Shown here: positions 1 through 64,000 of the stretch, one piece after another
Position numbering within the stretch: the first letter of the stretch is position 1
Layout: every line of letters begins with the position of its first letter
NCBI GenBank assembly: GCA_960531495.1
Contig: CAUIJY010000071.1
Coordinates: 620,001 to 684,000, forward strand
Origin: Zeus faber
Lineage: Eukaryota > Chordata > Actinopteri > Zeiformes > Zeidae
Direction: 5' to 3'
Length of the DNA: 64,000 nt
The notes under the pieces: generated by a model
What the model was told of the DNA's origin: nothing
Database searches by the model: none
Seen by the model: only the letters and a program-made list of their open reading frames with translations
Translations under genes and position numbers: made by a program

Positions 1-143
1 GTCTAGCTGAATTAGAGAAACACCGAACCATTGTCTCTTCAGAGGTGAATGATTCAGAATGCTGCAGTACAGCATAGAAATTTTATTAATATGATGAACT
101 ATTATGTGCTTCTTAAGTGTTTCTCACAGATTTCTAGGCCCAT
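1..143. repeat. Partial B monomer (left truncated by window)
   Basis: This is the last 143 of 196 bases of a B monomer. It enters at the 'gtctagctg' motif and ends with the ttcttaag/ctcacag tail that leads into an A1 monomer. It carries ttttattaat in place of the ttaattaa usual in B2, a variant shared with other left-edge B copies. Confidence 0.95.
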
Positions 144-963
144 CTAACATGTATTTGTGGAGTTATGATCATTTTCATCATTGTGTGCACATGTGGGAAA
201 AAACGCATTTTCAGCCGATTTAAACGTCGAAAAGGGGAATTGGTTAAACGCTTCAGTCATTACTCTGTGTGACAGTGTCAGACAGTTTAAATACAATGGT
301 GAACTAGTATATGCTGCTAAAGTGTTGTTTGTCAACCAGTTTTAGGCCCATCTAACATGTATTTGTCGAGTTATGATCATTTTCATCATTATGTGTACAT
401 GTGGGAAAAAACGCATTTTCAGCCGATTTAAACGTCGAAAAGGGGAATTGCTTAAACGCTTCAGTCATTACTCTGTGTGACAGTGTCAGACAGTTTAAAT
501 ACAATGGTGAACTAGTATATGCTGCTAAAGTGTTGTTTGTCAACCAGTTTTAGGCCCATCTAACATGTATTTGTCGAGTTATGATCATTTTCATCATTAT
601 GTGTACATGTGGGAAAAAACGCATTTTCAGCCGATTTAAACGTCGAAAAGGGGAATTGCTTAAACGCTTCAGTCATTTCTCTGTGTGACAGTGTCAGACA
701 GTTTAAATACAATGGTGAACTAGTATATGCTGCTAAAGCGTTGTTTGTCAAACAGTTTTAGGCCCATACAACATGTATTTGACGAGGTATGAGCATTTTC
801 AGAACATTGGACGGTTTGCTGTCTAGCTGAATTAGAGAAACACCGAACCATTGTCTATTCAGAGGTGAATGATTCAGAATGCTGTAGTAGAGCATAGAAA
901 TTTTATTAATATGATGAACTATTATGTGCTTCCTAAGTTTTTCTGTCAGATTTCTATGCCCAT
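144..963. repeat. AAAB block, left-edge type (820 bp)
   Basis: Monomers start at 144 (A1), 352, 560 (both A3-like, with tgtacatg and gcttaaacg) and 768 (B). This AAAB lacks the A4 monomer (gtaaaatg head, caacaag tail) that marks the U-family AAAB blocks further right, so the four-monomer form arose separately here. The B copy carries ctattcag and tagtagagc, variants not seen again, apart from the neighbouring B at 1380, until the B at 18984. Confidence 0.93.
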
Positions 964-1575
964 CTAACATGTATTTGTAGAGTTTGGATCATTTTCATCA
1001 TAGTGTGCACATGTGGGAAAAAACGCATTTTCAGCCGATTTAAACGTCGAAAAGGGGAATTGGTTAAACGCTTCAGTCATTACTCTGTGTGACAGTGTCA
1101 GACAGTTTAAATACAATGGTGAACTAGTATATGCTGCTAAAGTGTTGTTTGTCAAACAGTTTTAGGCCCATGTAAAATGTATTTGTCGAGTTATGATCAT
1201 TTTCATCATTGTGTGCACATGTGGGAAAAAACGCATTTTCAGCCGATTTAAACGTCGAAAAGGGGAATTGGTTAAACGCTTCAGTCATAACTCTGTGTGA
1301 CAGTGTCAGACAGTTTAAATACAATGGTGAACTAGTATATGCTGCTGAAGCGTTGTTTGTCAAACAGTTTTTGGCCCATACAACATGTATTTGTCGAGGT
1401 ATGAGCATTTTCAGAACATTGGACGGTTTGCTGTCTAGCTGAATTAGAGAAACACCGAACCATTGTCTATTCAGAGGTGAATGATTCAGAATGCTGTAGT
1501 AGAGCATAGACATTTTATTAATATGATGAACTATTATGTGCTTCCTAAGTTTTTCTCTCAGATTTCTATGCCCAT
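964..1575. repeat. AAB block, left-edge type (612 bp)
   Basis: Monomers are A at 964 (unusual gtagagtttggatc in the head), A at 1172 (gtaaaatg head, cataact, gctgaagcg tail) and B at 1380 (ctattcag, tagtagagc, ttttattaat). An A-to-T change at 1372 turns the usual 'tagg' into 'ttgg'. The A/B pair at 1172-1575 resembles the A5-B5 pair of the W and U blocks 17 kb and more to the right. Confidence 0.92.
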
Positions 1576-2175
1576 CTAACATGTATTTGTGGAGTTAGGA
1601 TCATTTTCATCATAGTGTGCACATGTGGGAAAAAACGCATTTTCAGCCAATTTAAACGTCGAAAAGGGGAATTGGTTAAACGCTTCAGTCATTACTCTGT
1701 GTGACAGTGTCAGACAGTTTAAATACAATGGTGAACTAGTATATGCTGCTAAAGCGTTGTTTGTCAAACAGTTTTAGGCCCATACAACATGTATTTGACG
1801 AGGTATGAGCATTTTCAGAACATTGGACGGTTTGCTGTCTAGCTGAATTAGAGAAACACCGAACCATTGTCTCTTCAGAGGTGAATGATTCAGAATGCTG
1901 CAGTACAGCATAGAAATTTTATTAATATGATGAACTATTATGTGCTTCCTAAGTTTTTCTCTCAGATTTCTATGCCCATCTAACATGTATTTCTGGAGTT
2001 ATGATCATTTTCAGAACTTGTGACGGTTTGCTGTCTAGCTGAATTAGAGAAACACCGAACCATTGTCTCTTCAGAGGTGAATGATTCAGAATGCTGCAGT
2101 ACAGCATAGAAATTTAATTAATATGATGAACTATTATGTGCTTCTTAAGTGTTTCTCACAGATTTCTAGGCCCAT
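1576..2175. repeat. ABB block, left-edge type (600 bp)
   Basis: A starts at 1576 (ttaggatc head), B at 1784 (gacgag, ttttattaat, ttcctaag) and B at 1980 (ttctggag, tagctg, ttaattaa, ttcttaag). The two B copies match the B pair of T-family blocks (for example 22436 and 22632), although no T block lies between here and 22020. One A monomer is missing compared with AABB. Confidence 0.92.
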
Positions 2176-2209
2176 CTAACATGTATTTGTGGAGTTATGA
2201 TCATTTTCA
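2171..2209. repeat. 39-bp head shared by A and B monomers (A1 example)
   Basis: From the cccat junction to 'cattttca' this A1 segment matches the B2 segment at 2783-2821 at 38 of 39 positions; the one difference is gtgg versus ctgg. Immediately afterwards A reads tcattgtg and B reads gaacttgtg, and similarity drops. The head recurs in both monomer types throughout the window, and several hybrid monomers change type inside it. Confidence 0.9.
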
Positions 2210-2213
2210 TCAT
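2197..2213. other. Short dyad in every A head (ATGAT / ATCAT)
   Basis: A 5-bp inverted repeat flanks a 7-base centre, and the left arm is part of the palindrome ATGATCAT. It recurs once per A monomer, except where a head SNP breaks it (964 and 1576). B retains the left arm only. It could be a weak protein-binding dyad, but the stem is short enough to be chance fixed by amplification. Confidence 0.45.
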
Positions 2214-2331
2214 TGTGTGCACATGTGGGAAAAAACGCATTTTCAGCCGATTTAAACGTCGAAAAGGGGAATTGGTTAAACGCTTCAGTCATTACTCTGT
2301 GTGACAGTGTCAGACAGTTTAAATACAATGG

Positions 2332-2358
2332 TGAACTAGTATATGCTGCTAAAGTGTT
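2332..2358. repeat. Tail segment homologous between A and B (A1 example)
   Basis: Starting at tgaacta, 23 of 27 bases match the B2 segment at 2935-2961. Beyond that the two align to the common taggcccat junction with a 3-base gap. Together with the shared head this suggests A and B descend from one ancestral ~200-bp monomer and diverged mostly in the middle. Confidence 0.8.
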
Positions 2359-2383
2359 GTTTGTCAAACAGTTTTAGGCCCAT

Positions 2384-2591
2384 GTAAAATGTATTTGTCG
2401 AGTTATGATCATTTTCATCATTGTGTGCACATGTGGGAAAAAACGCATTTTCAGCCGATTTAAACGTCGAAAAGGGGAATTGGTTAAACGCTTCAGTCAT
2501 AACTCTGTGTGACAGTGTCAGACAGTTTAAATACAATGGTGAACTAGTATATGCTGCTAAAGCGTTGTTTGTCAAACAGTTTTAGGCCCAA
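2384..2591. repeat. Reference A2 monomer (208 bp)
   Basis: This is the second A of P blocks. It differs from A1 by the gtaaaatg head, gtcgag, cataact, and an aaagcg tail running into 'cccaaacaac', which begins B1. The gtaaaatg change removes the minus-strand stop found at the ctaacatg junction, so the open frame there lengthens from 63 to 79 codons without any gene being implied. Confidence 0.94.
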
Positions 2592-2787
2592 ACAACATGT
2601 ATTTGTCGAGGTATGAGCATTTTCAGAACATTGGACGGTTTGCTGTCTAGCTGAATTAGAGAAACACCGAACCATTGTCTCTTCAGAGGTGAATGATTCA
2701 GAATGCTGCAGTACAGCATTGAAATTTAATTAATGTGATGAACTATTATGTGCTTCCTAAGTTTTTCTCTCAGATTTCTATGCCCAT
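2592..2787. repeat. Reference B1 monomer (196 bp)
   Basis: This is the first B of P and S blocks. Marks are gtcgaggtatgag head, acattggacgg, tagctg, gcattgaaat, taatgtgatg and ttcctaagtttttctctc, ending in ctatgccc. It is always followed by a B2-type monomer. Confidence 0.94.
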
Positions 2788-2983
2788 CTAACATGTATTT
2801 CTGGAGTTATGATCATTTTCAGAACTTGTGACGGTTTGCTGTCTAACTGAATTAGAGAAACACCGAACCATTGTCTCTTCAGAGGTGAATGATTCAGAAT
2901 GCTGCAGTACAGCATAGAAATTTAATTAATATGATGAACTATTATGTGCTTCTTAAGTGTTTCTCACAGATTTCTAGGCCCAT
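2788..2983. repeat. Reference B2 monomer (196 bp)
   Basis: This is the second B of P and S blocks and precedes an A1. Marks are ttctggagttatgatc head, cttgtgacgg, taactg, gcatagaaat, ttaattaa and ttcttaag/ctcacag. I counted 70 G+C in 196. Its head is one base different from A1 across 39 bp, although its middle is unlike A. Confidence 0.94.
2901..2913. other. Short dyad in B monomers (gctg-cagta-cagc)
   Basis: A 4-bp inverted repeat with a 5-base loop overlaps a CTGCAG site. It is present in most B copies. The CTGCAG is lost (ctgtag) in B5-type copies and at 22749 and 28637. No function is claimed. Confidence 0.4.
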
Positions 2984-3595
2984 CTAACATGTATTTGTGG
3001 AGTTATGATCATTTTCATCATTGTGTGCACATGTGGGAAAAAACGCATTTTCAGCCGATTTAAACGTCGAAAAGGGGAATTGGTTAAACGCTTCAGTCAT
3101 AACTCTGTGTGACAGTGTCAGACAGTTTAAATACAATGGTGAACTAGTATATGCTGCTAAAGCGTTGTTTGTCAAACAGTTTTAGGCCCAAACAACATGT
3201 ATTTGTCGAGTTATGATCATTTTCATCATTATGTGTACATGTGGGAAAAAACGCATTTTCAGCCGATGTAAACGTCGAAAAGGGGAATTGCTTAAACGCT
3301 TCAGTCATTTCTCTGTGTGACAGTGTCAGACAGTTTAAATACAATGGTGAACTAGTATATGCTGCTAAAGCGTTGTTTGTCAAACAGTTTTAGGCCCATA
3401 CAACATGTATTTGACGAGGTATGAGCATTTTCAGAACATTGGACGGTTTGCTGTCTAGCTGAATTAGAGAAACACCGAACCATTGTCTCTTCAGAGGTGA
3501 ATGATTCAGAATGCTGCAGTACAGCATAGAAATTTAATTAATATGATGAACTATTATGTGCTTCTTAAGTGTTTCTCACAGATTTCTAGGCCCAT

Positions 3596-5015
3596 CTAAC
3601 ATGTATTTGTGGAGTTATGATCATTTTCATCATTGTGTGCACATGTGGGAAAAAACGCATTTTCAGCCGATTTAAACGTCGAAAAGGGGAATTGGTTAAA
3701 CGCTTCAGTCATTACTCTGTGTGACAGTGTCAGACAGTTTAAATACAATGGTGAACTAGTATATGCTGCTAAAGTGTTGTTTGTCAAACAGTTTTAGGCC
3801 CATGTAAAATGTATTTGTCGAGTTATGATCATTTTCATCATTGTGTGCACATGTGGGAAAAAACGCATTTTCAGCCGATTTAAACGTCGAAAAGGGGAAT
3901 TGGTTAAACGCTTCAGTCATAACTCTGTGTGACAGTGTCAGACAGTTTAAATACAATGGTGAACTAGTATATGCTGCTAAAGCGTTGTTTGTCAAACAGT
4001 TTTAGGCCCAAACAACATGTATTTGTCGAGGTATGAGCATTTTCAGAACATTGGACGGTTTGCTGTCTAGCTGAATTAGAGAAACACCGAACCATTGTCT
4101 CTTCAGAGGTGAATGATTCAGAATGCTGCAGTACAGCATTGAAATTTAATTAATGTGATGAACTATTATGTGCTTCCTAAGTTTTTCTCTCAGATTTCTA
4201 TGCCCATCTAACATGTATTTCTGGAGTTATGATCATTTTCAGAACTTGTGACGGTTTGCTGTCTAACTGAATTAGAGAAACACCGAACCATTGTCTCTTC
4301 AGAGGTGAATGATTCAGAATGCTGCAGTACAGCATAGAAATTTAATTAATATGATGAACTATTATGTGCTTCTTAAGTGTTTCTCACAGATTTCTAGGCC
4401 CATCTAACATGTATTTGTGGAGTTATGATCATTTTCATCATTGTGTGCACATGTGGGAAAAAACGCATTTTCAGCCGATTTAAACGTCGAAAAGGGGAAT
4501 TGGTTAAACGCTTCAGTCATAACTCTGTGTGACAGTGTCAGACAGTTTAAATACAATGGTGAACTAGTATATGCTGCTAAAGCGTTGTTTGTCAAACAGT
4601 TTTAGGCCCAAACAACATGTATTTGTCGAGTTATGATCATTTTCATCATTATGTGTACATGTGGGAAAAAACGCATTTTCAGCCGATGTAAACGTCGAAA
4701 AGGGGAATTGCTTAAACGCTTCAGTCATTTCTCTGTGTGACAGTGTCAGACAGTTTAAATACAATGGTGAACTAGTATATGCTGCTAAAGCGTTGTTTGT
4801 CAAACAGTTTTAGGCCCATACAACATGTATTTGACGAGGTATGAGCATTTTCAGAACATTGGACGGTTTGCTGTCTAGCTGAATTAGAGAAACACCGAAC
4901 CATTGTCTCTTCAGAGGTGAATGATTCAGAATGCTGCAGTACAGCATAGAAATTTAATTAATATGATGAACTATTATGTGCTTCTTAAGTGTTTCTCACA
5001 GATTTCTAGGCCCAT
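3596..5015. repeat. 1,420-bp 7-mer HOR, copy 2 (P + Q*)
   Basis: I see no difference from the copy at 2176-3595, including both hybrid monomers (here at 4404 and 4612). This indicates a recent tandem duplication of the complete 1,420-bp unit. Confidence 0.93.
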
Positions 5016-6435
5016 CTAACATGTATTTGTGGAGTTATGATCATTTTCATCATTGTGTGCACATGTGGGAAAAAACGCATTTTCAGCCGATTTAAACGTC
5101 GAAAAGGGGAATTGGTTAAACGCTTCAGTCATTACTCTGTGTGACAGTGTCAGACAGTTTAAATACAATGGTGAACTAGTATATGCTGCTAAAGTGTTGT
5201 TTGTCAAACAGTTTTAGGCCCATGTAAAATGTATTTGTCGAGTTATGATCATTTTCATCATTGTGTGCACATGTGGGAAAAAACGCATTTTCAGCCGATT
5301 TAAACGTCGAAAAGGGGAATTGGTTAAACGCTTCAGTCATAACTCTGTGTGACAGTGTCAGACAGTTTAAATACAATGGTGAACTAGTATATGCTGCTAA
5401 AGCGTTGTTTGTCAAACAGTTTTAGGCCCAAACAACATGTATTTGTCGAGGTATGAGCATTTTCAGAACATTGGACGGTTTGCTGTCTAGCTGAATTAGA
5501 GAAACACCGAACCATTGTCTCTTCAGAGGTGAATGATTCAGAATGCTGCAGTACAGCATTGAAATTTAATTAATGTGATGAACTATTATGTGCTTCCTAA
5601 GTTTTTCTCTCAGATTTCTATGCCCATCTAACATGTATTTCTGGAGTTATGATCATTTTCAGAACTTGTGACGGTTTGCTGTCTAACTGAATTAGAGAAA
5701 CACCGAACCATTGTCTCTTCAGAGGTGAATGATTCAGAATGCTGCAGTACAGCATAGAAATTTAATTAATATGATGAACTATTATGTGCTTCTTAAGTGT
5801 TTCTCACAGATTTCTAGGCCCATCTAACATGTATTTGTGGAGTTATGATCATTTTCATCATTGTGTGCACATGTGGGAAAAAACGCATTTTCAGCCGATT
5901 TAAACGTCGAAAAGGGGAATTGGTTAAACGCTTCAGTCATTACTCTGTGTGACAGTGTCAGACAGTTTAAATACAATGGTGAACTAGTATATGCTGCTAA
6001 AGTGTTGTTTGTCAACCAGTTTTAGGCCCATCTAACATGTATTTGTCGAGTTATGATCATTTTCATCATTATGTGTACATGTGGGAAAAAACGCATTTTC
6101 AGCCGATTTAAACGTCGAAAAGGGGAATTGCTTAAACGCTTCAGTCATTTCTCTGTGTGACAGTGTCAGACAGTTTAAATACAATGGTGAACTAGTATAT
6201 GCTGCTAAAGCGTTGTTTGTCAAACAGTTTTAGGCCCATACAACATGTATTTGACGAGGTATGAGCATTTTCAGAACATTGGACGGTTTGCTGTCTAGCT
6301 GAATTAGAGAAACACCGAACCATTGTCTCTTCAGAGGTGAATGATTCAGAATGCTGCAGTACAGCATAGAAATTTAATTAATATGATGAACTATTATGTG
6401 CTTCTTAAGTGTTTCTCACAGATTTCTAGGCCCAT
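5016..6435. repeat. 1,420-bp 7-mer HOR, copy 3 (P + Q)
   Basis: P at 5016 is followed by Q at 5824: A1, A3 at 6032 (tgtacatg, gcttaaacg, catttct) and B3 at 6240 (gacgag head, ttcttaag tail). Here Q has the normal A1 and gatttaaacg, unlike the Q* of copies 1 and 2. Confidence 0.93.
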
Positions 6436-7855
6436 CTAACATGTATTTGTGGAGTTATGATCATTTTCATCATTGTGTGCACATGTGGGAAAAAACGCAT
6501 TTTCAGCCGATTTAAACGTCGAAAAGGGGAATTGGTTAAACGCTTCAGTCATTACTCTGTGTGACAGTGTCAGACAGTTTAAATACAATGGTGAACTAGT
6601 ATATGCTGCTAAAGTGTTGTTTGTCAAACAGTTTTAGGCCCATGTAAAATGTATTTGTCGAGTTATGATCATTTTCATCATTGTGTGCACATGTGGGAAA
6701 AAACGCATTTTCAGCCGATTTAAACGTCGAAAAGGGGAATTGGTTAAACGCTTCAGTCATAACTCTGTGTGACAGTGTCAGACAGTTTAAATACAATGGT
6801 GAACTAGTATATGCTGCTAAAGCGTTGTTTGTCAAACAGTTTTAGGCCCAAACAACATGTATTTGTCGAGGTATGAGCATTTTCAGAACATTGGACGGTT
6901 TGCTGTCTAGCTGAATTAGAGAAACACCGAACCATTGTCTCTTCAGAGGTGAATGATTCAGAATGCTGCAGTACAGCATTGAAATTTAATTAATGTGATG
7001 AACTATTATGTGCTTCCTAAGTTTTTCTCTCAGATTTCTATGCCCATCTAACATGTATTTCTGGAGTTATGATCATTTTCAGAACTTGTGACGGTTTGCT
7101 GTCTAACTGAATTAGAGAAACACCGAACCATTGTCTCTTCAGAGGTGAATGATTCAGAATGCTGCAGTACAGCATAGAAATTTAATTAATATGATGAACT
7201 ATTATGTGCTTCTTAAGTGTTTCTCACAGATTTCTAGGCCCATCTAACATGTATTTGTGGAGTTATGATCATTTTCATCATTGTGTGCACATGTGGGAAA
7301 AAACGCATTTTCAGCCGATTTAAACGTCGAAAAGGGGAATTGGTTAAACGCTTCAGTCATTACTCTGTGTGACAGTGTCAGACAGTTTAAATACAATGGT
7401 GAACTAGTATATGCTGCTAAAGTGTTGTTTGTCAACCAGTTTTAGGCCCATCTAACATGTATTTGTCGAGTTATGATCATTTTCATCATTATGTGTACAT
7501 GTGGGAAAAAACGCATTTTCAGCCGATTTAAACGTCGAAAAGGGGAATTGCTTAAACGCTTCAGTCATTTCTCTGTGTGACAGTGTCAGACAGTTTAAAT
7601 ACAATGGTGAACTAGTATATGCTGCTAAAGCGTTGTTTGTCAAACAGTTTTAGGCCCATACAACATGTATTTGACGAGGTATGAGCATTTTCAGAACATT
7701 GGACGGTTTGCTGTCTAGCTGAATTAGAGAAACACCGAACCATTGTCTCTTCAGAGGTGAATGATTCAGAATGCTGCAGTACAGCATAGAAATTTAATTA
7801 ATATGATGAACTATTATGTGCTTCTTAAGTGTTTCTCACAGATTTCTAGGCCCAT
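6436..7855. repeat. 1,420-bp 7-mer HOR, copy 4 (P + Q)
   Basis: I see no difference from the copy at 5016-6435. Copies 1/2 and 3/4 are therefore two identical pairs that differ from each other in the Q half, as expected from successive doublings. Confidence 0.92.
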
Positions 7856-8663
7856 CTAACATGTATTTGTGGAGTTATGATCATTTTCATCATTGTGTGC
7901 ACATGTGGGAAAAAACGCATTTTCAGCCGATTTAAACGTCGAAAAGGGGAATTGGTTAAACGCTTCAGTCATTACTCTGTGTGACAGTGTCAGACAGTTT
8001 AAATACAATGGTGAACTAGTATATGCTGCTAAAGTGTTGTTTGTCAAACAGTTTTAGGCCCATGTAAAATGTATTTGTCGAGTTATGATCATTTTCATCA
8101 TTGTGTGCACATGTGGGAAAAAACGCATTTTCAGCCGATTTAAACGTCGAAAAGGGGAATTGGTTAAACGCTTCAGTCATAACTCTGTGTGACAGTGTCA
8201 GACAGTTTAAATACAATGGTGAACTAGTATATGCTGCTAAAGCGTTGTTTGTCAAACAGTTTTAGGCCCAAACAACATGTATTTGTCGAGGTATGAGCAT
8301 TTTCAGAACATTGGACGGTTTGCTGTCTAGCTGAATTAGAGAAACACCGAACCATTGTCTCTTCAGAGGTGAATGATTCAGAATGCTGCAGTACAGCATT
8401 GAAATTTAATTAATGTGATGAACTATTATGTGCTTCCTAAGTTTTTCTCTCAGATTTCTATGCCCATCTAACATGTATTTCTGGAGTTATGATCATTTTC
8501 AGAACTTGTGACGGTTTGCTGTCTAACTGAATTAGAGAAACACCGAACCATTGTCTCTTCAGAGGTGAATGATTCAGAATGCTGCAGTACAGCATAGAAA
8601 TTTAATTAATATGATGAACTATTATGTGCTTCTTAAGTGTTTCTCACAGATTTCTAGGCCCAT
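7856..8663. repeat. P block (AABB, 808 bp)
   Basis: A1-A2-B1-B2 with starts at 7856, 8064, 8272 and 8468. It continues the P/Q alternation but is followed by an ABB block where a Q would be expected. Confidence 0.93.
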
Positions 8664-9263
8664 CTAACATGTATTTGTGGAGTTATGATCATTTTCATCA
8701 TTGTGTGCACATGTGGGAAAAAACGCATTTTCAGCCGATTTAAACGTCGAAAAGGGGAATTGGTTAAACGCTTCAGTCATTACTCTGTGTGACAGTGTCA
8801 GACAGTTTAAATACAATGGTGAACTAGTATATGCTGCTAAAGCGTTGTTTGTCAAACAGTTTTAGGCCCAAACAACATGTATTTGTCGAGGTATGAGCAT
8901 TTTCAGAACATTGGACGGTTTGCTGTCTAGCTGAATTAGAGAAACACCGAACCATTGTCTCTTCAGAGGTGAATGATTCAGAATGCTGCAGTACAGCATT
9001 GAAATTTAATTAATGTGATGAACTAATATGTGCTTCCTAAGTTTTTCTCTCAGATTTCTATGCCCATCTAACATGTATTTCTGGAGTTATGATCATTTTC
9101 AGAACTTGTGACGGTTTGCTGTCTAACTGAATTAGAGAAACACCGAACCATTGTCTCTTCAGAGGTGAATGATTCAGAATGCTGCAGTACAGCATAGAAA
9201 TTTAATTAATATGATGAACTATTATGTGCTTCTTAAGTGTTTCTCACAGATTTCTAGGCCCAT
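8664..9263. repeat. ABB deletion block with A1/A2 hybrid monomer
   Basis: The single A (8664-8871) has an A1 front (gtggag, cattact at 8781) and an A2 tail (aaagcg at 8843, then cccaaacaac), followed by B1 (8872) and B2 (9068). This is a P block that lost exactly 208 bp by exchange between its A1 and A2 within 8781-8843. The B1 copy carries a private T-to-A at 9026. Confidence 0.93.
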
Positions 9264-9875
9264 CTAACATGTATTTGTGGAGTTATGATCATTTTCATCA
9301 TTGTGTGCACATGTGGGAAAAAACGCATTTTCAGCCGATTTAAACGTCGAAAAGGGGAATTGGTTAAACGCTTCAGTCATTACTCTGTGTGACAGTGTCA
9401 GACAGTTTAAATACAATGGTGAACTAGTATATGCTGCTAAAGTGTTGTTTGTCAACCAGTTTTAGGCCCATCTAACATGTATTTGTCGAGTTATGATCAT
9501 TTTCATCATTATGTGTACATGTGGGAAAAAACGCATTTTCAGCCGATGTAAACGTCGAAAAGGGGAATTGCTTAAACGCTTCAGTCATTTCTCTGTGTGA
9601 CAGTGTCAGACAGTTTAAATACAATGGTGAACTAGTATATGCTGCTAAAGCGTTGTTTGTCAAACAGTTTTAGGACCATACAACATGTATTTGACGAGGT
9701 ATGAGCATTTTCAGAACATTGGACGGTTTGCTGTCTAGCTGAATTAGAGAAACACCGAACCATTGTCTCTTCAGAGGTGAATGATTCAGAATGCTGCAGT
9801 ACAGCATAGAAATTTAATTAATATGATGAACTATTATGTGCTTCTTAAGTGTTTCTCACAGATTTCTAGGCCCAT
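9264..9875. repeat. Q block, gatgtaaacg variant
   Basis: A1 at 9264, A3 at 9472 with gatgtaaacg, B3 at 9680. A private C-to-A at 9675 changes the otherwise near-invariant taggccc junction to taggacc. Q* and the hybrid block at 14528 share the gatgtaaacg base. Confidence 0.92.
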
Positions 9876-11295
9876 CTAACATGTATTTGTGGAGTTATGA
9901 TCATTTTCATCATTGTGTGCACATGTGGGAAAAAACGCATTTTCAGCCGATTTAAACGTCGAAAAGGGGAATTGGTTAAACGCTTCAGTCATTACTCTGT
10001 GTGACAGTGTCAGACAGTTTAAATACAATGGTGAACTAGTATATCCTGCTAAAGTGTTGTTTGTCAAACAGTTTTAGGCCCATGTAAAATGTATTTGTCG
10101 AGTTATGATCATTTTCATCATTGTGTGCACATGTGGGAAAAAACGCATTTTCAGCCGATTTAAACGTCGAAAAGGGGAATTGGTTAAACGCTTCAGTCAT
10201 AACTCTGTGTGACAGTGTCAGACAGTTTAAATACAATGGTGAACTAGTATATGCTGCTAAAGCGTTGTTTGTCAAACAGTTTTAGGCCCAAACAACATGT
10301 ATTTGTCGAGGTATGAGCATTTTCAGAACATTGGACGGTTTGCTGTCTAGCTGAATTAGAGAAACACCGAACCATTGTCTCTTCAGAGGTGAATGATTCA
10401 GAATGCTGCAGTACAGCATTGAAATTTAATTAATGTGATGAACTATTATGTGCTTCCTAAGTTTTTCTCTCAGATTTCTATGCCCATCTAACATGTATTT
10501 CTGGAGTTATGATCATTTTCAGAACTTGTGACGGTTTGCTGTCTAACTGAATTAGAGAAACACCCAACCATTGTCTCTTCAGAGGTGAATGATTCAGAAT
10601 GCTGCAGTACAGCATAGAAATTTAATTAATATGATGAACTATTATGTGCTTCTTAAGTGTTTCTCACAGATTTCTAGGCCCATCTAACATGTATTTGTGG
10701 AGTTATGATCATTTTCATCATTGTGTGCACATGTGGGAAAAAACGCATTTTCAGCCGATTTAAACGTCGAAAAGGGGAATTGGTTAAACGCTTCAGTCAT
10801 TACTCTGTGTGACAGTGTCAGACAGTTTAAATACAATGGTGAACTAGTATATGCTGCTAAAGTGTTGTTTGTCAACCAGTTTTAGGCCCATCTAACATGT
10901 ATTTGTCGAGTTATGATCATTTTCATCATTATGTGTACATGTGGGAAAAAACGCATTTTCAGCCGATTTAAACGTCGAAAAGGGGAATTGCTTAAACGCT
11001 TCAGTCATTTCTCTGTGTGACAGTGTCAGACAGTTTAAATACAATGGTGAACTAGTATATGCTGCTAAAGCGTTGTTTGTCAAACAGTTTTAGGCCCATA
11101 CAACATGTATTTGACGAGGTATGAGCATTTTCAGAACATTGGACGGTTTGCTGTCTAGCTGAATTAGAGAAACACCGAACCATTGTCTCTTCAGAGGTGA
11201 ATGATTCAGAATGCTGCAGTACAGCATAGAAATTTAATTAATATGATGAACTATTATGTGCTTCTTAAGTGTTTCTCACAGATTTCTAGGCCCAT
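9876..11295. repeat. 1,420-bp 7-mer HOR, last copy (P + Q)
   Basis: P at 9876 carries private changes at 10045 (atatcctgct) and 10565 (cacccaacc). Q at 10684 is the gatttaaacg form. This is the last P-Q pair before the array becomes uninterrupted P units. Confidence 0.92.
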
Positions 11296-14200
11296 CTAAC
11301 ATGTATTTGTGGAGTTATGATCATTTTCATCATTGTGTGCACATGTGGGAAAAAACGCATTTTCAGCCGATTTAAACGTCGAAAAGGGGAATTGGTTAAA
11401 CGCTTCAGTCATTACTCTGTGTGACAGTGTCAGACAGTTTAAATACAATGGTGAACTAGTATATGCTGCTAAAGTGTTGTTTGTCAAACAGTTTTAGGCC
11501 CATGTAAAATGTATTTGTCGAGTTATGATCATTTTCATCATTGTGTGCACATGTGGGAAAAAACGCATTTTCAGCCGATTTAAACGTCGAAAAGGGGAAT
11601 TGGTTAAACGCTTCAGTCATAACTCTGTGTGACAGTGTCAGACAGTTTAAATACAATGGTGAACTAGTATATGCTGCTAAAGCGTTGTTTGTCAAACAGT
11701 TTTAGGCCCAAACAACATGTATTTGTCGAGGTATGAGCATTTTCAGAACATTGGACGGTTTGCTGTCTAGCTGAATTAGAGAAACACCGAACCATTGTCT
11801 CTTCAGAGGTGAATGATTCAGAATGCTGCAGTACAGCATTGAAATTTAATTAATGTGATGAACTATTATGTGCTTCCTAAGTTTTTCTCTCAGATTTCTA
11901 TGCCCATCTAACATGTATTTCTGGAGTTATGATCATTTTCAGAACTTGTGACGGTTTGCTGTCTAACTGAATTAGAGAAACACCGAACCATTGTCTCTTC
12001 AGAGGTGAATGATTCAGAATGCTGCAGTACAGCATAGAAATTTAATTAATATGATGAACTATTATGTGCTTCTTAAGTGTTTCTCACAGATTTCTAGGCC
12101 CATCTAACATGTATTTGTGGAGTTATGATCATTTTCATCATTGTGTGCACATGTGGGAAAAAACGCATTTTCAGCCGATTTAAACGTCGAAAAGGGGAAT
12201 TGGTTAAACGCTTCAGTCATTACTCTGTGTGACAGTGTCAGACAGTTTAAATACAATGGTGAACTAGTATATGCTGCTAAAGTGTTGTTTGTCAAACAGT
12301 TTTAGGCCCATGTAAAATGTATTTGTCGAGTTATGATCATTTTCATCATTGTGTGCACATGTGGGAAAAAACGCATTTTCAGCCGATTTAAACGTCGAAA
12401 AGGGGAATTGGTTAAACGCTTCAGTCATAACTCTGTGTGACAGTGTCAGACAGTTTAAATACAATGGTGAACTAGTATATGCTGCTAAAGCGTTGTTTGT
12501 CAAACAGTTTTAGGCCCAAACAACATGTATTTGTCGAGGTATGAGCATTTTCAGAACATTGGACGGTTTGCTGTCTAGCTGAATTAGAGAAACACCGAAC
12601 CATTGTCTCTTCAGAGGTGAATGATTCAGAATGCTGCAGTACAGCATTGAAATTTAATTAATGTGATGAACTATTATGTGCTTCCTAAGTTTTTCTCTCA
12701 GATTTCTATGCCCATCTAACATGTATTTCTGGAGTTATGATCATTTTCAGAACTTGTGACGGTTTGCTGTCTAACTGAATTAGAGAAACACCGAACCATT
12801 GTCTCTTCAGAGGTGAATGATTCAGAATGCTGCAGTACAGCATAGAAATTTAATTAATATGATGAACTATTATGTGCTTCTTAAGTGTTTCTCACAGATT
12901 TCTAGGCCCATCTAACATGTATTTGTGGAGTTATGATCATTTTCATCATTGTGTGCACATGTGGGAAAAAACGCATTTTCAGCCGATTTAAACGTCGAAA
13001 AGGGGAATTGGTTAAACGCTTCAGTCATTACTCTGTGTGACAGTGTCAGACAGTTTAAATACAATGGTGAACTAGTATATGCTGCTAAAGTGTTGTTTGT
13101 CAAACAGTTTTAGGCCCATGTAAAATGTATTTGTCGAGTTATGATCATTTTCATCATTGTGTGCACATGTGGGAAAAAACGCATTTTCAGCCGATTTAAA
13201 CGTCGAAAAGGGGAATTGGTTAAACGCTTCAGTCATAACTCTGTGTGACAGTGTCAGACAGTTTAAATACAATGGTGAACTAGTATATGCTGCTAAAGCG
13301 TTGTTTGTCAAACAGTTTTAGGCCCAAACAACATGTATTTGTCGAGGTATGAGCATTTTCAGAACATTGGACGGTTTGCTGTCTAGCTGAATTAGAGAAA
13401 CACCGAACCATTGTCTCTTCAGAGGTGAATGATTCAGAATGCTGCAGTACAGCATTGAAATTTAATTAATGTGATGAACTATTATGTGCTTCCTAAGTTT
13501 TTCTCTCAGATTTCTATGCCCATCTAACATGTATTTCTGGAGTTATGATCATTTTCAGAACTTGTGACGGTTTGCTGTCTAACTGAATTAGAGAAACACC
13601 GAACCATTGTCTCTTCAGAGGTGAATGATTCAGAATGCTGCAGTACAGCATAGAAATTTAATTAATATGATGAACTATTATGTGCTTCTTAAGTGTTTCT
13701 CACAGATTTCTAGGCCCATCTAACATGTATTTGTGGAGTTATGATCATTTTCATCATTGTGTGCACATGTGGGAAAAAACGCATTTTCAGCCGATTTAAA
13801 CGTCGAAAAGGGGAATTGGTTAAACGCTTCAGTCATTACTCTGTGTGACAGTGTCAGACAGTTTAAATACAATGGTGAACTAGTATATGCTGCTAAAGTG
13901 TTGTTTGTCAAACAGTTTTAGGCCCATGTAAAATGTATTTGTCGAGTTATGATCATTTTCATCATTGTGTGCACATGTGGGAAAAAACGCATTTTCAGCC
14001 GATTTAAACGTCGAAAAGGGGAATTGGTTAAACGCTTCAGTCATAACTCTGTGTGACAGTGTCAGACAGTTTAAATACAATGGTGAACTAGTATATGCTG
14101 CTAAAGCGTTGTTTGTCAAACAGTTTTAGGCCCAAACAACATGTATTTGTCGAGGTATGAGCATTTTCAGAACATTGGACGGTTTGCTGTCTAGCTGAAT

Positions 14201-17200
14201 TAGAGAAACACCGAACCATTGTCTCTTCAGAGGTGAATGATTCAGAATGCTGCAGTACAGCATTGAAATTTAATTAATGTGATGAACTATTATGTGCTTC
14301 CTAAGTTTTTCTCTCAGATTTCTATGCCCATCTAACATGTATTTCTGGAGTTATGATCATTTTCAGAACTTGTGACGGTTTGCTGTCTAACTGAATTAGA
14401 GAAACACCGAACCATTGTCTCTTCAGAGGTGAATGATTCAGAATGCTGCAGTACAGCATAGAAATTTAATTAATATGATGAACTATTATGTGCTTCTTAA
14501 GTGTTTCTCACAGATTTCTAGGCCCATCTAACATGTATTTGTGGAGTTATGATCATTTTCATCATTGTGTGCACATGTGGGAAAAAACGCATTTTCAGCC
14601 GATTTAAACGTCGAAAAGGGGAATTGGTTAAACGCTTCAGTCATTACTCTGTGTGACAGTGTCAGACAGTTTAAATACAATGGTGAACTAGTATATGCTG
14701 CTAAAGTGTTGTTTGTCAACCAGTTTTAGGCCCATCTAACATGTATTTGTCGAGTTATGATCATTTTCATCATTATGTGTACATGTGGGAAAAAACGCAT
14801 TTTCAGCCGATGTAAACGTCGAAAAGGGGAATTGCTTAAACGCTTCAGTCATTTCTCTGTGTGACAGTGTCAGACAGTTTAAATACAATGGTGAACTAGT
14901 ATATGCTGCTAAAGCGTTGTTTGTCAAACAGTTTTAGGCCCATACAACATGTATTTGTCGAGGTATGAGCATTTTCAGAACATTGGACGGTTTGCTGTCT
15001 AGCTGAATTAGAGAAACACCGAACCATTGTCTCTTCAGAGGTGAATGATTCAGAATGCTGCAGTACAGCATTGAAATTTAATTAATGTGATGAACTATTA
15101 TGTGCTTCCTAAGTTTTTCTCTCAGATTTCTATGCCCATCTAACATGTATTTCTGGAGTTATGATCATTTTCAGAACTTGTGACGGTTTGCTGTCTAACT
15201 GAATTAGAGAAACACCGAACCATTGTCTCTTCAGAGGTGAATGATTCAGAATGCTGCAGTACAGCATAGAAATTTAATTAATATGATGAACTATTATGTG
15301 CTTCTTAAGTGTTTCTCACAGATTTCTAGGCCCATCTAACATGTATTTGTGGAGTTATGATCATTTTCATCATTGTGTGCACATGTGGGAAAAAACGCAT
15401 TTTCAGCCGATTTAAACGTCGAAAAGGGGAATTGGTTAAACGCTTCAGTCATTACTCTGTGTGACAGTGTCAGACAGTTTAAATACAATGGTGAACTAGT
15501 ATATGCTGCTAAAGTGTTGTTTGTCAAACAGTTTTAGGCCCATGTAAAATGTATTTGTCGAGTTATGATCATTTTCATCATTGTGTGCACATGTGGGAAA
15601 AAACGCATTTTCAGCCGATTTAAACGTCGAAAAGGGGAATTGGTTAAACGCTTCAGTCATAACTCTGTGTGACAGTGTCAGACAGTTTAAATACAATGGT
15701 GAACTAGTATATGCTGCTAAAGCGTTGTTTGTCAAACAGTTTTAGGCCCAAACAACATGTATTTGTCGAGGTATGAGCATTTTCAGAACATTGGACGGTT
15801 TGCTGTCTAGCTGAATTAGAGAAACACCGAACCATTGTCTCTTCAGAGGTGAATGATTCAGAATGCTGCAGTACAGCATTGAAATTTAATTAATGTGATG
15901 AACTATTATGTGCTTCCTAAGTTTTTCTCTCAGATTTCTATGCCCATCTAACATGTATTTCTGGAGTTATGATCATTTTCAGAACTTGTGACGGTTTGCT
16001 GTCTAACTGAATTAGAGAAACACCGAACCATTGTCTCTTCAGAGGTGAATGATTCAGAATGCTGCAGTACAGCATAGAAATTTAATTAATATGATGAACT
16101 ATTATGTGCTTCTTAAGTGTTTCTCACAGATTTCTAGGCCCATCTAACATGTATTTGTGGAGTTATGATCATTTTCATCAATGTGTGCACATGTGGGAAA
16201 AAACGCATTTTCAGCCGATTTAAACGTCGAAAAGGGGAATTGGTTAAACGCTTCAGTCATTACTCTGTGTGACAGTGTCAGACAGTTTAAATACAATGGT
16301 GAACTAGTATATGCTGCTAAAGTGTTGTTTGTCAAACAGTTTTAGGCCCATGTAAAATGTATTTGTCGAGTTATGATCATTTTCATCATTGTGTGCACAT
16401 GTGGGAAAAAACGCATTTTCAGCCGATTTAAACGTCGAAAAGGGGAATTGGTTAAACGCTTCAGTCATAACTCTGTGTGACAGTGTCAGACAGTTTAAAT
16501 ACAATGGTGAACTAGTATATGCTGCTAAAGCGTTGTTTGTCAAACAGTTTTAGGCCCAAACAACATGTATTTGTCGAGGTATGAGCATTTTCAGAACATT
16601 GGACGGTTTGCTGTCTAGCTGAATTAGAGAAACACCGAACCATTGTCTCTTCAGAGGTGAATGATTCAGAATGCTGCAGTAGAGCATTGAAATTTAATTA
16701 ATGTGATGAACTATTATGTGCTTCCTAAGTTTTTCTCTCAGATTTCTATGCCCATCTAACATGTATTTCTGGAGTTATAATCATTTTCAGAACTTGTGAC
16801 GGTTTGCTGTCTAACTGAATTAGAGAAACACCGAACCATTGTCTCTTCAGAGGTGAATGATTCAGAATGCTGCAGTACAGCATAGAAATTTAATTAATAT
16901 GATGAACTATTATGTGCTTCTTAAGTGTTTCTCACAGATTTCTAGGCCCATCTAACATGTATTTGTGGAGTTATGATCATTTTCATCATTGTGTGCACAT
17001 GTGGGAAAAAACGCATTTTCAGCCGATTTAAACGTCGAAAAGGGGAATTGGTTAAACGCTTCAGTCATTACTCTGTGTGACAGTGTCAGACAGTTTAAAT
17101 ACAATGGTGAACTAGTATATGCTGCTAAAGTGTTGTTTGTCAAACAGTTTTAGGCCCATGTAAAATGTATTTGTCGAGTTATGATCATTTTCATCATTGT

Positions 17201-18567
17201 GTGCACATGTGGGAAAAAACGCATTTTCAGCCGATTTAAACGTCGAAAAGGGGAATTGGTTAAACGCTTCAGTCATAACTCTGTGTGACAGTGTCAGACA
17301 GTTTAAATACAATGGTGAACTAGTATATGCTGCTAAAGCGTTGTTTGTCAAACAGTTTTAGGCCCAAACAACATGTATTTGTCGAGGTATGAGCATTTTC
17401 AGAACATTGGACGGTTTGCTGTCTAGCTGAATTAGAGAAACACCGAACCATTGTCTCTTCAGAGGTGAATGATTCAGAATGCTGCAGTACAGCATTGAAA
17501 TTTAATTAATGTGATGAACTATTATGTGCTTCCTAAGTTTTTCTCTCAGATTTCTATGCCCATCTAACATGTATTTCTGGAGTTATGATCATTTTCAGAA
17601 CTTGTGACGGTTTGCTGTCTAACTGAATTAGAGAAACACCGAACCATTGTCTCTTCAGAGGTGAATGATTCAGAATGCTGCAGTACAGCATAGAAATTTA
17701 ATTAATATGATGAACTATTATGTGCTTCTTAAGTGTTTCTCACAGATTTCTAGGCCCATCTAACATGTATTTGTGGAGTTATGATCATTTTCATCATTGT
17801 GTGCACATGTGGGAAAAAACGCATTTTCAGCCGATTTAAACGTCGAAAAGGGGAATTGGTTAAACGCTTCAGTCATTACTCTGTGTGACAGTGTCAGACA
17901 GTTTAAATACAATGGTGAACTAGTATATGCTGCTAAAGTGTTGTTTGTCAAACAGTTTTAGGCCCATGTAAAATGTATTTGTCGAGTTATGATCATTTTC
18001 ATCATTGTGTGCACATGTGGGAAAAAACGCATTTTCAGCCGATTTAAACGTCGAAAAGGGGAATTGGTTAAACGCTTCAGTCATAACTCTGTGTGACAGT
18101 GTCAGACAGTTTAAATACAATGGTGAACTAGTATATGCTGCTAAAGCGTTGTTTGTCAAACAGTTTTAGGCCCAAACAACATGTATTTGTCGAGGTATGA
18201 GCATTTTCAGAACATTGGACGGTTTGCTGTCTAGCTGAATTAGAGAAACACCGAACCATTGTCTCTTCAGAGGTGAATGATTCAGAATGCTGCAGTACAG
18301 CATTGAAATTTAATTAATGTGATGAACTATTATGTGCTTCCTAAGTTTTTCTCTCAGATTTCTATGCCCATCTAACATGTATTTCTGGAGTTATGATCAT
18401 TTTCAGAACTTGTGACGGTTTGCTGTCTAACTGAATTAGAGAAACACCGAACCATTGTCTCTTCAGAGGTGAATGATTCAGAATGCTGCAGTACAGCATA
18501 GAAATTTAATTAATATGATGAGCTATTATGTGCTTCTTAAGTGTTTCTCACAGATTTCTAGGCCCAT
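11296..18567. repeat. Nine consecutive 808-bp AABB units
   Basis: Unit starts are 11296, 12104, 12912, 13720, 14528, 15336, 16144, 16952 and 17760. Eight are P (A1-A2-B1-B2). The unit at 14528 is a hybrid: A1, A3 (14736, tgtacatg and gatgtaaacg), a B at 14944 that begins like the one after Q (catacaac) but has the B1 gtcgag head and gcattgaaat, then B2. The unit at 16144 has private bases at 16181, 16682 and 16779, and 18522 carries gagct for gaact. Otherwise the units look identical. This is the most homogeneous part of the window. Confidence 0.94.
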
Positions 18568-19179
18568 CTAACATGTATTTGTGGAGTTATGATCATTTTC
18601 ATCATTGTGTGCACATGTGGGAAAAAACGCATTTTCAGCCGATTTAAACGTCGAAAAGGGGAATTGGTTAAACGCTTCAGTCATTACTCTGTGTGACAGT
18701 GTCAGACAGTTTAAATACAATGGTGAACTAGTATATGCTGCTAAAGTGTTGTTTGTCAAACAGTTTTAGGCCCATGTAAAATGTATTTGTCGAGTTATGA
18801 TCATTTTCATCATTATGTGTACATGTGGGAAAAAACGCATTTTCAGCCGATTTAAACGTCGAAAAGGGGAATTGCTTGAACGCTTCAGTCAGTACTCTGT
18901 GTGACAGTGTCAGACAGTTTAAATACAATGGTGAACTAGTATATGCTGCTGAAGCGTTGTTTGTCAAACAGTTTTAGGCCCATACAACATGTATTTGTCG
19001 AGGTATGAGCATTTTCAGAACATTGGACTGTTTGCTGTCTAGCTGAATTAGAGAAACACCGAACCATTGTCTATTCAGAGGTGAATGATTCAGAATGCTG
19101 TAGTAGAGCATAGAAATTTAATTAATATGATGAACTATTATGTGCTTCTTAAGTGTTTCTCACAGATTTCTAGGCCCAT
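18568..19179. repeat. W block (AAB): first A5-B5 cassette
   Basis: A1 is followed by an A at 18776 with a gtaaaatg head but an A5 body (tgtacatg, gcttgaacg, cagtact, gctgaagcg), then B5 at 18984 (ggactg at 19029, ctattcag, tagtagagc). Compared with U (A1-A4-A5-B5) it equals a fusion of the A4 head to the A5 body, a 208-bp deletion. It marks the start of the complex zone. Confidence 0.92.
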
Positions 19180-20599
19180 CTAACATGTATTTGTGGAGTT
19201 ATGATCATTCTCATCATTGTGTGCACATGTGGGAAAAAACGCATTTTCAGCCGATTTAAATGTCGAAAAGGGGAATTGCTTGAACGCTTCAGTCATTACT
19301 CTGTGTGACAGTGTCAGACAGTTTAAATACAATGGTGAACTAGTATATGCTGCTAAAGTGTTGTTTGTCAACCAGTTTTAGGCCCATCTAACATGTATTT
19401 GTCGAGTTATGATCATTTTCATCATTATGTGTACATGTGGGAAAAAACGCATTTTCAGCCGATTTAAACGTCGAAAAGGGGAATTGCTTAAACGCTTCAG
19501 TCATTTCTCTGTGTGACAGTGTCAGACAGTTTAAATACAATGGTGAACTAGTATATGCTGCTAAAGCGTTGTTTGTCAAACAGTTTTAGGCCCATACAAC
19601 ATGTATTTGACGAGGTATGAGCATTTTCAGAACATTGGACGGTTTGCTGTCTAGCTGAATTAGAGAAACACCGAACCATTGTCTCTTCAGAGGTGAATGA
19701 TTCAGAATGCTGCAGTACAGCATAGAAATTTAATTAATATGATGAACTATTATGTGCTTCTTAAGTGTTTCTCACATATTTCTAGGCCCATCTAACATGT
19801 ATTTGTGGAGTTATGATCATTTTCATCATTGTGTGCACATGTGGGAAAAAACGCATTTTCAGCCGATTTAAACGTCGAAAAGGGGAATTGGTTAAACGCT
19901 TCAGTCATTACTCTGTGTGACAGTGTCAGACAGTTTAAATACAATGGTGAACTAGTATATGCTGCTAAAGTGTTGTTTGTCAAACAGTTTTAGGCCCATG
20001 TAAAATGTATTTGTCGAGTTATGATCATTTTCATCATTGTGTGCACATGTGGGAAAAAACGCATTTTCAGCCGATTTAAACGTCGAAAAGGGGAATTGGT
20101 TAAACGCTTCAGTCATAACTCTGTGTGACAGTGTCAGACAGTTTAAATACAATGGTGAACTAGTATATGCTGCTAAAGCGTTGTTTGTCAAACAGTTTTA
20201 GGCCCAAACAACATGTATTTGTCGAGGTATGAGCATTTTCAGAACATTGGACGGTTTGCTGTCTAGCTGAATTAGAGAAACACCGAACCATTGTCTCTTC
20301 AGAGGTGAATGATTCAGAATGCTGCAGTACAGCATTGAAATTTAATTAATGTGATGAACTATTATGTGCTTCCTAAGTTTTTCTCTCAGATTTCTATGCC
20401 CATCTAACATGTATTTCTGGAGTTATGATCATTTTCAGAACTTGTGACGGTTTGCTGTCTAACTGAATTAGAGAAACACCGAACCATTGTCTCTTCAGAG
20501 GTGAATGATTCAGAATGCTGCAGTACAGCATAGAAATTTAATTAATATGATGAACTATTATGTGCTTCTTAAGTGTTTCTCACAGATTTCTAGGCCCAT
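19180..20599. repeat. Q' + P (AAB + AABB, 1,420 bp)
   Basis: Q' at 19180 is A6 (cattctcatc, aaatgtcg, gcttgaacg), A3 (19388) and B3 (19596). P follows at 19792. A private G-to-T lies at 19777 (cacatatt). This equals the last two elements of the 22-mer unit, so it looks like the right end of a 22-mer copy whose start is missing. Confidence 0.91.
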
Positions 20600-23035
20600 C
20601 TAACATGTATTTGTGGAGTTATGATCATTTTCATCATTGTGTGCACATGTGGGAAAAAACGCATTTTCAGCCGATTTAAACGTCGAAAAGGGGAATTGGT
20701 TAAACGCTTCAGTCATTACTCTGTGTGACAGTGTCAGACAGTTTAAATACAATGGTGAACTAGTATATGCTGCTAAAGTGTTGTTTGTCAACCAGTTTTA
20801 GGCCCATCTAACATGTATTTGTCGAGTTATGATCATTTTCATCATTATTTGTACATGTGGGAAAAAACGCATTTTCAGCCGATATAAACGTCGAAAAGGG
20901 GAATTGGTTAAACGCTTCAGTCATAACTCTGTGTGACAGTGTCAGACAGTTTAAATACAATGGTGAACTAGTATATGCTGCTAAAGCGTTGTTTGTCAAA
21001 CAGTTTTAGGCCCATACAACATGTATTTGACGAGGTATGAGCATTTTCAGAACATTGGACGGTTTGCTGTCTAGCTGAATTAGAGAAACACCGAACCATT
21101 GTCTCTTCAGAGGTGAATGATTCAGAATGCTGCAGTACAGCATAGAAATTTAATTAATATGATGAACTATTATGTGCTTCTTAAGTGTTTCTCACAGATT
21201 TCTAGGCCCATCTAACATGTATTTGTGGAGTTATGATCATTTTCATCATTGTGTGCACATGTGGGAAAAAACGCATTTTCAGCCGATTTAAACGTCGAAA
21301 AGGGGAATTGGTTAAACGCTTCAGTCATTACTCTGTGTGACAGTGTCAGACAGTTTAAATACAATGGTGAACTAGTATATGCTGCTAAAGTGTTGTTTGT
21401 CAACCAGTTTTAGGCCCATCTAACATGTATTTGTCGAGTTATGATCATTTTCATCATTGTGTGCACATGTGGGAAAAAACGCATTTTCAGCCGATTTAAA
21501 CGTCGAAAAGGGGAATTGGTTAAACGCTTCAGTCATAACTCTGTGTGACAGTGTCAGACAGTTTAAATACAATGGTGAACTAGTATATGCTGCTAAAGCG
21601 TTGTTTGTCAAACAGTTTTAGGCCCAAACAACATGTATTTGTCGAGGTATGAGCATTTTCAGAACATTGGACGGTTTGCTGTCTAGCTGAATTAGAGAAA
21701 CACCGAACCATTGTCTCTTCAGAGGTGAATGATTCAGAATGCTGCAGTACAGCATTGAAATTTAATTAATGTGATGAGCTATTATGTGCTTCCTAAGTTT
21801 TTCTCTCAGATTTCTATGCCCATCTAACATGTATTTCTGGAGTTATGATCATTTTCAGAACTTGTGACGGTTTGCTGTCTAACTGAATTAGAGAAACACC
21901 GAACCATTGTCTCTTCAGAGGTGAATGATTCAGAATGCTGCAGTACAGCATAGAAATTTAATTAATATGATGAACTATTATGTGCTTCTTAAGTGTTTCT
22001 CACAGATTTCTAGGCCCATCTAACATGTATTTGTGGAGTTATGATCATTTTCATCATTGTGTGCACATGTGGGAAAAAACGCATTTTCAGCCGATTTAAA
22101 CGTCGAAAAGGGGAATTGGTTAAACGCTTCAGTCATTACTCTGTGTGACAGTGTCAGACAGTTTAAATACAATGGTGAACTAGTATATGCTGCTAAAGTG
22201 TTGTTTGTCAACCAGTTTTAGGCCCATCTAACATGTATTTGTCGAGTTATGATCATTTTCATCATTGTGTGCACATGTGGGAAAAAACGCATTTTCAGCC
22301 GATTTAAACGTCGAAAAGGGGAATTGGTTAAACGCTTCAGTCATTACTCTGTGTGACAGTGTCAGACAGTTTAAATACAATGGTGAACTAGTATATGCTG
22401 CTAAAGCGTTGTTTGTCAAACAGTTTTAGGCCCATACAACATGTATTTGACGAGGTATGAGCATTTTCAGAACATTGGACGGTTTGCTGTCTAGCTGAAT
22501 TAGAGAAACACCGAACCATTGTCTCTTCAGAGGTGAATGATTCAGAATGCTGCAGTACAGCATAGAAATTTTATTAATATGATGAACTATTATGTGCTTC
22601 CTAAGTTTTTCTCTCAGATTTCTATGCCCATCTAACATGTATTTCTGGAGTTATGATCATTTTCAGAACTTGTGACGGTTTGCTGTCTAGCTGAATTAGA
22701 GAAACACCGAACCATTGTCTCTTCAGAGGTGAATGATTCAGAATGCTGTAGTACAGCATAGAAATTTAATTAATATGATGAACTATTATGTGCTTCTTAA
22801 GTGTTTCTCACAGATTTCTAGGCCCATCTAACATGTATTTGTGGAGTTATGATCATTTTCATCATTGTGTGCACATGTGGGAAAAAACGCATTTTCAGCC
22901 GATTTAAACGTCGAAAAGGGGAATTGGTTAAACGCTTCAGTCATTACTCTGTGTGACAGTGTCAGACAGTTTAAATACAATGGTGAACTAGTATATGCTG
23001 CTAAAGTGTTGTTTGTCAAACAGTTTTAGGCCCAT

Positions 23036-23243
23036 GTAAAATGTATTTGTCGAGTTATGATCATTTTCATCATTGTGTGCACATGTGGGAAAAAACGCAT
23101 TTTCAGCCGATTTAAACGTCGAAAAGGGGAATTGGTTAAACGCTTCAGTCATAACTCTGTGTGACAGTGTCAGACAGTTTAAATACAATGGTGAACTAGT
23201 ATATGCTGCTAAAGTGTTGTTTGTCAACAAGTTTTAGGCCCAT
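23036..23243. repeat. Reference A4 monomer
   Basis: A4 is the middle-type A found in U and V blocks. It has the gtaaaatg head and cataact of A2, but an aaagtg tail ending in caacaag, which runs into a ctaacatg junction. It occurs only at and beyond 22828, in 13 AAAB and both AAABB blocks. Confidence 0.93.
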
Positions 23244-23451
23244 CTAACATGTATTTGTCGAGTTATGATCATTTTCATCATTATGTGTACATGTGGGAAA
23301 AAACGCATTTTCAGCCGATTTAAACGTCGAAAAGGGGAATTGCTTGAACGCTTCAGTCAGTACTCTGTGTGACAGTGTCAGACAGTTTAAATACAATGGT
23401 GAACTAGTATATGCTGCTGAAGCGTTGTTTGTCAAACAGTTTTAGGCCCAT
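23244..23451. repeat. Reference A5 monomer
   Basis: Marks are gtcgag, tgtacatg, gcttgaacg, cagtact and gctgaagcg. It follows A4 and precedes B5. The copy at 33612 has a private G-to-T at 33705 (agggtaatt). Confidence 0.93.
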
Positions 23452-23647
23452 ACAACATGTATTTGTCGAGGTATGAGCATTTTCAGAACATTGGACGGTT
23501 TGCTGTCTAGCTGAATTAGAGAAACACCGAACCATTGTCTATTCAGAGGTGAATGATTCAGAATGCTGTAGTAGAGCATAGAAATTTAATTAATATGATG
23601 AACTATTATGTGCTTCTTAAGTGTTTCTCACAGATTTCTAGGCCCAT
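23452..23647. repeat. Reference B5 monomer
   Basis: This is a B with gtcgag head, ctattcag, tgtagtagagc (no CTGCAG) and a ttcttaag tail. Two alleles exist: ggacgg, as here, and ggactg at 19029, 35493, 37733, 42421 and 48321. Confidence 0.92.
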
Positions 23648-23855
23648 CTAACATGTATTTGTGGAGTTATGATCATTCTCATCATTGTGTGCACATGTGG
23701 GAAAAAACGCATTTTCAGCCGATTTAAATGTCGAAAAGGGGAATTGCTTGAACGCTTCAGTCATTACTCTGTGTGACAGTGTCAGACAGTTTAAATACAA
23801 TGGTGAACTAGTATATGCTGCTAAAGTGTTGTTTGTCAACCAGTTTTAGGCCCAT
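23648..23855. repeat. Reference A6 monomer
   Basis: This is the first A of Q' and U' blocks. It has an A1-like gtggag head, then cattctcatc, aaatgtcg and gcttgaacg, and an aaagtg tail. It is found at 19180, 23648, 29536, 33196, 35644, 37884, 40124, 42572, 47040, 48472, 52940 and 62478. Confidence 0.92.
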
Positions 23856-25067
23856 CTAACATGTATTTGTCGAGTTATGATCATTTTCATCATTATGTGT
23901 ACATGTGGGAAAAAACGCATTTTCAGCCGATTTAAACGTCGAAAAGGGGAATTGCTTAAACGCTTCAGTCATTTCTCTGTGTGACAGTGTCAGACAGTTT
24001 AAATACAATGGTGAACTAGTATATGCTGCTAAAGCGTTGTTTGTCAAACAGTTTTAGGCCCATACAACATGTATTTGACGAGGTATGAGCATTTTCAGAA
24101 CATTGGACGGTTTGCTGTCTAGCTGAATTAGAGAAACACCGAACCATTGTCTCTTCAGAGGTGAATGATTCAGAATGCTGCAGTACAGCATAGAAATTTA
24201 ATTAATATGATGAACTATTATGTGCTTCTTAAGTGTTTCTCACAGATTTCTAGGCCCATCTAACATGTATTTGTGGAGTTATGATCATTTTCATCATTGT
24301 GTGCACATGTGGGAAAAAACGCATTTTCAGCCGATTTAAACGTCGAAAAGGGGAATTGGTTAAACGCTTCAGTCATTACTCTGTGTGACAGTGTCAGACA
24401 GTTTAAATACAATGGTGAACTAGTATATGCTGCTAAAGTGTTGTTTGTCAAACAGTTTTAGGCCCATGTAAAATGTATTTGTCGAGTTATGATCATTTTC
24501 ATCATTGTGTGCACATGTGGGAAAAAACGCATTTTCAGCCGATTTAAACGTCGAAAAGGGGAATTGGTTAAACGCTTCAGTCATAACTCTGTGTGACAGT
24601 GTCAGACAGTTTAAATACAATGGTGAACTAGTATATGCTGCTAAAGCGTTGTTTGTCAAACAGTTTTAGGCCCAAACAACATGTATTTGTCGAGGTATGA
24701 GCATTTTCAGAACATTGGACGGTTTGCTGTCTAGCTGAATTAGAGAAACACCGAACCATTGTCTCTTCAGAGGTGAATGATTCAGAATGCTGCAGTACAG
24801 CATTGAAATTTAATTAATGTGATGAACTATTATGTGCTTCCTAAGTTTTTCTCTCAGATTTCTATGCCCATCTAACATGTATTTCTGGAGTTATGATCAT
24901 TTTCAGAACTTGTGACGGTTTGCTGTCTAACTGAATTAGAGAAACACCGAACCATTGTCTCTTCAGAGGTGAATGATTCAGAATGCTGCAGTACAGCATA
25001 GAAATTTAATTAATATGATGAACTATTATGTGCTTCTTAAGTGTTTCTCACAGATTTCTAGGCCCAT

Positions 25068-26487
25068 CTAACATGTATTTGTGGAGTTATGATCATTTTC
25101 ATCATTGTGTGCACATGTGGGAAAAAACGCATTTTCAGCCGATTTAAACGTCGAAAAGGGGAATTGGTTAAACGCTTCAGTCATTACTCTGTGTGACAGT
25201 GTCAGACAGTTTAAATACAATGGTGAACTAGTATATGCTGCTAAAGTGTTGTTTGTCAACCAGTTTTAGGCCCATCTAACATGTATTTGTCGAGTTATGA
25301 TCATTTTCATCATTATTTGTACATGTGGGAAAAAACGCATTTTCAGCCGATTTAAACGTCGAAAAGGGGAATTGCTTAAACGCTTCAGTCATTTCTCTGT
25401 GTGACAGTGTCAGACAGTTTAAATACAATGGTGAACTAGTATATGCTGCTAAAGCGTTGTTTGTCAAACAGTTTTAGGCCCATACAACATGTATTTGACG
25501 AGGTATGAGCATTTTCAGAACATTGGACGGTTTGCTGTCTAGCTGAATTAGAGAAACACCGAACCATTGTCTCTTCAGAGGTGAATGATTCAGAATGCTG
25601 CAGTACAGCATAGAAATTTAATTAATATGATGAACTATTATGTGCTTCTTAAGTGTTTCTCACAGATTTCTAGGCCCATCTAACATGTATTTGTGGAGTT
25701 ATGATCATTTTCATCATTGTGTGCACATGTGGGAAAAAACGCATTTTCAGCCGATTTAAACGTCGAAAAGGGGAATTGGTTAAACGCTTCAGTCATTACT
25801 CTGTGTGACAGTGTCAGACAGTTTAAATACAATGGTGAACTAGTATATGCTGCTAAAGTGTTGTTTGTCAAACAGTTTTAGGCCCATGTAAAATGTATTT
25901 GTCGAGTTATGATCATTTTCATCATTGTGTGCACATGTGGGAAAAAACGCATTTTCAGCCGATTTAAACGTCGAAAAGGGGAATTGGTTAAACGCTTCAG
26001 TCATAACTCTGTGTGACAGTGTCAGACAGTTTAAATACAATGGTGAACTAGTATATGCTGCTAAAGCGTTGTTTGTCAAACAGTTTTAGGCCCAAACAAC
26101 ATGTATTTGTCGAGGTATGAGCATTTTCAGAACATTGGACGGTTTGCTGTCTAGCTGAATTAGAGAAACACCGAACCATTGTCTCTTCAGAGGTGAATGA
26201 TTCAGAATGCTGCAGTACAGCATTGAAATTTAATTAATGTGATGAACTATTATGTGCTTCCTAAGTTTTTCTCTCAGATTTCTATGCCCATCTAACATGT
26301 ATTTCTGGAGTTATGATCATTTTCAGAACTTGTGACGGTTTGCTGTCTAACTGAATTAGAGAAACACCGAACCATTGTCTCTTCAGAGGTGAATGATTCA
26401 GAATGCTGCAGTACAGCATAGAAATTTAATTAATATGATGAACTATTATGTGCTTCTTAAGTGTTTCTCACAGATTTCTAGGCCCAT
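25068..26487. repeat. Extra Qr + P segment (1,420 bp) between two 22-mers
   Basis: A1 is followed by a hybrid A at 25276 with the R-type ttatttgtacatg front but the A3 gcttaaacg/catttct rear, then B3; P follows at 25680. The hybrid points to an exchange between an R and a Q-type block. The extra 1,420 bp turns the 4,468-bp unit into a 5,888-bp repeat distance. Confidence 0.9.
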
Positions 26488-29400
26488 CTAACATGTATTT
26501 GTGGAGTTATGATCATTTTCATCATTGTGTGCACATGTGGGAAAAAACGCATTTTCAGCCGATTTAAACGTCGAAAAGGGGAATTGGTTAAACGCTTCAG
26601 TCATTACTCTGTGTGACAGTGTCAGACAGTTTAAATACAATGGTGAACTAGTATATGCTGCTAAAGTGTTGTTTGTCAACCAGTTTTAGGCCCATCTAAC
26701 ATGTATTTGTCGAGTTATGATCATTTTCATCATTATTTGTACATGTGGGAAAAAACGCATTTTCAGCCGATATAAACGTCGAAAAGGGGAATTGGTTAAA
26801 CGCTTCAGTCATAACTCTGTGTGACAGTGTCAGACAGTTTAAATACAATGGTGAACTAGTATATGCTGCTAAAGCGTTGTTTGTCAAACAGTTTTAGGCC
26901 CATACAACATGTATTTGACGAGGTATGAGCATTTTCAGAACATTGGACGGTTTGCTGTCTAGCTGAATTAGAGAAACACCGAACCATTGTCTCTTCAGAG
27001 GTGAATGATTCAGAATGCTGCAGTACAGCATAGAAATTTAATTAATATGATGAACTATTATGTGCTTCTTAAGTGTTTCTCACAGATTTCTAGGCCCATC
27101 TAACATGTATTTGTGGAGTTATGATCATTTTCATCATTGTGTGCACATGTGGGAAAAAACGCATTTTCAGCCGATTTAAACGTCGAAAAGGGGAATTGGT
27201 TAAACGCTTCAGTCATTACTCTGTGTGACAGTGTCAGACAGTTTAAATACAATGGTGAACTAGTATATGCTGCTAAAGTGTTGTTTGTCAACCAGTTTTA
27301 GGCCCATCTAACATGTATTTGTCGAGTTATGATCATTTTCATCATTGTGTGCACATGTGGGAAAAAACGCATTTTCAGCCGATTTAAACGTCGAAAAGGG
27401 GAATTGGTTAAACGCTTCAGTCATAACTCTGTGTGACAGTGTCAGACAGTTTAAATACAATGGTGAACTAGTATATGCTGCTAAAGCGTTGTTTGTCAAA
27501 CAGTTTTAGGCCCAAACAACATGTATTTGTCGAGGTATGAGCATTTTCAGAACATTGGACGGTTTGCTGTCTAGCTGAATTAGAGAAACACCGAACCATT
27601 GTCTCTTCAGAGGTGAATGATTCAGAATGCTGCAGTACAGCATTGAAATTTAATTAATGTGATGAGCTATTATGTGCTTCCTAAGTTTTTCTCTCAGATT
27701 TCTATGCCCATCTAACATGTATTTCTGGAGTTATGATCATTTTCAGAACTTGTGACGGTTTGCTGTCTAACTGAATTAGAGAAACACCGAACCATTGTCT
27801 CTTCAGAGGTGAATGATTCAGAATGCTGCAGTACAGCATAGAAATTTAATTAATATGATGAACTATTATGTGCTTCTTAAGTGTTTCTCACAGATTTCTA
27901 GGCCCATCTAACATGTATTTGTGGAGTTATGATCATTTTCATCATTGTGTGCACATGTGGGAAAAAACGCATTTTCAGCCGATTTAAACGTCGAAAAGGG
28001 GAATTGGTTAAACGCTTCAGTCATTACTCTGTGTGACAGTGTCAGACAGTTTAAATACAATGGTGAACTAGTATATGCTGCTAAAGTGTTGTTTGTCAAC
28101 CAGTTTTAGGCCCATCTAACATGTATTTGTCGAGTTATGATCATTTTCATCATTGTGTGCACATGTGGGAAAAAACGCATTTTCAGCCGATTTAAACGTC
28201 GAAAAGGGGAATTGGTTAAACGCTTCAGTCATTACTCTGTGTGACAGTGTCAGACAGTTTAAATACAATGGTGAACTAGTATATGCTGCTAAAGCGTTGT
28301 TTGTCAAACAGTTTTAGGCCCATACAACATGTATTTGACGAGGTATGAGCATTTTCAGAACATTGGACGGTTTGCTGTCTAGCTGAATTAGAGAAACACC
28401 GAACCATTGTCTCTTCAGAGGTGAATGATTCAGAATGCTGCAGTACAGCATAGAAATTTTATTAATATGATGAACTATTATGTGCTTCCTAAGTTTTTCT
28501 CTCAGATTTCTATGCCCATCTAACATGTATTTCTGGAGTTATGATCATTTTCAGAACTTGTGACGGTTTGCTGTCTAGCTGAATTAGAGAAACACCGAAC
28601 CATTGTCTCTTCAGAGGTGAATGATTCAGAATGCTGTAGTACAGCATAGAAATTTAATTAATATGATGAACTATTATGTGCTTCTTAAGTGTTTCTCACA
28701 GATTTCTAGGCCCATCTAACATGTATTTGTGGAGTTATGATCATTTTCATCATTGTGTGCACATGTGGGAAAAAACGCATTTTCAGCCGATTTAAACGTC
28801 GAAAAGGGGAATTGGTTAAACGCTTCAGTCATTACTCTGTGTGACAGTGTCAGACAGTTTAAATACAATGGTGAACTAGTATATGCTGCTAAAGTGTTGT
28901 TTGTCAAACAGTTTTAGGCCCATGTAAAATGTATTTGTCGAGTTATGATCATTTTCATCATTGTGTGCACATGTGGGAAAAAACGCATTTTCAGCCGATT
29001 TAAACGTCGAAAAGGGGAATTGGTTAAACGCTTCAGTCATAACTCTGTGTGACAGTGTCAGACAGTTTAAATACAATGGTGAACTAGTATATGCTGCTAA
29101 AGTGTTGTTTGTCAACAAGTTTTAGGCCCATCTAACATGTATTTGTCGAGTTATGATCATTTTCATCATTATGTGTACATGTGGGAAAAAACGCATTTTC
29201 AGCCGATTTAAACGTCGAAAAGGGGAATTGCTTGAACGCTTCAGTCAGTACTCTGTGTGACAGTGTCAGACAGTTTAAATACAATGGTGAACTAGTATAT
29301 GCTGCTGAAGCGTTGTTTGTCAAACAGTTTTAGGCCCATACAACATGTATTTGTCGAGGTATGAGCATTTTCAGAACATTGGACGGTTTGCTGTCTAGCT

Positions 29401-30955
29401 GAATTAGAGAAACACCGAACCATTGTCTATTCAGAGGTGAATGATTCAGAATGCTGTAGTAGAGCATAGAAATTTAATTAATATGATGAACTATTATGTG
29501 CTTCTTAAGTGTTTCTCACAGATTTCTAGGCCCATCTAACATGTATTTGTGGAGTTATGATCATTCTCATCATTGTGTGCACATGTGGGAAAAAACGCAT
29601 TTTCAGCCGATTTAAATGTCGAAAAGGGGAATTGCTTGAACGCTTCAGTCATTACTCTGTGTGACAGTGTCAGACAGTTTAAATACAATGGTGAACTAGT
29701 ATATGCTGCTAAAGTGTTGTTTGTCAACCAGTTTTAGGCCCATCTAACATGTATTTGTCGAGTTATGATCATTTTCATCATTATGTGTACATGTGGGAAA
29801 AAACGCATTTTCAGCCGATTTAAACGTCGAAAAGGGGAATTGCTTAAACGCTTCAGTCATTTCTCTGTGTGACAGTGTCAGACAGTTTAAATACAATGGT
29901 GAACTAGTATATGCTGCTAAAGCGTTGTTTGTCAAACAGTTTTAGGCCCATACAACATGTATTTGACGAGGTATGAGCATTTTCAGAACATTGGACGGTT
30001 TGCTGTCTAGCTGAATTAGAGAAACACCGAACCATTGTCTCTTCAGAGGTGAATGATTCAGAATGCTGCAGTACAGCATAGAAATTTAATTAATATGATG
30101 AACTATTATGTGCTTCTTAAGTGTTTCTCACAGATTTCTAGGCCCATCTAACATGTATTTGTGGAGTTATGATCATTTTCATCATTGTGTGCACATGTGG
30201 GAAAAAACGCATTTTCAGCCGATTTAAACGTCGAAAAGGGGAATTGGTTAAACGCTTCAGTCATTACTCTGTGTGACAGTGTCAGACAGTTTAAATACAA
30301 TGGTGAACTAGTATATGCTGCTAAAGTGTTGTTTGTCAAACAGTTTTAGGCCCATGTAAAATGTATTTGTCGAGTTATGATCATTTTCATCATTGTGTGC
30401 ACATGTGGGAAAAAACGCATTTTCAGCCGATTTAAACGTCGAAAAGGGGAATTGGTTAAACGCTTCAGTCATAACTCTGTGTGACAGTGTCAGACAGTTT
30501 AAATACAATGGTGAACTAGTATATGCTGCTAAAGCGTTGTTTGTCAAACAGTTTTAGGCCCAAACAACATGTATTTGTCGAGGTATGAGCATTTTCAGAA
30601 CATTGGACGGTTTGCTGTCTAGCTGAATTAGAGAAACACCGAACCATTGTCTCTTCAGAGGTGAATGATTCAGAATGCTGCAGTACAGCATTGAAATTTA
30701 ATTAATGTGATGAACTATTATGTGCTTCCTAAGTTTTTCTCTCAGATTTCTATGCCCATCTAACATGTATTTCTGGAGTTATGATCATTTTCAGAACTTG
30801 TGACGGTTTGCTGTCTAACTGAATTAGAGAAACACCGAACCATTGTCTCTTCAGAGGTGAATGATTCAGAATGCTGCAGTACAGCATAGAAATTTAATTA
30901 ATATGATGAACTATTATGTGCTTCTTAAGTGTTTCTCACAGATTTCTAGGCCCAT
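26488..30955. repeat. 22-mer HOR (4,468 bp), copy 2: R-S-T-U-Q'-P
   Basis: Starts are 26488, 27100, 27908, 28716, 29536 and 30148. It shares private markers with 20600-25067 at a constant 5,888-bp offset: gatataaacg in R, gagct in the S B1, and ctgtag at 28637. The two are recent duplicates. Confidence 0.92.
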
Positions 30956-33900
30956 CTAACATGTATTTGTGGAGTTATGATCATTTTCATCATTGTGTGC
31001 ACATGTGGGAAAAAACGCATTTTCAGCCGATTTAAACGTCGAAAAGGGGAATTGGTTAAACGCTTCAGTCATTACTCTGTGTGACAGTGTCAGACAGTTT
31101 AAATACAATGGTGAACTAGTATATGCTGCTAAAGTGTTGTTTGTCAACCAGTTTTAGGCCCATCTAACATGTATTTGTCGAGTTATGATCATTTTCATCA
31201 TTATTTGTACATGTGGGAAAAAACGCATTTTCAGCCGATTTAAACGTCGAAAAGGGGAATTGGTTAAACGCTTCAGTCATAACTCTGTGTGACAGTGTCA
31301 GACAGTTTAAATACAATGGTGAACTAGTATATGCTGCTAAAGCGTTGTTTGTCAAACAGTTTTAGGCCCATACAACATGTATTTGACGAGGTATGAGCAT
31401 TTTCAGAACATTGGACGGTTTGCTGTCTAGCTGAATTAGAGAAACACCGAACCATTGTCTCTTCAGAGGTGAATGATTCAGAATGCTGCAGTACAGCATA
31501 GAAATTTTATTAATATGATGAACTATTATGTGCTTCTTAAGTGTTTCTCACAGATTTCTAGGCCCATCTAACATGTATTTGTGGAGTTATGATCATTTTC
31601 ATCATTGTGTGCACATGTGGGAAAAAACGCATTTTCAGCCGATTTAAACGTCGAAAAGGGGAATTGGTTAAACGCTTCAGTCATTACTCTGTGTGACAGT
31701 GTCAGACAGTTTAAATACAATGGTGAACTAGTATATGCTGCTAAAGTGTTGTTTGTCAACCAGTTTTAGGCCCATCTAACATGTATTTGTCGAGTTATGA
31801 TCATTTTCATCATTGTGTGCACATGTGGGAAAAAACGCATTTTCAGCCGATTTAAACGTCGAAAAGGGGAATTGGTTAAACGCTTCAGTCATTACTCTGT
31901 GTGACAGTGTCAGACAGTTTAAATACAATGGTGAACTAGTATATGCTGCTAAAGCGTTGTTTGTCAAACAGTTTTAGGCCCATACAACATGTATTTGACG
32001 AGGTATGAGCATTTTCAGAACATTGGACGGTTTGCTGTCTAGCTGAATTAGAGAAACACCGAACCATTGTCTCTTCAGAGGTGAATGATTCAGAATGCTG
32101 CAGTACAGCATAGAAATTTTATTAATATGATGAACTATTATGTGCTTCCTAAGTTTTTCTCTCAGATTTCTATGCCCATCTAACATGTATTTCTGGAGTT
32201 ATGATCATTTTCAGAACTTGTGACGGTTTGCTGTCTAGCTGAATTAGAGAAACACCGAACCATTGTCTCTTCAGAGGTGAATGATTCAGAATGCTGCAGT
32301 ACAGCATAGAAATTTAATTAATATGATGAACTATTATGTGCTTCTTAAGTGTTTCTCACAGATTTCTAGGCCCATCTAACATGTATTTGTGGAGTTATGA
32401 TCATTTTCATCATTGTGTGCACATGTGGGAAAAAACGCATTTTCAGCCGATTTAAACGTCGAAAAGGGGAATTGGTTAAACGCTTCAGTCATTACTCTGT
32501 GTGACAGTGTCAGACAGTTTAAATACAATGGTGAACTAGTATATGCTGCTAAAGTGTTGTTTGTCAAACAGTTTTAGGCCCATTTAAAATGTATTTGTCG
32601 AGTTATGATCATTTTCATCATTGTGTGCACATGTGGGAAAAAACGCATTTTCAGCCGATTTAAACGTCGAAAAGGGGAATTGGTTAAACGCTTCAGTCAT
32701 AACTCTGTGTGACAGTGTCAGACAGTTTAAATACAATGGTGAACTAGTATATGCTGCTAAAGTGTTGTTTGTCAACAAGTTTTAGGCCCATCTAACATGT
32801 ATTTGTCGAGTTATGATCATTTTCATCATTATGTGTACATGTGGGAAAAAACGCATTTTCAGCCGATTTAAACGTCGAAAAGGGGAATTGCTTGAACGCT
32901 TCAGTCAGTACTCTGTGTGACAGTGTCAGACAGTTTAAATACAATGGTGAACTAGTATATGCTGCTGAAGCGTTGTTTGTCAAACAGTTTTAGGCCCATA
33001 CAACATGTATTTGTCGAGGTATGAGCATTTTCAGAACATTGGACGGTTTGCTGTCTAGCTGAATTAGAGAAACACCGAACCATTGTCTATTCAGAGGTGA
33101 ATGATTCAGAATGCTGTAGTAGAGCATAGAAATTTAATTAATATGATGAACTATTATGTGCTTCTTAAGTGTTTCTCACAGATTTCTAGGCCCATCTAAC
33201 ATGTATTTGTGGAGTTATGATCATTCTCATCATTGTGTGCACATGTGGGAAAAAACGCATTTTCAGCCGATTTAAATGTCGAAAAGGGGAATTGCTTGAA
33301 CGCTTCAGTCATTACTCTGTGTGACAGTGTCAGACAGTTTAAATACAATGGTGAACTAGTATATGCTGCTAAAGTGTTGTTTGTCAAACAGTTTTAGGCC
33401 CATGTAAAATGTATTTGTCGAGTTATGATCATTTTCATCATTGTGTGCACATGTGGGAAAAAACGCATTTTCAGCCGATTTAAACGTCGAAAAGGGGAAT
33501 TGGTTAAACGCTTCAGTCATAACTCTGTGTGACAGTGTCAGACAGTTTAAATACAATGGTGAACTAGTATATGCTGCTAAAGTGTTGTTTGTCAACAAGT
33601 TTTAGGCCCATCTAACATGTATTTGTCGAGTTATGATCATTTTCATCATTATGTGTACATGTGGGAAAAAACGCATTTTCAGCCGATTTAAACGTCGAAA
33701 AGGGTAATTGCTTGAACGCTTCAGTCAGTACTCTGTGTGACAGTGTCAGACAGTTTAAATACAATGGTGAACTAGTATATGCTGCTGAAGCGTTGTTTGT
33801 CAAACAGTTTTAGGCCCATACAACATGTATTTGTCGAGGTATGAGCATTTTCAGAACATTGGACGGTTTGCTGTCTAGCTGAATTAGAGAAACACCGAAC

Positions 33901-34823
33901 CATTGTCTCTTCAGAGGTGAATGATTCAGAATGCTGCAGTACAGCATAGAAATTTAATTAATATGATGAACTATTATGTGCTTCTTAAGTGTTTCTCACA
34001 GATTTCTAGGCCCATCTAACATGTATTTGTGGAGTTATGATCATTTTCATCATTGTGTGCACATGTGGGAAAAAACGCATTTTCAGCCGATTTAAACGTC
34101 GAAAAGGGGAATTGGTTAAACGCTTCAGTCATTACTCTGTGTGACAGTGTCAGACAGTTTAAATACAATGGTGAACTAGTATATGCTGCTAAAGTGTTGT
34201 TTGTCAAACAGTTTTAGGCCCATGTAAAATGTATTTGTCGAGTTATGATCATTTTCATCATTGTGTGCACATGTGGGAAAAAACGCATTTTCAGCCGATT
34301 TAAACGTCGAAAAGGGGAATTGGTTAAACGCTTCAGTCATAACTCTGTGTGACAGTGTCAGACAGTTTAAATACAATGGTGAACTAGTATATGCTGCTAA
34401 AGCGTTGTTTGTCAAACAGTTTTAGGCCCAAACAACATGTATTTGTCGAGGTATGAGCATTTTCAGAACATTGGACGGTTTGCTGTCTAGCTGAATTAGA
34501 GAAACACCGAACCATTGTCTCTTCAGAGGTGAATGATTCAGAATGCTGCAGTACAGCATTGAAATTTAATTAATGTGATGAACTATTATGTGCTTCCTAA
34601 GTTTTTCTCTCAGATTTCTATGCCCATCTAACATGTATTTCTGGAGTTATGATCATTTTCAGAACTTGTGACGGTTTGCTGTCTAACTGAATTAGAGAAA
34701 CACCGAACCATTGTCTCTTCAGAGGTGAATGATTCAGAATGCTGCAGTACAGCATAGAAATTTAATTAATATGATGAGCTATTATGTGCTTCTTAAGTGT
34801 TTCTCACAGATTTCTAGGCCCAT
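30956..34823. repeat. Rearranged 22-mer lacking S: R'-T-U-U'-P (3,868 bp)
   Basis: R' at 30956 keeps ttatttgtacatg but has gatttaaacg and ttttattaat. T follows directly at 31568, so S is missing. U is at 32376 (private T at 32584). U' at 33196 is A6-A4-A5-B, with an A6 first monomer and a B that begins like B5 and ends like B3 (ctcttcag, ctgcag). U' sits in the slot of Q', before P (34016), so it looks like Q' with A3 replaced by A4-A5. Confidence 0.88.
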
Positions 34824-37063
34824 CTAACATGTATTTGTGGAGTTATGATCATTTTCATCATTGTGTGCACATGTGGGAAAAAACGCATTTTCAGCCGATT
34901 TAAACGTCGAAAAGGGGAATTGGTTAAACGCTTCAGTCATTACTCTGTGTGACAGTGTCAGACAGTTTAAATACAATGGTGAACTAGTATATGCTGCTAA
35001 AGTGTTGTTTGTCAAACAGTTTTAGGCCCATGTAAAATGTATTTGTCGAGTTATGATCATTTTCATCATTGTGTGCACATGTGGGAAAAAACGCATTTTC
35101 AGCCGATTTAAACGTCGAAAAGGGGAATTGGTTAAACGCTTCAGTCATAACTCTGTGTGACAGTGTCAGACAGTTTAAATACAATGGTGAACTAGTATAT
35201 GCTGCTAAAGTGTTGTTTGTCAACAAGTTTTAGGCCCATCTAACATGTATTTGTCGAGTTATGATCATTTTCATCATTATGTGTACATGTGGGAAAAAAC
35301 GCATTTTCAGCCGATTTAAACGTCGAAAAGGGGAATTGCTTGAACGCTTCAGTCAGTACTCTGTGTGACAGTGTCAGACAGTTTAAATACAATGGTGAAC
35401 TAGTATATGCTGCTGAAGCGTTGTTTGTCAAACAGTTTTAGGCCCATACAACATGTATTTGTCGAGGTATGAGCATTTTCAGAACATTGGACTGTTTGCT
35501 GTCTAGCTGAATTAGAGAAACACCGAACCATTGTCTATTCAGAGGTGAATGATTCAGAATGCTGTAGTAGAGCATAGAAATTTAATTAATATGATGAACT
35601 ATTATGTGCTTCTTAAGTGTTTCTCACAGATTTCTAGGCCCATCTAACATGTATTTGTGGAGTTATGATCATTCTCATCATTGTGTGCACATGTGGGAAA
35701 AAACGCATTTTCAGCCGATTTAAATGTCGAAAAGGGGAATTGCTTGAACGCTTCAGTCATTACTCTGTGTGACAGTGTCAGACAGTTTAAATACAATGGT
35801 GAACTAGTATATGCTGCTAAAGTGTTGTTTGTCAACCAGTTTTAGGCCCATCTAACATGTATTTGTCGAGTTATGATCATTTTCATCATTATGTGTACAT
35901 GTGGGAAAAAACGCATTTTCAGCCGATTTAAACGTCGAAAAGGGGAATTGCTTAAACGCTTCAGTCATTTCTCTGTGTGACAGTGTCAGACAGTTTAAAT
36001 ACAATGGTGAACTAGTATATGCTGCTAAAGCGTTGTTTGTCAAACAGTTTTAGGCCCATACAACATGTATTTGACGAGGTATGAGCATTTTCAGAACATT
36101 GGACGGTTTGCTGTCTAGCTGAATTAGAGAAACACCGAACCATTGTCTCTTCAGAGGTGAATGATTCAGAATGCTGCAGTACAGCATAGAAATTTAATTA
36201 ATATGATGAACTATTATGTGCTTCTTAAGTGTTTCTCACAGATTTCTAGGCCCATCTAACATGTATTTGTGGAGTTATGATCATTTTCATCATTGTGTGC
36301 ACATGTGGGAAAAAACGCATTTTCAGCCGATTTAAACGTCGAAAAGGGGAATTGGTTAAACGCTTCAGTCATTACTCTGTGTGACAGTGTCAGACAGTTT
36401 AAATACAATGGTGAACTAGTATATGCTGCTAAAGTGTTGTTTGTCAACCAGTTTTAGGCCCATCTAACATGTATTTGTCGAGTTATGATCATTTTCATCA
36501 TTGTGTGCACATGTGGGAAAAAACGCATTTTCAGCCGATTTAAACGTCGAAAAGGGGAATTGGTTAAACGCTTCAGTCATAACTCTGTGTGACAGTGTCA
36601 GACAGTTTAAATACAATGGTGAACTAGTATATGCTGCTAAAGCGTTGTTTGTCAAACAGTTTTAGGCCCAAACAACATGTATTTGTCGAGGTATGAGCAT
36701 TTTCAGAACATTGGACGGTTTGCTGTCTAGCTGAATTAGAGAAACACCGAACCATTGTCTCTTCAGAGGTGAATGATTCAGAATGCTGCAGTACAGCATT
36801 GAAATTTAATTAATGTGATGAACTATTATGTGCTTCCTAAGTTTTTCTCTCAGATTTCTATGCCCATCTAACATGTATTTCTGGAGTTATGATCATTTTC
36901 AGAACTTGTGACGGTTTGCTGTCTAACTGAATTAGAGAAACACCGAACCATTGTCTCTTCAGAGGTGAATGATTCAGAATGCTGCAGTACAGCATAGAAA
37001 TTTAATTAATATGATGAGCTATTATGTGCTTCTTAAGTGTTTCTCACAGATTTCTAGGCCCAT
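34824..37063. repeat. U-Q'-S segment (2,240 bp)
   Basis: Starts are U 34824, Q' 35644 and S 36256. U here is the ggactg allele (35493), linked to gagct at 34778. S follows Q' instead of P, a junction not seen in the canonical order. Confidence 0.89.
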
Positions 37064-38495
37064 CTAACATGTATTTGTGGAGTTATGATCATTTTCATCA
37101 TTGTGTGCACATGTGGGAAAAAACGCATTTTCAGCCGATTTAAACGTCGAAAAGGGGAATTGGTTAAACGCTTCAGTCATTACTCTGTGTGACAGTGTCA
37201 GACAGTTTAAATACAATGGTGAACTAGTATATGCTGCTAAAGTGTTGTTTGTCAAACAGTTTTAGGCCCATGTAAAATGTATTTGTCGAGTTATGATCAT
37301 TTTCATCATTGTGTGCACATGTGGGAAAAAACGCATTTTCAGCCGATTTAAACGTCGAAAAGGGGAATTGGTTAAACGCTTCAGTCATAACTCTGTGTGA
37401 CAGTGTCAGACAGTTTAAATACAATGGTGAACTAGTATATGCTGCTAAAGTGTTGTTTGTCAACAAGTTTTAGGCCCATCTAACATGTATTTGTCGAGTT
37501 ATGATCATTTTCATCATTATGTGTACATGTGGGAAAAAACGCATTTTCAGCCGATTTAAACGTCGAAAAGGGGAATTGCTTGAACGCTTCAGTCAGTACT
37601 CTGTGTGACAGTGTCAGACAGTTTAAATACAATGGTGAACTAGTATATGCTGCTGAAGCGTTGTTTGTCAAACAGTTTTAGGCCCATACAACATGTATTT
37701 GTCGAGGTATGAGCATTTTCAGAACATTGGACTGTTTGCTGTCTAGCTGAATTAGAGAAACACCGAACCATTGTCTATTCAGAGGTGAATGATTCAGAAT
37801 GCTGTAGTAGAGCATAGAAATTTAATTAATATGATGAACTATTATGTGCTTCTTAAGTGTTTCTCACAGATTTCTAGGCCCATCTAACATGTATTTGTGG
37901 AGTTATGATCATTCTCATCATTGTGTGCACATGTGGGAAAAAACGCATTTTCAGCCGATTTAAATGTCGAAAAGGGGAATTGCTTGAACGCTTCAGTCAT
38001 TACTCTGTGTGACAGTGTCAGACAGTTTAAATACAATGGTGAACTAGTATATGCTGCTAAAGTGTTGTTTGTCAACCAGTTTTAGGCCCATCTAACATGT
38101 ATTTGTCGAGTTATGATCATTTTCATCATTATGTGTACATGTGGGAAAAAACGCATTTTCAGCCGATTTAAACGTCGAAAAGGGGAATTGCTTAAACGCT
38201 TCAGTCATTTCTCTGTGTGACAGTGTCAGACAGTTTAAATACAATGGTGAACTAGTATATGCTGCTAAAGCGTTGTTTGTCAAACAGTTTTAGGCCCATA
38301 CAACATGTATTTGACGAGGTATGAGCATTTTCAGAACATTGGACGGTTTGCTGTCTAGCTGAATTAGAGAAACACCGAACCATTGTCTCTTCAGAGGTGA
38401 ATGATTCAGAATGCTGCAGTACAGCATAGAAATTTAATTAATATGATGAACTATTATGTGCTTCTTAAGTGTTTCTCACAGATTTCTAGGCCCAT
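37064..38495. repeat. U-Q' module (1,432 bp)
   Basis: U at 37064 (ggactg at 37733, gagct at 37018) is followed by Q' at 37884. It repeats the U-Q' of 34824-36255 at an offset of 2,240 bp and is then followed by T instead of P or S. Confidence 0.89.
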
Positions 38496-41400
38496 CTAAC
38501 ATGTATTTGTGGAGTTATGATCATTTTCATCATTGTGTGCACATGTGGGAAAAAACGCATTTTCAGCCGATTTAAACGTCGAAAAGGGGAATTGGTTAAA
38601 CGCTTCAGTCATTACTCTGTGTGACAGTGTCAGACAGTTTAAATACAATGGTGAACTAGTATATGCTGCTAAAGTGTTGTTTGTCAACCAGTTTTAGGCC
38701 CATCTAACATGTATTTGTCGAGTTATGATCATTTTCATCATTGTGTGCACATGTGGGAAAAAACGCATTTTCAGCCGATTTAAACGTCGAAAAGGGGAAT
38801 TGGTTAAACGCTTCAGTCATTACTCTGTGTGACAGTGTCAGACAGTTTAAATACAATGGTGAACTAGTATATGCTGCTAAAGCGTTGTTTGTCAAACAGT
38901 TTTAGGCCCATACAACATGTATTTGACGAGGTATGAGCATTTTCAGAACATTGGACGGTTTGCTGTCTAGCTGAATTAGAGAAACACCGAACCATTGTCT
39001 CTTCAGAGGTGAATGATTCAGAATGCTGCAGTACAGCATAGAAATTTTATTAATATGATGAACTATTATGTGCTTCCTAAGTTTTTCTCTCAGATTTCTA
39101 TGCCCATCTAACATGTATTTCTGGAGTTATGATCATTTTCAGAACTTGTGACGGTTTGCTGTCTAGCTGAATTAGAGAAACACCGAACCATTGTCTCTTC
39201 AGAGGTGAATGATTCAGAATGCTGCAGTACAGCATAGAAATTTAATTAATATGATGAACTATTATGTGCTTCTTAAGTGTTTCTCACAGATTTCTAGGCC
39301 CATCTAACATGTATTTGTGGAGTTATGATCATTTTCATCATTGTGTGCACATGTGGGAAAAAACGCATTTTCAGCCGATTTAAACGTCGAAAAGGGGAAT
39401 TGGTTAAACGCTTCAGTCATTACTCTGTGTGACAGTGTCAGACAGTTTAAATACAATGGTGAACTAGAATATGCTGCTAAAGTGTTGTTTGTCAAACAGT
39501 TTTAGGCCCATGTAAAATGTATTTGTCGAGTTATGATCATTTTCATCATTGTGTGCACATGTGGGAAAAAACGCATTTTCAGCCGATTTAAACGTCGAAA
39601 AGGGGAATTGGTTAAACGCTTCAGTCATAACTCTGTGTGACAGTGTCAGACAGTTTAAATACAATGGTGAACTAGTATATGCTGCTAAAGTGTTGTTTGT
39701 CAACAAGTTTTAGGCCCATCTAACATGTATTTGTCGAGTTATGATCATTTTCATCATTATGTGTACATGTGGGAAAAAACGCATTTTCAGCCGATTTAAA
39801 CGTCGAAAAGGGGAATTGCTTGAACGCTTCAGTCAGTACTCTGTGTGACAGTGTCAGACAGTTTAAATACAATGGTGAACTAGTATATGCTGCTGAAGCG
39901 TTGTTTGTCAAACAGTTTTAGGCCCATACAACATGTATTTGTCGAGGTATGAGCATTTTCAGAACATTGGACGGTTTGCTGTCTAGCTGAATTAGAGAAA
40001 CACCGAACCATTGTCTATTCAGAGGTGAATGATTCAGAATGCTGTAGTAGAGCATAGAAATTTAATTAATATGATGAACTATTATGTGCTTCTTAAGTGT
40101 TTCTCACAGATTTCTAGGCCCATCTAACATGTATTTGTGGAGTTATGATCATTCTCATCATTGTGTGCACATGTGGGAAAAAACGCATTTTCAGCCGATT
40201 TAAATGTCGAAAAGGGGAATTGCTTGAACGCTTCAGTCATTACTCTGTGTGACAGTGTCAGACAGTTTAAATACAATGGTGAACTAGTATATGCTGCTAA
40301 AGTGTTGTTTGTCAAACAGTTTTAGGCCCATGTAAAATGTATTTGTCGAGTTATGATCATTTTCATCATTGTGTGCACATGTGGGAAAAAACGCATTTTC
40401 AGCCGATTTAAACGTCGAAAAGGGGAATTGGTTAAACGCTTCAGTCATAACTCTGTGTGACAGTGTCAGACAGTTTAAATACAATGGTGAACTAGTATAT
40501 GCTGCTAAAGTGTTGTTTGTCAACAAGTTTTAGGCCCATCTAACATGTATTTGTCGAGTTATGATCATTTTCATCATTATGTGTACATGTGGGAAAAAAC
40601 GCATTTTCAGCCGATTTAAACGTCGAAAAGGGGAATTGCTTGAACGCTTCAGTCAGTACTCTGTGTGACAGTGTCAGACAGTTTAAATACAATGGTGAAC
40701 TAGTATATGCTGCTGAAGCGTTGTTTGTCAAACAGTTTTAGGCCCATACAACATGTATTTGTCGAGGTATGAGCATTTTCAGAACATTGGACGGTTTGCT
40801 GTCTAGCTGAATTAGAGAAACACCGAACCATTGTCTCTTCAGAGGTGAATGATTCAGAATGCTGCAGTACAGCATAGAAATTTAATTAATATGATGAACT
40901 ATTATGTGCTTCTTAAGTGTTTCTCACAGATTTCTAGGCCCATCTAACATGTATTTGTGGAGTTATGATCATTTTCATCATTGTGTGCACATGTGGGAAA
41001 AAACGCATTTTCAGCCGATTTAAACGTCGAAAAGGGGAATTGGTTAAACGCTTCAGTCATTACTCTGTGTGACAGTGTCAGACAGTTTAAATACAATGGT
41101 GAACTAGTATATGCTGCTAAAGTGTTGTTTGTCAAACAGTTTTAGGCCCATGTAAAATGTATTTGTCGAGTTATGATCATTTTCATCATTGTGTGCACAT
41201 GTGGGAAAAAACGCATTTTCAGCCGATTTAAACGTCGAAAAGGGGAATTGGTTAAACGCTTCAGTCATAACTCTGTGTGACAGTGTCAGACAGTTTAAAT
41301 ACAATGGTGAACTAGTATATGCTGCTAAAGCGTTGTTTGTCAAACAGTTTTAGGCCCAAACAACATGTATTTGTCGAGGTATGAGCATTTTCAGAACATT

Positions 41401-41751
41401 GGACGGTTTGCTGTCTAGCTGAATTAGAGAAACACCGAACCATTGTCTCTTCAGAGGTGAATGATTCAGAATGCTGCAGTACAGCATTGAAATTTAATTA
41501 ATGTGATGAACTATTATGTGCTTCCTAAGTTTTTCTCTCAGATTTCTATGCCCATCTAACATGTATTTCTGGAGTTATGATCATTTTCAGAACTTGTGAC
41601 GGTTTGCTGTCTAACTGAATTAGAGAAACACCGAACCATTGTCTCTTCAGAGGTGAATGATTCAGAATGCTGCAGTACAGCATAGAAATTTAATTAATAT
41701 GATGAGCTATTATGTGCTTCTTAAGTGTTTCTCACAGATTTCTAGGCCCAT
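38496..41751. repeat. T-U-U'-P segment (3,256 bp), duplicate of 31568-34823
   Basis: Starts are T 38496, U 39304, U' 40124 and P 40944, each exactly 6,928 bp from the matching blocks at 31568, 32376, 33196 and 34016. The rare U' structure is shared, which supports common descent. A private T-to-A lies at 39468 (actagaat), and 32584 and 33705 are not shared. Confidence 0.9.
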
Positions 41752-43991
41752 CTAACATGTATTTGTGGAGTTATGATCATTTTCATCATTGTGTGCACAT
41801 GTGGGAAAAAACGCATTTTCAGCCGATTTAAACGTCGAAAAGGGGAATTGGTTAAACGCTTCAGTCATTACTCTGTGTGACAGTGTCAGACAGTTTAAAT
41901 ACAATGGTGAACTAGTATATGCTGCTAAAGTGTTGTTTGTCAAACAGTTTTAGGCCCATGTAAAATGTATTTGTCGAGTTATGATCATTTTCATCATTGT
42001 GTGCACATGTGGGAAAAAACGCATTTTCAGCCGATTTAAACGTCGAAAAGGGGAATTGGTTAAACGCTTCAGTCATAACTCTGTGTGACAGTGTCAGACA
42101 GTTTAAATACAATGGTGAACTAGTATATGCTGCTAAAGTGTTGTTTGTCAACAAGTTTTAGGCCCATCTAACATGTATTTGTCGAGTTATGATCATTTTC
42201 ATCATTATGTGTACATGTGGGAAAAAACGCATTTTCAGCCGATTTAAACGTCGAAAAGGGGAATTGCTTGAACGCTTCAGTCAGTACTCTGTGTGACAGT
42301 GTCAGACAGTTTAAATACAATGGTGAACTAGTATATGCTGCTGAAGCGTTGTTTGTCAAACAGTTTTAGGCCCATACAACATGTATTTGTCGAGGTATGA
42401 GCATTTTCAGAACATTGGACTGTTTGCTGTCTAGCTGAATTAGAGAAACACCGAACCATTGTCTATTCAGAGGTGAATGATTCAGAATGCTGTAGTAGAG
42501 CATAGAAATTTAATTAATATGATGAACTATTATGTGCTTCTTAAGTGTTTCTCACAGATTTCTAGGCCCATCTAACATGTATTTGTGGAGTTATGATCAT
42601 TCTCATCATTGTGTGCACATGTGGGAAAAAACGCATTTTCAGCCGATTTAAATGTCGAAAAGGGGAATTGCTTGAACGCTTCAGTCATTACTCTGTGTGA
42701 CAGTGTCAGACAGTTTAAATACAATGGTGAACTAGTATATGCTGCTAAAGTGTTGTTTGTCAACCAGTTTTAGGCCCATCTAACATGTATTTGTCGAGTT
42801 ATGATCATTTTCATCATTATGTGTACATGTGGGAAAAAACGCATTTTCAGCCGATTTAAACGTCGAAAAGGGGAATTGCTTAAACGCTTCAGTCATTTCT
42901 CTGTGTGACAGTGTCAGACAGTTTAAATACAATGGTGAACTAGTATATGCTGCTAAAGCGTTGTTTGTCAAACAGTTTTAGGCCCATACAACATGTATTT
43001 GACGAGGTATGAGCATTTTCAGAACATTGGACGGTTTGCTGTCTAGCTGAATTAGAGAAACACCGAACCATTGTCTCTTCAGAGGTGAATGATTCAGAAT
43101 GCTGCAGTACAGCATAGAAATTTAATTAATATGATGAACTATTATGTGCTTCTTAAGTGTTTCTCACAGATTTCTAGGCCCATCTAACATGTATTTGTGG
43201 AGTTATGATCATTTTCATCATTGTGTGCACATGTGGGAAAAAACGCATTTTCAGCCGATTTAAACGTCGAAAAGGGGAATTGGTTAAACGCTTCAGTCAT
43301 TACTCTGTGTGACAGTGTCAGACAGTTTAAATACAATGGTGAACTAGTATATGCTGCTAAAGTGTTGTTTGTCAAACAGTTTTAGGCCCATGTAAAATGT
43401 ATTTGTCGAGTTATGATCATTTTCATCATTGTGTGCACATGTGGGAAAAAACGCATTTTCAGCCGATTTAAACGTCGAAAAGGGGAATTGGTTAAACGCT
43501 TCAGTCATAACTCTGTGTGACAGTGTCAGACAGTTTAAATACAATGGTGAACTAGTATATGCTGCTAAAGCGTTGTTTGTCAAACAGTTTTAGGCCCAAA
43601 CAACATGTATTTGTCGAGGTATGAGCATTTTCAGAACATTGGACGGTTTGCTGTCTAGCTGAATTAGAGAAACACCGAACCATTGTCTCTTCAGAGGTGA
43701 ATGATTCAGAATGCTGCAGTACAGCATTGAAATTTAATTAATGTGATGAACTATTATGTGCTTCCTAAGTTTTTCTCTCAGATTTCTATGCCCATCTAAC
43801 ATGTATTTCTGGAGTTATGATCATTTTCAGAACTTGTGACGGTTTGCTGTCTAACTGAATTAGAGAAACACCGAACCATTGTCTCTTCAGAGGTGAATGA
43901 TTCAGAATGCTGCAGTACAGCATAGAAATTTAATTAATATGATGAACTATTATGTGCTTCTTAAGTGTTTCTCACAGATTTCTAGGCCCAT
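41752..43991. repeat. U-Q'-P segment (2,240 bp)
   Basis: Starts are U 41752 (ggactg at 42421, gagct at 41706), Q' 42572 and P 43184. The 6,928-bp duplication continues through U and Q' but ends near the second A of the last block: 36256 is S while 43184 is P, so the copies part around 36450/43380. Confidence 0.89.
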
Positions 43992-46900
43992 CTAACATGT
44001 ATTTGTGGAGTTATGATCATTTTCATCATTGTGTGCACATGTGGGAAAAAACGCATTTTCAGCCGATTTAAACGTCGAAAAGGGGAATTGGTTAAACGCT
44101 TCAGTCATTACTCTGTGTGACAGTGTCAGACAGTTTAAATACAATGGTGAACTAGTATATGCTGCTAAAGTGTTGTTTGTCAACCAGTTTTAGGCCCATC
44201 TAACATGTATTTGTCGAGTTATGATCATTTTCATCATTATTTGTACATGTGGGAAAAAACGCATTTTCAGCCGATATAAACGTCGAAAAGGGGAATTGGT
44301 TAAACGCTTCAGTCATAACTCTGTGTGACAGTGTCAGACAGTTTAAATACAATGGTGAACTAGTATATGCTGCTAAAGCGTTGTTTGTCAAACAGTTTTA
44401 GGCCCATACAACATGTATTTGACGAGGTATGAGCATTTTCAGAACATTGGACGGTTTGCTGTCTAGCTGAATTAGAGAAACACCGAACCATTGTCTCTTC
44501 AGAGGTGAATGATTCAGAATGCTGCAGTACAGCATAGAAATTTAATTAATATGATGAACTATTATGTGCTTCTTAAGTGTTTCTCACAGATTTCTAGGCC
44601 CATCTAACATGTATTTGTGGAGTTATGATCATTTTCATCATTGTGTGCACATGTGGGAAAAAACGCATTTTCAGCCGATTTAAACGTCGAAAAGGGGAAT
44701 TGGTTAAACGCTTCAGTCATTACTCTGTGTGACAGTGTCAGACAGTTTAAATACAATGGTGAACTAGTATATGCTGCTAAAGTGTTGTTTGTCAACCAGT
44801 TTTAGGCCCATCTAACATGTATTTGTCGAGTTATGATCATTTTCATCATTGTGTGCACATGTGGGAAAAAACGCATTTTCAGCCGATTTAAACGTCGAAA
44901 AGGGGAATTGGTTAAACGCTTCAGTCATAACTCTGTGTGACAGTGTCAGACAGTTTAAATACAATGGTGAACTAGTATATGCTGCTAAAGCGTTGTTTGT
45001 CAAACAGTTTTAGGCCCAAACAACATGTATTTGTCGAGGTATGAGCATTTTCAGAACATTGGACGGTTTGCTGTCTAGCTGAATTAGAGAAACACCGAAC
45101 CATTGTCTCTTCAGAGGTGAATGATTCAGAATGCTGCAGTACAGCATTGAAATTTAATTAATGTGATGAACTATTATGTGCTTCCTAAGTTTTTCTCTCA
45201 GATTTCTATGCCCATCTAACATGTATTTCTGGAGTTATGATCATTTTCAGAACTTGTGACGGTTTGCTGTCTAACTGAATTAGAGAAACACCGAACCATT
45301 GTCTCTTCAGAGGTGAATGATTCAGAATGCTGCAGTACAGCATAGAAATTTAATTAATATGATGAACTATTATGTGCTTCTTAAGTGTTTCTCACAGATT
45401 TCTAGGCCCATCTAACATGTATTTGTGGAGTTATGATCATTTTCATCATTGTGTGCACATGTGGGAAAAAACGCATTTTCAGCCGATTTAAACGTCGAAA
45501 AGGGGAATTGGTTAAACGCTTCAGTCATTACTCTGTGTGACAGTGTCAGACAGTTTAAATACAATGGTGAACTAGTATATGCTGCTAAAGTGTTGTTTGT
45601 CAACCAGTTTTAGGCCCATCTAACATGTATTTGTCGAGTTATGATCATTTTCATCATTGTGTGCACATGTGGGAAAAAACGCATTTTCAGCCGATTTAAA
45701 CGTCGAAAAGGGGAATTGGTTAAACGCTTCAGTCATTACTCTGTGTGACAGTGTCAGACAGTTTAAATACAATGGTGAACTAGTATATGCTGCTAAAGCG
45801 TTGTTTGTCAAACAGTTTTAGGCCCATACAACATGTATTTGACGAGGTATGAGCATTTTCAGAACATTGGACGGTTTGCTGTCTAGCTGAATTAGAGAAA
45901 CACCGAACCATTGTCTCTTCAGAGGTGAATGATTCAGAATGCTGCAGTACAGCATAGAAATTTTATTAATATGATGAACTATTATGTGCTTCCTAAGTTT
46001 TTCTCTCAGATTTCTATGCCCATCTAACATGTATTTCTGGAGTTATGATCATTTTCAGAACTTGTGACGGTTTGCTGTCTAGCTGAATTAGAGAAACACC
46101 GAACCATTGTCTCTTCAGAGGTGAATGATTCAGAATGCTGCAGTACAGCATAGAAATTTAATTAATATGATGAACTATTATGTGCTTCTTAAGTGTTTCT
46201 CACAGATTTCTAGGCCCATCTAACATGTATTTGTGGAGTTATGATCATTTTCATCATTGTGTGCACATGTGGGAAAAAACGCATTTTCAGCCGATTTAAA
46301 CGTCGAAAAGGGGAATTGGTTAAACGCTTCAGTCATTACTCTGTGTGACAGTGTCAGACAGTTTAAATACAATGGTGAACTAGTATATGCTGCTAAAGTG
46401 TTGTTTGTCAAACAGTTTTAGGCCCATGTAAAATGTATTTGTCGAGTTATGATCATTTTCATCATTGTGTGCACATGTGGGAAAAAACGCATTTTCAGCC
46501 GATTTAAACGTCGAAAAGGGGAATTGGTTAAACGCTTCAGTCATAACTCTGTGTGACAGTGTCAGACAGTTTAAATACAATGGTGAACTAGTATATGCTG
46601 CTAAAGTGTTGTTTGTCAACAAGTTTTAGGCCCATCTAACATGTATTTGTCGAGTTATGATCATTTTCATCATTATGTGTACATGTGGGAAAAAACGCAT
46701 TTTCAGCCGATTTAAACGTCGAAAAGGGGAATTGCTTGAACGCTTCAGTCAGTACTCTGTGTGACAGTGTCAGACAGTTTAAATACAATGGTGAACTAGT
46801 ATATGCTGCTGAAGCGTTGTTTGTCAAACAGTTTTAGGCCCATACAACATGTATTTGTCGAGGTATGAGCATTTTCAGAACATTGGACGGTTTGCTGTCT

Positions 46901-49891
46901 AGCTGAATTAGAGAAACACCGAACCATTGTCTATTCAGAGGTGAATGATTCAGAATGCTGTAGTAGAGCATAGAAATTTAATTAATATGATGAACTATTA
47001 TGTGCTTCTTAAGTGTTTCTCACAGATTTCTAGGCCCATCTAACATGTATTTGTGGAGTTATGATCATTCTCATCATTGTGTGCACATGTGGGAAAAAAC
47101 GCATTTTCAGCCGATTTAAATGTCGAAAAGGGGAATTGCTTGAACGCTTCAGTCATTACTCTGTGTGACAGTGTCAGACAGTTTAAATACAATGGTGAAC
47201 TAGTATATGCTGCTAAAGTGTTGTTTGTCAACCAGTTTTAGGCCCATCTAACATGTATTTGTCGAGTTATGATCATTTTCATCATTATGTGTACATGTGG
47301 GAAAAAACGCATTTTCAGCCGATTTAAACGTCGAAAAGGGGAATTGCTTAAACGCTTCAGTCATTTCTCTGTGTGACAGTGTCAGACAGTTTAAATACAA
47401 TGGTGAACTAGTATATGCTGCTAAAGCGTTGTTTGTCAAACAGTTTTAGGCCCATACAACATGTATTTGACGAGGTATGAGCATTTTCAGAACATTGGAC
47501 GGTTTGCTGTCTAGCTGAATTAGAGAAACACCGAACCATTGTCTCTTCAGAGGTGAATGATTCAGAATGCTGCAGTACAGCATAGAAATTTAATTAATAT
47601 GATGAACTATTATGTGCTTCTTAAGTGTTTCTCACAGATTTCTAGGCCCATCTAACATGTATTTGTGGAGTTATGATCATTTTCATCATTGTGTGCACAT
47701 GTGGGAAAAAACGCATTTTCAGCCGATTTAAACGTCGAAAAGGGGAATTGGTTAAACGCTTCAGTCATTACTCTGTGTGACAGTGTCAGACAGTTTAAAT
47801 ACAATGGTGAACTAGTATATGCTGCTAAAGTGTTGTTTGTCAAACAGTTTTAGGCCCATGTAAAATGTATTTGTCGAGTTATGATCATTTTCATCATTGT
47901 GTGCACATGTGGGAAAAAACGCATTTTCAGCCGATTTAAACGTCGAAAAGGGGAATTGGTTAAACGCTTCAGTCATAACTCTGTGTGACAGTGTCAGACA
48001 GTTTAAATACAATGGTGAACTAGTATATGCTGCTAAAGTGTTGTTTGTCAACAAGTTTTAGGCCCATCTAACATGTATTTGTCGAGTTATGATCATTTTC
48101 ATCATTATGTGTACATGTGGGAAAAAACGCATTTTCAGCCGATTTAAACGTCGAAAAGGGGAATTGCTTGAACGCTTCAGTCAGTACTCTGTGTGACAGT
48201 GTCAGACAGTTTAAATACAATGGTGAACTAGTATATGCTGCTGAAGCGTTGTTTGTCAAACAGTTTTAGGCCCATACAACATGTATTTGTCGAGGTATGA
48301 GCATTTTCAGAACATTGGACTGTTTGCTGTCTAGCTGAATTAGAGAAACACCGAACCATTGTCTATTCAGAGGTGAATGATTCAGAATGCTGTAGTAGAG
48401 CATAGAAATTTAATTAATATGATGAACTATTATGTGCTTCTTAAGTGTTTCTCACAGATTTCTAGGCCCATCTAACATGTATTTGTGGAGTTATGATCAT
48501 TCTCATCATTGTGTGCACATGTGGGAAAAAACGCATTTTCAGCCGATTTAAATGTCGAAAAGGGGAATTGCTTGAACGCTTCAGTCATTACTCTGTGTGA
48601 CAGTGTCAGACAGTTTAAATACAATGGTGAACTAGTATATGCTGCTAAAGTGTTGTTTGTCAACCAGTTTTAGGCCCATCTAACATGTATTTGTCGAGTT
48701 ATGATCATTTTCATCATTATGTGTACATGTGGGAAAAAACGCATTTTCAGCCGATTTAAACGTCGAAAAGGGGAATTGCTTAAACGCTTCAGTCATTTCT
48801 CTGTGTGACAGTGTCAGACAGTTTAAATACAATGGTGAACTAGTATATGCTGCTAAAGCGTTGTTTGTCAAACAGTTTTAGGCCCATACAACATGTATTT
48901 GACGAGGTATGAGCATTTTCAGAACATTGGACGGTTTGCTGTCTAGCTGAATTAGAGAAACACCGAACCATTGTCTCTTCAGAGGTGAATGATTCAGAAT
49001 GCTGCAGTACAGCATAGAAATTTAATTAATATGATGAACTATTATGTGCTTCTTAAGTGTTTCTCACAGATTTCTAGGCCCATCTAACATGTATTTGTGG
49101 AGTTATGATCATTTTCATCATTGTGTGCACATGTGGGAAAAAACGCATTTTCAGCCGATTTAAACGTCGAAAAGGGGAATTGGTTAAACGCTTCAGTCAT
49201 TACTCTGTGTGACAGTGTCAGACAGTTTAAATACAATGGTGAACTAGTATATGCTGCTAAAGTGTTGTTTGTCAAACAGTTTTAGGCCCATGTAAAATGT
49301 ATTTGTCGAGTTATGATCATTTTCATCATTGTGTGCACATGTGGGAAAAAACGCATTTTCAGCCGATTTAAACGTCGAAAAGGGGAATTGGTTAAACGCT
49401 TCAGTCATAACTCTGTGTGACAGTGTCAGACAGTTTAAATACAATGGTGAACTAGTATATGCTGCTAAAGCGTTGTTTGTCAAACAGTTTTAGGCCCAAA
49501 CAACATGTATTTGTCGAGGTATGAGCATTTTCAGAACATTGGACGGTTTGCTGTCTAGCTGAATTAGAGAAACACCGAACCATTGTCTCTTCAGAGGTGA
49601 ATGATTCAGAATGCTGCAGTACAGCATTGAAATTTAATTAATGTGATGAACTATTATGTGCTTCCTAAGTTTTTCTCTCAGATTTCTATGCCCATCTAAC
49701 ATGTATTTCTGGAGTTATGATCATTTTCAGAACTTGTGACGGTTTGCTGTCTAACTGAATTAGAGAAACACCGAACCATTGTCTCTTCAGAGGTGAATGA
49801 TTCAGAATGCTGCAGTACAGCATAGAAATTTAATTAATATGATGAACTATTATGTGCTTCTTAAGTGTTTCTCACAGATTTCTAGGCCCAT
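43992..49891. repeat. 22-mer HOR with inserted U-Q' (5,900 bp)
   Basis: Order is R 43992, S 44604, T 45412, U 46220, Q' 47040, then an extra U 47652 and Q' 48472, then P 49084. Without the 1,432-bp U-Q' it equals the canonical 4,468-bp unit. The extra U has the ggactg allele (48321) but lacks the linked gagct (A at 47606). Confidence 0.91.
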
Positions 49892-52800
49892 CTAACATGT
49901 ATTTGTGGAGTTATGATCATTTTCATCATTGTGTGCACATGTGGGAAAAAACGCATTTTCAGCCGATTTAAACGTCGAAAAGGGGAATTGGTTAAACGCT
50001 TCAGTCATTACTCTGTGTGACAGTGTCAGACAGTTTAAATACAATGGTGAACTAGTATATGCTGCTAAAGTGTTGTTTGTCAACCAGTTTTAGGCCCATC
50101 TAACATGTATTTGTCGAGTTATGATCATTTTCATCATTATTTGTACATGTGGGAAAAAACGCATTTTCAGCCGATATAAACGTCGAAAAGGGGAATTGGT
50201 TAAACGCTTCAGTCATAACTCTGTGTGACAGTGTCAGACAGTTTAAATACAATGGTGAACTAGTATATGCTGCTAAAGCGTTGTTTGTCAAACAGTTTTA
50301 GGCCCATACAACATGTATTTGACGAGGTATGAGCATTTTCAGAACATTGGACGGTTTGCTGTCTAGCTGAATTAGAGAAACACCGAACCATTGTCTCTTC
50401 AGAGGTGAATGATTCAGAATGCTGCAGTACAGCATAGAAATTTAATTAATATGATGAACTATTATGTGCTTCTTAAGTGTTTCTCACAGATTTCTAGGCC
50501 CATCTAACATGTATTTGTGGAGTTATGATCATTTTCATCATTGTGTGCACATGTGGGAAAAAACGCATTTTCAGCCGATTTAAACGTCGAAAAGGGGAAT
50601 TGGTTAAACGCTTCAGTCATTACTCTGTGTGACAGTGTCAGACAGTTTAAATACAATGGTGAACTAGTATATGCTGCTAAAGTGTTGTTTGTCAACCAGT
50701 TTTAGGCCCATCTAACATGTATTTGTCGAGTTATGATCATTTTCATCATTGTGTGCACATGTGGGAAAAAACGCATTTTCAGCCGATTTAAACGTCGAAA
50801 AGGGGAATTGGTTAAACGCTTCAGTCATAACTCTGTGTGACAGTGTCAGACAGTTTAAATACAATGGTGAACTAGTATATGCTGCTAAAGCGTTGTTTGT
50901 CAAACAGTTTTAGGCCCAAACAACATGTATTTGTCGAGGTATGAGCATTTTCAGAACATTGGACGGTTTGCTGTCTAGCTGAATTAGAGAAACACCGAAC
51001 CATTGTCTCTTCAGAGGTGAATGATTCAGAATGCTGCAGTACAGCATTGAAATTTAATTAATGTGATGAACTATTATGTGCTTCCTAAGTTTTTCTCTCA
51101 GATTTCTATGCCCATCTAACATGTATTTCTGGAGTTATGATCATTTTCAGAACTTGTGACGGTTTGCTGTCTAACTGAATTAGAGAAACACCGAACCATT
51201 GTCTCTTCAGAGGTGAATGATTCAGAATGCTGCAGTACAGCATAGAAATTTAATTAATATGATGAACTATTATGTGCTTCTTAAGTGTTTCTCACAGATT
51301 TCTAGGCCCATCTAACATGTATTTGTGGAGTTATGATCATTTTCATCATTGTGTGCACATGTGGGAAAAAACGCATTTTCAGCCGATTTAAACGTCGAAA
51401 AGGGGAATTGGTTAAACGCTTCAGTCATTACTCTGTGTGACAGTGTCAGACAGTTTAAATACAATGGTGAACTAGTATATGCTGCTAAAGTGTTGTTTGT
51501 CAACCAGTTTTAGGCCCATCTAACATGTATTTGTCGAGTTATGATCATTTTCATCATTGTGTGCACATGTGGGAAAAAACGCATTTTCAGCCGATTTAAA
51601 CGTCGAAAAGGGGAATTGGTTAAACGCTTCAGTCATTACTCTGTGTGACAGTGTCAGACAGTTTAAATACAATGGTGAACTAGTATATGCTGCTAAAGCG
51701 TTGTTTGTCAAACAGTTTTAGGCCCATACAACATGTATTTGACGAGGTATGAGCATTTTCAGAACATTGGACGGTTTGCTGTCTAGCTGAATTAGAGAAA
51801 CACCGAACCATTGTCTCTTCAGAGGTGAATGATTCAGAATGCTGCAGTACAGCATAGAAATTTTATTAATATGATGAACTATTATGTGCTTCCTAAGTTT
51901 TTCTCTCAGATTTCTATGCCCATCTAACATGTATTTCTGGAGTTATGATCATTTTCAGAACTTGTGACGGTTTGCTGTCTAGCTGAATTAGAGAAACACC
52001 GAACCATTGTCTCTTCAGAGGTGAATGATTCAGAATGCTGCAGTACAGCATAGAAATTTAATTAATATGATGAACTATTATGTGCTTCTTAAGTGTTTCT
52101 CACAGATTTCTAGGCCCATCTAACATGTATTTGTGGAGTTATGATCATTTTCATCATTGTGTGCACATGTGGGAAAAAACGCATTTTCAGCCGATTTAAA
52201 CGTCGAAAAGGGGAATTGGTTAAACGCTTCAGTCATTACTCTGTGTGACAGTGTCAGACAGTTTAAATACAATGGTGAACTAGTATATGCTGCTAAAGTG
52301 TTGTTTGTCAAACAGTTTTAGGCCCATGTAAAATGTATTTGTCGAGTTATGATCATTTTCATCATTGTGTGCACATGTGGGAAAAAACGCATTTTCAGCC
52401 GATTTAAACGTCGAAAAGGGGAATTGGTTAAACGCTTCAGTCATAACTCTGTGTGACAGTGTCAGACAGTTTAAATACAATGGTGAACTAGTATATGCTG
52501 CTAAAGTGTTGTTTGTCAACAAGTTTTAGGCCCATCTAACATGTATTTGTCGAGTTATGATCATTTTCATCATTATGTGTACATGTGGGAAAAAACGCAT
52601 TTTCAGCCGATTTAAACGTCGAAAAGGGGAATTGCTTGAACGCTTCAGTCAGTACTCTGTGTGACAGTGTCAGACAGTTTAAATACAATGGTGAACTAGT
52701 ATATGCTGCTGAAGCGTTGTTTGTCAAACAGTTTTAGGCCCATACAACATGTATTTGTCGAGGTATGAGCATTTTCAGAACATTGGACGGTTTGCTGTCT

Positions 52801-54359
52801 AGCTGAATTAGAGAAACACCGAACCATTGTCTATTCAGAGGTGAATGATTCAGAATGCTGTAGTAGAGCATAGAAATTTAATTAATATGATGAACTATTA
52901 TGTGCTTCTTAAGTGTTTCTCACAGATTTCTAGGCCCATCTAACATGTATTTGTGGAGTTATGATCATTCTCATCATTGTGTGCACATGTGGGAAAAAAC
53001 GCATTTTCAGCCGATTTAAATGTCGAAAAGGGGAATTGCTTGAACGCTTCAGTCATTACTCTGTGTGACAGTGTCAGACAGTTTAAATACAATGGTGAAC
53101 TAGTATATGCTGCTAAAGTGTTGTTTGTCAACCAGTTTTAGGCCCATCTAACATGTATTTGTCGAGTTATGATCATTTTCATCATTATGTGTACATGTGG
53201 GAAAAAACGCATTTTCAGCCGATTTAAACGTCGAAAAGGGGAATTGCTTAAACGCTTCAGTCATTTCTCTGTGTGACAGTGTCAGACAGTTTAAATACAA
53301 TGGTGAACTAGTATATGCTGCTAAAGCGTTGTTTGTCAAACAGTTTTAGGCCCATACAACATGTATTTGACGAGGTATGAGCATTTTCAGAACATTGGAC
53401 GGTTTGCTGTCTAGCTGAATTAGAGAAACACCGAACCATTGTCTCTTCAGAGGTGAATGATTCAGAATGCTGCAGTACAGCATAGAAATTTAATTAATAT
53501 GATGAACTATTATGTGCTTCTTAAGTGTTTCTCACAGATTTCTAGGCCCATCTAACATGTATTTGTGGAGTTATGATCATTTTCATCATTGTGTGCACAT
53601 GTGGGAAAAAACGCATTTTCAGCCGATTTAAACGTCGAAAAGGGGAATTGGTTAAACGCTTCAGTCATTACTCTGTGTGACAGTGTCAGACAGTTTAAAT
53701 ACAATGGTGAACTAGTATATGCTGCTAAAGTGTTGTTTGTCAAACAGTTTTAGGCCCATGTAAAATGTATTTGTCGAGTTATGATCATTTTCATCATTGT
53801 GTGCACATGTGGGAAAAAACGCATTTTCAGCCGATTTAAACGTCGAAAAGGGGAATTGGTTAAACGCTTCAGTCATAACTCTGTGTGACAGTGTCAGACA
53901 GTTTAAATACAATGGTGAACTAGTATATGCTGCTAAAGCGTTGTTTGTCAAACAGTTTTAGGCCCAAACAACATGTATTTGTCGAGGTATGAGCATTTTC
54001 AGAACATTGGACGGTTTGCTGTCTAGCTGAATTAGAGAAACACCGAACCATTGTCTCTTCAGAGGTGAATGATTCAGAATGCTGCAGTACAGCATTGAAA
54101 TTTAATTAATGTGATGAACTATTATGTGCTTCCTAAGTTTTTCTCTCAGATTTCTATGCCCATCTAACATGTATTTCTGGAGTTATGATCATTTTCAGAA
54201 CTTGTGACGGTTTGCTGTCTAACTGAATTAGAGAAACACCGAACCATTGTCTCTTCAGAGGTGAATGATTCAGAATGCTGCAGTACAGCATAGAAATTTA
54301 ATTAATATGATGAACTATTATGTGCTTCTTAAGTGTTTCTCACAGATTTCTAGGCCCAT
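49892..54359. repeat. 22-mer HOR (4,468 bp): R-S-T-U-Q'-P
   Basis: Starts are 49892, 50504, 51312, 52120, 52940 and 53552. Its first five blocks match 43992-47651 at an offset of 5,900 bp, including gatataaacg in R. Its P matches 49084 at 4,468 bp. I see no private differences on inspection. Confidence 0.92.
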
Positions 54360-57300
54360 CTAACATGTATTTGTGGAGTTATGATCATTTTCATCATTGT
54401 GTGCACATGTGGGAAAAAACGCATTTTCAGCCGATTTAAACGTCGAAAAGGGGAATTGGTTAAACGCTTCAGTCATTACTCTGTGTGACAGTGTCAGACA
54501 GTTTAAATACAATGGTGAACTAGTATATGCTGCTAAAGTGTTGTTTGTCAACCAGTTTTAGGCCCATCTAACATGTATTTGTCGAGTTATGATCATTTTC
54601 ATCATTATTTGTACATGTGGGAAAAAACGCATTTTCAGCCGATTTAAACGTCGAAAAGGGGAATTGGTTAAACGCTTCAGTCATAACTCTGTGTGACAGT
54701 GTCAGACAGTTTAAATACAATGGTGAACTAGTATATGCTGCTAAAGCGTTGTTTGTCAAACAGTTTTAGGCCCATACAACATGTATTTGACGAGGTATGA
54801 GCATTTTCAGAACATTGGACGGTTTGCTGTCTAGCTGAATTAGAGAAACAGCGAAACCATTGTCTCTTCAGAGGTGAATGATTCAGAATGCTGCAGTACA
54901 GCATAGAAATTTTATTAATATGATGAACTATTATGTGCTTCTTAAGTGTTTCTCACAGATTTCTAGGCCCATCTAACATGTATTTGTGGAGTTATGATCA
55001 TTTTCATCATTGTGTGCACATGTGGGAAAAAACGCATTTTCAGCCGATTTAAACGTCGAAAAGGGGAATTGGTTAAACGCTTCAGTCATTACTCTGTGTG
55101 ACAGTGTCAGACAGTTTAAATACAATGGTGAACTAGTATATGCTGCTAAAGTGTTGTTTGTCAACCAGTTTTAGGCCCATCTAACATGTATTTGTCGAGT
55201 TATGATCATTTTCATCATTGTGTGCACATGTGGGAAAAAACGCATTTTCAGCCGATTTAAACGTCGAAAAGGGGAATTGGTTAAACGCTTCAGTCATTAC
55301 TCTGTGTGACAGTGTCAGACAGTTTAAATACAATGGTGAACTAGTATATGCTGCTAAAGCGTTGTTTGTCAAACAGTTTTAGGCCCATACAACATGTATT
55401 TGACGAGGTATGAGCATTTTCAGAACATTGGACGGTTTGCTGTCTAGCTGAATTAGAGAAACACCGAACCATTGTCTCTTCAGAGGTGAATGATTCAGAA
55501 TGCTGCAGTACAGCATAGAAATTTTATTAATATGATGAACTATTATGTGCTTCCTAAGTTTTTCTCTCAGATTTCTATGCCCATCTAACATGTATTTCTG
55601 GAGTTATGATCATTTTCAGAACTTGTGACGGTTTGCTGTCTAGCTGAATTAGAGAAACACCGAACCATTGTCTCTTCAGAGGTGAATGATTCAGAATGCT
55701 GCAGTACAGCATAGAAATTTAATTAATATGATGAACTATTATGTGCTTCTTAAGTGTTTCTCACAGATTTCTAGGCCCATCTAACATGTATTTGTGGAGT
55801 TATGATCATTTTCATCATGGTGTGCACATGTGGGAAAAAACGCATTTTCAGCCGATTTAAACGTCGAAAAGGGGAATTGGTTAAACGCTTCAGTCATTAC
55901 TCTGTGTGACAGTGTCAGACAGTTTAAATACAATGGTGAACTAGTATATGCTGCTAAAGTGTTGTTTGTCAAACAGTTTTAGGCCCATGTAAAATGTATT
56001 TGTCGAGTTATGATCATTTTCATCATTGTGTGCACATGTGGGAAAAAACGCATTTTCAGCCGATTTAAACGTCGAAAAGGGGAATTGGTTAAACGCTTCA
56101 GTCATAACTCTGTGTGACAGTGTCAGACAGTTTAAATACAATGGTGAACTAGTATATGCTGCTAAAGTGTTGTTTGTCAACAAGTTTTAGGCCCATCTAA
56201 CATGTATTTGTCGAGTTATGATCATTTTCATCATTATGTGTACATGTGGGAAAAAACGCATTTTCAGCCGATTTAAACGTCGAAAAGGGGAATTGGTTAA
56301 ACGCTTCAGTCATAACTCTGTGTGACAGTGTCAGACAGTTTAAATACAATGGTGAACTAGTATATGCTGCTAAAGCGTTGTTTGTCAAACAGTTTTAGGC
56401 CCAAACAACATGTATTTGTCGAGGTATGAGCATTTTCAGAACATTGGACGGTTTGCTGTCTAGCTGAATTAGAGAAACACCGAACCATTGTCTCTTCAGA
56501 GGTGAATGATTCAGAATGCTGCAGTACAGCATTGAAATTTAATTAATGTGATGAACTATTATGTGCTTCCTAAGTTTTTCTCTCAGATTTCTATGCCCAT
56601 CTAACATGTATTTCTGGAGTTATGATCATTTTCAGAACTTGTGACGGTTTGCTGTCTAACTGAATTAGAGAAACACCGAACCATTGTCTCTTCAGAGGTG
56701 AATGATTCAGAATGCTGCAGTACAGCATAGAAATTTAATTAATATGATGAACTATTATGTGCTTCTTAAGTGTTTCTCACAGATTTCTAGGCCCATCTAA
56801 CATGTATTTGTGGAGTTATGATCATTTTCATCATTGTGTGCACATGTGGGAAAAAACGCATTTTCAGCCGATTTAAACGTCGAAAAGGGGAATTGGTTAA
56901 ACGCTTCAGTCATTACTCTGTGTGACAGTGTCAGACAGTTTAAATACAATGGTGAACTAGTATATGCTGCTAAAGTGTTGTTTGTCAACCAGTTTTAGGC
57001 CCATCTAACATGTATTTGTCGAGTTATGATCATTTTCATCATTGTGTGCACATGTGGGAAAAAACGCATTTTCAGCCGATTTAAACGTCGAAAAGGGGAA
57101 TTGGTTAAACGCTTCAGTCATTACTCTGTGTGACAGTGTCAGACAGTTTAAATACAATGGTGAACTAGTATATGCTGCTAAAGCGTTGTTTGTCAAACAG
57201 TTTTAGGCCCATACAACATGTATTTGACGAGGTATGAGCATTTTCAGAACATTGGACGGTTTGCTGTCTAGCTGAATTAGAGAAACACCGAACCATTGTC

Positions 57301-58412
57301 TCTTCAGAGGTGAATGATTCAGAATGCTGCAGTACAGCATAGAAATTTTATTAATATGATGAACTATTATGTGCTTCCTAAGTTTTTCTCTCAGATTTCT
57401 ATGCCCATCTAACATGTATTTCTGGAGTTATGATCATTTTCAGAACTTGTGACGGTTTGCTGTCTAGCTGAATTAGAGAAACACCGAACCATTGTCTCTT
57501 CAGAGGTGAATGATTCAGAATGCTGCAGTACAGCATAGAAATTTAATTAATATGATGAACTATTATGTGCTTCTTAAGTGTTTCTCACAGATTTCTAGGC
57601 CCATCTAACATGTATTTGTGGAGTTATGATCATTTTCATCATTGTGTGCACATGTGGGAAAAAACGCATTTTCAGCCGATTTAAACGTCGAAAAGGGGAA
57701 TTGGTTAAACGCTTCAGTCATTACTCTGTGTGACAGTGTCAGACAGTTTAAATACAATGGTGAACTAGTATATGCTGCTAAAGTGTTGTTTGTCAAACAG
57801 TTTTAGGCCCATGTAAAATGTATTTGTCGAGTTATGATCATTTTCATCATTGTGTGCACATGTGGGAAAAAACGCATTTTCAGCCGATTTAAACGTCGAA
57901 AAGGGGAATTGGTTAAACGCTTCAGTCATAACTCTGTGTGACAGTGTCAGACAGTTTAAATACAATGGTGAACTAGTATATGCTGCTAAAGCGTTGTTTG
58001 TCAAACAGTTTTAGGCCCAAACAACATGTATTTGTCGAGGTATGAGCATTTTCAGAACATTGGACGGTTTGCTGTCTAGCTGAATTAGAGAAACACCGAA
58101 CCATTGTCTCTTCAGAGGTGAATGATTCAGAATGCTGCAGTACAGCATTGAAATTTAATTAATGTGATGAACTATTATGTGCTTCCTAAGTTTTTCTCTC
58201 AGATTTCTATGCCCATCTAACATGTATTTCTGGAGTTATGATCATTTTCAGAACTTGTGACGGTTTGCTGTCTAACTGAATTAGAGAAACACCGAACCAT
58301 TGTCTCTTCAGAGGTGAATGATTCAGAATGCTGCAGTACAGCATAGAAATTTAATTAATATGATGAACTATTATGTGCTTCTTAAGTGTTTCTCACAGAT
58401 TTCTAGGCCCAT
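54360..58412. repeat. 4,053-bp unit, copy 1: R'-T-V-T-P
   Basis: R' at 54360 is 613 bp because of a C-to-G at 54851 with an extra A just after (acagcgaaacc). T 54973, V 55781 (AAABB, 1,016 bp), T 56797 and P 57605 follow. V is A1 (catcatggtg at 55819), A4, an A at 56197 with tgtacatg front and A2 rear, B1, B2. V fits a U/S hybrid. U-Q' is absent between the second T and P. Confidence 0.91.
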
Positions 58413-61400
58413 CTAACATGTATTTGTGGAGTTATGATCATTTTCATCATTGTGTGCACATGTGGGAAAAAACGCATTTTCAGCCGATTTAAACGTCGAA
58501 AAGGGGAATTGGTTAAACGCTTCAGTCATTACTCTGTGTGACAGTGTCAGACAGTTTAAATACAATGGTGAACTAGTATATGCTGCTAAAGTGTTGTTTG
58601 TCAACCAGTTTTAGGCCCATCTAACATGTATTTGTCGAGTTATGATCATTTTCATCATTATTTGTACATGTGGGAAAAAACGCATTTTCAGCCGATTTAA
58701 ACGTCGAAAAGGGGAATTGGTTAAACGCTTCAGTCATAACTCTGTGTGACAGTGTCAGACAGTTTAAATACAATGGTGAACTAGTATATGCTGCTAAAGC
58801 GTTGTTTGTCAAACAGTTTTAGGCCCATACAACATGTATTTGACGAGGTATGAGCATTTTCAGAACATTGGACGGTTTGCTGTCTAGCTGAATTAGAGAA
58901 ACAGCGAAACCATTGTCTCTTCAGAGGTGAATGATTCAGAATGCTGCAGTACAGCATAGAAATTTTATTAATATGATGAACTATTATGTGCTTCTTAAGT
59001 GTTTCTCACAGATTTCTAGGCCCATCTAACATGTATTTGTGGAGTTATGATCATTTTCATCATTGTGTGCACATGTGGGAAAAAACGCATTTTCAGCCGA
59101 TTTAAACGTCGAAAAGGGGAATTGGTTAAACGCTTCAGTCATTACTCTGTGTGACAGTGTCAGACAGTTTAAATACAATGGTGAACTAGTATATGCTGCT
59201 AAAGTGTTGTTTGTCAACCAGTTTTAGGCCCATCTAACATGTATTTGTCGAGTTATGATCATTTTCATCATTGTGTGCACATGTGGGAAAAAACGCATTT
59301 TCAGCCGATTTAAACGTCGAAAAGGGGAATTGGTTAAACGCTTCAGTCATTACTCTGTGTGACAGTGTCAGACAGTTTAAATACAATGGTGAACTAGTAT
59401 ATGCTGCTAAAGCGTTGTTTGTCAAACAGTTTTAGGCCCATACAACATGTATTTGACGAGGTATGAGCATTTTCAGAACATTGGACGGTTTGCTGTCTAG
59501 CTGAATTAGAGAAACACCGAACCATTGTCTCTTCAGAGGTGAATGATTCAGAATGCTGCAGTACAGCATAGAAATTTTATTAATATGATGAACTATTATG
59601 TGCTTCCTAAGTTTTTCTCTCAGATTTCTATGCCCATCTAACATGTATTTCTGGAGTTATGATCATTTTCAGAACTTGTGACGGTTTGCTGTCTAGCTGA
59701 ATTAGAGAAACACCGAACCATTGTCTCTTCAGAGGTGAATGATTCAGAATGCTGCAGTACAGCATAGAAATTTAATTAATATGATGAACTATTATGTGCT
59801 TCTTAAGTGTTTCTCACAGATTTCTAGGCCCATCTAACATGTATTTGTGGAGTTATGATCATTTTCATCATGGTGTGCACATGTGGGAAAAAACGCATTT
59901 TCAGCCGATTTAAACGTCGAAAAGGGGAATTGGTTAAACGCTTCAGTCATTACTCTGTGTGACAGTGTCAGACAGTTTAAATACAATGGTGAACTAGTAT
60001 ATGCTGCTAAAGTGTTGTTTGTCAAACAGTTTTAGGCCCATGTAAAATGTATTTGTCGAGTTATGATCATTTTCATCATTGTGTGCACATGTGGGAAAAA
60101 ACGCATTTTCAGCCGATTTAAACGTCGAAAAGGGGAATTGGTTAAACGCTTCAGTCATAACTCTGTGTGACAGTGTCAGACAGTTTAAATACAATGGTGA
60201 ACTAGTATATGCTGCTAAAGTGTTGTTTGTCAACAAGTTTTAGGCCCATCTAACATGTATTTGTCGAGTTATGATCATTTTCATCATTATGTGTACATGT
60301 GGGAAAAAACGCATTTTCAGCCGATTTAAACGTCGAAAAGGGGAATTGGTTAAACGCTTCAGTCATAACTCTGTGTGACAGTGTCAGACAGTTTAAATAC
60401 AATGGTGAACTAGTATATGCTGCTAAAGCGTTGTTTGTCAAACAGTTTTAGGCCCAAACAACATGTATTTGTCGAGGTATGAGCATTTTCAGAACATTGG
60501 ACGGTTTGCTGTCTAGCTGAATTAGAGAAACACCGAACCATTGTCTCTTCAGAGGTGAATGATTCAGAATGCTGCAGTACAGCATTGAAATTTAATTAAT
60601 GTGATGAACTATTATGTGCTTCCTAAGTTTTTCTCTCAGATTTCTATGCCCATCTAACATGTATTTCTGGAGTTATGATCATTTTCAGAACTTGTGACGG
60701 TTTGCTGTCTAACTGAATTAGAGAAACACCGAACCATTGTCTCTTCAGAGGTGAATGATTCAGAATGCTGCAGTACAGCATAGAAATTTAATTAATATGA
60801 TGAACTATTATGTGCTTCTTAAGTGTTTCTCACAGATTTCTAGGCCCATCTAACATGTATTTGTGGAGTTATGATCATTTTCATCATTGTGTGCACATGT
60901 GGGAAAAAACGCATTTTCAGCCGATTTAAACGTCGAAAAGGGGAATTGGTTAAACGCTTCAGTCATTACTCTGTGTGACAGTGTCAGACAGTTTAAATAC
61001 AATGGTGAACTAGTATATGCTGCTAAAGTGTTGTTTGTCAACCAGTTTTAGGCCCATCTAACATGTATTTGTCGAGTTATGATCATTTTCATCATTGTGT
61101 GCACATGTGGGAAAAAACGCATTTTCAGCCGATTTAAACGTCGAAAAGGGGAATTGGTTAAACGCTTCAGTCATTACTCTGTGTGACAGTGTCAGACAGT
61201 TTAAATACAATGGTGAACTAGTATATGCTGCTAAAGCGTTGTTTGTCAAACAGTTTTAGGCCCATACAACATGTATTTGACGAGGTATGAGCATTTTCAG
61301 AACATTGGACGGTTTGCTGTCTAGCTGAATTAGAGAAACACCGAACCATTGTCTCTTCAGAGGTGAATGATTCAGAATGCTGCAGTACAGCATAGAAATT

Positions 61401-63897
61401 TTATTAATATGATGAACTATTATGTGCTTCCTAAGTTTTTCTCTCAGATTTCTATGCCCATCTAACATGTATTTCTGGAGTTATGATCATTTTCAGAACT
61501 TGTGACGGTTTGCTGTCTAGCTGAATTAGAGAAACACCGAACCATTGTCTCTTCAGAGGTGAATGATTCAGAATGCTGCAGTACAGCATAGAAATTTAAT
61601 TAATATGATGAACTATTATGTGCTTCTTAAGTGTTTCTCACAGATTTCTAGGCCCATCTAACATGTATTTGTGGAGTTATGATCATTTTCATCATTGTGT
61701 GCACATGTGGGAAAAAACGCATTTTCAGCCGATTTAAACGTCGAAAAGGGGAATTGGTTAAACGCTTCAGTCATTACTCTGTGTGACAGTGTCAGACAGT
61801 TTAAATACAATGGTGAACTAGTATATGCTGCTAAAGTGTTGTTTGTCAAACAGTTTTAGGCCCATGTAAAATGTATTTGTCGAGTTATGATCATTTTCAT
61901 CATTGTGTGCACATGTGGGAAAAAACGCATTTTCAGCCGATTTAAACGTCGAAAAGGGGAATTGGTTAAACGCTTCAGTCATAACTCTGTGTGACAGTGT
62001 CAGACAGTTTAAATACAATGGTGAACTAGTATATGCTGCTAAAGTGTTGTTTGTCAACAAGTTTTAGGCCCATCTAACATGTATTTGTCGAGTTATGATC
62101 ATTTTCATCATTATGTGTACATGTGGGAAAAAACGCATTTTCAGCCGATTTAAACGTCGAAAAGGGGAATTGCTTGAACGCTTCAGTCAGTACTCTGTGT
62201 GACAGTGTCAGACAGTTTAAATACAATGGTGAACTAGTATATGCTGCTGAAGCGTTGTTTGTCAAACAGTTTTAGGCCCATACAACATGTATTTGTCGAG
62301 GTATGAGCATTTTCAGAACATTGGACGGTTTGCTGTCTAGCTGAATTAGAGAAACACCGAACCATTGTCTATTCAGAGGTGAATGATTCAGAATGCTGTA
62401 GTAGAGCATAGAAATTTAATTAATATGATGAACTATTATGTGCTTCTTAAGTGTTTCTCACAGATTTCTAGGCCCATCTAACATGTATTTGTGGAGTTAT
62501 GATCATTCTCATCATTGTGTGCACATGTGGGAAAAAACGCATTTTCAGCCGATTTAAATGTCGAAAAGGGGAATTGCTTGAACGCTTCAGTCATTACTCT
62601 GTGTGACAGTGTCAGACAGTTTAAATACAATGGTGAACTAGTATATGCTGCTAAAGTGTTGTTTGTCAACCAGTTTTAGGCCCATCTAACATGTATTTGT
62701 CGAGTTATGATCATTTTCATCATTATGTGTACATGTGGGAAAAAACGCATTTTCAGCCGATTTAAACGTCGAAAAGGGGAATTGCTTAAACGCTTCAGTC
62801 ATTTCTCTGTGTGACAGTGTCAGACAGTTTAAATACAATGGTGAACTAGTATATGCTGCTAAAGCGTTGTTTGTCAAACAGTTTTAGGCCCATACAACAT
62901 GTATTTGACGAGGTATGAGCATTTTCAGAACATTGGACGGTTTGCTGTCTAGCTGAATTAGAGAAACACCGAACCATTGTCTCTTCAGAGGTGAATGATT
63001 CAGAATGCTGCAGTACAGCATAGAAATTTAATTAATATGATGAACTATTATGTGCTTCTTAAGTGTTTCTCACAGATTTCTAGGCCCATCTAACATGTAT
63101 TTGTGGAGTTATGATCATTTTCATCATTGTGTGCACATGTGGGAAAAAACGCATTTTCAGCCGATTTAAACGTCGAAAAGGGGAATTGGTTAAACGCTTC
63201 AGTCATTACTCTGTGTGACAGTGTCAGACAGTTTAAATACAATGGTGAACTAGTATATGCTGCTAAAGTGTTGTTTGTCAAACAGTTTTAGGCCCATGTA
63301 AAATGTATTTGTCGAGTTATGATCATTTTCATCATTGTGTGCACATGTGGGAAAAAACGCATTTTCAGCCGATTTAAACGTCGAAAAGGGGAATTGGTTA
63401 AACGCTTCAGTCATAACTCTGTGTGACAGTGTCAGACAGTTTAAATACAATGGTGAACTAGTATATGCTGCTAAAGCGTTGTTTGTCAAACAGTTTTAGG
63501 CCCAAACAACATGTATTTGTCGAGGTATGAGCATTTTCAGAACATTGGACGGTTTGCTGTCTAGCTGAATTAGAGAAACACCGAACCATTGTCTCTTCAG
63601 AGGTGAATGATTCAGAATGCTGCAGTACAGCATTGAAATTTAATTAATGTGATGAACTATTATGTGCTTCCTAAGTTTTTCTCTCAGATTTCTATGCCCA
63701 TCTAACATGTATTTCTGGAGTTATGATCATTTTCAGAACTTGTGACGGTTTGCTGTCTAACTGAATTAGAGAAACACCGAACCATTGTCTCTTCAGAGGT
63801 GAATGATTCAGAATGCTGCAGTACAGCATAGAAATTTAATTAATATGATGAACTATTATGTGCTTCTTAAGTGTTTCTCACAGATTTCTAGGCCCAT
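58413..63897. repeat. 5,485-bp unit: R'-T-V-T-U-Q'-P
   Basis: Starts are R' 58413, T 59026, V 59834, T 60850, U 61658, Q' 62478 and P 63090. R', T, V and T repeat 54360-57604 at exactly 4,053 bp, sharing the acagcgaaacc change (58904) and catcatggtg (59872). It differs by containing the 1,432-bp U-Q', and is the likely source or sister of the shorter copy. Confidence 0.91.
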
Positions 63898-64000
63898 CTA
63901 ACATGTATTTGTGGAGTTATGATCATTTTCATCATTGTGTGCACATGTGGGAAAAAACGCATTTTCAGCCGATTTAAACGTCGAAAAGGGGAATTGGTTA
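63898..64000. repeat. Partial A1 monomer (right truncated by window)
   Basis: This is the first 103 bases of an A1 (gtggag, tgtgcacatg, ggtta). The array continues past the window with no sign of an edge. Confidence 0.95.

What the first reader, a model, noticed from the sequence alone, without database searches (positions are those of the whole stretch)
20600..54359. 22-monomer, 4,468-bp higher-order repeat in the order R-S-T-U-Q'-P
Three intact copies (20600, 26488, 49892) and one with an insertion (43992) share the same six-block order, each block identified by its own diagnostic bases. Length matches 13x208 + 9x196. Most other blocks right of 18.5 kb can be read as deletions, insertions or hybrids of this unit. 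A nested structure (monomer, 3-5-mer block, 22-mer) is more elaborate than a simple HOR.
Basis: seen in the sequence. Interest (0 to 1): 0.7.

Follow-up and report, generated by a model that had tools for sequence, protein, structure and literature searches.

The report
Patchwork satellite repeat array, centromere-like

Summary
The window is pure satellite: 315 monomers of two types, A (208 bp) and B (196 bp). The 4,468-bp string R-S-T-U-Q'-P is present at 20600 and 26488 (0 differences), at 49892 (2 differences), and at 43992 with a 1,432-bp duplication of U-Q'. Clustering recovers the six block classes. The intact 22-mer never occurs head to tail; the long units that do are 29-mers (5,900 bp, 0 differences; 5,888 bp, 4 differences) and, in part, a 20-mer. 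The 4,468-bp lag is strongest inside 18.5-64 kb but absent within the other parts of the 127-kb array. The array has a homogenised core and decayed edges, with in-register mosaic monomers and blocks. Another chromosome carries a different 30-mer. Best explanation: a centromere-type satellite array reshaped by in-register unequal exchange or break-induced copying. TTAGGG repeats and a split RAG1 suggest a teleost. Long HORs are described in primates and chicken, nested ones in human. New member of a known kind; moderate interest.

The parts
1..64000 (+). Satellite array of A (208 bp) and B (196 bp) monomers, head to tail, no other DNA found; part of a 127-kb array at G000:C78:599,078 to about 726,220
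2170..12097 (+). 7-mer zone: 1,420-bp repeat of P (A1 A3 B1 B2) and Q-type (such as A2 A4 B3) blocks, with some variant blocks
   Evidence: exact lag-1,420 run of 2,734 bp from 4689
11290..18561 (+). 4-mer zone: 808-bp P block in tandem, with some variant copies
   Evidence: exact lag-808 run of 2,753 bp from 11159
20600..25067 (+). 22-mer copy 1, R-S-T-U-Q'-P, 4,468 bp
26488..30955 (+). 22-mer copy 2, 0 differences from copy 1
43992..49891 (+). 22-mer copy with an extra U'-Q' (5,900 bp in all); 0 differences from the copy at 49892 outside the extra piece
47652..49083 (+). The extra 1,432 bp: a local duplication of U-Q', 1 difference from the preceding 1,432 bp
49892..54359 (+). 22-mer copy at 49892, 2 differences from copies 1 and 2
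19786..31561 (+). Two head-to-tail 29-mers of 5,888 bp (P-R-S-T-U-Q'-P-R type), 4 differences; 2 differences if counted from 19382
41746..53545 (+). Two head-to-tail 29-mers of 5,900 bp (U'-Q'-P-R-S-T-U-Q'), 0 differences; exact match runs 6,332 bp
54354..61651 (+). 20-mer of 4,053 bp (R-type, T, V, T, P) and a second copy that shares its first 3,245 bp with 0 differences and then goes on differently; exact run 4,594 bp from 53398
55775..56790 (+). Hybrid block V (A16 A5 A17 B1 B2): 5' part of U joined to 3' part of P inside one A monomer; second copy at 59828-60843

Best explanation
This is a centromere-type (or pericentromeric) satellite array of a vertebrate, most likely a teleost, built from two related monomer families A and B in short blocks (in this array usually 1-3 A, then 1-2 B). 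The blocks are the currency of rearrangement: pairing stays in monomer register, and unequal exchange, or out-of-register restart of replication as in the break-induced replication model, duplicates, deletes and fuses whole blocks. The 22-mer is one such composite: two slightly diverged 7-mers (R-S and Q'-P, 8 and 4 differences in 1,420 bp from the Q-P 7-mer of the left zone) around an 8-mer (T-U). It was copied a few times in a 45-kb island, together with an extra 7-mer (29-mers), before further exchange broke it up. Shown: the anatomy, the exact duplications, the mosaics, the core-to-edge gradient, and a different arrangement on another chromosome. Inferred: the exchange or BIR mechanism, the order of events, and a role in centromere or pericentric heterochromatin.
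For: All 314 full-length monomers in the window are 208, 196 or 197 bp, so rearrangement keeps register. Tandem near-identical 29-mers and a partly repeated 20-mer. V is a one-crossover U/P hybrid with one private base in 1,016 bp. Perfect single-breakpoint mosaics: 13 of 48 A and 5 of 31 B haplotypes tested; no column-order permutation of 200 reaches either count (means 4.9 and 0.9). Private haplotypes make up 78% of monomers at the left edge, 4-33% from 609 to 639 kb, 0-8% from 639 to 714 kb and 70-80% at the right edge. A 40-kb sample of C20 carries a 30-mer of 6,168 bp (11,148-bp run, 25 differences) and shares 10 of 193 exact haplotypes with C78; a 20-kb sample of C149 shares 32 of 98. 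27,048 A and 21,722 B cores genome-wide, reversed-pattern controls 0. In the truncated place lists the arrays lie near an end of the chromosome-scale contigs: C1 64.65-65.31 of 65.76 Mb, C2 0.09-0.24 of 52.95, C3 37.98-38.78 of 40.01, C7 34.57-35.64 of 36.10, C20 0.58-0.64 of 28.87.
Against: No CENP-A, methylation or FISH data, so centromere function is untested. No CENP-B box: best match has 3 mismatches at the fixed positions, the commonest result for shuffled monomers. C3 also has a small B cluster at 3.78 Mb, and C78 has further satellite beyond this array, so one site per chromosome is not strict. The place lists are truncated and mostly one strand, so the other chromosome ends were not surveyed. 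The block order is not shown to exceed neighbour linkage (Markov control). Perfect 5,900-bp duplicates could in part be assembly artefacts; reads were not available.
Confidence: 0.7

Rival explanations
1. The array is a true canonical 22-mer HOR array; other blocks are deletions, insertions and hybrids of that unit.
For: P-R-S-T-U-Q' is the best-supported block cycle and 4,468 bp the top lag in 18.5-64 kb; 52 of 60 blocks there lie within 3 nt of the six classes.
Against: No two intact 22-mers are adjacent; 0 bp of lag-4,468 similarity within each of the other parts of the array; only 4 copies, one interrupted; in the right-flank core 18 of 38 blocks belong to the six classes and 8 of 37 pairs follow the order, in the left flank 2 of 20 and 0 of 19.
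Confidence: 0.15
2. It is a subtelomeric or interstitial heterochromatic satellite without a centromere role; the HOR structure is a by-product of neutral unequal exchange.
For: The arrays listed lie within about 2 Mb of contig ends, which also fits subtelomeres; a small cluster occurs elsewhere (C3 3.78 Mb); no CENP-B box.
Against: In the lists seen, the main arrays sit at one end per contig: on C1 the listed exact forward matches all lie at 64.65-65.31 Mb, while the listed TTAGGG repeats are at the other end (whether the satellite end also has TTAGGG was not seen). In zig-zag eel the centromeric satellite behaves like this and the subtelomeric one can be at both ends (PMC8273981, passages). 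Different long repeats on different chromosomes are typical of centromeric satellites (recalled).
Confidence: 0.25
3. Some or all of the long perfect duplications are assembly artefacts in a repetitive contig.
For: 0 differences over 6,332 bp at lag 5,900 in a 2.4-Mb contig.
Against: Copies are told apart elsewhere by variants (B9/B1, B10/B5, B6/B7); the longer repeats show graded similarity, 0 to 3.4 differences per kb, and the edge gradient is not expected of a misassembly.
Confidence: 0.1

Closest known systems
Human alpha-satellite cascading HORs (chromosome 15 15mer and 20mer; PMC11050224, abstract and passages seen)
   Same: Monomer types recur within one unit, giving sub-periods; canonical and variant copies; about 20 monomers per unit.
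   Different: There 429 15mer and 164 20mer copies; here 4 copies of the 22-mer, no intact ones adjacent. Monomer of 171 bp there, 208/196 bp here; sequences not compared.
Human centromere 8 layers (review PMC8997354, passages seen)
   Same: Decayed monomers at the edges, younger more uniform HORs inside, zones of different HOR size side by side.
   Different: About 2 Mb there, 127 kb here; CENP-A mapped there, nothing mapped here.
Chicken CNM HORs at acrocentric centromeres (PMC9974502, passages seen)
   Same: Non-primate vertebrate; HOR units of 26-98 monomers; acrocentric location.
   Different: 41-bp monomer, 5-162 units per cluster.
Fish centromeric satellites: medaka (PMC5705604, passages), large yellow croaker Cen-42/Cen-168 (PMC12631908, passages), zig-zag eel Cen-524 (PMC8273981, passages)
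   Same: Similar genome size in medaka (678-744 Mb), arrays of 20-345 kb and a reported long-range higher-order structure in medaka, a higher-order form in croaker, usually one site per chromosome in eel.
   Different: Other monomer lengths in croaker (42 bp) and eel (524 bp); the passages seen describe no 20- to 30-mer units of two monomer families.

Membership tests
Higher-order repeat (Willard type, as defined in PMC11050224) | Multi-monomer copies nearly identical to each other (<5%) | tested here: met
   0-2 differences in 4,468 bp
Higher-order repeat (Willard type, as defined in PMC11050224) | Copies organised head to tail | tested here: not met
   Not for the 22-mer; met for 29-mers, 7-mer and 4-mer, in part for the 20-mer
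Higher-order repeat (Willard type, as defined in PMC11050224) | All monomers within a copy are of different types, 20-40% apart | tested here: not met
   A versus B 36-42% apart, but A versus A at most 13 of 208 in the window, and A2 occurs three times in one unit
Cascading HOR | Monomer types repeated inside a canonical copy, giving sub-periods | tested here: met
   17 distinct sequences in 22 places at 20600, 16 at 49892; sub-period lags 808, 1,420, 2,240 and 3,048 bp
Cascading HOR | Tandem array of many canonical copies | tested here: not met
   3 intact copies and one with an insert; no two intact copies adjacent, only the copy with the insert (43992-49891) directly followed by an intact one (49892)
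Centromeric satellite | CENP-A nucleosomes on the repeat | not testable with these tools
   no chromatin data
Centromeric satellite | One major array region per chromosome | tested here: inconclusive
   C1, C2, C3, C7 and C20 show main arrays near one end in truncated lists; small extra cluster on C3
Centromeric satellite | Homogenised core, decayed edges | tested here: met
Centromeric satellite with CENP-B box (mammalian) | TTCGNNNNANNCGGG in monomers (motif recalled) | tested here: not met
   3 mismatches at best in the 13 haplotypes scanned, as in most shuffles

The most novel reading that the evidence does not exclude
A teleost centromere caught while building a long HOR: 7-mers of two monomer families diverge, fuse with an 8-mer into a 22-mer, and are copied as 22+7-mers by in-register exchange or break-induced replication, with each chromosome assembling its own 20- to 30-mer. 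That would show primate-style layered, chromosome-specific HOR evolution arising independently in fish.
Probability: 0.35. Interest if true: 0.5.

Novelty: new member of a known kind. Interest (0 to 1): 0.33.

Why it matters
It gives a bounded 127-kb array, with both decayed edges, in which intermediate steps of HOR formation (hybrid blocks, perfect young tandem duplications, zones of different unit length) can be read base by base outside mammals and birds. It is useful for testing unequal-exchange against break-induced-replication models of satellite evolution. It does not overturn anything known.

Tried and rejected
Regular-expression segmentation timed out and was replaced by Hamming-distance anchors; one lag script also timed out and was rewritten. 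Rfam (gathering threshold) and tRNA scans of the window gave nothing. Six satellite oligos searched for in the paper library: 0 papers. One 30-base A-monomer pattern, exact, in viral contigs: 0 matches. Random block order was rejected by shuffles; the first-order Markov control did not separate the block order from neighbour linkage. CENP-B box rejected. Species identification by fetching RAG1 failed for lack of letters. Dropped before counting: two monomer intervals longer than 300 bp on the + strand of C78, haplotypes outside 607.5-714.6 kb, those of non-canonical length and those without two commoner possible parents; only 40 of 625 candidates were scored by the tool.

Full report
WHAT IS THERE. 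The window is one uninterrupted satellite array. A shared 40-bp anchor cuts it into 315 monomers; the 314 full-length ones are type A of 208 bp (184) and type B of 196 bp (128) or 197 bp (2). A and B align at 58-64% identity but at 83-95% over the first 40 bp. The array is highly homogenised: 184 A monomers show 29 distinct sequences and the 128 B monomers of 196 bp show 21. No tRNA and no Rfam match at the gathering scores. In the window the blocks have five shapes: AABB 41, AAB 26, AAAB 14, ABB 2, AAABB 2.

THE 22-MER. Writing the array in haplotype tokens shows blocks P (A1 A3 B1 B2), R (A2 A10 B3), S (A2 A9 B9/B1 B2), T (A2 A8 B4 B10/B5), U (A1 A5 A6 B6) and Q' (A7 A4 B3). R-S-T-U-Q'-P adds up to 13 A and 9 B, 4,468 bp. 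It occurs at 20600 and 26488 with 0 differences, at 49892 with 2, and at 43992 with 1,432 bp extra. The extra piece is a second U-Q' with 1 difference from the first; without it the copy equals that at 49892. Clustering of the 60 blocks from 18.5 to 63.9 kb recovers the six classes (P and S only 3.7 nt apart on average), 52 of 60 blocks lie within 3 nt of one, and 36 of 59 neighbour pairs follow the order against a shuffle mean of 7.7 and maximum of 18 in 10,000. A Markov chain of the window's own blocks does as well for repeated words (459 of 1,000 runs).

WHAT THE UNIT IS NOT. No intact 22-mer is followed by another. The copies at 20600 and 26488 are 5,888 bp apart, those at 43992 and 49892 are 5,900 bp apart. 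The tandem neighbours are 29-mers: 5,900 bp at 41746 and 47646 with 0 differences (exact run 6,332 bp), and 5,888 bp at 19786 and 25674 with 4 differences (2 if counted from 19382). A 4,053-bp 20-mer at 54354 is followed at 58407 by a copy of its first 3,245 bp with 0 differences; over the full 4,053 bp there are 273 differences, because the second copy goes on with another block. The longest lag-4,468 run has 13 monomers, and the best identity of one 4,468-bp stretch to the next is 0.94. Inside 18.5-64 kb, 4,468 bp is still the top lag (13,324 bp). It covers 0 bp in window 0-18.5 kb, in the left flank and in the right flank each taken alone, and 1,203 bp more when window and right flank are joined. 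Over the core as a whole it ranks fifth. No further gapless copy was found in the array.

THE WHOLE ARRAY. The window is C78:620,001-684,000 of an 803-Mb genome in 153 contigs. The array runs from 599,078 to about 726,220. It is zoned: a 1,420-bp 7-mer zone, an 808-bp 4-mer zone, the 22/29-mer island, 20-mer-like units, then units with A-A-A-B-B blocks. Private haplotypes make up 78% of monomers at the left edge, 4-33% from 609 to 639 kb, 0-8% from 639 to 714 kb and 70-80% at the right edge, the pattern expected when exchange homogenises the middle and spares the ends.

HOW IT FORMED. R-S differs from the Q-P 7-mer of the left zone by 8 of 1,420 bases and Q'-P by 4, so the 22-mer reads as 7+8+7. 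Block V follows U up to a crossover inside its third monomer and then follows P, with one private base in 1,016 bp. 13 of 48 A and 5 of 31 B haplotypes tested are perfect one-breakpoint mosaics of commoner ones, against means of 4.9 and 0.9 when column order is permuted, none of 200 reaching the observed count. Rearrangement in the window thus keeps monomer register. Both unequal exchange and break-induced replication, the two models set out in PMC8997354 (passages), fit; the sequence of one individual does not separate them.

OTHER CHROMOSOMES. A 40-kb sample of C20 has 152 A and 41 B of full length and a 6,168-bp 30-mer (11,148-bp run, 25 differences); 10 of 193 monomers match a C78 haplotype exactly. 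A 20-kb sample of C149 shares 32 of 98. Genome-wide there are 27,048 A cores and 21,722 B cores with up to 3 mismatches, reversed controls 0. Main arrays lie near one end of C1, C2, C3, C7 and C20 in the truncated lists seen. The genome has long TTAGGG runs and RAG1 as two matches 784 bp apart in the conserved region. RAG1 marks a jawed vertebrate; an intron there is, from memory, a teleost trait. The species is not identified.

COMPARISON AND NOVELTY. Units with repeated monomer types are called cascading HORs in human chromosome 15 (PMC11050224, abstract and passages). Chicken acrocentric centromeres have HORs of 26-98 monomers (PMC9974502, passages). The review PMC8997354 (passages) gives 34 monomers as the longest human HOR; later titles name a 52mer in human and a 59mer in orangutan (listing only). 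In fish, the croaker paper reports a 168-bp higher-order form of a 42-bp repeat (PMC12631908, passages), and the medaka paper a long-range higher-order structure (PMC5705604, passages). My searches of the open library showed lists, most of them capped (for example 25 of 463 and 30 of 158 papers), in which I saw no title or abstract start on a 20- to 30-mer fish HOR. I read passages of six papers, no paper in full, and the library lacks most subscription journals, so this is not a claim that none is in print. I therefore call this a new member of a known kind.

Mended after rereading the calls: the difference count of the 5,888-bp pair (4, not 2, at the block boundary), the share of private haplotypes left of 639 kb, the 1,203-bp match across the window end, the number of papers seen (six), and the block shapes.

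Noticed in passing
G000:C20:622,685-640,000 (L031-L032): Another chromosome has a tidier long repeat: a 30-mer of 6,168 bp in tandem (11,148-bp run, 25 differences), A-rich.
   Followed up: partly
G000:C78:726,200-733,300 (L013): Right of the array lies an AT-rich satellite with periods near 36, 59, 95 and 154 bp, then about 18 A/B monomers in inverted orientation.
   Followed up: partly
G000:C3:37.98-38.78 Mb: Small B clusters recur with the same internal spacing (+1007, +1212, +1408, +2198) at 37.979, 38.378, 38.601 and 38.778 Mb, suggesting larger duplicated units.
   Followed up: no
54770 and 58823 (also C78:692,424): The only three B monomers of 197 bp on the + strand of this array; they sit in the 20-mer-type units and suggest that these are copies of one ancestor.
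   Followed up: partly
B monomers, positions 117-135 of the monomer: A 7-bp inverted repeat AATGCTG-CAGTA-CAGCATT, perfect in B1 and 6 bp in B2: a small dyad, as often noted in centromeric satellites (the last remark recalled).
   Followed up: no
L022, L023 (C78:570-590 kb): Left flank holds retroelement remains: RNase H, integrase, reverse transcriptase and gag domains in 4 of 6 open frames scanned.
   Followed up: no
C78:598.8 kb and 726.2 kb: Near the left end a deletion inside a monomer, and at the right end the switch to the next satellite, both follow TGTATTTGTCGAGT; may be chance.
   Followed up: no
G000:C2:92-235 kb: Sparse A cores with recurring 664- and 1,975-bp spacings and no exact forward B core listed: a different arrangement of the A family.
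   Followed up: no
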